64,000 bases of DNA from Asterochloris sp. CNOR1 (taxonomy: Eukaryota; Chlorophyta; Trebouxiophyceae; Trebouxiales; Trebouxiaceae), in contig OZ017763.1 in NCBI GenBank assembly GCA_963969365.1, positions 992,001 through 1,056,000 on the forward strand, in the 5' to 3' direction. Numbering within the stretch: the stretch's first letter is position 1; each line of letters opens with the position of its first letter. A program made the position numbers and the translations under genes. Positions 1-64,000 of the stretch are shown in pieces. Below the pieces are notes generated by a model. The model saw nothing but the letters and a program-made list of their open reading frames with translations. It was not told the DNA's origin and searched no databases.

Positions 1-2421
1 TGTAGAACAACATCCAGCTTCCCCTGCAAGAGCAATGACAGGTGTACTGAGACACCCATCTCAGTGACTAAAGACTGCAGAGCTGAAGACCATGAGCAGG
101 GCTCTCGAGCTAGCCCTGCCCAGCAGCGTGGCGCATATTGGGGAGCAGACACACATCAGTGAGGCTGTGGGGGGTAGTCAGCTGCCAGAACGAGAAGCCT
201 GCAGACCAGCAGGAGAGTGCCTGCAAACCTGCAGGGCAGGCGTACGAGGCACAGGGCAGGCCTTTCAGCCTGGGCTTCCTTTACTAGATTGCCAGCAAGA
301 GATCCTGATGCAGCATTTGAATCCAGTTCCTGCAGCACGCCTTGGAGCAATGCATGCTGAACTGCCACTGCTGATGTCGGTGGCAGTTATTGTCTGGCAA
401 ACAAGACCCTCTGCAGCAGAGGTGGCCTGCCAATGACTTGTCAACTTGTCGAGCCTCTGCAAGGTGCAGAAAACTGCAAAGCGCAGAACACGCTTCGCAG
501 CAACTGGCCTGCGCTGTACCTATGCAGGCACCGCAGCAGCCCACGACAAGACAGGCAAATTAGGAGACAGTCTGGCGAGCTCACGTGACCTCCATGTGAA
601 GGCCCCACGGCTGGCATGCACACAGACCCCATCAGAACAGGATGCAAGCTAACCAGCCAATACTGTGCGCAGACCACCACTGTAGGGACTTTCATGCAGG
701 TGTCTCAAGACACACACAGCAGCCACAGATGAGACTCACAGGGCCGCAAGGTGGCCTGTCACAGACATGACTGCAATGCTGCAGCTCTGCTGGCCTGCCA
801 GCGCACAGCGGATCTTGGAAAACTCCCTTCCAGCAGGCACACAGCACTCACAGGGCCACGACGTGGTCTCCCACGAAGAGGGGCGCAAAGCGATCCACCA
901 CCTTGGGCAGCACCTCAGACACCTGATGGGCCCCCACCTCTCCCACAAGGGCGGCAAACTGCACGACAGGGCAGCAGCTGGTGGGTGCTGGACAGGTTGA
1001 CTTGTGCACGCGGCACTTGGGGTGCCTCTGCCCATCATGTCAGTGCACTGAGGACTGGCTTGTGCTTGGATTGTGGGCCGCTTCCTTTCTGATGTGGCAC
1101 AGTGCGTCGCACTGAGGGCGTTGGCCACGCAAGCAAGGCAGACACCCCTTAATGTGGTAGGTTGCAGCACTGAGGGATCCGTCCAAGCAGGTGCTGCCCA
1201 GGTCACATCAAATTTTGAAGGATTCTCCAGCGACGCGTGCAGCGACGCATGCAGCAGGCTGAAAATGCAGCCACAGCGTGTGGATTAAGAAGCATGGTTG
1301 CAGCAGTACAGAGGTACTGCCTGGCTGCTGTGGACCCGTTCTGAGACTACACCTAAGACGCCTCTTCAGCATGTGACAAGTCACCACAGCTGGTCACGCC
1401 CCCTGGCATGTAGCGCTGTTGCTGCCTCGCTTGCCATGCCAGTGGCATGGCAGCAGGCAGACGCACCTTGCTGGCGACATGAGCGCTCTCAAAGATGCCT
1501 GCTGCTCCCAGCCCCAGCAGAAAAGATCTCAACAGCGGCTCAAAGAAAGGACTGGGGTCCCCTTGACTGCCCTGCAATGAATCATGAGCACATTGGGTTG
1601 CTTTGTAGGCGGCCACAAAGCGTTTTGTGCATCACATCCAGTCTTGCTGAGTCAGCTGACAGGCACATACTGGGTAGCAAACAGCATTGGCTACAGCTGC
1701 AGCAGGTGCTGACATGGCAATCATAGGTGTCCCACCTTCCCACGACCCCTCTCCTCTGCTTTGAAGGCACTGATCCTACGTCTACCCCAGCTGGGCCTAC
1801 TGAGCCTCGCAGGGATGTGCCTGGCTGCCTGCAGTGGAGCTGCAATCGGCCTTGTGGGCTGCATGCAATGCCCGGCCGGAAGCATTGCTGCACAGTCAGG
1901 TGGTTCACAGGCTGAGCAAAGCAGATACAAAGATGGCCCGAGGTTCACACAGCCCGCGAAACTTGACTTAATTGGATGGTCAGAGCTACGTGGCAGGTTG
2001 AGTGACGTCATTGCATTTCTCTGAGTTATTCGTATATCAGTGCACTCAGAAAGAGCATTGATGTCTCCTGCAGACGGTCTCTGCATGCTTTGCGGTGAGG
2101 GTCCTGTTGTAGACAGCAGTTACAGCAGTCTGTTATTCACATGTGTCCTGGCCTTACATTGCAGTTCATTGCTGTGATTAAAGAGGCAGCAGCAGTATCA
2201 AATGGACATCTCACCGGTTGCTGTCAGCGTGGACTCTGGGTGGTACGCAGTATGCTGCGCACCACAAATTGCCCACAAGGCCTTGTTCCCATTTGAGATA
2301 CCAGCACAGCGTCAAAGACATTGTCTTCTCCAGCAACACCAGGGTCTGGGCTGCTGAGCAATCCTTGTTCAATGGCTTCTCGTCCAGCAGATTTGCAAAA
2401 GCATGTTTAGACTTGAAACTC
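1..2421 (-). CDS. Unrecognised gene, 3' part missing at left edge
   Basis: Partial minus-strand gene that runs off the window. Supported exons are 1571-1467 (phase 0 to 0, donor GTGCGT) and 958-852 (acceptor TGCAG, donor GTGAGT). Together they give a leucine-rich helical stretch containing FFEPLLRSFLLGLGAAG and then EVLPKVVDRFAPLF. Weaker candidates are 2421-2289 (reads LVLLEKTMSLTLCWYL), about 365-291 (reads ALLQGVLQELDSNAAS) and 27-1, which opens after a TTGCAG acceptor. The pattern of short amphipathic helices would suit a HEAT or armadillo-type scaffold, but no family is recognised and the phase between 852 and 365 is not resolved. The start is not found. The stretch 1572-2288 holds no exon I can support. 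Confidence 0.35.
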
Positions 2422-2817
2422 AAGCTGGGTGACACCGAACAAGTAAGGATGCCTTCAGCATTGTGCAGAGGTGTGGCATGCTTGTGCTGAGGTCCAGCAC
2501 AGAGGCTAGTGGCTCGCTTTTGGTGGTGAGCAGCATCTTGGACATCAACAATCTCCAGGTGGTCCCATCAAAACATCATGATGTTTCAACAGATTTGGAT
2601 TGGCTGCTTGACAGCCCCTGGTCAGCTGGACGGAGTTTCGCAGATTGCTGGGATAACATGGAGACCCCTAGTGCTGAACACGGTACCTCCGAAACTCATC
2701 CTGGCAATGCCAGGCTGCATGCATGCATTCCCTCACTCTTCATATCGTACTGATTGTAAGCACAACATGCTAGCACAAATGCCACACGGCAGGGAGGCAG
2801 AGTAGAGTCGCCCAACA

Positions 2818-5800
2818 TCAGGCGACAGCTTGCTGTAATGCACTGGACACAGAGATCTCCAGGTCCTCTGCTTTGAGCTGCTCATGGGGCTTGGCCTCAA
2901 TGCGGGCAAAGAGCTCAGTCATCATGATCATGAGCTCCCGCGGGGTGCTCAGGCGAGACAGGTAGCCAGAGAAGTCCGCCACACTGACCTGCAGGTGCTA
3001 GCAGCGTATCCACTCAGCATGAAAATCTCAAATGACTCCCATGACAAGTATGCAGAGTTAAAACCCCGCATGGATGCTGACGTGGCAGTCATCTGCCTTG
3101 CATAGGCGAGCCCTGTGCAGAAGAGTGCAGATGTCATGCAAGATCAGCCCCTGACAAGCAGAGGAAAAGCAGGGTTCAGGGGACCAGAAATGCTGCAGAG
3201 GGCCGGCAGGGTGCACAGGGTCAGCAAAAGGGATTGCACAAGGAGGCCAGCCCGACTTTGCAGTCAGTGCGCAAGCAGAGCCCAGCCTGCTGCACGGTCC
3301 ACAGGAAGCGACACACATGTGCAAGTTGCTGGTTTTATACAGGAGGCGTATTGAAAGCAGCAGCCATGCAGGCTGCATCCCCCACCCGCTCTGCACCAGG
3401 GGCACGGTTGCCCACCTTCTTGAAGAGGTCATTGAAAGAGCCCTTGAGCGCCTCAGCATTCTCCCCTGAGCCGAGGGCCTCCCCAGCGGCCGTGCCCCGC
3501 GCGGCTCGCTGAGCCGCGATGAAGCGCCGCTTCGCCAGCTCCTCCAGCTGATGTCGAGACCAGACCAGGTCACGCACGAAATGCCTGTCAAAGCGCGCCT
3601 CCTGCAGCAAGTTGAGGGTCATGCTGACATGTTTCTGTGCTGGCATAAAAGGGAGAAGGCTGATTAAAGTGGCAGGTGGAAGCAGATCCTGCAGACTATG
3701 GATGGCAAGACCTGTTGTGCGTGTCAAAGCGCGCTTCCTGTGGAGCAACGAAAAGGGTCTCCGTCAGGGCATATCAGGACCAGAGATGTTCTCCTTTGCA
3801 CCACAGCTGCTGGCATGGTGAGACGCCTGCAGAGTTGAGACTGGTGAACAATGTCCAGCCCACTGGACACCAGGTGGTACAGTGGCCAGTTTCTCCAGCT
3901 GGTGGCGGCGCCAGACCAGATTGTGCCCAAAGACCCTGCTGGGGTTGAGCAGCCTGCAGGGCAGGGAATTGGGCTGCTGCCTCCAGGAACAACCTCGGTC
4001 CATCCTGTTGAGAGCTATGGCTTCAGATGCTGCCCCTGCCCAGGCTTCATCCTTATGCAGCCTCCAGGAGGATGAAGGGCAGCCTAAATATTCTGCTGCC
4101 AGATGACTGGAAACGCCTCCAGACACCTCAAAGCAACGCCACCTTGAGAGTCTTGTCAGTGTTTAGATCCAGGGACATGCGAGAGTCGGGGAAGAAGAAG
4201 TGGAGGCGCCCAAAGTTGAGGAGATCATTGCGGCAGATCTCGCGTGCGAAGGCCTTCATGGCCCCCGGATACTGGACTGGGTCCAGCAGTACCACCTGCA
4301 AGCAAACAGAGTGGTATTTGTAAAGGCTTCGTGCATGGGTGAGAAGGCCTTCCAAAGTCTGCATTCAGCAGCAACCCCTGGAGGCAGGCCAAGAAGCTTC
4401 GAGCAAGTACACGCTTTGTAGCACATTTGCAGGAGACTCGCATGGTGACGGACTACTGGACAAGTTCCAGCAGCATGATTTATAGCTAGAGGCAGGCAGC
4501 TGACTGCAGGGATTGCTCCTGACGGATTCTTTGAACACGACTGCTCCGAAGTGTGCAGCAAGAACACTTCCTCCCAACAGATCTTGCCTGAAAGGCCTTT
4601 GTGACGCTCAGGAACTGCACTGGGCAGCACCACCTGCATACTCTTCTCCTCATTGAGGACAGGCCTGTGGCGCAAGCTGCAGCAACAGCATGATATGCGG
4701 GTTCCAAACAAATGGACCTGGCCCCAGTGCTGGGGCAGCGCCCTCAAGCAGGTGCTGAACACAAGCCAATATCCATGAGGCTGCTGGCTGTCCTTGGCAA
4801 CCGCTGAGTTTGAGACTGAGGGCCACCTGTTGTGTGCAGAGGGAAACCAGCCTGACAGGCAGCGGCAAGAGCAGTGGGACCAGGACCAAGGAAGGCAGTA
4901 TCCAGCAGGTGCTCCCTGTCAGAATCCCTCCAGGGACAGGCAAGCCGAAAGGAGGCCCACCCCTCCTGCCACCCCTGACACTACAGATGGCTTTTGTGCC
5001 CTCTCAAACCTGAAACTGGCAGCTGACTCACCTCGTCAAAGCAGTCCCCAAAGACGGCCAGAGACTCGTAGCCCAGCAACTTGACCAAGGAGGACAGCAG
5101 CTCCAGCTTCTGGTGGGCACTCACGCCCACATAAATGCTGCGGATGGTGTCTGCGTGGTCCTGCAGCAAGCACAGCCGTCATCTGTTGTGCTACGTTAGC
5201 AGTCGTGCAGCTATCCCTGCCACCAGAGATGTCTGCAGGTTTCTACAGGAGCAGAATTTTGTCTTCATTAAACCCAAAGGCATGCTGGCAACCAAGCGAC
5301 GGTCCTTCCAAAGCGCCACGGCCCCACATCTTGCTATGCATCCTGACTGCCTGATCAGGAAGGCATCCGCTGCCTCATCTTTTGGAGTTCTTTGTCAAGC
5401 GCTGCTGTGTGCAAGATGAGCCATTGTCAATTGTTTGCAGTCTGGCAAGGCCATGTTATCCTGGGCTACTTTGCAGCTATTGCCAATGTGCTGCGGATGA
5501 GAAAGGTATTCAGTGTGAAGCAGGCATGGCTATCTTTGCAGGCCTTGCTGCACAATCGGCCCACCTGCATGCTGCACAGGTGATCCAAGAGCTTGGCCAC
5601 CACAAGGCTGGGCTGGGCCTTGACAACTCGGATGTTGTTCTGCAGGTCGACGGCTCGCTGCAAGGAGCGCTGCTTGGCCCACCTGCATCACATGCGGTGT
5701 GGCTTTCAGTGCACGACACAGGGTGGGCAGGCACTGCACTGTCCTCCTAAAGGGAGTACAGCTTTGCTGACCAGCAGTGGGGCCTCCAGGCGGGGCAGCT

Positions 5801-8800
5801 GTTCTGCAGCTTCATGTCCTGCCGTAGGCAGCCTGCTGGACTCACCTGCACCACGTCCACAATGGCATGTGATCCATGCATAAACAAGCTGCCCAGCCCT
5901 GCTATCCCCAGCAGATCTCTGGCACACAGCAAGCCGCCCAGGCTGCAGCTGCCTCACCTCTTGTAGTAGGCTGCGCCTCCAGCCACTGCAGCTGCTGCCA
6001 CTGCAAAGCTGATGCGGGGGTGCGAAGTGAGAGCGGGCGCCACTCTGTCAGCCTCATCCCACACCCTGGAGAGCGGGGCTGTGACGGCGTCTGCCACCTC
6101 TGGGCTCCGCGCAGCGTATGTGGTGCCTACAGAAGGGAATCACACCCTGTTCTGAGCTCAAAGCAAGCAGGACTGGAGATACGGTAGATGCATTGCCTGG
6201 ACTCTCCGCAACATTGTACTGCATGCAATGGTGAACCCTGCCCGGTGCTCCTTTGGTGTGTTGAAAGCCACCTTGCGGCAGTTCTAACTCGTGACGGCAG
6301 CTGAACTTTGCTGCACGCGACAGGTGCCTGCTTCTGCGGGGACGCAGCACGCCATGCAGCATGTGCACTCTGCCCGCAGCTGCAACTCTCAGCAGAAGCC
6401 TGTCTGCCGAAACGCATCAAGGCTAACATCTCAACAGTTTGACCGAGCACTCTGCTCACCAACCACACCCACTGTGCCGACCGCTGCCGCGGTGCCTATC
6501 TGCACAGCACTCCAGCGCGGGGGCTGCAGCTCTTCCCGCAGGCGTGCCAGGGAGGCTGCGTCTGCTTTCTGAGAGTAGAGGTGGGCCAGAATGAGAAACT
6601 GCTTGGAGGCGCGGGGGTCTGCCTTCACCTGCAGGCAGTCAGAGTTGAGCTTCGTGCCTCACCCCTTAGGTGGTCAAGTACCTTGCTGCCACAGCCGGCC
6701 AGGCCTTCATCACCCGGCGACTGCCGGCCTGAGCTTGCAGGAGGCACAGGCATTGACTTGAACACAGAGACTTGCAGGGGATCCAGGATCATCATCTGCT
6801 TTGAGGCGCAGGGCACTGCCTGACGCAGATGATGCTGGACTGTGCAACTTGCGACAGTATGCCTGAGGGGGCACTGACCTCAGACAGAGCTTTGTGTTGC
6901 CCATTACCTGGCCACAAAGAGCAGCGAGGGCTAGTGCCTACACCTGCACGGCCTGTGGGTGTGTTGCAAACCAAGTGCTGCAGCAGAGCAGGTGCGGGAT
7001 CAACTTTGCAGGCCCAGCTTGGGAAGTGCTGCAGCACACTTTGCTTCCGCAGAGCGTGGTGCACACCTTTCCCACATAGTGTACCGTCCTAGCCCAAGAT
7101 AAGCTCACTCCATCAAGCATGTCTCCCTTTCTTCCTTGTTGTATGGATTGCTCATTGCGTCCACCACAAGCAGGCACCAACTTTCAGGTGAGACGGTTTT
7201 GGCCAGTGCACGACGTGCTGCGCTGCAGGCTTCTACAGGCCCTTGCCCTTTTGAACGCGGGTCACACCAAAACACAATCTCTAATATTATCAAGGAAAGT
7301 TTCTCACCCTGTCAAGCATGTCACGCCCGTCCTTGCTGTTCACATTGCTCACAATGTCCATGACGGCTGTCACCGCGTAGGACAGGATGCAGTCCACCAC
7401 GTCCACACTGGTCCAGAACTCCCCTGCATCCAGGATTTAGGGTTCAGGAGTCAAGCAAACGCCAGCAGTGCCCTGCAGGCGGACACCCAGGGTCAAGCAG
7501 TGGCTGCTGGTAGAGGCTGACAAGCACTTGTAGTATCAATTCACCACAGCCCTGCTCAACCAAGACTCCCCTGAAGACAGCATCTGGGGTCAGGCAGTGG
7601 CTGCTGAGAGACCTGAAAGCCAGATGCAGCGTCAGTCCACCCCAGGCGCGTCTCTTTAGAAGCCCCTGGCAGGCAGTGCTCACCAGCCTGGGCGTCCCAG
7701 TAGGCATCACTGCAGGTATTTGGTTTTGGTGGCTATGCATCTTTTAGCTAGCCTGGCTGAGATCTAGCGTTAGCCCATTCTGGCATATGTTAAGCAGGCA
7801 ATGCTCACCAAATTGGGCATCCCAATTGTCGTCGGTGCAGTGTATCCGATTCTGGAAGCTGCGCAGGCAGATGGTGAGGTGCCCCGGGCGGCACATGTCC
7901 ACCATGAAGTGGCCATATCCCTTTCCAGAGCTTCGCACGTGCTCGTTGTAGTCATCATAGACGTGCTGCATCTGCAAGCAGCAAGTCATGAGTAGCTTTC
8001 ATAGAACTACAGGCCCCCACTGGAAGTTGTCGAGCATGTCCAGCAGCCTCAAGCAGGCAGCCAGCACACAATGTATGAATGCTGGTTCTGGTCACCTGCC
8101 CTGGCTGCACCTGCACGCAGCTAAGAAGCACAAAAAGTGCATCTGCTAAGGTATGCTTGGTAAGGTGGCCAGACCCCTTTCCCGAGCTGCTCACATGCAT
8201 GACATCATCATTGTAGATGTGCTGCCTGCCGAGACACAGAGATGCAGCTCAAGGGCGGGCCGGACCCTTTGCAGCGTGCTGCCTGCCAGCAAACGAGATG
8301 CTGCGGCACCTTTGACAAAGGGGAACCTGTCTTCTGCAGGCAGGCAGAGCGCATTCAGGGCAGCCAAACGTCAGGCAGACGCAAGGCAGTGCAGACAGCC
8401 CCACTCTTTGATTGCGTACATGTTCCTGCCCCATGTGCCTGCAGACAGACTGCTCCAGAGGGGTGCTGTGTACGGGTGCTGTCGAGAAGCCTGTCATGGA
8501 GGCCTTTCTGTGACCCCTGTGGCACCCCCTCCTGGCCTGCTGGCCCCTCTGTGCCTGCCGTGAGGGGCCCCCTCCTGGCCTGCTGGCCCCTCACGGGACG
8601 CACAGAGGCTTGCCTGTGCCATGGTGGCACATACTTGGTGGTGCCTTTGTGCTTTGGCTGTGTAGGACGCAGTCCAGCAAACTAGCCCCCTGGTCTAGAT
8701 GAGGCCCTGCATGAGCAACCTAAAAACCCAGTACACAGCCCTTGGTTGAGGTCAACATCCCCTTGATTTGCTGTCTGCCATCTGACGGCTGCAATGGTGC

Positions 8801-9212
8801 ACTGAGAGAGACCTTAAGCTGCTGACGGCCTGAGCATTGTGACAGGTCCTCCCTGTACCATGCCACAGAAGGCGTGAAACCCACCTGCATCCTGATGGTG
8901 GTCTTCCCAGAGCCCCTTTTGCCAAAGAAGATGTAGGTCGTCTCTGCAGCTCAGGCACATGACTGTGAAAAAGAATCCTCAAGCACTGTGCCGATTTACC
9001 AAGCATGAGCTGAGCAGGGCATGCATGCACACTGCTGATGCCCTGCGCTGGCATCAAGCAGGCCTACAGTTGCTTTTACCTGAGGGCTGGAATCCCTGCA
9101 GGTCTGAGTGCACATAGAGGGAGGTGCCATCTAAAAAGGTCTTCTCAGCTGTCCTGTCTGTGAAAGGGTTCCTGGACAGACCAAACTGCTCTAGCACATC
9201 GGTGGAGGGCAT
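2818..9212 (-). CDS. P-loop ATPase with Walker A and B motifs (Sll1717-like architecture)
   Basis: Eleven exons join in phase to 521 residues: 9212-9080, 8943-8885, 7971-7809, 7423-7308, 6628-6460, 6126-5958, 5682-5565, 5160-5032, 4295-4143, 3601-3416 and 2988-2818 (TGA). The N-terminus has an FGLSRNPFTDRTAEK motif, reminiscent of AAA-type ATPases. Walker A, GKRGSGKTT, is at residues 52-60 and a Walker B-like LAVFGDCFDE near 343-352. The order recalls the bacterial P-loop ATPase family named after Sll1717, but that is recalled, not searched. Two Gly/Ala-rich hydrophobic segments lie between the Walker motifs, near residues 200-215 and 252-268, so membrane association is possible. The C-terminal third is helical. 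It presumably hydrolyses ATP; its substrate is unknown. The start is the first ATG of the exon that opens the conserved N-terminus, and an upstream exon is not excluded. Confidence 0.8.
3715..3945 (-). repeat. Decayed copy of the ATPase exon 3601-3416 inside the intron before it
   Basis: On the plus strand, gtcaaagcgcgcttcctg near 3725 matches gtcaaagcgcgcctcctg at the real exon start near 3588. The stretch tctccagctggtggcg near 3892 matches the exon interior near 3540. The copy is not an open, in-phase exon. Confidence 0.7.
4570..4640 (-). repeat. Decayed copy of the ATPase exon 4295-4143 (acceptor side)
   Basis: The stretch aaaggcctttgtgac...ggactgcactggg...accacctgca, read with gaps, parallels the acceptor half of the exon near 4250-4300, including the tgcag acceptor word. 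It lies in the intron before that exon. Confidence 0.6.
7105..7165 (-). repeat. Decayed copy of the donor end of ATPase exon 7423-7308
   Basis: The words tcaagcatgtctcccttt and attgctcattgcgtcca follow the order and spacing of tcaagcatgtcacgcc and attgctcacaatgtcca in the real exon end (7311-7365). It lies in the intron after that exon. Confidence 0.6.
8153..8245 (-). repeat. Decayed copy of ATPase exon 7971-7809 (acceptor side)
   Basis: The block from gtggccagacccctttccc to gtagatgtgctgc runs parallel to 7908-7970 in the real exon (gtggccatatccctttcc to catagacgtgctgc). The translated remnant still reads SSGKGSGH beside the exon's SSGKGYGH. It lies upstream of the exon in transcript order. 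Confidence 0.8.
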
Positions 9213-9368
9213 GGAGGGCCTCCCTGCCCCTATTCCTGAGCGAGAGTGCTGCAGTGCAGTGCCTAGAGGTGCTGGGCAGCACTAGAGGATCTGGCTGTCC
9301 CCAGGTGTCAAGTGAGGAGGCGACACTGCAGATTGAAGCTCACGAGATCAGGTGTTCTGGCGGGGTTC
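9213..9368. promoter_or_regulatory. Probable shared divergent promoter between the ATPase and TAP46 genes
   Basis: The ATPase start on the minus strand and the candidate TAP46 start on the plus strand are about 160 bases apart with no other exon between them. No TATA-like box or other site is clear. The call rests on gene arrangement only. Confidence 0.3.
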
Positions 9369-12300
9369 ATGTCTACTAGCCTTCTATCTGGGTTGATTCG
9401 GCCAATCAATGGTCGTTCGCCTGGCCATGCTCCCTCCCTGCGACACACCTCACAAGCAGCTATTCCTAGATCAAGTCTGAGGCACAGCCCTCAGCATGTT
9501 GCACATCTCTCACCAGCATGGCGGAGTGACACAGCATGATGAGGTGTGCGATCTGCCTGCAGCAAATCCAGCATGGTGCAGAACGGCCAGGCACACCATC
9601 TGTCTTGATGAAATGTAGGACCTGCCACTGCCTGCTCTGTGGGAGCGTGCTGCAGGCATCCATGGGGAGGCAGACCTCATTGATGTCACCACTGATGAGG
9701 GCAGGGCATCTCTTGAGGTGAGCAGGCCGCTTTCTTGCTTCGTCCTAGACACTGTTGCGACTACCACCCTGTCCCTGTTCACAACACTGCTGCAGCCTGT
9801 CTCTGAGCTGGAGCATGCACGCCCTGAGAGTCAATTACCAGGGAGCCTGTTTTTGAGGCTGCTTGTGCTGATGGATACCCAGCAGTCCTGCTGACATGAC
9901 CCTGCAGGCTGGCATCCAGGCGCTGAGGCAGTGTCAGCAACAGGTGCAGAGACTGGCCCTCTTTTCCAGCAATGAGGATGCAGAGGACATCACATCTGCA
10001 GGTGAGGCCATGGCCCCTCACATGCCCATCATTTGGAACGCCTCTGGCCCATGCCAGCAGCAATGCTGCTTTGCACAGTGCGTCAGCCCCAGCAGGTATG
10101 CTCAGCCTTTGGTTCAATGACACACATGGGCTTCCTCGTCATGTCAGGAGCCCTCAACGCGGAGGCCAGTTGGGTCTGCTTGGCCTGTTGCTGATGAAAC
10201 GGACTTGCTTAGCTCACAGGCCCATGTAGGCCGCTATCAAGCCCACATGCCATTTAGATTTAGCCTTCTGGCATGCCTACAGCTCTCTGCAGGTAGGCCT
10301 GCTCCCATGCATGTGGTTGAGTTGTTGTCCAGCATCTAAGTGTATTGCCAGTGATGGCATGTCAGCAGTACCTTCAAGCCATCCGTGAAGTCGGTCCACT
10401 TTGGCTGCTGACCATTGACTGTCGTGATGTCCCCACAGCATGCACACCAGTCTTCATACTGCAGACCTCAAATACCTGCTGGTGCCAGCCTTCTTGGCAG
10501 ATCTGCTGGCCAGGACTCCTGAGCAGGAGCCCCAGCAGCGCCTGCACCTTGTTGGCCAGGCAGTGGAGCTGTACCGGCAGTGAGTTGCATGCACATCGCT
10601 CAGCATCTTGCCGCATCCCCCAGGCAGTGCAGCCATCCTTGTCGATATGTGGACTCATCTGTAGGTGGCCCTGGCAGTGCTGACTCTCTCAATGTGAACC
10701 CCTTGAGCAGCAGCTGTCCCAGCCAGACCCCTAGCTCTGCGGATAACCTGAAACCCGATCTACCATAAATATTCTGCATGCGGCAGCCTGGCCTCTAAGA
10801 GCGAGCCTCCAGATCGCACATGTGCGGACATGCCTGAAAACCTCCTGCAGCACCCTCAATCAATCTCATGCGCCTGCAGGGCTCCTCACCTTGCTGCATG
10901 TGTGTGGCCTGCTGTCAGACACCAGCAAGTACGCATGGGGCCCAGCGATGTGTTGCCTGCACAGCCCACATGCCAGATCCATCTGCCTGCAGATTGCTCT
11001 CAGTGCTAAACCAGTACAAGCTGCACCAGCGTCAGCTGGTTTACAATGGGACCACACTAGCCAGGTGCCGCCTGCACAGCTCACATGCCAAACAATGTGC
11101 CTGCAGGTTCATCGTTGTGCTGCACCAGTATGGGCTCCTCTCGCAGATCAGTGCAGCTGCCTGGGATGCAGACTGTCAGGACCTGAGGCCCCTGGATGCC
11201 ACCAGCCTTCGCCAGCAGAAGGTGGAGCGCTTCAAGCGGGACAGGGACATCAAGGCTAAGCTGCAGCAGGTGGGCTGCCTCCACCTGACCTTCAGCATTC
11301 AGGGCTCTTCAGTAGAGGGATTTTAGCAACTTCCATCTGCAGTCATGCGCGTGTGTCAAGCTCACGGCATGTGGTCCTTGCGCTAGCTGCAGATCAGGCA
11401 GCAACAGCTGCGTAGCCGGCGCCTGGCAGAGCTTCAGGAGCCAGGGCAAGCGGAGGGAGCAGCACAGCCCGACGATGCAGATGTGCGGGAGGCCTGGCTG
11501 CTGCAGATTGAGCAAAGCGCCCATCAGGCACTGGCCCAGCTTTCTCTGCTTAAGCAGGTGCGCTCTGTGGGAGTTGCAGGCTGCAGAAACCCTTGGGTCA
11601 GACAGTCAGATCCACAACTATCCTGAGGGTGAGATTTTGTGTTCCCTGACGGCATCTGGGCTCTACACTATGCTGTTCCAACCCATCATGAGCAACAGAA
11701 GCAGTTTGCCTTGTGCACTGCTCTATCTGCTTTGTTGTGGAGTCTCCAATGACCTCCTGGAGGCATGATGTGCCCTTCTTGATTCAGGCAAAGCTCAAGG
11801 CTCAAATTATGGTCCTACGCGTTTCTTTGCGCCTGTAGGAAGTGCAGCTGCTTCAGCATGCAGCTGCCCTGAGTCCTGAGCAGCGGGCGCAGCAGCGGGC
11901 ACCGTGCCCAGATGACCTGATCGCCCAGCTGCAAGGGGCGGCCCTCAATCTTGGCCGGGGCCAAACAGATCAGAGGCAGCAGCTGCGGGAGGAGGTCTTT
12001 CGGCCACATGTGGCCCTGCCCACCATCAGCGTGGAGCAGCAGGTGAGGGTGAGCAGACTGACTGCCGGTCGCTGGATGTCATTGGGCCTCAGGCATGCAC
12101 AGAGAAAGTGGTTCTGAGTGGGGGTCACATAGGGGAGCATGTGTGGCGAGGCCATTGTGAGGGCGCTGGTATCACCAAGACGCCATGGCCGCAATAGGGA
12201 GGCACACTGTCTGGGCGTTGGCATCCCCAGAATGGAAGCTGAAGCTGGCGAGCTGGTGACCATATGCACCTAGAGGCCATTGCTGACGGTGGCTAAGGGA

Positions 12301-12746
12301 CTGTTGGGCAGGAAGCCTGCAATTGGAGCTCCATGCTGCTTCAGCAAGGTACCTCATGGAGGCCATGTGTGTACCTTTGTGGGTATCCCTCTAGAGGTAA
12401 ATGCTCCTGATGTCTCACTGCCCACTTCCAACTGTAGGGTGACATGGAGATTGCGGCTATGCTTGAGAGGGAAGCGCGGGAGAAGCAAGCAGCGGGGAAA
12501 CGTAAAGAGGTGGGCATGCAGCCTTGTTTAGTGTATGTCAGCCTTGTGCCTGGTTAGTTGGCGTTGCACAACTGCAATGGCATGTCAGTGTTCTCCACTC
12601 TTGAGCCCATCTGGTAATGCACACAGGTGGACCCTGATGATGAGGAGACTGATGAGCAGATGGCCAAGCTGCGCGCCGAGGATGACTGGAAAGACGACCA
12701 CCCCTTCGGCTGGGGCAACAGCAAGTTGAGGCCAACAGCTCAGTAA
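9369..12746 (+). CDS. TAP46: TAP46/IGBP1 (TAP42 family) regulatory subunit of PP2A-type phosphatases
   Basis: TAP42-family proteins bind catalytic subunits of PP2A-type phosphatases and link them to TOR signalling. Supported exons: 9656-9717, 9908-10001, 10465-10579, 11107-11269, 11393-11557, 11839-12042, 12438-12509 and 12627-12746 (TAA), all in phase. Family hallmarks in order are LALFSSNEDAEDI, then DLKYLLVPAFLADLL in the N-terminal helical domain, then VERFKRDRDIKAKL, then the acidic tail with AEDDWKDDHPFGWGNSKL, the classic C-terminal signature. From 9656 to the stop it encodes about 331 residues, close to the usual family length. The first exon is uncertain: an ATG at 9369 with a donor at 9411 fits the phase, but the residues it gives are not conserved. 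The gene is head to head with the ATPase. Confidence 0.9.
10874..11065 (+). repeat. Two decayed copies of the start of TAP46 exon 11107-11269
   Basis: Copies near 10874-10935 and 10990-11065 repeat the acceptor and first bases of the exon. The first still translates to LLTLLHVCGLLSDTS beside the exon's IVVLHQYGLLSQIS. Spacing to the real exon is about 110-120 bases per step, and each copy keeps a ctgcag word. Confidence 0.75.
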
Positions 12747-13654
12747 TAGTCACAAGCTCTCTGTCTGGCAACTGACCGTATCTCTGGTATTTGCCTAGTA
12801 GGCATTCAGACAGCCCAAACCTGCCCTTAAATGCATGCCTCATTGACATCTTGTCGGCCCCCTTGACTGAGCACATCCTGATGGAATGGATGGCTCATGC
12901 ATCACTGTTGCTCATCACAGGCCTTCTGAAGCAGGCTTTCACAAGAAGAATCTGGACTGCTACTTATTTGCATATTCATGGCCTGGATTAGGCTTTGCTG
13001 TGCCCTGCATGCTCGCATGGCCGGCCTCTGTATGACCTTATTTGAGAAGGCGGCTGCACGGTGCCCAATACAAGGCTGTGCAACAGCATACAGTGTCACA
13101 AGGCTGAATGTGTGGTGGTCAGTATCTGCAGAATTCATGCTTGTAGTCTGCTTGTGCTTGCACCAACTCATCACTCCTCGAAATGCCTCCACATTGTAGT
13201 AGGGCGGCTTTGCAGTCTTCTGCTCTGGACTGTTGGTCGCTGATGCATTCTTTGGAACCTCTTACTAATTTGTGTCAAGACTTGCTGGTGCCAAGACGTT
13301 TGATGTCCTGGACTGGGGGGCTGGGTCGGACATGTGACTGGGTTGACAGGAATGCACTGCCCATCAGAGGTCCCCCTGAGCCAATGACAGCCCTGCAGAG
13401 GTGGTACACTCTAAGCCGCATCACTTCACAGCCAGCAGGAGCAAGCGCAATTCAGTGCAGCCTGCAAGCTCACCTTGGACTCATTGCTTTCCGCACAATC
13501 GGGTCCTCTGAACATTTCTGCAAAAGCTTGGATGTAACACTGGGCATGCCAGACCTGTAAGTGTGCACAGCTTGACGTTGCCACTGCCCAAGACACTGTG
13601 CAACTGCCCCAAAGAAGGGTGCCCCATTCTGAAACTGAGCTTAGTGGTACAAGC
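12747..13654. other. Convergent intergenic stretch, no gene seen
   Basis: Lies between the TAP46 stop (plus) and the stop of the low-complexity gene (minus). It should hold both 3' untranslated regions. Open frames on either strand lack splice-consistent neighbours and protein character, so none is called. Confidence 0.5.
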
Positions 13655-16600
13655 CTATTGACATGGATGCCGCTGTTTGGCATCGCGACCTGTGTCACGT
13701 GACAGGGGACGTCCTTGGGTGATATCTGTGTGCCAGAGGTGCCCATGTGAGCAAGAGCTGCACCTGTCCACGCTTCTTGGTGATGCTGAGCATGACGCCT
13801 CCCGCTGCAGAGGCCGCCTAATGTGCCTCCTGGGGCTGGGCCTGCCGCGGGCCAGCCACTCCTCCATCTCCAAGCTGCCCCACAGGTGATGCTGGGCTGA
13901 GCGAGCTAAGTGGTGACCAGACTGGGCCCTGGGGACGCTAGTTGCTGGTTTGCTGCATCCCAATGGCCTGGCATTGATGTGGTGGCTGGTTCTGACTGTT
14001 CTGTTGCCCTCTGCAGAGTCGAGACCTTTCGTGTCTGCCAGCAACAAGCTCTTGCCATTCATTGCTGGCCCCTGACCGCCATCTGCACGATTCTGTGCAG
14101 GCTCTGACTGCTCTGTTGCACCAGCTGAAGCATCGGCTGAAGCATGAGGCGTGTTGGGGATCGCAGGCTTGGCAGATGCCTCTCCCAGTGGGCTGGACAC
14201 ATCTGCAAGCTTGTCTGCTGCAACAACCTGCTGCATGGGCTGGCATTGTTGCGCTTGGGCAGTCACCCTGCTGGTGATAGCGTCCACAGTTTGCAGCAGG
14301 CTGCCTCCTTCATCTGACTCCTCCGCTGTTGCTATCTGAGATGTGGTGGGCACCGCGAAGCTGCAGATGGCACCACCTGTTGGCGTTGCACACCTGGCAA
14401 CACGGCCAGCAATTCTTCGTGTTCTGCATAGCGCTACAGATGCAGGAGGCTGTGTGCGTGCCAAGTAATCGCGGCGCTGCTGCCTCATCTGACCAGGGGT
14501 TACCTTAGCTGCTGCGACTTCATGCTGATGAGGTCCAGCCGCGGCACATGTGGCAGCCTGCCAGCAGATGCCTTACGCTCAGGGGACAACTTCACCTCAG
14601 CAGCAGCTGCTGCTGGAGGTTGTGCAGCTGATCCAACAGGCTGGCTTGGGCTTGTAACCTTCACCGGGCTAGGCTGTTTGCGAGGGCGTGCTGCCCTGCC
14701 CTGCAGTGCATGGAAGCCAACAAGGCAGACAGTCTGGCCCACCCTGCTGTTGTAAGGCCATGACGATCAGAAGGCCTGACAGACTCCAGGATGCGATCGA
14801 ATGGCAGATGCTTGTTGAGCAGTCAGTCTGCATGAGTCACTCTGCATGCTGCTGGGCTGCGTGGCACTCGTCAAAAGTCTTTGCAGGGAGCAGCAAGAGC
14901 CAGGACCAGCCACACACTTGGCTGGCAGTCGTGCTGAGGCGCACCATCATGCCGTCCATGCAGGTGATTGGGGCCTCTCACCTGCAAGTTTTTGAGAGAA
15001 ACAGCTACTGGCTGGAAGGAATGCATCCCTCAAGTGCCTGAGGCTCACCAGCATGCCGTCCATGCATGTTCTGGGGGTCTCCAGTCTACATGTGCGGCTG
15101 TGCGTGCCACGATCCAGTGTGGTGTCAAGCAGCTCTGCAGCGTGCTCATCCTGGGAGCGTGCTGACCCTGACAGGATCCTCACCTGCAGGTGGATGCCAG
15201 CCGCCTCCGCAGCAGCGTGGCGCTGCAGCTCCTGGCGCCGGTGCCGGTCTGGGACTGTGCCACTCCCCTGGCCACGCGGAGTCAGCCTGTGGCGCTCAAA
15301 CACGCTGACCCTGTCTCCTTCAGTGGTGAAGTTGTGCAGCAGGACGCCACGCTCCTCCACAGTCAGCAGCCGTGCCTCTGCCTGGGCGCCCTATAGACAT
15401 GTGTACACAGGACTGGAGCGACCTTGTGATGTTCAGCGTGCTACTCCCAGCGTCCCCAAGCAGCCATTGCACCCGGGTCTGACTGATGACGAAGTCTGGG
15501 GTCAGTACACATTCCCGCTTTGACCATGGCAAAAGCAGTCCTCAGCACAGTGCAACAGACAACTGAAGCTCCGCAGGCTGCTCCATTGCTGCGGTGGGAG
15601 CAAGGCTGCAAACCTCAGAGGGCAATGGGCTGAGGCAGAAGGTTTGGGCAAGCTGGCTCAAAGCAGGCCCTTCCGCAGCATTCGTGTCGGCAGGATGCGG
15701 GAGCACACTGTCATCAGTGCTTGACTGGCTCCCCTGAGCTCGAGTCAGTCAGCCACTCAACCGTCAAGTCACCTGTTCCCCGGCAATGCTGCTTGCTTCT
15801 GCGGTCGGCCTGGTCATGGTCCATACAGCAGTGCCTGGCACAGATGTGGCCTGGGTAGCTCCCCCCCCTTGCATCGAGTGCCGGCCTGGGGACTCCCCAG
15901 CTGACTCCTCGTCATGCGCCCTCTGCAGGTGCTGAGTTGGGCCACCCCTTGCCGCAGCAGGCTGCATGAACAGGTGTGAAGGCTCATCACAGCCTGACCA
16001 CTCAAACTGGTGGCAGGCAAGCCCCTGTCATGCTGCATCAGGCTGCTGACAGTTGATGCCCATAAGGACCATCTGTGAACTGGTCTCGCCTGCTGCCTGC
16101 CTGCCTCCTGGAACAGCTGGTCCTTGTCTGTCCCCTGCTCGACCCCAAGCAGCTGCCTGTCCAGCTCGACTTGCTGTTGCTGCTGCCGGTGCTTCTGCCA
16201 CTGCGAAGCCTGCGGGGCCAGCCCACCCGAAGCTGCAGCCTGGGCTGCAGCATACTCCTGCCTGTGGCGCTCCTCCAGCTGCTGCTGCAGCTTCCTGGCG
16301 ATCAGGCGCGACACAGCTGCCTCCCGGTGCTCCGTGCTAGGACGCCTTTCAGTGGCCATCTGGATACCCCAGGGAGCTCCCTCATGTCCTTGAGCATCAG
16401 CGCTGCTCACACCCGGCAGTCCCTCTGCGGGCTGCCTTGCAGAGAGTGGCTGCGCTGTTGACCCATATGGGTCAACTCCACCGTTGGGCGCTGCTACCCA
16501 TTGCCTGAAGGGGTTACTTGCAGCCCCTGGCGCCGGCGATGCCTGGCCTGGAGCCAAGGTGGCGCGCTGATGCCTGCTCACAGAATCCGTGGGCAATCGG

Positions 16601-18633
16601 GGCAGGCTGAATGGCTGCTTCTGTACCGGAGCTCTGAGTGCCCCGCGGGAGAGCCCCAGAGCCAGCGACAGCCCCCGCTCCTGTGCCTCTCTCTCTGTCT
16701 CCAAGTCTGCTCTGCTCATGCCAGCCAGCCGCAAGGAAGCCGCTCTGGATCTGCAAGAGGGGAGGGAGGAGGTGAAGAGTGCACATGCTGGAGGACCTTT
16801 GCCTGGTCGTCGAGTGTGGTCAATAGCCTGTCGCTGTAGGCTTGGTACTGCATCCAACATCAGACAGGACTGACAATCGGCACACTGTTTCTGTGATGTG
16901 TTCTGGTGTTGGCCAGGGCCCGACAAGTGGGTGTGTGTGGCACACAACACAACATTCTGCTGACCTAAAGTGATACACACAGATGCTCCACCATGCCAGT
17001 GGCTGCCTTCCAAAGCTGATGCGGCCATCATGTAAGCCCGATGACCGAGACACAGCTACCCAGATGCTTGCTCAACAATGCCAGTGTGCGCACCTTCTTC
17101 CAGACCTACCTCCTTCAGACTTTTTGCAGTCATATGAACTGGAAGAGCTTGTCACCAAACGGCCTCTTCGAAGAACAACTGTAAAGAACAAGGGCACTCA
17201 ACACAGCAAGAACTGCACCTGGAGGGCTCGCTGGGTGCCTCCCACCCCAGCTTCTTCTCAAACAGCTGGTGGGGCATGGCTTCCAGGGAGTCTATGCGAG
17301 CCTCAGTGGCCTCCAGTTGGACCACATCTGGAGCGGGTGCTGCATCTGCCAGGCTAGCAGTCGGCAATGGGCTTGGCAACCGTTGTGCCTGCAGCGCAAT
17401 CCCGTCGCAGCTCAGGATAGTTGCAGTGGCAGCCTGTGACCACAGCAGTTCTCTGCAGGTAAGTCCTTCAAGGTGTCTTCGACACCCAGTCAAATGTGGC
17501 ACTTACAGCAATCAGGAGCAAGCCGTGATGATGTGGGCAGGAAGCAAATCCTTTGGCACCTGTGCAACATGCATGCAGGTGGACACAGTACGACCAGTGA
17601 CACCACCTCAAACGAAAGAAGGTGCTAGCATGCTCCAGCTGCAAACTCATCTCAGGCTTACCTGGTGCTCTACATCCCCTGCATGCAGCTGTTGCTCCTG
17701 CTGCTGCTGCTGCTGCAACTGGTGCTGGGCCCGCATGAGGCTACTCCTAAACATGTCTGCCACGCTTTCTGCATAGACGCGCAGTTCGTTGGTCCCAGCC
17801 GGGGCCTGTCCCAGCTGGAAGGTCGGCCGAGGCGTCCTCTGCAGCTCCGGGTGGCTGCGCCAGGACAGGGCGCCAGAGCTTGGCACCTGCCTGTGCACAT
17901 GCGTCCGGTCTGTGCGACTCCCTGTGGCAGGTGAATGCCAACATGAGTGTTGCATGCCCCACAGTCAGGAGTCACAGATGTAGCCCGGGCTGCGGAGGGG
18001 TCACCTGGAAAGGTACAAGCTGTCCTTTGGCTGCACAGAATTGCGAGCGGCCCTGCCTGCGCAAAGCGCCATGTCATGCCGCTGTGAGCCCTCACCTTCC
18101 CTTCCTTGCACCGTCTGATGCGCATGCAGCACTGCATCCATTGCCTCTGCCACAGCCACCTGGATGCCCAAGGAGGACCCCTTGGCCATGCTGCCGATCC
18201 TGAGATACCTGTCCTGGAAAGACTTTCTGCAGTGCACAGAGCAGGTATTAGATGCCAGACAGGGCCTTCAAGAGTGCTGAGTGCACATCTCTGCCACAGG
18301 CTTGGCTGGGCGCGTTGTGCATCAGATGGCTCCCGGTACCTTGTCTTCGGAGCAGTTGCATCAAACTTTTGCGAGGGAGGCTGCCATACAGGTAGACAGC
18401 TGGCTGGCAGGAACAACACGTTGCAGGGCCACCTCATGCAGCTTGTTTGCCACGAGGCTTGGCGGCACATCAGCAGGTCTGGTTCGGACAGCTGCTGCTG
18501 CAACTCACCGCATCTCGCTGGGAAACAGCATGCAAAGCTGGGTCTCATTGTCTGCCTCAGAGTACAGATCTTCTGCTTTCCAGAGGTCGGGCTGCTGCAG
18601 CATTGCGTGCTGCTTGGCTGCCAGCTGACACAT
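13655..18633 (-). CDS. Uncharacterised low-complexity and coiled-coil protein (may be the C-terminal part of the EF-hand gene)
   Basis: Exons joining in phase: about 18634-18510 (reads QQPDLWKAEDLYSEADNE), about 18240-18085 (AVAEAMDAVLHAHQ), about 17935-17660 (a glutamine run and VYAESVADMFRSSLMRAQ), about 17427-17235, about 16757-16090 (a long Gln/Ala/Pro-rich region with LIARKLQQQLEERHRQEY), 15965-15775, about 15390-15183, about 14698-14505 and a final exon from about 14360 to a TAG at 13655. The donor after 16090 appears to be GC. Composition is mostly disordered with helical islands, and no domain is recognised. An ATG at 18633 could start it. Alternatively an AG|G junction at 18634 continues directly from the EF-hand exon with matching phase. 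Details of the last exon are uncertain. Confidence 0.5.
17697..17717. repeat. Short CTG trinucleotide run encoding glutamines on the minus strand
   Basis: About six consecutive ctg units lie within a coding exon and give a glutamine run followed by EQQ. Confidence 0.8.
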
Positions 18634-18717
18634 CCTGAACATGAACGTGAAAGTACTTGTGGAGGCATGAGATGATGCAAGGATAGGCACCCCAGATACC
18701 TCGCGTAGCTGCATCTC

Positions 18718-20153
18718 TTAGCTGCTGGACATCAGGATCGCGTCCAACCTTTTGTCAAAGGAGTCCAGCACGCTCTGCCTCGTCTGGAACGACCCCATCA
18801 GCTCCTGCAACAGCTTGCGCCGCTGCACAGTATGCGCAAGCATCTGCAGTGTCAGGAAGGCCAGGACTCAGCAACTGGGGCACTGCACACTGCAAGGCCA
18901 AATCTCAAGCTATGCAGAGACTTGCACATGTACGCATAGGGTAGCCATCACGCTTCCCAAAAAATGTGCTCAGGTGAGCGCCTATGCTGGCCGGCAGGCT
19001 CAGAAGACAGCACGATCTTGTGATACCTAAGCCATTGAGTTGTACGACATGCTTGCCTGGAAAGACATGTTGGCGTTGCCGCCTGCAGACGCTGCCCCCT
19101 GCATGTGGCCGGCCGCTTCATCTGCTGAGGTGACTTGCGTATTCTCAAGGCTGCGCGCCATCAGCATCTCAAACTCGGGAAGGTTGATGGTGTGCCTCCC
19201 CTTTCCCAGTTGGTGGATGAGGTGCTGCACATCACGCTTGGATACCTGGCAGCAGGTGACTGCACCTTCAGGCCCTTGAGCGCCTTCATGCATGCTTCGA
19301 GTTGATGTGAGGGAGCATGCTGTCAGGTGGGGGGTGAGATGTTGACGCCTCACCAACACCGGGGTTTGACTGACTTGCAGGCACTCAAGCACTTTGATCG
19401 AGTGTCATGATCTTTGTTCGACTTGGGCGTAACACTCCTGAGGGTCAAGGGCTGGAGCATGTCTGCATTGCTGAGCCCGCTAAGCTGGTTGCAGCTGTGC
19501 CACTGCCCATCTCCGTGGCTTCAATTTGGCAGACTCACTGGCTGCACAGCACGGCAGCTGCACTCAGCTGCATCTGCTGCTCCGAAGTGATTCTGTGCCT
19601 CTTGCGGGGGCCAGGGACCTACATCTCCAGCCCCAGCCTGGCAAGAGGCTTTCCACACCAAAGAAAATGCAGTTGCAAGTGTTTCTTACCTCCAGTCCCA
19701 GCATGGCACAGGCTTTGCACATCTCGTCTGCATCCAGCTCCCCTGAGCCGTCAGCATCCAGCAGGTGGAAGCACTCGCGGATCTCAGAGTGCTGGTCAGC
19801 AGTCAGGCGGCCTGCAGGGCAATGCGTTTGGAGGCTGTGTTTGAATTCCCAAGAGGCACCCTGGTGGGCTCTGTCACCATCTGGTGCCGTCTGGTGCCAT
19901 ATGATGTGCCTGCAGGTCAGTGTTATGGTACCATGCAAAGCATATCAGCCCCAGGAACCAAGAGGCGCCCTAGTGTGCCCGGTGCAATTAAGGAACAACA
20001 ACTGCCACAGCATGTCCTCCCAAGGCATGAGATTGACTCTGCCAGTGAAGGAACCCACCCACCTGGCGCCATGAAGGCTCTCCCCCTCTTGCTGACCCAG
20101 TCGTTCACCTCGGCTTGCATGAGCTTGGCCTGTCGCTGATTGCGGACCTGCAT
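18718..20153 (-). CDS. EF-hand calcium-binding protein
   Basis: Four exons in phase give 175 residues: 20153-20063, 19811-19690, 19245-19057 and 18843-18718 (TAA). The second exon holds a complete EF-hand loop, DADGSGELDADE, with the expected Asp, Asp, Ser and Glu ligands, flanked by IRECFHLL and ACAMLGLE helices. The third exon has a degenerate second hand (INLPEFEMLM) that lacks acidic ligands. The intron after 19057 begins GCAAGC, a GC donor. Reading into it instead would meet a TAG at once, while the downstream exon is in phase. The last exon is a helical tail. The role is probably calcium-dependent regulation of a partner, but the specific family is not recognised. An alternative splice at an AG|GTTGGA donor inside the last exon would skip the TAA and continue into the exon at 18634. 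Confidence 0.7.
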
Positions 20154-21087
20154 TCACAAAGCTCAAAGCCAGTGCTTTCAACAAGCTAAACCACAAGAGA
20201 GCAAAATTTTTGGTTGCCTGTGAGGGGGTAAAGGGTGCAATCTTGAGGCTGGGTATAGGCGCTTGCTGGGATGGTCGCAGGAAGAAGGTGGGCAGCATGA
20301 GTGGAGCCATGATTAGCAATCCAAAACTTGCTGCACAGAAGCACTCAGGGTGAGAGCAGAAAACTGCAACAGGGTGGCACTCGAGTATTAGCTCATAAAT
20401 TTACGGCAGCCAACATTAGCTTGTTTCCGCCATGATGCTGCAGCTTCAAGGGTCCCGACTCCCTCAGGTAACGACAGTGTAGGAAAGGTCAGCAGTACAT
20501 ACCCACAAACCAACTGCTGCAACCGAGCAACTCTGCTGCAGGTGCCGGATCTGCCAGCATGTCTGGCGTGTGCTGGCGTTAGCAAGACTCCACAGTACCA
20601 AGCAGTCAGCCCCAGGGGCAGTAAGCGACAGTGCGTGAGCATGCAAGCAGCAGGACCCGCCCTGCAAAGACGGGTGCGCTCAGCATATCATTGGCTGCAT
20701 ACTGCTGTGTGGCTGCATTGAGGAAAGGGCTGCACAGGCCCGTCATGGTAGGCATACCTTGGCTTAAAGAGACTGCAGCGTATACGGCCAAGCAACTGCT
20801 GGCACATGGAGGCTGTCAGGGCAAGCACTCTGCAGACACTTGCTCTGCCAGTGTCCCCCTCTGAGAGGCAGCAGGCCACACAGCCTTCAGCGTGAGCATC
20901 TCTTGTGCCGATGTGTACATTTAGTGCATGCTGGGACATCAGGACATCTGTCTTTCAGACCTCAATGCCATGCCTGCTGCCGCTGTGCCGCTGCAGCCTG
21001 AGAGATGTGCACGACCGACACCCCCAGCATTATACTCAGTGCATGCCATTGCTGCAGGGTCCCCGCTCGGACTAATCAGAACAGCAC
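20154..21087. other. Divergent intergenic region, first exon of the Iojap gene possibly inside
   Basis: Lies between the EF-hand start (minus) and the first supported Iojap exon (plus). A plastid-targeting first exon is expected here. An ATG at about 20431 followed by a CAG|GTAACG donor at about 20466 is one in-phase candidate, but it is too short to be convincing. Nothing else is supported. Confidence 0.35.
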
Positions 21088-23008
21088 ATGAGCACCGAAA
21101 CACCCTTTTGCATGTTGCCACTCATACAAGGGAGGCTGTTGGTGCAGGGTCCCCAGTGGAACCATTTGGAGGACTCAGGCAGCGAAGACCTGAGCCACAC
21201 AGCTACACCACCAGGCAGCACCTACACAGCAGACACCAACACGGTGGTGGACTCAGCAGAGTTTGCAGTGGCCATGGCCAAGCTGTCAGATGACCTCAAA
21301 GGTGCGAACAGTCTGACACACCTCAGGTCTCACCAGCCAGCACAGTGGGGTTCCCAGGCCAGTGCTCGGGCGAAGTCCCTTGCACCGCCACCTGCGGCAG
21401 GCGTCTGTAGGGCTCCATGCAGCAGGTGTCGTTATGCAACAAGCTGCCTCCGTCTGCCACTCACTCTCTGTCTCAGGTTCCATGTGCCAGCCCATCAAGC
21501 TGCTCCTGTCTGCCCCTCAGCCAGGCGCTCGGCAGGCAATCAGAGAGCTGCAAGCGCCTGTCCTGGGCGTCGTGCTGCCTGCGTATCAACTGCAGAAGAT
21601 CTAAGAGCCGACACAAAAGCCCCTGTCTGCTGCTGTGGCCTTGCACCATCTGTGAGTGAGCTTGCCCACATTGCTGCACCTGTCTGCAGCCCTAATGCTG
21701 CACCATTGTCCCTGCATCCTTGCGCTGTGACCTGCTGCCTGCTGGGCTGCTGAGCACATCATGGCTGCTGCCAAAGCACGACCACTAACAAGGCCAGGCC
21801 TGCTGCAGGCAAGGACATCATGGTGCTGCATGTGGAGCCTGTGGCCTCTTGGACCAGCTACATGGTGTTTGTCAGGTGCGACTTGCACCAAATGACCTGA
21901 CATCAGCGCCCTTATTTAAAGGGCACATGGTGGTGTCTTGCCACCAAGCCAACAGAGCAAGGTCCTAATTGTTGATGCCCTTCATGACAATTTTTGCTGA
22001 AGACAAGCAGTGGAATGCTCTGTCCAGTGACAGTGTCTGATGGCGCTGCTGATGCAGCGTGATCAGGACTGCCACTTCAAGCATTCACTCATGGGCAGCG
22101 ACCGACCTTGCCTTGCACGCCTTCCACAGCCTGAGCAGCGATCTTAGCCAATTGTCAATCCAACAAGGCTTGAGCATCCTTCAACACCTCTGCACCCACA
22201 CAAACATATTCAATGTGGTGGTGGTCTTGCCTACAGTGTAACCAGTGGGCCCCAGTTGGGCGCCATTCTCACCAAGCTGGAGCAGGAAGCGGAGCAGCGC
22301 TGGAGGAGGCAGCGCCTGGCAGACAGCCCCGGCAAGTGAGTTCTGCAATAGCCGGCTGGACTGCAAGCAGTTGGCCTCCATTGAGTCCTGCCAGCGAGGG
22401 GGCACCCTGCAGTGCATCTCTGCCTCCTTGGCGAGCCGTCAGTTTGGGCCCAGCAACTGTTCACAGCGCTGATGGACTGCACCCTGCACCAATGTGATCT
22501 GGCCGGTGCAGTGCACCATGCAGCCTAAATTTCGTTGCACTTGGTGCTGACATTCCAGACATGCCTGCAGGGGCTCTTGGGAGATCCTGGACTTTGGTGA
22601 TGTCGTGGTAAGCCCACTCGCGAATGAGCATGCTCCTGCTGTCTTCAGTCCCAACATTGACATGTTCACTTGCTCTTGTGTGCATGCAAGAGCTGGGTCA
22701 GTGAATTTCTGTGAGTGGCTCAGCTACTGTGTGCATAGCAGCAAATCCTACTTCTGTCATTCTGCCCCTCTGCACACTCTGAAGCTTGCTTGAAGCAGAG
22801 TGGCAGAACGCTAGTCAACAGGAAAGGCTGCCTACAATGCCCAGCATAGGAAGTCCTGGTCTTGGTGCAGGTCAATGTCATGACTGCTGCCTCAAGGGAG
22901 TACTATGACCTGGAAGGCTTCTACGGCGCCGCTGAGGAGCTGGAGCTGCCTTTCGTGACTCAGCCAACCTCTTCAGAGGAGCTGGAATGGTCAAAGTCTG
23001 TCATCTGA
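21088..23008 (+). CDS. Iojap/RsfS ribosome-silencing factor, probably organellar
   Basis: RsfS/Iojap proteins bind large ribosomal subunit protein L14 and block subunit joining; plant and algal forms act in organelles. Five exons join in phase: 21148-21301, 21809-21875, 22246-22335, 22571-22607 and 22871-23008 (TGA), giving about 161 residues. Family features in order are AVAMAKLSDDLKGKDIMVL, then PVASWTSYMVFVRSGPQL, then GSWEILDFGDVVVNVM, then the REYYDLEGFYGAAEELELPF ending typical of the family. The N-terminal acidic Ser/Asp stretch precedes the domain. An ATG at 21088 is in frame with the first exon, but a duplicated acceptor word near 21060 suggests the exon starts at 21148 and that the transit-peptide exon lies further upstream. 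An open frame from 21481 that ends at 21603 is not part of the gene. Confidence 0.87.
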
Positions 23009-26000
23009 TGCAAGCGGCCCATTCTTGAAAATGTATGCGAGCAATGCTTGACTTACAAAGGCACTGCCTGCTCCTGCCTGTGTGTTGTGTCCCTAAAAAG
23101 CTACATGGAGCCTGCCGCTCGCTCTGACCGGTCCTACCGCAGTCTTTGCTCTCAGCAAGTTTTTGCAACTTCTGCACCTCCTCATGAAGCTGCACAACGC
23201 AGAAGGCCATGCAGAACATGAAGAATCTGAAGAGGAAAGGCAACATCGTGACACTATCTCGGCGGGGAACAAGCTCATAGTATGCTTTGTGAAGGTGAAG
23301 CGCATTGCAGTGCATAAGTGACATATTTGATTGGTTGACTCTGGCCAGCTTGTGATACATAGGTGTGTGGGTTGAACAGTAAGGTTCGGTCAATCTGAGG
23401 CAGTGTTATGTCCTCAATCAGTGCAAACAAGCTTGGTCAGCTCCTGCAGGTCATGTTGGTGATCATGCATTAATGTATAGGAGTGCGACAGGACCTGCCA
23501 AAGCAGTGTACAATTCACAGGACATGCCAGGACGCCCTAGAAGCTGTCCAGGACATTCCAGCACCCTGTACTGCCTGAGGGCAGTACATATTTTGGGCAA
23601 GGCGCCCCTGCAAGGTGGCATGGAAACCATACCTGGACATGTGGAGCACGCGCAGTAGGGCGGTGTTGTCCTCCTCCAGCTGCTGGGCCCTGGCAGCAGA
23701 CTCCCTGGCTGTTGCCTGCGCAGCCTGCAGCTGCTCATGCAGCTGCTGAACCTGGGCGTCTTTGGCCTGCAGCAGTCAACAAAGTCTTTTCAGCGTGAAA
23801 TACACTTGCTGACCCACCTGGTTTGCCCTAGCATTGCCCAGGTCTTGGCAGGCTGCTCCCGCAGCTGCTGCACCTGGCCTCCTTGGCCTGGACAGCAGGT
23901 AGCAATGGTTTTGTGGGCAGATGTAGACTACACAGCAGGTTGCAATGGTTATCTGGGCAAATGTGCTCAAGGCCACAGCTTCTGAATCAACAGCCCTGGC
24001 AATGCCTCCCTCAGTTATGCTCCTGCAGCTGCTGCACCTGGGCTTCATTGGCCTGCAGCAGTCAGGAAACCATGCTCAGCTCAAAACTGCTTGCTGCTAC
24101 ATCTGCTGCTTGCCCCAGACAGTACAACCCCTGGCCGTGACTTGAGCAGCCTGCAGCTGCACTTGCAGCTGCCGCACAGGGGCCTCATTGGTTTGCATAA
24201 CAGCCATCAGTGTCAGCGTCAATCTGCCTGCCCTTATGGGGCAGCTGCAGCATCTGGGCTTCCCTGGCCTCCAGCAGGCAACAAGTCCTGGTGCTGCTCA
24301 GGTGGGCTTGCTGCCGAGCATGCCAATGAGGAGCTGCCCCGTGCCAGCAATGCAGTCCCCTTTGATAACAGCTCCTGGCCAGTGACGCAGCCGACCACCA
24401 GGTTCCACTGCTCAGACCGCCAGGTCCTCCGGCATGGATGCTCAGCATGTACAGTTCTACACGCACGCACATACATATGCACAGTGAAGCCTTGTTGGCA
24501 GCAAGGACATGGGATGGAACAGCAGCACTGCTTGATGCACCTCATGTCAGCAGCCAGGCCACTCACCAACAGCGATGCGCAGCGCAGCTGCTCTGAGCGG
24601 TGATGTTGCCAGAAGGCCCTGCCATACTTCATGAGTGCCTCGTCACCGGCCCTGACATGGCAGACTGTGAAGAAGAAGTGGTGCACGACTCCAGCATGAT
24701 ATACCTGCAAGAGAGTCAGTAAATCCTAGCCTGCCTCAGGTAGGCTGAAGAATGGAGGACTTGCAGGAAGGCAGGCAGACCAAGCGTGCCTCAACCAGAG
24801 CTGTGACTTGGCAGATCAAGGGATGAAGCATGACTCCAGCAGCGCACACTGCAAGGCAATTTGGTCAAAAATTGTGGGCAGGCAGATCATCAAGCTCATT
24901 CTGCAGTTCTGAGAGGCAGAGTGCATGCCCGTGCTGCAGCGACACAGGCGACTGTGACATACATGTGGTGCCTGACTGAGTTATGACTGACATGAGAGCT
25001 GGATCTTCTGAGGGTGTGATTACATCAGCACTGCAAGCACTGTCAATCTCAGCAGCAGGCTGCTGCATGCAGCCGCAGCATGTTGTCTGCCGGGCAGCCC
25101 TGTGCAGAGCACTGGCTGACATTGCATGCACCTGCCCTGCTGGGCAGGGAGGTGGCAGCCAAAAGTGCTCACAGGGCATGATGCAAGTTCTGAGTGTGTG
25201 CAGGAAAATTTGGTGGGGTGAGCGCACCTCCACATCAGTCAAATTTGGGCCCAAAGGGCAGCCCCGGCTGGAGTTAATGTAGCGTGTGTCATTGCCCAGA
25301 GCACAGGCGTCGACAGACAGGGACCGCTTCCAGCCTGCAGGCACAGCATAGCTGCTTGAAAGACCATGCAGTCCCACTTGTGACATGGGCAGCGACAGAG
25401 GCGTGGACTCTGTGACGGAGGGATGCCCCCCCACCTGCAGGCGGAGTACAGGCTGCTCAGATTGCCCAGAGAGTAGCTTGTGCCGGCAAAGAGACAGACT
25501 GTCCTGGACAGGGACGACCCGCAGCCTGCAGTCACAGCACAGGCTGCTGTGCGGGTGAGATGTGTCATTGTCAGAGGCAGAGACCCCAGCTTTGCCGCAG
25601 GAAGACAACCCCCTGCATGCAGGCAAAGCACAGGTTGCCCACAAAAGCGCTCATTGTGTGTTGCATTGTTGCCCAGGGTACAGACACCGACTTCAAGGAC
25701 TGCTATTGACCCAGGCAGTACTCAGGCCACATGAAGCAACCCCCAGGGGAATTGCTCAAGCAGCCTTGTGACGTTTGAACTGTGCAGCCTGCAGGAATGC
25801 TTCCATTTTGCAGGCAGGCAGGGTGGTCCCAGCCTGCACAACCCTGCAAAGCAATCCATAAGGCTTCACTCATGTGCAGGCCAGATCTCGCTTGCCCAGA
25901 GTCAAAGTGTTGGCCTGATAGCAGCTAGCCCACAACACAGAGAATTCCATGCAGTCCTGCAGCCCCATATGGGTCCGACCTATGACGACCAGATCGTTCT

Positions 26001-29000
26001 CATCAGGAGAGGTGGCCTGCCTGGCTCACCTTCTGTGTAACTGCAGTGCTTGACCTTGTCATTGAGGGAGCCCCCAATGCCGTCAGGGTGGCTGGCAGCC
26101 TCCTCGTCCACTTGGCGGTCGGTCTTTACAACCTGCGAGGGGGCAGTGGGCTCAACTATGCTGATTGTCTACCATCTGTTGGCTTCTGTCCCTGCAGGAG
26201 GGGTGAGGGAGAGCAGGGCAGATGCTGTGTGCTGCATCACAGCCCACTGAAACCTGCGGAGACCTCACAGGTTTCAATGGGCTGTGATGCGGGAGGCTTT
26301 GAGGTGAACCAGAACAGATGCTCTCTAATGGTGCAGGCTCTAAAGATTGCAGTAGCAGCAGGGGTAGGGAAGCGCACAGCAGCTGCTCCCAGCGGCAGAC
26401 GCTTCACAATGTGCAGTGGGCTCTTGGCCTCTCATGCCAACGCGTCTTCTACTGCTAATGAGATGGACGCTGGACAGACTTGCCGCCTTTCCCACTCAAA
26501 CAGTGGGTGAAATCACCACGCCATCATGTTGCAGGAGTGCTGTTGGCAGCAGGGCCTTTTCCAGGCAACATGCAGCCCTTGCACTGCATCATGCAAGCCA
26601 GCAACGTCCAGACCTCACCCCCAGGTATGTCCGTAGGAGCGTTCAAGATAACTTGACCACAATTGGGCCCACAACAGGGCTCACCCTGCAGATCTCATGC
26701 AACGGTGTCCAGTCCCAGAGCCATACAATTGCCTCACGTATATCAGGGCTGTCAGCAGCAGCAGTCCTGCAGCAAGAGTTGCACTGCCAAGAGCAGGTGG
26801 CAGCCAGCCTCACTCACCCCACAGTACTCCCCCAGCAGCGTCCAGGCTTTGACCTCCCGCTTGAAAACTACCTTGAACTCCTGCCTGCGCCCAATGAGCG
26901 ACCCCGCCTGCCTGGCTGGGTGGTCCTCCTCATCTGGAATCTGCACTCTCTGCATAACACATTCACACTGTAAGAGCCTTGGAAGTTGGGGGCTACACCA
27001 TATGACAAAGTCCACCTGCATCGCAAACTTCTTGAACTCTCTAACACTTGTAGGGCATCTGCACATCAGCCGCCCGAGACACTCAGCCTGGCCAGGCACA
27101 CAGTGAAGCCCATCATGCAAGCTATTCCAGCCCACCTGGCTGGCACAAAGGCGCTTTTGCAGTGCCATCAATTTGGGTTAGGTACAAGTAGTGCTAGCCT
27201 CGCAAGGCAAATGTCGTTGCAGCATGCCTTCCTGGCAGTTCCTGGTCATTACACCTGCCACTGCCTCTTTAGATCATCTCACGGTACAGGCAGACACCAA
27301 AACGGAACAGCGCTCAGATGCGCATCAGAAGACTCACCATGCACATGCTGTCCCAGCGCGCTTTCCTGGCAGCAGGCTTCATCTGAAGATAACGGTCAGC
27401 CACCTGGATCAGGCGCTGCCCGCTCCTGCCAAAGGCTTTCAGGGGCCCAGGCTCTGTCAGCAGATCAGGCAGCCAGCAGAAGCTGTTACCTTTCACGCCC
27501 TGCTTCTGCAAGCGCACATGGAGGGGTCAATCTCATGAAGGCGCTTTGCAATGAAGGGATTGCAATGCACAGGTATCAGCCTCAAGGGGCTGCGGCTTGG
27601 AGCATGTGCGCAGCTGGCAGAGGTAGCAGGCCTTCACAGGCTGCTTTGCGGGCACCAAATGCTGTTGCCACCACCTTGCAGGGTCCCAGGCTCTGGCGGC
27701 ATGTCAGACAGCCAGCAGAAGCTCCTGAACCTTGCACATCTGTTTGTTGCAAGCACACACACAGACAGCTTGACCATATGCAAGTGGCTTAAAAAGCAAT
27801 GCAGCCAAATGCAGAGAGGTTCTCATGGCCTGCTTCTGCAGGCACGTGCAAGAACTTGGGCTGCTGGAGGGTGTCATGAAGGCAGGTGGCAAAGTGAGAG
27901 AGGTGACAATGCCTCTCAAAGCAGGTCAGCCTTACGGCAAGTCTCACCTGGCAGACCTGGAGGTACTTGCGCATTGATGTCATGCTCTCAGGGGTCGCCA
28001 GAAGCTGCCACAGCTGGCTGCAGCACACAGCACATGCCAGCAGTGACAAGAGGGGCTGCAGGCCATTGCACCTGGAGCCTGCTCAGCACATTGCATCAAA
28101 GTGCAAGGCTTCGAATTGCCTGGTTCACCACACTACAGCTGCTTGCTTCCCCTGACATGAACAAAAGCAATCAGCACATCTGTCGGCAATAGTGCTGAAG
28201 AGGGCGCATCGTTGGCACAGAGCCTGGCTATGTTCAGTGTGCAAGGGTGGACAAGCAGCTGCAGCAGGTGCTCGCAGAGCCTTGCATGCCATGGGTGCAT
28301 GCCACCCACAGGTGTGCGGTTGGGCCCTCTGCTCATAGCGGCTGGCAGCAGCAGCTTTGTAATTGAATGGGCTGGCAAGCACTGCCAGCCACCTCAGGCT
28401 TTTAGCCAAGCCAAAGCCTCAAATTAAGCACCAGGCCTGCAGCAGGTGGCTGCTGGCTGCTCCCAGGTAAGAGCTTTGCCTTTATGTCCACGCTGTAGCA
28501 CGCTTGGCATCCAAACAAGCGGTGCTAACCCCCTCACTCAGGGTCCTCCACAACCATAGAATTTGGCATGTCAAGCAGGGGCAGCTGTTGGCTCCGGCCA
28601 GATTGCTCAGCAGTGCAAGCAGCATGGCAAGGCTGCCGGTAGCCTGTTGCGTACTGGGGGAGCCCATGTCACACAGCAATCCTGACAGGGTCACTGCTGC
28701 CCCCAGATAAGGATGTTCAGCTTGTCCTGCTCAAAGACCTGAGACAATGCCGCAGTTGCCCCTCACCCTGGATCCTCCACAGCCACAGGCTCGCTGCAGC
28801 TGTTTGCCCAGGCCAGGCTGCTCAGCAGTGCCTGCAGCGCCTCAGGGCTCCCGACAGCATCCTCTGGACGGGCCAGGCGTGCCCACAGCTGGTCTGCCTG
28901 CTCCCGCACCACCAGGGCTCCCTCAGCAGTGCCTGGCCCTGCAGCATGCCCCCATCCATTCAGGCCAATCCATCAGCTGGTCTCTCCGCAGCACCTCCCC

Positions 29001-32000
29001 AGCCCCTGTCGCTGCAGCAGAAGCAGTCTGCTGACAGAGTGAGGCACCTTGTTTGTTCCACATGGCGCAGCAGCCAGCTACATGCCAATCTGATCTCAGC
29101 CCAATGTGGTCATGCACCATCCAAGCTTGTGCTCGCCCTGCATCACCAGATGGACAATGAGAGTTGCCTGCCTTGTACGGCTGTTGGGCATGGAATCTCG
29201 TCTTGTTCGCAGCTGAACTCTGCAAGATTCCTGCTACTGAGAGCAGCTGTAGTGTCACAGCTGCCAGCCACCCAGGTCACAGGTCATTCAGCTCTTGGGC
29301 GGGCCATGTCCACCGTTCTCCACAGCATTTCACCGCAGGGGTGCACACATGTTTCAGCACAGCTTGTCTGACGGCCACAAAGGTCTGGTCCTCAATCAGG
29401 TGTGCTTGCATCACACATCTGGTGCCAAGAAGCTCTCACCCCTGGGCGCCTCTGCGCTGGTGCCCTGCCACAACACAATGGCTCCTGCTGCTGCCTGCTG
29501 ACCGGCGCTCTGGCTGGAACAGGCAGCAGCTGCTGCCGCTGAGTCTGTGGACCTGTGCTGCTTCTGGGCAGCCTGCCCGCCAGTACTGTCCCTCCTGCGC
29601 TTGCTGCTGCTGCTGCTCTTCTTCTTTCCAGACCCTTGAGATGCCCTGCTCCTGGACCCAGCAGGCGTCTTCAGCTCCACATCAGGCAGCATGTCTTTGT
29701 CGGCAGCTGCCTGGGTTCTCATCTCGTCTCTGTCAGGCTGGTGCTCCAGAGCAGGCTTGGGGGCACTCTGCTTTCGGGGCCTCCGCCGGGCAGCCACCTG
29801 CACAGCAGACATGAGATGGGCAGCTGCCTTGGGGCATGCCATATTGCTGTTGGACTGCTTCTCCAGCCTAGGCTCAAGGACACTCTGCTTGTTGGGGCCT
29901 GCCCCTGGGGCTGCCTGTGCACTAGAGCAAAAGGGCAAGCAGTCTCTCAGTATTGTTGCGCTTCAGCTCCAGGCTTGCATAACTGTATCGCTGCTTCTGG
30001 GGCTGTGCCTATCTGCCACCTCCACAGCAGAGTGAAGGGAAAGCGTCCGCTCAGTGCTCAGAGGTTGTTGACCCAGAGCCGCTTGAAGCAATTCTGCTTC
30101 CGGGGGCCGGACCTTGCAGCCGCTCAAACAGAACAGGGAGATGTGGAGTAAAGTTTGTCTTCACCCACTGATGAGCTCCGCTGCCCTTCAGACTCCCCAC
30201 AACATAGTCAGGCAGCTGCCAGCACTGAGCAAACAGGGGGTCCAGCTGACGCAAGCAAGAGCACAAGATGCATGAGGTCCAGCACAAGCTGGGCAGCATA
30301 GTCTGCAGCTTGATTGTGCCCGCTGCCCATGCATGCCCCTCACTGCTGCACATACAGCTCTGCTATGCAAGCAACAGTTGGGCAAGATGGCTGCATCACC
30401 TGAGCAGCACACTCGGCAGCCACCTCGCGAAGAGTGTCCATGCTCTTGCCGCCTCCGAAAGTTGTTGCCCCAGCTGGCTTTTCAGTGTCTCCAGCACAAG
30501 ATGCAAGCTCGGCCCTGGCAGCCAGCCTGGCCAGCTCCTCTGCAGCCTCCAGTTGCCTGCACAGCACCTCAGTGAGTTTGATGAGTCCACAGCAGACCTG
30601 ACACCCAGCCTGGCTGGGCCTTTCAGCAGCCTCCACATGGTGATATGCAAGTCCTGCGCCATAAGCTTGAGCAAAACTTGGCAGGGGCCAGGGACCTTTA
30701 GCCAGCCTGTTGGAACAAGCTCAGGATCAGCCCAGCAACAGGATCTTGTGGCAGCTGACTTTTCAGGCAGGTGCATGTTGGCGTTGGAGGCGCAGTGCTG
30801 TGCCAACTGCGGGCCTGGAGGCAGGGTGTCTGGTCAAGCTCAGGAATAGATGTCATGTCAGGACTGAACGTCACGGCGATTGACTCTCCAGGCAGCCTTA
30901 GGCTGGCGGTGGAGGTGCGGTGCCCACCTGTGGTCTTCATGTGGGGTCAGCTCCACTCCGTCTGGGGTGCCGGGCCTGTCTGAAGGCTTACACCCTTCAT
31001 GCAGCCTGGGGGTGAGCAACACTGAAGAGTCCAGTCGCTCCACAGCCGCTGCCTCCTGGCCCTCCTGCTGTGCCCCTGCAATTGCATATGCAGCTGGACA
31101 GTGATGGTGAGCAGCACTGACGAGTCCAGCTGCTCTGCAGCAGACGCCTCCTGGCCCTCCTGCTGTTCGCTTGCAGCTGCAAGGCACACAGAAGGCTTCT
31201 GAATGCCAATGCTGTGCCGATCAAATGCCAACTGTCTGCTGCCAGACAAGGTGCAGGAAACACAATCAAGGCATGGATGGCTCCTCAGATTGTGTCTGTA
31301 CCAGCCTCATGCAATTGTCTGTTCCCAGACAGGGTGCAGGAGCCTGCAACTTGCATCAAGCAACATACACAGCCGACAGAGGTCTGCAGCCGCACTGGCA
31401 GACAATGGCTTCCGATACTTGTCCATGTGAGTCAAATGCCTGAGTCTGCCGTCAGACATGAGGCTGGGCCCTGCTGTTTGCTTCAAGTCATCACAGATCT
31501 GCAGCCGCACTCTAGGCGCTGGCTGGCTGCTTGCTGCAGAGAGGCCTCCCCCCCCTCTTCGCCTCACAAAAGCCTGCTGACCAACCAGCCTTGCCTGCTA
31601 AGGCAGCTGCCGCCGCCGAGGCTGCAAACATCAGCCGCCAGACCCTGGCTGGTGTGGCCTGCTGTCAGCAGGTGCCGCTCTGTTGCTTGCATGCTGTGAA
31701 TCTTGCTATCTAGAGCATGCAGTACAAGCAGCATGCAAGGTCTGCAGCCAGTCTCGGCCAGTAGCCCGATGACAGGAGACTTGCAAGCTGCCGCCCCACC
31801 TGCAGCAGAGCTGTCGCCCCCAGATGGCGGCCCCTCGCCCTTGCATGCCATGCCAGCAGTTGCCACCGGGGCTGCAATGGCGGCTGACGGGCCCTGATTG
31901 GTTGAACCCGCCGTCAGCAGGGGTCTCTGTGCTACTGAGACCATGGCTGGTGTGCTGGTGCGCCCAGCAGAGCCCTCCCCATCAGCTGCCGAGGCGGCAG

Positions 32001-35000
32001 CAGCCTCCAGTGGCTCCTGCTTTGCCACAATGCTGTCCCCAGCAGCAGCAGGACTGGCACTGCAGCTGGCAGGGGCAGCAGCACCTTCACCAGGTTGCGC
32101 GGGGACGCAGTCGCTGCGGGCAGGGCCAGCGGCGGCTTTGACGGCCTGTGTGGGGGCGCTGTCACTGCTGCTCTGCTGCACTGCGCGCAGCAGGGCGTCC
32201 TGCATGGCCGCAGCTGCCTCATCAGAGACTGCCTTGCGCGTGACCTGCTGGTGGGCAGCCTGGCCTGACTCTGAGTCAGCATCTGATGTGTCCTCCTCCA
32301 TGGCACTTGGCTTCTGCGAATTACCTGGACCGTCCTCATCATCTGCAGATGCTTCCCCTACAGCCACCAAGTAACCTTGCTGGATCAGCAGATAAACTGG
32401 TCACTGCTGCAGATGTGGCCAAGAAATTTTTCATCTGAAGAGACAAGCAGTAAGCCAATTAAACATAGTAGAAGATTCAAGAAAGGAGACATGCTTGCCC
32501 ATGTGCTCAGCTCCGGAGCATTTAAGCTGCACCACAACTGGCAGAGAAACCCTTTGGGACAGGCTCCTCTTTGGTCGCTAAGCATTGTGCAATCCAAAGA
32601 TGCAGTGTGAATGTCACAGGACATGCTGCTCATTCCAGTGTCCTCCATGAAACACATAGTGTCGCACAAAGGTTGTGCCGTACGTCAGCTGAGAAATTGA
32701 GCATCCTGTGGAGGCCTCTGGCTGCTGACATTTGCAGCAGGTTTCTGGTCATGGGCACACTGCAGCTTATTGCATGCTGTCACCCTAACACTTACCGGCA
32801 GACTGCAGCAGATCATCAGGGATGTCTTGGCCCAGCAGGGCCCTCAGGCGCCGCCTCTCCCTCTGCGCTGACCGCACCTTGCGGTCCTTGGACTGCAATT
32901 TGGCCTTGCTCTGCTGCACCTTTTGGACCCTTAGCTGCTCCTGCAGGCAGAATGCACACAGTAGGTTCGTGGAGCTGGCCTGCGTGCTGAGCCCTGCAGC
33001 AACTGAATGCTGAGCTCGCTGATGAGTGTAGCTGTTCCTGCAGGGCAATTCCTGCAGGGCAAGGGCAGACCTGCTAGCCACTAGCAGACTGAATGCACAG
33101 ATGTTTTCCCGCATGTGTTTTGTTGAGACCCGCTGGATTCAAAGGCAGGAGCCTGGGAAGGGCTTGGCTCTGCCTGTCAGGCGCATGCCAAAGGCTCAGC
33201 CACAAGCAGACTGTGTTTTTTCTGAGCAGCCAGGATATCCAAGAGAAGCATGCACAAGAGGCCTCTGCCACGCATGACTCGTCAGCACCGCAGCGCCTCA
33301 CCGCACCAATGGTTTTGGGCAGCACTTGCTACACTGCACTGCACTGCTGCACAACAACAAATGATGAGTGCCACCCCTGCACTCGTCAACAACTGAAAAG
33401 CATCAGGTGCAGTGCCTCACCAGATAAATGTGGCAGCACAGGTCATTGAAACTGTGGAGTGATGCTGGGGTGCGCATTCCCAGTGTGACCTGCTGCACAT
33501 ATTGGTTGGGCTTCCGCCCCTATTCTGACATATGCGTCACTGGTTTTCCTCCGCCAGGCTTCCGACCCCAATATCCTGGCATGAACCTCGCCGCTTTACC
33601 AGTCTGCAACAGCAGCCTCTGACGCTTTTGGAGTGCTGCGCTCTGGCTGGCCGTTGCTCTTGCCCCTGGCACACTTCCTGCAGCCCCACGTTGCAGACCT
33701 TGCAGGCGCAGCCTCACCGCATCATAGGTCTGGAAGAGCAAGCGCTGTCGCTTGTCGTGTTCACTGCGCCCTGGCCGGGTGTCGCTCTTACGCTTGGCAC
33801 TGTTCCCCCTGGCACGGCTGCCTCCGGCCAAGTGGCTGCGCCGCAGCTGAGGCAGGTCAGCCTCCTCGATGGCATGGCTACATCAGGGAGACATCGCTGG
33901 TAAGTGCTTGACTCGGCATTGCCTCGAGCTTGGGAGTAACGCCAATCATGCCTTGGCTGCATGTATCAGGATGTGCCTGATCACGACCCAGGCAGCTGCC
34001 TCTGGCCATGCAGCTGCGCTGCAGCAGCAGCACAGCATCTTTATCATGGCAGGGGCTGCATGCAGAGGAGAAGAATGCCTGGTGCCTCCCAACCCCCCGC
34101 AGAAACTTTTGCAGCTGCACACAGTGCAGATGCTTCCTCCCCCTCCTGCCAATCAGGTATCTTCAAGCAGCCAGGCATCAGAGCAGCTTTTATCGACATG
34201 CTCATCAGTCAAGCCCACCTCTTGACTGCCTCGTCATCATCCACCAGCATGAGAGCTGGCCCAGCAAATGTCTCTACATCTGCAGCCCAGCTGCCGCTCC
34301 TGGTGGGGGTAACGCCACTGGAGCTCGTCTCAGTCCCCGCCTCCTTCTTCCTAGGCCAATGCAGCACCTCTGCAAGCAGCACAGAGTGTGGTTGTCTGAG
34401 CCAGTTGATGAGGCTGAAAGCATCCGGGGGCAGAGCAGCACCTCTGCATGCACAGCAAGCAGACATATGTAAGACTGGGCACTGCAAGTTGGCACAGCCC
34501 TGCTTCCAACTTACTGGCTTTCCGCCAGAGAATGGAAGCCTGGAAGGGACACCACTGATGTGGTTCACAATATTGTCTTCAATGCCCTGGGCCAGTGCAA
34601 CACCTCAGCGGCAGCCCCCAAGTGACAGCTTCCTGCGCATGTGGAGCACCCCTCTGGCAGCACAAAGCTCGATGCTTCCCGGGCCAGTGCAGCAATTGTG
34701 CAGGCAACAGCCAGCAGCGTGAGTACTGCCTCAAGGGAGATGCTGGATGGTTTGAGCAGACACTTCTGCAATGTGCTGTTCCCTGAAGACCTCTTGCCAG
34801 ATAGACAACAAGGGCAGGTGCACATGACAGGTACGTCATGCTCCTGTACATGATGCAGCCCAGTTGCAGGCAGCTGTCTGCAGGTATCAACTAGAGCTGC
34901 GCATCTGCACCCAAAGCACATCGTAGACTCGGCCTCACACAGAGCTGCTGTTACGGAACACTGTCACCCTGGAATCAGCCCTGCCGACAGGTGAGGCTGC

Positions 35001-37331
35001 AGCAATCCTCTGTGCCCACCTGCTGCCAGGTACAGCTGCTCCATCTGGCCGTCACAGTCGTACTGCACAAGGTGCGTCCCCTTGCCATCAGTCTCCCGCC
35101 CTGACTTGGTGCTGGCCCGGCGGTAGCTCACCACACGCCCTCGGTACATCACGCCCCCGCTCTGCGCAGGCCACAGCACCCTGCAGGGCAGACATGTCCT
35201 GTAAATTGGCTGCAGGATCGGAGAGGAGGTGCTGCCAACAGCATGCTGATTGCACGCAGGCCCCACTGCAGGCGTGTGCACAGGAACCTCAGGGAACTGG
35301 GACCAAAGCCACTGCCTGACACAGCTGTTCACACATGTGCCTGACCAGTGAACAGAGGCCTTTGAGGGCATCCCCTGCATGGCAGGGTTTCACAGCACCG
35401 GCGGGGCGACCGCATGGCTTGCTGCTCTGCCTGGTCAGCAGGCCTTCTCTTTTGAAGGGGCAATTGCAGGCAACATGATTGTTCTGTGGAGATGCTAGCG
35501 ACTATTTGCACCCACAGCTCTTCTTAGCGGTGGCAGCATGGCATAGCAAGTGGGACCGTATCTCAGCAATACACACTGTGTCAGCACACCAGCACAGTGA
35601 CGGACTCACCAGACAACTTTGTTGTCCACCTGGCGGCCAAACAGCTCGCTGCCCTCCTTCACAAGCCACCGCTCCACGCTATTGAAGCCATCTGCTGCCG
35701 GCGGGTGAATCTTGACACTCTGCTTCCACTTCTTGGACTTCCGCTGGCCTGCAGTCAAGCAGCAGCATGACAACCCCCTGTGCACACCATCCAGCCGCCC
35801 AATGCTGGAGCACTCAGTGATGCGGCTTCGCAGGGTGCAGCAGCCTGACGCACATCTTGAGCTCGCCTGCAGCCATGCTGTTTGCTTGCCTCATGAATGT
35901 GCTGGTCTTCACCTGACAGGCTTCTGCTGTGTATTCATTTTGGTGGCCCAGCACTGCAGGCTGAGCAATCAGGGCTTGTGCTGCTGTAGTCCAGGCTGCA
36001 GACATGCAAACTGCATGCGAGCCATATGCAAGTTGCTTGCAACATTTGGTCTGCAGCAAGCCCCTGCATGAGACTGTGCCACAGCATGGTGCCGCAGCTT
36101 GTGAGCACCAGCCCATAGCATTGCAGGCCACACTGAGGGCACATTTTCATGTGCATGCCCCATAACCTTGCCTGCTAGCAAGACAACCCCCCAGCACCTG
36201 TTGTGGGACAGGGCCACTGCCAGGCACTATGCCACATCACGACCACCAGTCAACTGCCATGGGCTGTGCCGAAGCAGGCCCAGCAGAGTGCCTTTGCTAC
36301 CATCACAGACAACAGCCAGCCTCTGCTGCAGTTCAAAGGCACAGATCTCACCTGAATGCCTCTCAAACTCGCCGGCCAGCATGAGGGACCCGTTGAATCG
36401 CACCATGCGGCTGTTGAGGGGCTCAGTCTGGTAACAACACTTGCTGGTGCACTCCACCAGCATGTCTTCTGCATGGCCACCCCACAGCCATCCTGCGCAA
36501 GATAGATGGAAGTTGTCAGGAAAGAAATTGGGCTTGCACCATGAAATTCCCGCTCCCCTTGGAAGGTACTGAAAATACTCATACGGTGCACTACACCAGC
36601 GCAAGCTCCGCATAGCCACCTGCATGCCCGTAAAGCCTGTTGGCAATGACCTTGATGGCCCCCAATGATAGTGATTCTCCTTGCCGCAGAGGGCCTCCTT
36701 GTTTTCAATGTAACCGACGCAGCGCCAACCTGCACGCTCCACCGGCTGAGCCCCACAGATTGGCTGCTTTGTTGCGCACTGCCTGAGGCCAGCAGTGTCC
36801 ACACCTACGGTCCTCATTTGTGGGGCCGGCCAGCCAGCTGAACTTGCAGGTGCCGCTTGCCAGCCACATTCAGGTCACACGTAACAACTGCTCATTTGGT
36901 GGTGCGCCCTTCAGGGGCCAGATCCAATGCTTGCCGCTGAAGCACATCACAACTGATCCTTGCACTGCACCCGGCATCACGCATCCTTGCATTGGCGGAC
37001 TGCTCTCCTAAAGCTGAAATATTTGTGTGACCTGCATCTGCCTGGCATTGCCACTGGGAGGCAGGCTGTGCATTCAGGACCACGCCCATGCACAAGGTTG
37101 GGCCAGATCAGGCCCCAGGCTCGAGATCAAGACGCAAATGTCCTCCGGAAGATCAGCGCATGGCTCTTTTTGCTCACCGTCTTTTGCGCAGGGTCCAGAC
37201 TGGCCGCAGGTGACCTGCACGAGCCTCCGGAAGCCCATAGCGCTGTAGCACTCATCAGGAAAAGGAAGTGAGTTCTTCCCGAGACATGCAGGCACCTGGG
37301 TACCATCTGGATCAGAACTGTCCTTCCGCAT
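23001..37331 (-). CDS. SET-domain protein with Tudor-like module, NLS and coiled-coil tail
   Basis: Predicted nuclear lysine methyltransferase. In-phase 5' exons: 37331-37215, 36729-36651, 36492-36352, 35748-35610, 35180-35020, 34369-34219, 33877-33718, 32940-32796 and one starting at 32357. Exons 35748 and 35180 form a Tudor-like module (VLWPAQSGG, YRGRVVSY, LVQYDCDGQMEQLYL). Exon 33877 carries a basic NLS (AKRKSD and DKRQR). The middle, about 32.3-28.7 kb, is acidic and alanine-rich with helices; not every junction there is resolved. The SET domain comes from 27505-27338, 26949-26818, 26132-26030, 25334-25228 and 24704-24567: WTLLGEYCG, then GNDTRYINSSRG and GPNLTDVE, then FFFTVCHVRAGDEALMKYG and FW. 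Exon 23766-23633 is coiled coil, and the last exon adds a short hydrophobic run and another coil. The usual NHSC motif is altered. The exact start and 3' end are uncertain. Confidence 0.75.
23854..24290 (-). repeat. Four decayed copies of the coiled-coil exon 23766-23633
   Basis: Plus-strand blocks near 23858, 24016, 24152 and 24240 each repeat gcagctgctgcacctggg followed by a cattggcctgcagcag-like word, as at the real acceptor (23735-23776). Spacing is about 80-155 bases. All lie in the intron before the exon. Confidence 0.85.
25390..25760 (-). repeat. Tandem decayed copies of SET exon 25334-25228 (acceptor side)
   Basis: At least three and perhaps four blocks (about 25400-25470, 25475-25560, 25565-25650, 25655-25720) repeat the order cattgcccagag, acagacaggac, cagcctgcag and cacagcacaggctgct seen at the real exon acceptor (25290-25350). 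All lie in the intron before the exon. Confidence 0.85.
27640..27760 (-). repeat. Decayed copy of exon 27505-27338 in the intron before it
   Basis: The words gtcccaggctctggcggca and agccagcagaagctcctga parallel gcccaggctctgtcagcag and agccagcagaagctgtta in the real exon (27447-27490). A further partial copy near 27827-27870 repeats the acceptor word ctgcttctgcaggcac. Confidence 0.8.
30900..31175 (-). repeat. Two similar open exon-like units in tandem
   Basis: One unit near 31170-31100 reads EQQEGQEASAAEQLDSSVLL and the other near 31080-31010 reads AQQEGQEAAAVERLDSSVLL. Both are open, both follow a gcag acceptor word and both are followed by a CACC stretch. They could be tandem exons of the SET-domain gene, mutually exclusive exons, or one exon and one young copy. 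Confidence 0.6.
33590..33695 (-). repeat. Decayed copy of exon 33877-33718 in the following intron
   Basis: The words ctctggctggccgttgctctt and cctggcacacttcctgcagcc parallel gccctggccgggtgtcgctctt and cctggcacggctgcctccggcc in the exon near 33770-33830. Confidence 0.65.
34580..34700 (-). repeat. Decayed copies of the start of exon 34369-34219
   Basis: Two blocks, near 34586-34620 and 34680-34710, repeat gggccagtgcagca of the exon start (ctaggccaatgcagcacctctgcaag at 34351-34375). A shorter remnant (gcagcacctctgcatgc) is near 34436. All lie in the intron before the exon. Confidence 0.7.
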
Positions 37332-37543
37332 GGCGACAGCTGCTGTGGTCCAGGGAAGAAAAGAACGAAAGGGCCATGAGATCAAACCTTGAAATGGGAA
37401 TGATGGCTTCAAGGAGCAATGAAATGCAGATCAAATGGGTTTGCACTGAAAGAGTCATGGAATGGGGAGGCCTCATGCATCCTCTTCGTGACTTCAGCCG
37501 CCCAGTCCATGACAGATCTATCACAGAAGGCAGCCAAGCCTGC

Positions 37544-40500
37544 TCATCTTCTGCCCACCCTGGCCTGCTGCTTCTGTGCCGCTTCAGTCCGACATTGCAC
37601 CCTGAAGGTGAAGAAGTCTGAGGCTGCTCGCACCTACAGCACAATTTGTCTATTGCTGCCTCTGGGACATCGATGGCTCAACCTCAAAAACATCACAGCA
37701 CACTGCCTTGCAGCAGGCGAGCCGCCAGCTGCCTGGTCAAGCCGTCAGCTCACATCCTCTCAGATGATTCACCGCAAGCAATGCCTGAACAAGCATACAG
37801 TATAGTCATTGGCACACCTGCCCTTGGAAGACACGTCTGGCCTGGCCCATCAGCCAATCGATGGTCCTCTTTTGGTCACCTTCAGCAGGCCCCAAGTCCC
37901 CCTTCAAATCCCGCGCCTGCAAAGCAACGCGTAGAGCAGGTGAGTTGCAATTGTTAGCCTCCGCTTCAGTCCGAAGATTGCAAATGGCCTAGTACACGCA
38001 GAGCCAAAATCAGGACAGGTCCTGCGGCACAGGGTTGCAAAAGACAGAGGACAAGTCGTAAGCCTGAGCTGCATTTGGCCTTCATCTTTTCACATCCTGA
38101 GACTGCACAGCACGAGACGAGATTGACAAGCTCAGCACCAAGCCTGGGAATCTGCATGCTAGTGATAGTGACTGAGCGCAGCAAGTGCCATGTAGCCCAA
38201 AAGTTGCATGTGAGCCCTGCACCACCCCAACTGAGGGATGAGTCGTCCGTCACTGAACAGAGGCAGGCATGAGTGCAATACCACATATGTCGTACCTCCC
38301 CTGAGGCAGCTCAGTCAATTGCATTCAGGCACAAGACTGCAGCTGGCTACAGCTGATGCTGCAGACACCTGAGTGAAGCAAGTCGGGGTCGGACACATGC
38401 GGCGACAAACTCATCTGTCGTCCTTATCAACGCTGCAAATTGCATCCTGACTCCTGACCCGACACCCCCAAAACCCATGCCCGTGGGTGCAGTCTGGGTT
38501 GGCTTACTGCTCCCTAAGTGCAGCACGAGGAGTCCATTGTGCCTGATGGTCTGAGCATGTAGCGTTGAAGGGGTAAGCACTTGTGTCCGGGCCTGCACCT
38601 TCTGCATCAAGCTGCCTGCCATCCCATGCCCAAACAGAAGCTGCATCTTCTGGAGGCTTCCAATAACAGGCCAAACCCACCTAAAGCTGCATCCTGGAGC
38701 CTGCACTGCAGTCATGGGGGCCGCACGAAAGGCAGGCACTACCACATGTGTGCAGCACAATTATCCCATCACACCTGATTGGCCGAGTAGCGGGCGCTGA
38801 AGTGGGTCAGCACCAGCGTTTGCGCTTGCAGCTGCTGCGCAAACTCGCCTGCCATCCTGGCAGTGCTGTGCTGTGCAACCATGGCCTTCTGCTCCATGCC
38901 CTCGCTGAAAGTGGCCTCATGGGACACCAGGTCTGCACCATAGCCAGGCCCTGCACGGCGTACAACACTTGATCCCTTTTCTGCAGAGTGGTGATATGCC
39001 ATGGTGGATAAGCTGCACGTGGCCCCATGAGACCAGGTCTGCTCCACAGCAAGCCCCTGCAGCACAACCTCTGGTAATATGGTGATTGTTCAGAGCAGTG
39101 GTCTGGCTTGCTAAGGGCAACCAAGAGGAGGTAGCCACACAGGGACCCTGGCAGCACAGCTGAGCCTTGAGCAAACAGAATGATGGTGTGCCACTTGTTC
39201 AGACAGAACATCTTTCAGCAAACAATCTGCTGATGATCCCAAAAATCCATGTACTTCTGACAGCAAGCTCGAGGTGGCAGGACACCAGGTCTGCACCATG
39301 GCCAAGTCCTCCAACACAGACATGACAATGCAATTAATGCATTGATGGCTGTCTGGGCAGAAAAGTGTTTGCACTGTAAGCGTCCCCTGCACTGGGTAGG
39401 AACAGCAAATCTGAGGAAGGAGCCACATCCCTCTTTGTTGAATCAGCCCCTCTTGGGCAGGCAACGCAAGACTGAATGTGCCAACGTCAAGCAAACAGCC
39501 TCAGCATTGGCCGCACCCCTGCAGCTGCACCCTGTAAGGGCTGCACACAGGGGCCTGGACATTCAGCCCTTATGTGACTGTACAATCAAGCAAGACGACG
39601 CTCATGAATCGCTGCATGGTGTGCGAAGATTACCACAGGCTATCGTACCCTGCAAGCTGCAGGTGCTCACCAGCAGCAGCACCTGCTTGCCTGACAGCCC
39701 TGGGGCCATCACTTGATGTTCATACTGCGCTCTCAGCAGAGGCTGGGACCTATGATGGCTTGCGAGTCACAGGGGTCCTCCAGCAGAGGTACCTTTCTGC
39801 TTGGCAGTCCTGAGGCACACATGTGTCCTCCAGGCTCATATATTATGGCCTGCAAGTCGCAAGCATCCCCCAGCAGCACCACTTTTCTGCGGGGAGCAAC
39901 CATGTGGCATTCACGATGTGAGCTCACCTATCATGGCGCGCGAGTCACAGGTGTCCCCCAGCAGCACCACCTTTCTGCCTGGCAGCCCTGGGGACCTTTC
40001 CTGCAGGACGTAGCCCCAGCAAGGCAGCCTATGCTGCAGTTGAGCTGCTGTGACCAGCAGCTCGCCGCCGGGCAGGCGGGCGGTCCATGTAAGTCCAGGC
40101 ACAACTGGCACCGAATGGGCCTGCAGCACAAGCATGCAGCTGTTGACTTGTGTCAGTCAGCACGCGAGGCCAGATGTGAACCCTGGACGCGGTCTGCCGC
40201 AGGGACAGGCACCCTCAAGAGGGGGCCAGTATCAAAAGCCCTCAGAGAACCTTTTTGACATGTGAGATGTGGAATTCTCTAGCCACTCCTCACATACACC
40301 TCACTATCCTCCGCACAGGCCTCTTGCTTGCTAAAGCACTGCGCAGTGGTAAGCTGACATATCTGTGCCCTGCCCAACATCCAGGTACTCCCTGGTGCAG
40401 CTCTGGGCCACAGCGTCAGTGCAGGGCAGCACTGGGTTCCATGCGTTAGTGAGCCCGGAGCATGCCAAGTAAACCCGCACCTTCAGGGAAGACTTGTGAC

Positions 40501-42575
40501 GCCGCTCTATGGCATCAGACTTGTGCTGCTGGATGTGTTTCAGGGAGTCAGCGTCTGGCCCCTGGCGTGCAAACAGGACCCTGCCTGTGGAGTCTACAGG
40601 GGTGGGGGCCACAGCATCAGATGGGCTCACTGACCAGTCTGTCACCACGAGGGGCATGGACAGGACTGCCTGAGATGCCTGCAGGGCACAGGACAAACCC
40701 TATAATGCTGCACTGATGGGACAAGGCTGGCTAGGGGCATGGCAATGCTGCCAAGGGATTGGCAGTTGCTCAAAGCCAGCAAACCTTGGCTTGATGCTGG
40801 CAAGACAACATGACCACATTGGGGCTGCACATATGGCTGAGCTTTGAGCAGGCAGCTGCCAGGACGATATGATAAGCAGCATCTGCAAAGGGGGGCTTCG
40901 CAGCGGGGCATCAGCGCCATGTAGGAGACACTTGCCAGCTTGTTGTAGGGTGCTCAGCTGCAGCCTGCCAGGCCCTGACTGGCTACATATGAGCGGAGCC
41001 CTTGAGTCACAGCTGCTGGGCTGGCAGGCTTGCATCCAGCTAGCAGGCAGGTTCAAGCTTGAAGCAGGCAGCCACCAGGTGTTGGAGGCCAGACACCATC
41101 AGTGGCTCCTCTCCCAACGGTGCACCAGCAATGTTGCTGGTGGTGAATCTGACCACAAATTGCACACCATGCAGCAGGTCTCCCAGTGATCACATGGAGC
41201 TGAGAGACCATGGGTTGCACACTGTGCAGCATACACCACTCCACATTCAGTCAAAGCCCACCTTGAAACAGGCAGCCACCAGCTGCTGGATGCCAGGTGG
41301 GCCAAACACCATCAGAGCCTCCTCTCTCAGCACGCCCCGGGCTGTGCGGCTGGTGCTGATCTGATTGAGCACGCCTGCCAGGCCGAAGCAGTGATCGCCG
41401 TGCAGATGGGTCACGCAGATGGCGCGGATGTTGGATGGGGGCACGCCTGCCTTGATCAGCTGCAGGCACAGTGGAGGGCAAGAGGCATTCCATGTGTCTG
41501 GGAGTCTGCCACAGAGCCAGGCAATGTCAGGTAGTGGAGGACATCTGCAGCTTCAACTAAGATGACGGGATGGGAGATGAGGACACCTGCCTTGATCAGC
41601 TGTGGGCATCCGTCTAGCTAAAATACAGAGGGCATCAGTGACGGAAGAGGGCTACACCTGCCTTGCTGGGGCGCAGGCACAGCAGAGCAAGATTGGGCAA
41701 AGCCCTTCAAAAGGTCCTCATGTAAAGGGCAGCACCCCAAATGCATGTAGAAGGACCGCAGAGCCATGATGACAGCCACTGGCTGGAGGAAGGTGTGGCA
41801 CAGGACATAGGCAGACTTGGTCTGGTCCTGGAATGCCCCCTGCAGGTCCCTTTCAGGACGGTAAGGATGCACATACAAGCAGGTCTTAAGGGATAGTGAA
41901 GCGCACTGAGCCCTCCTGGGGGAGGTTGCTTGGCAGCCTGCCTGCTAAGTGGCAGCTCAGGCAAAACTGACGGAAACTGCCAGGGACCTGTTCTCTGGGG
42001 CGAGCCAGAGGGGCTGACCTGAGTGCAAGTGCCTTCCCCTGCATCCACGAGGAATCCGCCATTGCCATGCTTTAGAAGGATGGAGGAGACGTTGCGCCTT
42101 TTTGTGGGTGTTCCTGTGGCAGCAAGCTTCTGTTGCCAGTCCTGCGTCTTGATGGCTGCTCTAAGCTTTACACGCGATGCTGCAGGGCTCAAGGAGGTTC
42201 CAGGACACCGTGGACAGAGCACTGCAGACAGAGCCAAGAGGAAGACACCCTGTAAGCATCCTCACCTGATGAGGTGCCCAGCCATGTGACTGTCATCTCT
42301 GGAGCCAAGGCTGCCTCCTCCCGAAGGTGGGCAGCAGATGGCGCTGTTGCTGTTGCACTGGCTGCTGCTGCCACAGGCCCCTGCCATCTCAGCTCAGTGG
42401 GCTGGTACCACTTGTCCAGGGACATTGGCCTGGCAGCTACCCTTTCATATGGAGCAGATGGCACTGGAGGCCTGCTGCGAGCTGGCCTGCCAAAGGTCTG
42501 CCTGCCATGACCAGCACGGTAGTTTGCGACTTTACGGCCGGCAGCCCGGGCATTTCTGTTGGCATACCTCCTCAT
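37544..42575 (-). CDS. tRNase Z, short form (tRNA 3' processing endoribonuclease)
   Basis: Cleaves the 3' trailer of precursor tRNAs using a metallo-beta-lactamase fold. Eight exons in phase give 452 residues: 42575-42266, 42113-42019, 41459-41262, 40678-40481, 40120-39928, 38950-38775, 37916-37818 and 37633-37544 (TGA). Motifs in order are TWLGTSSG with the PTKRRN loop (residues 106-111), FLVDAGEGT (124-132), the zinc motif HLHGDH (153-158), HRLPCWGY near 297, the GDT motif near 320, HEATF (342-346), QHSTA near 357 and LTHFSARY near 380. Length and the single lactamase domain mark the short form. The first 90 residues are Arg/Ala/Pro-rich without conserved motifs, as expected for an organelle-targeting peptide. 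An upstream exon is not excluded. The following gene starts about 210 bases downstream on the same strand. Confidence 0.93.
38555..38625 (-). repeat. Decayed copy of the donor end of tRNase Z exon 38950-38775
   Basis: On the minus strand the block reads VQARTQVLTPSTLHAQTI beside the exon's LQAQTLVLTHFSARYSAN. It lies in the following intron and has lost the catalytic histidine context. Confidence 0.7.
39010..39315 (-). repeat. Decayed copies of the acceptor side of tRNase Z exon 38950-38775
   Basis: Near 39016 and 39280 the words gaccaggtctgctcca and gacaccaggtctgcaccatggcc parallel gacaccaggtctgcaccatagcc at the exon start (38925-38950). Both lie in the preceding intron. Confidence 0.75.
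39655..39905 (-). repeat. Three decayed copies of the donor end of tRNase Z exon 40120-39928
   Basis: Blocks near 39655, 39750 and 39838 repeat the exon end and donor (from tcatggcgcgcgagtcac to ccagcagcaccacctttctg, 39930-39980). The period is about 90 bases. All lie in the following intron. Confidence 0.85.
41045..41115 (-). repeat. Decayed copy of the donor end of tRNase Z exon 41459-41262
   Basis: The words ttgaagcaggcagccaccag and agacaccatcagtggctcctc parallel ttgaaacaggcagccaccag and aacaccatcagagcctcctc in the exon (41262-41325). It lies in the following intron. Acceptor-side remnants of the same exon (cctgccttgatcagctg) occur near 41588. Confidence 0.85.
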
Positions 42576-42955
42576 GGCTTGATCTGAAAACAGCAGATGA
42601 GCACAGCTGTGGGATTCTGGCATGGCGCCACAATCATTATCTCGTCAGAGCGTCGTGATGAAAGTCTGTCACCTTGAGGACGATCCATATGCTGCAGAGG
42701 CAGTGTTGCCTGCTGCAATCCAGAGATCAGGGGTTCTAAATGCAATCAGGTCATGAATGCCAAGACAACAGGCGCAGCCCAGCAGCGATGGCTCAGGCAG
42801 TCCCTAGTGGGCTCCGTGACAATCTGAATGCCATCAGGAAGGGGTATGCAGCAGAATTCCTTCCACGGCCAGACATCAAGTGTGTTTTGAGGCTTTGAGG
42901 CAATCCCCGAGTTGCCTGATCCTGCTCCTGACATGCTTCACTGCCCACAAGCGCC
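42576..42955. promoter_or_regulatory. Probable divergent promoter region between tRNase Z and the TSNAXIP1-like gene
   Basis: About 380 bases separate the two predicted starts, which point away from each other. No clear core promoter motif is seen. The call rests on gene arrangement. Confidence 0.35.
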
Positions 42956-45900
42956 ATGGGGATGAAAGCCTCAATCCTGTGCAACACAATGTCTTTCGAC
43001 TGCAGCACCAGTTCTGATCCTGGACTAGCATCGCAACAGCTCAGCCAGCTGAATGTCCAAAGCCAGAGGTGGAAGTGGTCAGACATTGGAGCAGTTCATG
43101 CTGGGGGCAGGCAGGTACTGCAGGGATGCGCAGCGCCGGCAGGCAGCAAAATCGAGGCAGCGGCGGCAGCTGAAGCCTGGCTCAGGGGGAAAGCAACGCC
43201 GCCAGCTGGGGAGCCACCGCGAGACAGGATTGGGGCTCGCAGGTCAGCAGCTTGGGGCCTGCATCTATGGCCACCTGGCTGGTGCTGCATAGGGGTTGTG
43301 CACCAGGCTGGGTAGCCGCTGACTTCTCAACGGAGGCTGTCAGCTTGTCGACGCCAGCTGCACTGCGCTGTGGCCTGCTAAGGAGCGGCCCCTTGTGCTG
43401 GCGCATATGTCACTGCTGTCTCGGAGTGGGCCCTCACCTGTCACCCACAGCAAGCCGCATGGGGCCTGCACTCAAGGCCAACCTCTTCATGGCCTCTGCA
43501 CAGGGCAGGGCTGCCAGGCAGAAGGCTGGCCATTCACCTGCTGGCCCCGAAAAAAATTGAGCAGGAATTGCGTCACCTGTTGCACAGCGCAGCTGCATGC
43601 TGTGGAGCAACTCAGACATGGCTTGTTATCATCTGTGTTCTGCTCCTGTAAAAGGTACACCCACCACTGCATAGCAGCAGTGGTGTGGAGCGTGCAGTCT
43701 CGGCTTGGCAAATCCTGCACAAGTGACAAAGCACCACATTGGCAGGCAGACACGGCGTGCCACTATCCCCGGCTGCACTCAAATCACTGCCTTTTGTTGC
43801 AACGCACAGGGGCAGCACCCCGGACCAGGCAGGCCTGGCCTGGCGGAGTCTGGGTCAGAACAACCATCGCCTGGCAGTCAACCCAGTGCCCGATGCCTCG
43901 AGCGTGGCTGCAGCCCAGACGCAGGCAGCATTTCACGAGAGGCATGAGTGGCGGCCAGGCAATGTGCCGCCTTACCATAGAGAGGCCTCCACAGCAGGGT
44001 ACGCGCCCAGAACAAGTTGCCAAGCGTGCCCCTGCCCTCGGTGTCTATACCCCTGTGCGTATACTGCAAGCGTGAAGAACCAGCAGCTGTGTGTTGATGC
44101 CAGCAGTCTTACGTTATTAGGACGCATGCTGCAGCTGCCTCCTGTTTATGCAGACTCAGTGCCATGCACTCCCCCTCTGTGGCTGCACAGCAGTTCCAAA
44201 ACCTTTGCGCTTGTTTCTCTGCGGGCATGCCTGCTGCTGCTACGCCTCTGCCGGCCTGGTCCAACCACCTGACCAGCCCACAACATCGCTTCTCTGCTCT
44301 GCAGTCCTGGGGAGGTGCCTGGTCACGTTCCCCAAGCAGGCAGGCTGAGTCCCCCGCCGCGCTCACAGTCCACCAGCCCACAGCCGCAGCAATACCTGTC
44401 CTTGCTGCGCTGGGGCAGCCCGCCTCGTGCAGAACTGGCTGGCAGGCCGAGCACTGTGGCTGCAAGAACGGATCTGAGGGCTGCTGCTGAGCATCAGGAG
44501 GCAGGTGGAGCCCTCTGTGGGGCTATCGAAGCTGTGAGCTGTGTGGTGGGCTGCTTGTCTCCAGCACTGTAGGGCCTGTCTTGGTTGTGCATCTATGCAC
44601 TCAAAATGCACCTTGTTTGAGCAAGGCTGCGGTTGCAGTGAGGGCAGCGCGGCAACCCAAGGGCAGCAACAATCCTTAATGTACTGCAGGCGCGGCCAGA
44701 GTCTGCATCCGCCACTGAGACGCCTCTGGGTCCAGCCAGAACCATCTACCACCGTCACAGCTCCCCTGCTCGGCAGATCACGCCTGCAGAGGCAGCCCAT
44801 CCCCAGGTCTGGCCACAAGTCAGGAGCCCCCAGGGTGTCCCAGATGCACATACGCCAGCCGCGGGCCAGCAGCGTCTGGCAGGGCAGAAGCGTGGGAGGG
44901 CTGCTGAGCCAGACAGCATCAGCCTTGCTGCTGGCAGTGGTCAGGACGCGGACAGGCGCTGCCAGAGCCCTGCAGAGGCGGACGGGGCGGCCCCTCTCGG
45001 GGCAGGGGTGTGGCAGGCGGACCTGACGCTCCCAAAGGTGTGAGCCCGTCTAGCCGTATAAACCCCTCGCGTGCAGCCCCAGCTTGACACAGGGCCCCAG
45101 CTTGGAAGCCCTGTATGAGCTGCTGGGAGCCTGACCCCATCAAATTTGTCCAGGCTTGTCCTCCCTGCACTGGCCAGATAGCATTGTTGTGGGGTCCGTG
45201 CCAGTCATTCGCTTTGCATGCTGCCCCAGCTTGACACGAGCCAGGCTGCTCTGGAAGTGCTGTTGAGCGCCTCGCCCAATATACCCGCGTAGGCTTGCTC
45301 CTTCTGCACAGGCCATGTAATGCTACAGCCCTGCAGGCCCTGCCAGGCACGCACCCTGACAGGCACGACCTGCAAATCCAGCCACGTCAAGCATAAGGTG
45401 ACCCACACTTGCAGACATGTCCAGGCTCAGAGTTTGACACGCACAGCCCTGCAAGCCAGCCTGACCCACCCTTGAGGCACTGCCAGGCACGCACCCGGCA
45501 CAAGGTCCACTTTGTAGACAACTGGAGGCACACACCTTGACAGACACTTCTATTCTGATCCAATTACTGCACGCCTGCAGGTGCTGCCGGGCACACGCCC
45601 TGACAGGCACGCCCTGCGAGCCTGGCTGACCCACCAGATGGAGGACCTGGCCGCCCATGCTCATGAAGTGCTCCAGAAGGAGCACCTCCGCCAGCTTGCC
45701 TCGCACAGCGCGGTAGCCACGGCTGCCGTGGCCGGCACGCTGGGGGTCCTGCGGGGGCAGCTGGGCCTGGAGGAGCTGCTGGGGGAGAGCACTCCGGCAC
45801 CTGCAGACGCCAGCCAGGTGGGCTTTCCTCAGCCTTTCCCACCGGGCCCTCATGTGTTGGGGATGGCAAGCTGCAGGCCCTGAGGTCAAGGCTGAGAGGG

Positions 45901-48900
45901 CTAGAGGTGCTGCTGGAGTGGGGTCATGCAGCCCTGCAAATGGGTCATGTTTCTCTTTAGGTCAGGCGCTGACTCCAAAAGCAAGAAGCAGGCATAGCCC
46001 AATCTCAGGCAGGTGCAGGCCTTGAAATTGTTGAGGGGTTTGGCTGTGGCAGGATACTGAGGCACTTGGCAGCCCGCATGGAGCTGCAAGATGTGGGTAA
46101 TACCGCCTGGCACACTACTGGAAATGAGGCTGTGCTGCTGCAGGAAGCTGATGTGCTTGACAGGCATCATGGAGAGCTGATTGACCTGGAGAAATTGGAG
46201 CAGGATGAGCTGAAGAGGCAGGTGGCTCTCTCCCAGCTGACAGTCAGCATCAGGGATGCTGCCGCGCTGCTGGCAGCCCAGCCCAGCTTCAAGGCAGCTG
46301 CCAGGCTGAGTTGGCTGCGCGACCAGCTGGCAGACCTGCAGGTGGGTGATTGTGGTGTCAGTGCGACACTGCTGATGTTGTCAGCAAGCTAGAGTGCCAG
46401 ATCTGCAGGTTGGTGCAGAGTAACACCAGCAGCTGCCTGCCGTGCCCTTGCTTTGCCAACAGCCGAACATCCCGCAGACTTAAGTATATCAATGGTGAGT
46501 GCAGCTCCTGCAGCTGTGTGTCAGCCTGTTGCTCTGCCAACAGACAGGTGTCACACAGCCCTCCGTGAGTCAGTGATGTGGCTGTGAAGGGCCAAGCTGA
46601 GACAAGGAAGTTGGCTTGTACAGAGGCCAACCAGATCTTGATGTCTTGTGGGCAAGCAGTGTGGCCCGCATGCCCGCCATGGTGCAGCAGCAGCCCCTGC
46701 ATGGGTCCCTGCTGGACTCTGGAGACCGGACGTGTTCCCCACACTGTCAGGCAGGTGCATACTTGAGCTCCAAAACCTTGCTGTGCCTCTACAGGTGTAG
46801 CCTCACAGCCTGCCGGCCCCAGTCAGGCACCTCCCTGCCACTGCTTCCTGACGCTGTCCATGACAACCTGCTTCCAGCACTGCAGGCGCAGCCTCACAGC
46901 CCGCAAGCTACAGCAAGGCACCCCCATATCATGATCAGGCTGTACCTGCCTGCTTAGTGCCTGCACCTTGTCCAGCTGGTGCCTGCAGGGTGCGACTCAA
47001 AGTCTGCCAGCACCTGACTGGCCTATGCCCCTCAGGTCCTGAACGGTTGTCCCCGCTCTGCAGGCAGTGCCTCATAATCTGCCAGCTCCAATGAGACACG
47101 TCCATGCAATTCTTGGGCAGTTCCCTGACAACAGCATCTGCCAGCAAATGCTGGCGGTGCTGCAGCACGGCCAGGGCATTCTCTCAGCTGCCATGCTGAC
47201 CCAGCAGCAGGAGCTGCTGGCAGCCTGCTTTGACGAAGTCTGTGAGCAGGTGAGGCGCTGCATGTCAGGGAAGTATGGCCAGACATGCAGCGTCGTGCAA
47301 CAGCCCTTTGCAGGGGCGCAGTGGTCGCTGTCACATTTGAGACCTCCAAAAGGGTCGGTGCTGGCAATGTGCAGCAGATGGCTTGTGTCTCCTATGTAGC
47401 TGGCAACCACCTGTCCAAAGCTCTCTGCTCAGCTGTGGTGACCTGCGCAAGCCAAATTTGCAGCGTGTAGACTTTTATATACAATATGTGGCATGCACTG
47501 CAGTCAAGGTGCTTGCAGCCCTGCCATCCTGTGTGTGGGTGCACGTGCCGCCCTGCGAGCATGCCCTGGTGCAGCACTGCTGCCCATACATGGCTACAAG
47601 TTGCTGTCCTGCCGGTGCAGGTGCATGCCCAGTCCCATGAGCATGCGGCCCTGCTGCGTGAACTCTGGGCGTGCACCTCTGCCCTGCTGTTCACCTGCCT
47701 GCACGAACATGAGCATGCCCAGCAGGGCAGCCGTGTGGCTGCCCATGCCACGGAGCAGGTGCAGGCTGTGGCACCACTGCTGCTTGCAGCCCACGAAAGG
47801 TGGGGCACTTTGCTGCATTCAGGCTTACCTGCCGTGTCGGGCTACTGGCCTTACCTGTGAAGGGGTTGCCAGAAGAAGCATACTGCAGAGAGCAAGCTCA
47901 GGATGGATCGTGGGACAACATCAGATTTATGCAGGCTCACTTACGTGTGGAAGCCTTCAGCAATCTCTCTGGTGGTTTGCACATACAATCCTTCTGTGCC
48001 ATGGCTGACGTGCCATTCTGGAGGCCTCTAAAGAGCACAGGTGGCAGGCGCTGTTGCACGCAGTGCTGCAGCAGTGGCCTGTCCTGGGTGCTGAGACTTC
48101 ATGCAAGCTGTGCAGAAGTGGTCAGCCAGTGTTTTAGCTCTATTTGCTTGATGCCTGGCGGCCTGCAGTTGCACCAGCACTTCAGCAGTGGTCTGATCTG
48201 GGTGCTACACTCTCATGGACGCTGTGCAACAGCGGCCAGCCATTGTGTAACTTTGGCTTTCTTGCTGCCTGGCGGCCTGCAGGGAGCACAGGTGGCGGGT
48301 GCAGCTGCAGGCTGCGCTGCAGAGGGAGCAGGAGCAGCACACCTCAGATGTGCGGCGCTGGAAGGACGAGTGCGAGGTCAAACAGGCAAGCAGCAAAGTG
48401 TTGCTGCCCACAGTGCATGCCTTGAGCTGAGCATGCATCCTCTGTACAAATGTGGTCAAGAAGGAACTCTGGCTGCTGCTTGTCTGCCCATCCGAGTGCA
48501 ATGGCAGCTGTGTCCTGGCTGTGGCTATCACTGCAATGTCTCTTGTGCCCCTGTGTCTGACACATGGCGACCACAACCACTGCCCGCATCCTGTGCAGGC
48601 ACGCATTGAGGTCATGATTGCTGGCGACATGTCCAACCGTGCGCAGACGCTTGAGAAGCGCAATGCAGAGCTGCAGGTGAGGCTTGTCACCTTGCTGTAG
48701 ACTTGCAAGCATGCGTCCTACGTGTGAGCCCAGACTGGCAGCCTTTCTTGGGGATAGCATGCGACAAGCTGCCCGGTGGCTTTGAGGCATGCAGCTGTCT
48801 TGACTCAAAGGCTGCCTGATCCCCTGCTGTTTAGGCTGGCGGCAAGATCTTCAGATTTACTGTTTGGAGTGAAGAAGGCCAGCAACACTGATGAAATGCT

Positions 48901-51900
48901 GTGTGAATTTCCAGGTTGACAGCATCTCAGGCAATTGTTCTGTACATCAATGCACCCTCAAAGTGTGGGTGTGCAGGGGGAGATGGAGGCGCTGCAAGTG
49001 CAGCTCCTGCACTTCAGGGCTGGCAAACATCTTGGGGAAGTGTATTGATTGTAAATTGATTGACAGCCGCTCTTTGTGCAGGTGGAGATGGAGGTGCTGC
49101 GTCAGCAGGTTCAGCAGGTGCAGGGCGAGGTGGATGCAGCCAAGCAGCGGCACAACAAAGCGCGGGAGCAACTCCAGGCGAGTGTTACCTTCATATGCAT
49201 GTGCCCCATAAGCTGCATCAGGCGGGTGGCTCCAAAGCTTGCTGCCTCTGTCTGGTAGGTGGATGACATGCAGTGGAGGATGGCCATCCCCTTGAGCTTG
49301 AGCTGCACTTGCTGTATGAGCGCAGAGCCTCCCTCCATGCTGCTGATCGCACTAAAGCACAAACACCCTTCCTCTGAGGTATGACGCTGCTTGCTGTGGC
49401 CCAGAGCGCCACATCTTCTGCTCTGAAGTCAAAAGTGGCCTGCTAAGATTTGCTGAACCTCCCCGTATCCAATGTTTAGCACACCCTCTTGCGGCCGTTC
49501 GAAGCCGCCTCTGCGAAGGACCCAGCAGGCTGAATTACTCCCCTGACATGCCAGCATCCCCTGCTCCCCCAGGTGCAGGTCTTCCAGACACACAGCACCA
49601 CAGTGCACGATTCAACACAGCTCTATATTAGTACGTGCTGACCCCAAAGCCGTAAAGCATTGGGACTGACTGCCCCCTCTGTTGCACTGCAGGTCTTCCA
49701 GACAGCAAATGACACCACACTGTACAGGGAATCCCAGCTGCTTTGTGTGCTGTCCCCCCATGCCCGGGGCAGGCTGACTGCCTCCTACTCTGCAATGCAG
49801 GTGCTCCAAATGGAGAATGCTTCGCTGCACAGGGAGCGCCCTGCACTGACGCCGCGGCCAGCTCGGGAATGGGGCAACCTGAAGGAGCTCTTAACTGATG
49901 AGCATGTGAGCACACACAGCAGCGCGCCCTGCAGTATCTGGTTTGAGTACAGGCTCTGGAAAGACGGCTTCATGATATACAGGGGGCTGAGCACACAGGC
50001 AGGGCAGCTCATCATGACTCAGGCCCTCCCTTTCTCTGTTTCTCTCTCTATACATATACACTGCAGATGTCTCAGGAGATGCCAGGCTGACAGAGCTGTC
50101 TGTGGCTGCCTCTGCAGTTGATGCAGCTGCTGGACACTGCGCTGTATGCTGGCATCCCTCCAGCAGATGCTCATCTGCTGTTGATAGGCACCTCCAAATC
50201 AGGTGAGACTGATGCGCCAGTCACACTCACATCACCTCCCATCAGACCTGCACTGGCCCTCGCACCTGCTCCTCTATTGGCACCTCCAATCCTGGCAAGC
50301 AGTGCAGATGACATTGTGCCTTTGTACAACATTTCTCGTTGAGCACAATTTGGACAAAGCGGGTGCCCTGCTGGCCCTGCTGGCCGTGCAATGATTTGCC
50401 GTGCAGGCAGCTGCCTGCTTGTGCATGGCTTTAATAGTGAAGGGGCTCATACCTAGACGGCAGACTTGCACATGTCTATTCCTGCAGGCACCACCTTAGG
50501 CCGTTTCAAATACAGGCGGGCATCCTGCAGCAGGCCTTTGCAGAGGCCTAGCATGCCTGTCCAGGAGCTGCTGCAGGTGTTCACTTCCCCTGCATGTACT
50601 GCCTGTGGGCACTGACCTGCGCCATTTCCGGGGAGGCAGGCGCCTGATGTTGGACCTTGTGCAGACCAGAGGTGCTACCTCTGTGCTGCAGGCGCCAACC
50701 TTGGGCCATTCTTCAAGTGGGCGGGCGCCCTGCGGCAGACTTTTGCAGAGGCTGAGCACACCAAGGAGGGAGAGCAGCGCAAGTCCACCGTCACCCGCAA
50801 GGCTGCCATTGCCTACCTGCGCAACAGAAACACCATGCTCCTCAAGGTGCGGTTCTAGGCAGTCCCCCCCTACTCCTGCATCAAGTGCTTATTGTGCCGC
50901 CTGTGGCTGCATGTTCAAGTGGTAACCTGCCAAAAACGGGATACAGGCAAGGTGTGGCGCACCTGCTCAGGAGAGTGGTGTGGCAACCATGCTGTGGCTG
51001 TGAGTTAGCAGTTGGTGTGTCTGCATCACGAGGTGGACAGTGCATATGTCTTGCCGTCAGCTGCCCGGCAAGCGCATCTGCTGTCACCAGACAGGCAGCC
51101 ATGCCTCACTTGCATTATCAAGAACAAGTTGCTCCTCTAGGTGCAAGGGATCTGCTGCTTGCTTGGCATGACGTGGTACGGTGGTCGTGCAGCAGTTGCG
51201 CACCTGCATCACAAGTACCTCAGGGATACCATGGCGCCCAAGGTGCAGTGCGCTTTCATGTGGCAGTGTACAGGTGGGTCGGTGGGCCAGCACACCCAGT
51301 GTCACCTGGAAGGCAACCACTGCCTACCTGCATAAGAGTGCAGCAGCGGTGCTCTGTTGCTGGGGCTTGAAATCCTGTGGGATATAGTTGACCAACGGTG
51401 AGTGCAAGCTGGTGCAGCAGTGATGTCCTGATGTGAGACACAGGCATGATGCTCAGGCAGGCAGTGCAGACAGACACCATTGCATGCAAGAGCAGTCTTG
51501 CAGATGTACTGCTGTGCTGGCCGGCATTGCTCTTGCAAATGTGCTGTGAAGCCATCTGAATTGTCAAGTGCTCTGCTGCCCCATTGCCCGACACTTTCCC
51601 TGCTGCATGGCCAGATTGAGGTCCCCCAACCATATGCTCAATCCAAAGTCCTCAGCGACCAGCAATCCTTAAGACCAAAGCCCTGGCAACTTTGTCTCAG
51701 GCTCACCGTTATGGTCTGCCTCTGCTGCAGGGCCAGATTCCTGATCAGGTGCTGGAGGTGGTGTCCTCTGCTGTCCAGTTTGGAGTGGACCCTCACAGCC
51801 TGGTGACGCTGCTCAATGGCAACGTGTCAGACAGCGGGTTTGACATCACGCCTTACAGGGACCTGGGGGCTGCTCTGAGCAGCGTGGGGGATGCCTGGCG

Positions 51901-54900
51901 CGTCCTGGGGGGCCCCATGACAGAGGCTCTACGGGTGGGCACTGGGAGGCATCTGGCACAGCTTTGCCCCAAAAAGTGCATTGTACTGCGTGGCCTGGCG
52001 GGTGTTTGGGGGGGTTCGTGGTCAGGGCGCTCAGAAAAGGCCTGGGCTGGACCATGCCTGCTGTCAGCTCAGACCCACACGGGTGTATTGCCAGTGAGTG
52101 GCTCAGTGAGCTGCCTGTGTCCGCAGGAAGCCCAGACCAGCAACAGGGACTGCACTGTTAGCACCCATGCCCTGCAGCATGTGCTACAAGTGCTTAGCCA
52201 TGCTACACCCCTGACACCTGGACTGCGCATGCCTGCAGATAGCCCAGACTAGCACGCGGGACCGTCTTGCCGGCATGCAGGCTCTGCACCGCAAAATGCA
52301 GGGCGAGAGTGTGCAGCTGAGGCACCTGCTGGCAGGCGTGACTCACCAGCAGGAGGAGAAGGCTGCCAGGGAGCAGGCGCACAAGGAGGCGACAGCCAAG
52401 AGGAGGGATGCGCACCGGCATCCGCTCAAGGTGAGGACTCTGCTTCTTGCCGCCATCCTGTGCTGCACCCTGTTCGCCATGCACAGCAGAAGGTGGCAAC
52501 AGCCAACAGAGGGATGCGCATTGGCATCCACCCAAGATGGGGCTCTGCTCTGCTCAACCTACCTGGTGTCCTGAACCCTATCTGCCATGCGCAGCTGACG
52601 GCAATGGCTGAAAGAGGCGATGCACAAGGGCATTCACACAGGATGAGGCTCTGCTTCCTGCAGTGCACTGCCCTGCCAGCCATGCATGGCACCCAAGGCA
52701 CCTCGTCAGCTCACTTCAGGTGGAACGTGCCTATCTCTGCTTCCTGCCGTCCTCCTCTTCCAGCCATGCATGGCAGGCACGGTCTGACACTGCAGCTCTC
52801 AAGCTCCAGGCTGCCTGTCTGGGGGAGCATGAACATCTTTGCGTTGTGGGCTGTGCAGTTTACGTAGCTTGGCTTCTGCCACTGTGAATGGGACGGCCTG
52901 CACCAGCATCACTATACGCAGAGATCACAGCCATGCACTTGAGCATTTTGCTGGGCGTTGCTAAAGTTACGGACTGTGTGCAGCTTGCACATGCCCAAAT
53001 GCTTGCCAGCATGCTACCTGCCTGCCAGTGCTGCTCTCCAGAGCAGGCGCCTTGCCTCAGCACAGCGCATCAGGTGCACAGGAGCATGACAAATGCAGCC
53101 GATCGGTGCAACACAACACCAGACTTTGGGATGACAGTCAGGCTTGCGCTATCCTGCAGGAGTTTTTCAGTGTGCAGTGGGATACTGACGACTTTGTGGG
53201 CATGGGCATGGGGGAGGTGAGACTGGAACTTGCCTGCACGCAAGTACTGCTGTGCCTGATGACAGACAACCACAAGCCTGTGCGGCCTGAGCAGTGGTGC
53301 CGTGCCAGTCAGCTGGACAAGCATGTGTTGAGCTGGTGCACCAGGCCAAAGCTGGCATTGGGTAGCAAGTCGCCCTCTGCATCTTTGAGCATGCCTGTGT
53401 CTGCCCCTGCAGAATGTGCCCAAATTTCTGCGGACCAACAATCGCATCCGCAATCGTGGCATGGAGAAGGTGAGGCCGCAGCATAGACACATGTCTGCAG
53501 TGAAGATCTTTTAGCTCGAGTTGGAGGAGGTGAGCCAAGAATGAGGAAACATTTCTGGGCATTGTGAAAGCAGGCTGTTGTAACCTGAGCATCGGAGGGT
53601 GAGGCAGGATATCTGGGCATGGGGAGAGCAGGTGTTTGCAGTCTGGGCATCTGACTCCCCCACCACCTTCCCCATACATGGGTGCAAGCAAGCTAATGTG
53701 CTGCAGACAGATGCCCGGGGCCACAGAATCACAATTAGGCTCAGCGCTTATAGGGGGAGGGGAGGGAGTGCTGAAAGGCTCAGGCTGCTGCAAGACTGCC
53801 TTCTGTGTGCATGCAGATGCTGAGCTTACGGCAATATTTGAATGGCCTCTGATCTGACTTGCAGCGGATGTTGGAGGTGAATGGCTGCAGATCTTATTGC
53901 ACCTGATGCTGCAAGCAGATGTAGATCTTGAGCTCATGGGGAGGAGATCTGGGCAGCCTCGATTTCAATTTACAGCAGCTGCAACAAAGATTGGATCCCA
54001 ATATGCAGCATCGTGCTTGATGAGCACACTCTGCTGCATGTTACAGGCAGATGCTGAGCTGATGGCCAGAGAGATCTGGGTGGCAAAAGAGCAGTACGAG
54101 GAGACCAAAAAGATCAGAGTGCCTCTGGCAGACTATATCTACACACACCTGTCTAGGCAAGCATGTTTGTCGAAAGTGTTCCTTGTCGGACACGTCTGCG
54201 GTCGTTTTGTGCAGGCAATTTTGCTGTTTCTGCAAGGCATGTGCATTTGCTGAGTGCTTGCGGCACGCACTGTGGAACAGATGGGCAATACAGCGTCGTG
54301 AAGTTGTCTCTTGAGGCCCACACACAACAGGGCCAGAGCCCTGCAGGTGCCCTGCCTGGGCGCTCACCTGGCTGGCCCCTGCCTGGGCGCGTCAGCAGCA
54401 GGGCTTGCCGCAGTGTATTCCCGGCAGGGAGGGCTGCTTGCTGGGCATCCCTGTCCCCACCTACCTGTTCACGCAAGCGCTTACGTGCCCAACACTGTCC
54501 CAGCTGTCCAGGCAGACTTATATTAGCCACGGCGCTGGTACGTTTGCAGGACGTACCGACGCCATTGTGGCATCAGCATACTTCAGACCATTTCATTGTG
54601 GACCCTGAGGACTTGGTGTGCAGTGCTTTGAGCCACATGATGTGTGAGCCGCAGTCAGTGGTTCACTGGTCATTGAGGGTGGGCATCTTCCCAAAACAAT
54701 TTTGCCGGCATTGTGCACCAGCCTGCCGCAGGAACTCTGAAGCACCCATCTGGCGTCTAGCACTAGCTTTGGTGCAGTCACGATGTGGCATCCTGGCTGG
54801 ATGAGAGTCTGGGAGTGTCTCCGGGATGCTGCAGGCTTCTGCTTGCACAAATGAACATAGCTGGCCTGCAGGAAGTTGAGGCTCAGTTTCATGTCTGATG

Positions 54901-57900
54901 CCGTCTGCAACTTGATCATATGCAGGGGCCGTCAGGCCTATGTCTGGGGGCAAGGGCACTGTCATCTGCAGGAACTTAAGGGGCCCCCGGGCCTGCTGCT
55001 GGTGATGGCGCCCATGTCTCAACATTCGGATGCTGACTGCCTGCAGGAAATTTGGGGACCCGCGCCTGGTGTTTGACGCAGGGTACAACCTGATGTGGAC
55101 GCTGCACTGCCACAACTACGATGCAGACTGTGCAGCCTTCCTCAAGGTTGTCGTGGGTGAGTGTGTAGAATTTCCACAAGGCACCCGTCTCAAGGTAGAA
55201 GCAGCCTTGCAGCGCGCTGGGGGGCATGGGGCAACCAGAATACATACATGGTTTAAGCCGCTGAATTTTACAACTGCTCCTGCCCAGATATTGAGGGGCA
55301 ATATTGCACCCCTAAGCTGCATGGAGACTGGCGCCCTATTGGTGTGTGGGGTTCCTGCTGATGCACGTCACTGGGGGGGCAGGCCTGACACAGGCCTGCA
55401 CGCCCAACAATGCTTAGTTGGGGCTTATGTATTACAGGCCAGAGCGTAACAGTCTGTCCCATATGCCATGAAGGCTGCAACTTTGTACTGCAGCCGCGCT
55501 GCCCAACAGAAAACTCTTTTGCTTCTAGTGCTATGTACCTTCACAGTCACATTGCAGACTGCAGCTTGCATGCCCAATTCCCTGCAACATGATTATATTG
55601 CATCATTCCCTGATGCAGGCGAACTGCCAGAGGACATCTTCACGGAGCAGCAAAAGACTCAGATTGATGTCCTTGACCTGCTGCGTATGGTGGACCACGC
55701 TGCCAACAGGGGGTTCAAGGGGGCCATTCCCAAGCGCGAGGCTCGCGTTGTCCTCAAGGGTGGGCACTGCGCTGAACTCATTGTGGTGGGCAGGTAGCAG
55801 GTCAGAAGAGGTAACTGGCTTCGTGCACACAGATGCTGACCATGGCGCTGGTGGGGTCGTGCCCAAGTGCCATTTGCTCTGACTGGTATTCGTCCAGGCG
55901 GGCGGTCTACTTAGGGTCTGCAACAATTGGCCAGACAAAGTATTCCTCCCAGCAGCAAGTCCACTACTCCTGACACATGAGTCAAAGAGACACAACACAT
56001 GCATCTCGAAGTGCTGCTCTGTGCCGCAGTGCTGTCTGCTGATGGGATCTGTGCGTGAGCTCTCCCAGCTGTGGTGCCTGACTGCCTTAGCCAGCTGCTC
56101 TGCAGTCGGCAAAGCTCACAGCTCCCCCAAATGTTTAGCGCCTGTTCTGTCTGGAGAGTTAAGTCTCTGCTGCCTTCAGTGCAATTTGCTGAGCACGTTC
56201 TGTTACACCACACTGCCAGCCTGCCTGCGGTGCAGGCTTCTTCCAAAACAAGACCACTGACCAGGTGAAGGAGCTGTTGGATGCGCTGGACGAGCAGGAA
56301 GCAGGGGATATGCTGCACTACAAAACCCTTTTCGACGAGGACGACGACTTTTCTCAGGTGGACGTGTTGTGCCATGGAAGCCAGGCACTGTCCCTTGTTT
56401 CATCACCAAACCCACATTCAGCAGCGCTGGGCAGAGGGCCAATCTTGAAGAGGCACTGAAGTTCGCAAGCCATGCACGTCACACCTCGGCAGCCAGGGAG
56501 AGGCGCTGTCTTGTTGCCATGCCTTCATTGAGCAGGGCTGGGCAGGGGAGCGTCCAGAAGCGGTTTGTGCCAACCCATGTGCTGCTTGCTCAATGTCACA
56601 AAGCTGCAGCACAACACTGAGAGCAGTTACTGTCCTCAAGCAAGTTGGTGCGGCACTGCATTTGCTAATATTGTCATTGCAGCATGAGCACAGATCGCAC
56701 AGGTGTCTCACCAGGCGGAAGGCCTGTCCAATTCAGGTCTCGCATTCAGTGTTCGGAGGTGCACTTGCAGCTGCAGCAAAGTGTCTGCCACAACTGTTCT
56801 GCAGGGGCTTTGCAAGTTGGGAACCATGACAGAGGCACTTCAGGCACAGGAGTGGACGATACTCTGCTGTGAAAACTCTGGACTGCTTGCAAGACGTGCA
56901 CCACCACAGCGTGCAGGCCTTGTGCAACTTTGGCCTGCCTGCACAATGCTTTCGCAGAAGTCCTGTGCGCGCAGCACTTGTACCATCCAAATCAATGCCT
57001 ACCAAACTCTGACCTGCCTGCAGGGGCGGGGTGGCCATAGCCCTGCTCTGGCAAGCATTTTGAAAGGCCTTCTTCCACAAGCAGGGCCTCTGCTGACATG
57101 CCCTGCATGCGCAGCACTAGCACAGTGTGCATGCCTGCACAGCCTGCCCTTACATCCCTTCAGATTACCTGCAGGGGCCCTTTGCTGAGGTCTTGCGTGC
57201 ACAGCACCAGCACGACGTGCAGGCCTTCTATGAGGCTGTGGAAGACATCGTGTGGGAGGCGGCTGAGGAGAATGACTCAGACTGCATGAACGCCCAGCAA
57301 CTGCAGAGCTGCCTCCTGAAGTGAGGCTTTGAACATCGCTATGTAGCCCTGCCTGCACAAAAGCTGGCTGCATGCATGTCCAGCAGCTGCCTGCTTACAG
57401 GGTACCCGCCTGTGCATGCTTGGGTGGCTGACTTGCTGCATGTGCAATGGCTGCAGAGCTGCCCCTGCCCCGTCTAGATGCTGGCTGCAGACCTCGGCAG
57501 CTACAGAGCTGCTGCAGAAGCGGGGCGTTGCATACATTGCTGGCAGTGGGCATGTGCAGTAATCGCAAGTGGCCTGCTGTGCAGTAAATTTTAACTCACA
57601 TCAGAGCACAACAGCTATAGGGCTGCGAGCTGTAGTGCCCCCTTGCATGGCTGCACACGTGTGGCTGCCGGCCTCCTCAAGCAATAAGCTGTCTGCTGAA
57701 GTGACCTCTGCATGTCTGCACCAACAGCTGGCCCTGCCCTGCATCAGCTGCATTGCATCAAGGAGGCTGTCCACTGCAGCAGGCCTGAGCAGCAAAGGGT
57801 TGGGCTTCCAACACTGCAAAAGCCCGCAGTAATTCTCTGGCCCCCGGACTTGCTCAGATACGCGCCACTGCTGCGTTTAGGGCAAACAGGGACCTGCCCG

Positions 57901-60900
57901 ACAAGGAGCTGAGTCGTCTGTGTGAGCTGGCGCTGGGGGAGGCCTGGGCAATCCCAGCAGTTGCTGCCCCGGTCAATGAGATGATCTGCAACATGCGGAG
58001 AGGGTTGCGCCCCAATGCCAGCAGGCTCGTGAGCCAGAGCAGCACGGCCAAGGTGAGTCTGCAAGCTGTTCATCTGGCAAGGAAGCAACTGGGGAGCTGC
58101 GTCTGCCTCGGCAGGGCAGCAGGAGGGTGCAGCTTGGTGCCACCTGGGTGACAAGCCTAAATGGCACAGGCAAGGGCATGACAGCCTGTGCCATAGGCGG
58201 GGCCCCTTGCAGTGCCGGGCTGCCCAACGCCTTGCCTCAGCATCATCCTGCGTCTGAGAGCCTGGGGGTGCCTCCACAATCAATCTTCAGCAGCAGCCAC
58301 TCGTGGTCATGCCCTTGGCAGACTAAAAGGTGCTTACAGCTTGAGCAGTGCCGAAGCAAGCCCCCTGGAACCAGCTCGCCCCTCTGGCCTGCATGCATCT
58401 GTGGCTGTGCCTGTGCTCTCCTGCAACATGGCCGATGTTGATGCCGTCAGCTTCCCTGCCTGTGATATGCCCCCTGTGCTTGGTAAGCCTGAGCAGCGCC
58501 TCATCACAGAAGACCCCGGCAACGGACAGCGGCGGAGAAGCCTGTGTGCTCCCTGTAAGGCATATTTGGCTGCCCCCTGCCACTGCCCTCAAGAAGTAGA
58601 CAGTCGTGGCCATGCCGTTTGGTGGGGTCTGTGCTCTGAGTACATACAACTTTCACCAGTGACACCCCTGGCAGCATGCAGTGGTGGCCCCGCTACCCCG
58701 CTTCCCCCTGGACTGGACACCATCTACCTGCAGGCTTTGTGCCGTCTTCCTGGTTGACCCCTCCCTTGCCTGCAGGCCGCGGTGGCCATGCCTTTTGGTG
58801 GGGAGCGTGGAGTGAGTGAGAAAGACGCTATGAGCAGCACTGGCAGGCGCGGCCTCAGCAGCACAGGACGGTAAGTGCTGCTCATGGGGGCTCAGACCTC
58901 TAAACATCTTGTGCACTGGCAGGAGTAGCCTCAGCAGATGGGATGCTGTTTTTTCTTGTGGGATCGGTCGCCCTGAGCATTTCAGGCACTGGCGGGCGCA
59001 GCCACAGCGGCACAGGATGGCGAGCCATGTTTGCAGGGTCATTTGACTTGTCTGCTGAAGTGGGCAAGCTTGGCACACAAGCCATGCTGCTGAGTACCTC
59101 GAGCAGGTGCACCTTCCCTGAGTTTGGCTGCTGGCTGTATGCAGCCCTGCAGATATTTATGGCATCGGGTTGTGCCTCTCTCGCATGGGCCTGCAAAGCT
59201 GTTGACTTGTCCCTGCATACGCTTGAAATGAGCTCAGACACTCAGTGCACCTCCTCAAGGTTTTACATGCTGCAGAGGGGAAGTGCAAATAGCTGTGAAT
59301 TGTGAGGGAGCGTGCCTCATCTTGCAGGACTTGGATGTCTGCTCAACATGCATACCAGTGGTATGCTGTTACGAAGTCAAGGCTGCCACTTCCAGCACAG
59401 GACTGCTTGCTGAGGCTGTGTGTGCTGTCTGCAGCTTGCGCAGCTTCAAGCTGCAGGAGAGCTTGAAGAGGCCAACAAGCGCCAAGGTCAGCCCTGCCAT
59501 GCCAATCAAGCTCTGCCAGCTTTAAACGCCTGTCACAACCTGATGTCAGCAGGACTGCACACTTACTTCCATGCTCTGATAGCAATGTGGGTTTGTGCAG
59601 CAGGACTGCTTAAACCCTAACTGCTGCTGGCCACAACTTTGAGTGCACGCCAGGGCATACTGCCCTATCCTCACTCTGTCATGCGCCAGCTGCATGAGTT
59701 ACATGCATCTAGGGCCATGAATGGGCAGCGTTGCCCGCAGCAACCTTAAACAAAACCCTTGATGGCGTAGCGCAGCAGCACCACCAAGCTCTCCTGCTGC
59801 AGTCCCCCTCAAGGCGCAGGCCTGGCACTGCAAAATCCTCTCCCACGAGGAGCCGCCCCAAGAGCTCTGGCGTCAGGGCTCCAGACCGTTCCAAGAGCAG
59901 GCACAACAGCCCTGACCGGGAAGTGGCTGCGCAGTTTGCCAACCTGAAGAGGGCTGAGGAGGCAGCTGCTGCCAGGACAGCTGCCAACTCCCAGCCAGGA
60001 CCAGCGGCCGGCAGCGCCGGTGCTGCTGCTGGCACTGACCAGTTCATTGCAGCCGTTGCAGCCGGAGCAGCGCAGGCAACTGATGCCCCAGCTGCTGCTG
60101 CCGCTGCGCCTGCTGTAGGCGCGCGGCCGCAGGGCGGAGTTGTGGCTTTAGATCAGGCAGGCAGGCAAGAGACTGCAGGCGCTGAGGCGGAGGCAGGTCG
60201 GGTTGCCGCTGACCAGGCAGGCACGCCACAATCTGCAGGCTCAGGGCGCCAGGCGGGTGCTGCAGGGCCAGACCAGGCAGGCAGGGCTCCATCGGCACAC
60301 CTGGAGCAGCAGGCAGCCACAGCTGCAGCCACCTGTCAGCCAGGTGGGGCCCAGTCGGCAGGCGGGGCCCACCAGGGGACCCTCGCTGCTCCGCCCAGCT
60401 CTCCGGCACCAGGTGCCATGTCACCCGCAGCTGGCACGCCACAGCAGGTGCTGCACAGAGGCAGCTCCAGCCTAAAGTTCCCAGATGGAGCAGGTACAGC
60501 TGCAGATCAACCTGCACTGCTGCGGAGCCCCCAGCTGAGGAGGGGGCTGTCGTTTAAGCAGCGCACCGGAAGTACTGCTTCTCAGGTGAGTCATCTGCGC
60601 AAAGTGTGTAGGTTTGCTCTGGCTTGCATGGTACAGCCTGAGCTGGGGACTGTCATGGGGCAGGACAGTGGAGTCAGTGTCTCTCTGGTTGGGGAGTCAT
60701 GTGTCCAGAGGGTGCTCACTTGCTGTGTGCAGCCTGCTTGAGGGGTCTGCAATGGGACAACACCTTCGAGGGGTTGCCTCTCAGATGAGGGGGCCAGTAG
60801 CCTGGGGCTTGTTCAGACTGCACGGTGGTGTCCCTGCCTCTCATGTGAGCACTGTCCTTCAGGCGGCGCAATGGAGTCTATGCCTCAAATGCAAGTGATG

Positions 60901-63629
60901 TAGATTGCAGCTGCAAAACGTCTGTGTTGCAGCGTGTAGCTTGGGCTGGGGGCCATTGCTGAGTGAGGCCTTTGCATCCTGTGTACAATAGATGTATGGC
61001 CTGTAGTCCTCCCCATACGGTGTGCAGCCTGAGGGAGGGACTGCAGTGCGGCAGTGCCGCAAGGGGGTCGCATTGCAGGTGAGGGGACCAGTGGCCTGGA
61101 GAGGACCTGGGCAGGAAGTTGGCCATGCAGACTGCGCAGTGCAGCGTCTTGCAAAGAAACATGTCTGTCAGGGGTGATGCACTGGCAGTATGCAGCCTCA
61201 GCAAGGGCCCGCACAACTTTGTGAGGAAGCCTGTTTGTCTTGGGTGACGGTGCTGCAGCTTGGAGGGGTGCCGTACCCACCAGAGATGAGAGCTGTTGGT
61301 GTGGTTCTGTAGTGGAGCCTATGTCTGCTGTGTCAGGCAAGAAGTCTCTGAGGTATGTAGAGGTTAGGTTTCAGTGGTGTGCAACCTGAGCGGGGGCCAC
61401 GCTGGTGGCAGCGAAGTGCAGTTTTTGCAAGGGGCATAGGCACACCGCGGATTGCTGCCTGGCTGGCTGGCTGCAGCTACGATTGATCCTTAGCCTCTCA
61501 CGGGGGGACCATGCTTTGATGCCTCCTTGCTGCCAGCCTGCTGTCCTGGCTGCAGGCAGAGCAGGCAAAGGATCTGAGCCGTGCCAGCTCAAGGCAGGAT
61601 CTCAGAAGGCACCACAGTGTAGCAGCAGGCGCGCTGGGACCTGGCAGCAGGGGAGGCGCAGCCTCCGCAGCAGCCCTGCCCCTGCCCCCTGTGACCCGCC
61701 AGTCGCGTAGCGGCAATGCCACCACGTCCGTTGCTGCCCAGGCAGCAGCCCAGGAGGGGGCTGGCCCTGGCGAAGCTCAGCAACAGCAGGGCTCCCTGCC
61801 AGCTGCTGCTGATGGTGATGCAGCCATGCTGCCAGCTGAGGGGCAGCAGGCATCCGTGCAGCCGGTGGCTGGGTTGACGCCAGGGTTCCACGAGATGCGG
61901 CACAGCCTGTCGCAGTCAGGAGGGGGACCAGAGGCGTGCAGTGCGCTTCCTGCTGTGGTCAATGCCAGCGCTGCAGAGGCAGCCACTTTCGATGAGGGTG
62001 CGCTGCACTGCATGCCTTGCGCCTAACGGCAATGTGGTGTGGCCATGGTGCAGCCTGTCATGCCAGGCACGTTGTCAAGTCATGCAGTCACCTGCCCCAC
62101 CTGGCTGGTGTGCATCTCCATAGTTGCACCGACCCGGGGTGCAGGGTATCAGAGGGTGAAGCTGTCCCAGTGCACAAAGTCGGGTGCTGCTCCGAGGTCC
62201 AAGAGTGGTGGCTCCTGCCTACAGGCGCACAGAAGCCCGACATAGGCCGCACGCTGCCGCCCTGCACCGAGCTGGTAGCTGTTGTTCATCTGAGCCTCAA
62301 GTCACGGTGTCTTTTCCAGGCACACCAGAGCCTGCCAACATGACCCCCTGGCTGTCGTTTGACGACCAGTGTCCGGTTGTAGCCTCAGCACAACTGGTTT
62401 GACCCAAAGTGCAGGGCCTCCAGGGGCCTGAGAGGATGGGGCCCCCGCTGCTGCCCTGCATTGAGGTGGTGCAACTATATGTGTGAGACCTGACTCACAA
62501 TGCAGGCGCACTGGGGCCTGTGCATGTGGACCACACTCCCCGCCCTGCCTGCCATTTCACGCCAGTGTCAACCGCAGTCCCAGCATGTCTCTGCATTGAC
62601 CAGGTGTGCAGGCAGGCCTTCAGAAGGGTTTAAAAGAGGGCAACATGCTGCGCACCAGCCTTGCACCAGGCTGGTTGCTGTCGTCTGTCTGAGCCCTGAC
62701 TCACACTCTTTGGTGTGCAGGCGCCAAGGAGCCTGGGATGGGCTGCGCGCGACCGCTCTACACAGAGCTGCTCGCTTCTGTTTGTCTGAGCCCTCACTCA
62801 AACTGCCTGTGCAGGCGCACAGGAGCCTGCCAGGATGAGCCGCACGCTGCCCCTGCTGCGCCGCACTGCTACCAGGCACCAGTCTGCCAAGCCCCTGGGA
62901 GGCAGACGCTCGTCAGTGACTTTCGCCCCTCAGGACGCTTTTACAGAGGCTCTTGAATCTGAGGTGCCTGGGCCTGTGCTTGTGCCTGCCTCTGCAGCGG
63001 CTCAGCCACAGCAAGGGCAGGCACAGCAGCAGCACCTACCGAACAGCCGGGGCCCCTTTCAGGGGAGCCAGCAGCAAGGGGCAGCCAGTCTTCAGCAGCC
63101 TGCCCAGCAAGTCCTGCAGTGTCCAGAGCCTGGAGGCGTTGCAGGTGCAGCAGGTGGTCAGGGCCAGCAAGCAGCAGCCCTTGGCGCGTGTTCCAGCACT
63201 GAGGCAGCACTTGTGAAGGAGAGCGGTGCCAAAGGCCAGCGGCAGGGCGCTGACGGGGTGCAGGTGGCGGCTGTGCAGGCAGACAGCGCAGCAGCGTTGC
63301 CAATGTCGCTCAGCGAGGAGTCAACGGGTGCACAGCTGCAAGCTGTGCCACCCAGCAGGGCAGAGCCGTCGACGCTGCTCAGCGAGGGGTTTGTGGGGGC
63401 AGAGGCTGGGAAACAGCAGGGGCCACTGGATGCAAGCACCGCTGGCTGCGGGGGCAAGAACCTGCCATTGGTGGCCGGTGTGCCCCCTGCTGCATCTGCG
63501 CCTGAGCAGCAGTCTCAGGCACATGACCAGGGGCCGGGGGAGCAAGCCGCTGGCCCTGAGGAGCCAGCCCTGCAGCAGACCCCTGAGGGGCATCTGGAGC
63601 CAGAGCTGTCAGGTGACGTGGTGTTGTAG
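42956..63629 (+). CDS. TSNAXIP1-like coiled-coil protein with long disordered tail
   Basis: Resembles translin-associated factor X-interacting protein 1, a cilium and sperm-flagellum associated protein of animals. About 28 exons join in phase. The N-terminal quarter (42956-43242, from 43810, about 44343-45037) is disordered. Helical and coiled-coil exons follow (about 45579-45820, 46142-46339, 47056-47249, 47623-47801, 48283-48385, 48599-48676, 49082-49177). The conserved region starts with ALTPRPAREW in exon 49801, then the 50119, 50691, 51731 and 52239 exons. The core is EFFSVQWDTDDF (53160-53216), NVPKFLRTNNRIRNRGMEK (53413-53469), AREIWVAKEQYEE (54047-54156) and FGDPRLVFDAGYNLMWTLH (from 55047). 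An EF-hand-like helical part follows (55620-58053). Exons from about 59776 to the TAG at 63629 encode an Ala/Gln/Pro-rich tail. Three introns here use GC donors. The start ATG is plausible but unproven. Confidence 0.8.
46797..47035 (+). repeat. Three decayed copies of the start of exon 47056-47249
   Basis: Blocks near 46797, 46883 and 46985 repeat the exon start pattern (a gcag acceptor, gcctcacaac-like and ctgccagctcc-like words). Spacing is about 85-100 bases. All lie in the intron before the exon. Confidence 0.8.
48025..48275 (+). repeat. Two decayed copies of the acceptor side of exon 48283-48385
   Basis: Near 48028 the words agagcacaggtggcaggcgc and cacgcagtgctgc parallel the exon start gggagcacaggtggcgggtgc. 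Near 48155 ctggcggcctgcag repeats the real acceptor word exactly. The period is about 115-120 bases. Confidence 0.8.
49571..49745 (+). repeat. Two decayed copies of the start of exon 49801-49910
   Basis: Blocks at 49571 and 49690 repeat gcaggtcttccagaca, parallel to gcaggtgctccaaatgg at the real acceptor. All are about 110-120 bases apart. Confidence 0.75.
50486..50675 (+). repeat. Two decayed copies of exon 50691-50850 (acceptor side)
   Basis: The block at 50486 repeats about 70 bases of the exon (gcaccaccttaggccgttt to cctttgcagaggcc, against gcgccaaccttgggccatt to cttttgcagaggct). A more decayed block starts near 50605. Confidence 0.85.
52480..52665 (+). repeat. Two decayed copies of the donor end of exon 52239-52430
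   Basis: Near 52495-52560 and 52598-52655 the order acagccaacagagggatgcgc, ggcatccacccaag and ggctctgc repeats the exon end (acagccaagaggagggatgcgc, ggcatccgctcaag, gactctgc at 52393-52445). Both lie in the following intron. Confidence 0.85.
53690..54010 (+). repeat. Decayed copies of the start of exon 54047-54156
   Basis: Near 53815 gcagatgctgagcttacgg, and near 53918 gcagatgtagatcttgagctcatgg with agatctgggcagcc, parallel gcagatgctgagctgatgg and gagatctgggtggca at the real exon. A weaker block with cagacagatgcc is near 53703. Confidence 0.75.
57400..57520 (+). repeat. Decayed copies of the donor end of exon 57174-57331
   Basis: Near 57452 ggctgcagagctgcccctgc and near 57500 cagctacagagctgctgcagaag repeat gcaactgcagagctgcctcctgaag, the end of the exon. 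Both lie in the following intron. Confidence 0.7.
60600..61235 (+). repeat. Degraded tandem copies of the donor end of the exon ending near 60583
   Basis: Blocks near 60640, 60730, 61020 and 61190 repeat a gcagcctgag...ggggact pattern followed by a ctcaggtgag-like word, as at the end of the disordered-tail exon (60510-60590). Divergence is high and unit borders are unclear. Confidence 0.55.
62220..62812 (+). repeat. Array of six decayed copies of the acceptor side of the last exon
   Basis: Blocks start near 62222, 62318, 62408, 62502, 62609 and 62719, about 90-110 bases apart. They end at the real exon at 62814, which begins gcgcacaggagcctgccagg. Each repeats a caggcgcac-like acceptor, a gagcctg-like word and a cgcacgctgc-like word. 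Several also share the upstream tgtctgagccctgactcac stretch. Confidence 0.9.
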
Positions 63630-64000
63630 GACTTTGGCTGCTTGTGCTGCGCACATGGGCCGTCCCCGGGCGGTTATGCCCTTTAACAAATGTCGGAGTC
63701 AGAGCTGTCAAGTGATCTTGCTGCAGATCGCATGCTGTACGTGCTCTGCATCAGTCATGCTGCAGGCTTGGACTGCTGCTGCGCCTGCACCAGATGTCAA
63801 CACCCTGCCCAGCGTGCCCACTCAACTGGCTGAGGTTCCAGAAGGCTGCATGTGCCGTACACAAGATGTCAGTCAGCTGCTGAATGTCGTCCAGCCTCCA
63901 TCTGCATGACTTTGTTATGCCCCTGTGCTCAAGCTGCTACACAGTACTGCACCAAGCCTCTTGCTGGCTGGCCCACCCCTCTCCAATGTGACCTTGATTG
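63630..64000 (+). other. 3' flank of the TSNAXIP1-like gene
   Basis: The stretch gtcagagctgtcaagtgat near 63700 copies gccagagctgtcaggtgac at the end of the last coding exon. No further gene is seen before the window edge. If the GTGACG at 63612 is a donor, the coding region would continue past the stop called here. Confidence 0.45.

Follow-up and report, generated by a model that had tools for sequence, protein, structure and literature searches.

Decayed short-range copies of exon edges in the introns of the green alga Asterochloris sp. CNOR1

How do introns grow while the exons on either side of them stay intact? Intron growth is usually attributed to transposons or unspecified insertions. 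An earlier note on a 64,000-nucleotide stretch of the Asterochloris sp. CNOR1 genome (C18:992001-1056000; the window) claimed that its introns carry degenerate copies of the neighbouring exon boundaries, and we followed up this claim in the window and in 18 comparison stretches, each 10 kb long and each taken from a different one of contigs C1-C18 (1.99-4.47 Mb), of a genome that comprises 56.4 Mb in 21 contigs.

The proteins of the window have their best matches in green algae, and the top matches of the first gene were a metagenome protein (69%), followed by Trebouxia (62%) and Coccomyxa and Chlorella relatives. Genome size and intron richness are similar to those of Asterochloris glomerata, for which excerpts of the genome report give 56 Mb and a mean of 9 introns per gene (PMC6652019). 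Searches with Rfam at the gathering threshold and with ARAGORN returned no match in the window. A metagenome protein (P0099, 305 aa) aligns to window positions 41710-42623 as two overlapping pieces, 92% and 99% identical, which extend from exon into intron, and this near-identity indicates that a public metagenome contains the same species or a very close one.

Most exons used here were supplied by a gene finder self-trained, with strong priors, on the window and the 18 samples, which converged on CAG/GTGAG at donors and CTGCAG/G at acceptors (junction at the slash). Pfam matches were obtained for 5 of 7 predicted proteins or parts of proteins (TAP42, EF-hand, RsfS, metallo-beta-lactamase and SET). 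Because the gene models still include false exons, which are decayed copies, and a gene fusion, the edge and class tests were restricted to exons with coding log-odds of at least 6, which kept 297 of 531 exons and left out 234. An independent exon set came from homologous algal proteins, which located exons in two genes (18 exon pieces). In the first of these genes, tblastn with homologues matched 11 exons, from 9212 down to 2824, and the small predicted exons 8195-8225 and 8515-8579 received no match from any of the 8 homologues queried.

Self-BLAST of the window at E<=1e-3 yielded 27 matches, 25 of which were direct and at most 502 bp apart, the other two being self-palindromes. A 57-bp self-palindrome, 84% identical to its own reverse complement, lies at 26234-26290. 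Banded Smith-Waterman alignment (score >=30) identified 84 pairs at distances of 25-700 bp in the window. Four far bands of equal width held 5, 4, 2 and 2 such pairs, and three dinucleotide shuffles of the sequence held 1, 2 and 2. In the 18 samples, 124 near pairs were found versus 6 in one far band, with at least one pair in 16 of the 18, and an additional stretch (L021) gave 6 near pairs and no far pair. From the far-band counts of 4 and 6, the chance share is about 10 of the 208 near pairs in the window and samples together. Adjacent 700-bp blocks across the same set displayed 76 direct matches and 5 inverted ones. Genome-wide searches with three examples returned matches at their own place only; since the search skips very common words, these local-only matches leave rarity unproven. 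The tandem repeat finder TRF reported 4 arrays in the window, with 2.0-3.3 copies each; a minisatellite or VNTR, that is, head-to-tail arrays of many similar units, does not describe this material, the TRF maximum in the window being 3.3 copies.

The two pair-free samples contain other reading frames. In L003, a reverse-transcriptase reading frame with an additional endonuclease domain occupies 4513-7962 (minus strand), and a further reverse-transcriptase frame lies in L014 at 8389-9999 (minus strand), indicating that LINE-like elements are present. In L015, a stretch of lower GC content (0.523), a virus-like primase/helicase reading frame of 830 aa with D5_N and Prim-Pol domains (3225-5714, plus strand) would, by its domains, be like a viral or mobile-element replication gene.

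When the 208 near pairs were sorted by position, 109 joined a confident exon to non-exon sequence, 90 joined two non-exon sites, 5 lay within the same exon and 4 joined two exons, compared with 60, 130, 15.6 and 2.6, respectively, expected under random placement. For a test of the exon edges themselves, we compared the first or last 80 bases of each exon with the adjacent intron (at most 700 bp of it), using exons with log-odds of at least 6 and a length of at least 60 whose next such exon was 60-2500 bp away and excluding all others. Acceptor edges matched their own preceding intron in 27/242 cases, the following intron in 2/204 and length-matched introns of other genes in 2/2420; donor edges matched their own intron in 28/242, the opposite intron in 0/203 and introns of other genes in 3/2420. 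With both edges pooled, the counts were 55/484 for the own intron, 2/407 for the opposite intron and 5/4840 for other genes; the exon-edge copies in introns described in the earlier note are real. When all predicted exons, confident or not, set the intron limits, the counts were 25/212 for acceptors and 20/204 for donors. Matches were denser in the window (23/128 edges) than elsewhere (32/356).

The copies also follow a rule of direction, as the earlier note had stated: among the 109 exon-intron pairs, 61 were upstream copies of an acceptor side, 47 were downstream copies of a donor side and 1 was an exception. This count of 108 of 109 is partly geometric, as a short offset reaches the nearer intron, and the comparison of own with opposite introns is the stronger test. 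The 109 pairs fall on 65 of the 297 confident exons, so that arrays are counted repeatedly. Among the protein-located exon pieces, 7 of 18 carry copies, and all 15 of their pairs obey the rule. In the window, copies attach to 25 of 73 confident exons and occur in 5 of 6 predicted gene models, one of which fuses at least two genes; the figure of at least six genes given earlier is therefore plausible, though not established.

The first gene of the window, conserved in green algae and read on the minus strand, illustrates the arrangement. The acceptor side of its exon 3413-3601 (homologues by tblastn at about 3413-3607, gene model 3386-3601) is the source of two decayed upstream intronic copies, one at 3718-3740 (21/23 identical, CAG kept) and a second at 3885-3919 (28/35). 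The acceptor edge of exon 4143-4295, located by homologues and the gene model, is copied upstream at 4578-4638 (48/67), including TGCAGGTGG, and an acceptor-side copy of the protein-located exon 6460-6628 lies at 6783-6821 (30/39). Exon 7809-7971, also supported by homologues and the gene model, has copies on both sides: a downstream donor-side copy at 7669-7719 (40/52), whose match crosses GGTGAGCA into the intron, and an upstream acceptor-side copy at 8165-8225 (45/61), part of which (8195-8225) was called an exon by the gene finder and is skipped by homologues.

Similar arrangements recur along the window. On the plus strand, the acceptor region 11059-11130 of exon 11107-11269 is copied in the preceding intron at 10944-11016 (56/73). 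On the minus strand, four decayed acceptor-edge copies of exon 23633-23766 occupy 23852-24284 at offsets of 122, 286, 426 and 502, a stretch for which the genome search returned no match elsewhere; an acceptor-edge copy of exon 27338-27505 lies at 27675-27759 (67/86), and a donor-side copy of exon 33718-33877 at 33586-33678 (67/95, offset 126). In the RNase Z-like gene, on the same strand, exon 38784-38950, located by homologues, has a donor-side copy at 38518-38624 (76/109) and two acceptor-edge copies within 39012-39313 (39012-39061 and 39280-39313). Exon 39928-40126 has three donor-side copies within 39660-39890 (39660-39705, 39748-39815 and one ending at 39890), and the last two, downstream of the exon, are weakly matched by homologous algal proteins (E 6e-4 to 0.3), a result obtained without reliance on the gene finder. 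Exon 41262-41459 has a donor-side copy at 41058-41116 (52/68) and two acceptor-side copies within 41560-41692 (41560-41608 and 41643-41692). On the plus strand, an abutting 115-bp tandem duplication lies upstream of exon 48283-48376 (48018-48282, with the acceptor-side copy at 48018-48071), its unit being matched in the genome search at these two places only. An acceptor-edge copy of exon 50692-50846, including CTGCAG, lies at 50482-50553 (58/75), and a tandem array of offset 107 runs from the donor end of exon 52239-52430 into the intron (52379-52655, 128/175), the genome search matching only the array itself.

Matching exon arms begin or end close to the splice junction. Of the 61 arms whose partner lies upstream, 51 start no more than 25 bases from the acceptor junction; of the 48 whose partner lies downstream, 33 end no more than 25 bases from the donor junction. 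Arms extend at least 1 base beyond the junction into the intron in 47 of 61 and 31 of 48 cases, respectively. The junction could be mapped in 92 of the 109 copies. Beyond the splice motif, similarity of the intron flank rose above the 95% level of control flanks for 10/53 acceptor copies and 13/38 donor copies (6 and 10 at the 99% level), and did not exceed the 95% level for 43/53 and 25/38; a duplicated unit reaching well across the junction is thus demonstrated for a subset, the remaining cases being too decayed to tell. Offsets had a median of 148 bp, with 65 of the 157 pairs scoring at least 34 lying at 75-150 bp, and in 33 of 208 pairs the alignment length was at least 0.7 of the offset, which is the form of an abutting tandem duplication. 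The spacing of 80-160 bases proposed earlier describes 34 of the 84 window offsets, but the median there is 165 and many offsets fall outside that range. Likewise, the acceptor word said to be included in the copies is kept as AG in 34 of 53 mapped acceptor copies and lost in the rest, and the donor GT is kept in 20 of 39.

Retention of AG and GT is about equal to that of neighbouring bases, and there is thus no sign of selection against decoys. When scored as splice sites, 21/53 acceptor and 15/39 donor copies reach at least the lower quartile of genuine sites; on paper they are credible decoy splice sites, as the earlier note had suggested.

We then considered how the copies have decayed. 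Exon and copy differ at 16.1% of first, 15.6% of second and 24.5% of third codon positions, and the excess at position 3 is what would be expected of a freely drifting copy and an exon whose changes fall mostly there. The claim that the copies are not open held in part: 40 of 109 contain a frame-shifting indel, but in-frame stops occur in only 7 of 1308 aligned codons. A simple model predicts 20 stops but takes no account of the depletion of TA in introns; a context model predicts 16 +/- 4, with 7 or fewer in 0.8% of simulations. Simple neutral decay does not predict this shortfall. Across the predicted introns of the window and samples, CpG stands at 0.33 and TpA at 0.45 of expectation and TG/CA is enriched 1.7, a composition that would fit CpG methylation and deamination. 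Each of the five same-exon pairs, which come from four distinct arrays, has an offset that is a multiple of 3, one array (60113-60297) extending beyond the exon end; the few cases are suggestive only that duplications inside exons survive mainly if the frame is kept. Exon-intron offsets are spread over the three remainders modulo 3 (45, 35 and 29 pairs), as expected if junction-crossing units are free of frame.

Young copies are scarce. An identity of at least 90% was reached by 5 of the 144 exon-intron and non-exon pairs aligned over at least 35 columns, and by 1 of 60 outside exons; a steady process should give more. Possible causes of this scarcity are an episode that is now over, the quick disappearance of new identical repeats, and selection against newly made ambiguous splice sites, the last of which is the weakest of the three because non-exon pairs equally lack young members.

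The reading that we consider very probable is that short tandem duplications arise in gene bodies and that those crossing a splice junction are tolerated, the spare copy becoming intron and decaying. Short direct tandem duplications, with offsets mostly of 75-150 bp and up to about 600, would hit gene bodies roughly anywhere. A unit straddling a splice junction would leave the gene with two copies of the exon edge, of which the spliceosome would keep the one joined to the rest of the exon, leaving the protein unchanged. The other would become extra intron, upstream of an acceptor or downstream of a donor, and would decay while the real exon side remained constrained, so that the match would last longest at exon edges; duplications inside an exon would survive mainly when they preserved the frame. 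Locality, direct orientation, the edge and direction rule and the decay pattern are observed, and at this sensitivity no far or dispersed relatives were seen. The reading further presumes that the copies are passed over in splicing and decay neutrally, and the duplications may have originated either in the repair of breaks, through fill-in synthesis and end joining, or in replication slippage.

Several other explanations share part of this evidence. The introns are rich in CTGCTG, CTGCAG and CAGCAG words, and composition bias or a dispersed element family could create a likeness between edges and introns; the far bands, the shuffles and the introns of other genes were, however, almost empty, and the three examples searched genome-wide matched local places only, which at this sensitivity refutes a dispersed family or introner for those examples, so that we give this explanation practically no weight and do not find the single dispersed family that the earlier note had named among the outcomes that would refute it. 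The copies might instead be alternative exons, or formerly alternative ones, produced by tandem exon duplication with mutually exclusive splicing. The low number of stops (7 versus 16-20) and the good splice sites kept in many copies speak for this, but exon arms cover a median of 21% of the exon, 1 of 109 covers at least 80% and none reaches both edges, frame-shifting indels are frequent, and nonsynonymous changes are at the level expected from per-position rates (431 observed versus 434); we therefore regard alternative exons as unlikely. Splice junctions could also attract duplication as true hotspots, with nicks or R-loops at the splice sites as one conceivable cause. The excess of exon-intron pairs over random placement agrees with such hotspots, as does the ratio of 109 junction-crossing to 84 intron-intron pairs, uniform unit placement predicting about 0.52 to 1. 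However, if the exon arm decayed like the copy (substitutions only), 26% of the junction pairs, about 29 of 109, would still be detectable, which is below the uniform prediction; slower decay on the exon side can thus explain the excess, and hotspots, which are not needed, appear improbable to us.

Intron gain shares the basic event and the local direct repeats with the duplication reading. In gain of the type proposed by Rogers, duplicated exonic DNA makes new introns, and the introns themselves are duplicated exon, which places the copied splice site at the other end of the intron. None of 100 testable pairs had the copied site within 30 bp of that end (9 of the 109 pairs, without a bounded intron of at most 2500 bp, were left out), and the median offset was 0.27 of the intron length; such gain is a highly improbable source of these introns, and the link to intron gain drawn in the earlier note was not borne out. 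The position and direction of the copies, the way they have decayed and their locality do support the lengthening of introns by tandem duplication across junctions, which the note had also proposed. Introns hosting copies have a median length of 672 bp (counted per pair) compared with 437 bp for all 252, and a copy was found at 1 of 77 edges facing introns shorter than 200 bp and at 46 of 271 facing introns of at least 400 bp, a trend to be read with the caveat that longer introns also offer more room to match. Of the predicted intron bases, 7.4% lie inside a detectable arm, which is a floor because older copies are undetectable, and slow exon-side decay means that intron-intron duplications are under-counted. 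That duplication is the main route of intron lengthening, as first stated, is not established by this floor. A larger scenario, in which a past genome-wide episode of tandem duplications of about 100 bp in this algal lineage was a leading source of intron length, with boundary-crossing units repeatedly converting coding edges to intron and leaving a large stock of decoys and still-open exon fragments, some of them perhaps still selected, is a tentative extension that we hold to be possible but doubtful.

That introns can be gained through tandem duplication is well known (PMC3443670, PMC2891723). Excerpts of two papers (PMC3443670, PMC4974935) describe the tandem genomic duplication model of Rogers 1989 and Hellsten 2011, in which, as here, splice sites and intron sequence both come from a local tandem duplication; in the model the unit is an exonic AGGT unit and the intron has about the length of the unit, whereas no pair among the 100 tested here fits. 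In the potato RdRp gene, tandem duplication across an intron-exon boundary created an intron (Ma et al. 2016, PMC4974935). There, too, the duplicated segment spans exon and adjacent intron, the potato unit comprising the 3' portion of the intron together with the 5' portion of the exon. Potato offers one case, with a new intron and a new donor, whereas here many old cases, on both sides of exons, appear to lengthen existing introns. A segment of exon plus intron was found here as well, with long crossing only in the subset whose flanks exceeded the 95% control level (10/53 and 13/38). As to a leftover small exon of the potato type, one apparent extra exon, 8195-8225, is a copy that homologues skip. 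Of 31 novel intron positions in Drosophila, 5 were attributed to tandem duplication (Lehmann et al. 2010, PMC2891723); regional duplication inside genes alters intron structure in both settings, but the Drosophila cases, in the part of the article available, concern new positions within coding sequence, unlike the lengthening seen here.

The Exonize catalogue of 20 eukaryotes lists intronic, inter-boundary and degenerate exon duplications, with fewer in lower eukaryotes, and its degenerate exon-like matches in introns of the same gene, some across boundaries, resemble ours; the excerpts of that work describe neither a role in intron length nor an edge and direction rule (PMC12343006). As for the source of the units, work in mouse and human cells, again in excerpt, attributes small tandem duplications to break repair with fill-in by CST and Pol alpha-primase: in mammalian cells, breaks with overhangs lead through fill-in synthesis and end joining to short tandem duplications, and insertions that occur naturally in humans and plants point tentatively to single-strand breaks nearby as their source (PMC8355091). 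By analogy, these short, direct, tandem duplications may be a plausible source of the units here; that work is mammalian and its excerpts do not treat introns, and breakpoints in our copies are too decayed for a test. Among the matches listed in the open-licence literature, we found no report that traces intron length in algae to copies of exon edges. The apparent novelty lies in how dense the copies are in an alga, in the rule of edge and direction, and in the outcome of longer introns with unchanged exons.

Spare copies of exon edges thus offer one way in which introns grow while exons stay intact. The source of the extra intron DNA is directly readable here, the constrained exon serving as the reference copy, and if the pattern is true genome-wide, intron lengthening could be measured event by event, with direction, unit size, age and decay of decoy sites. 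For annotation, the copies carry a warning: a gene finder may call decayed copies exons, as happened at 8195-8225.
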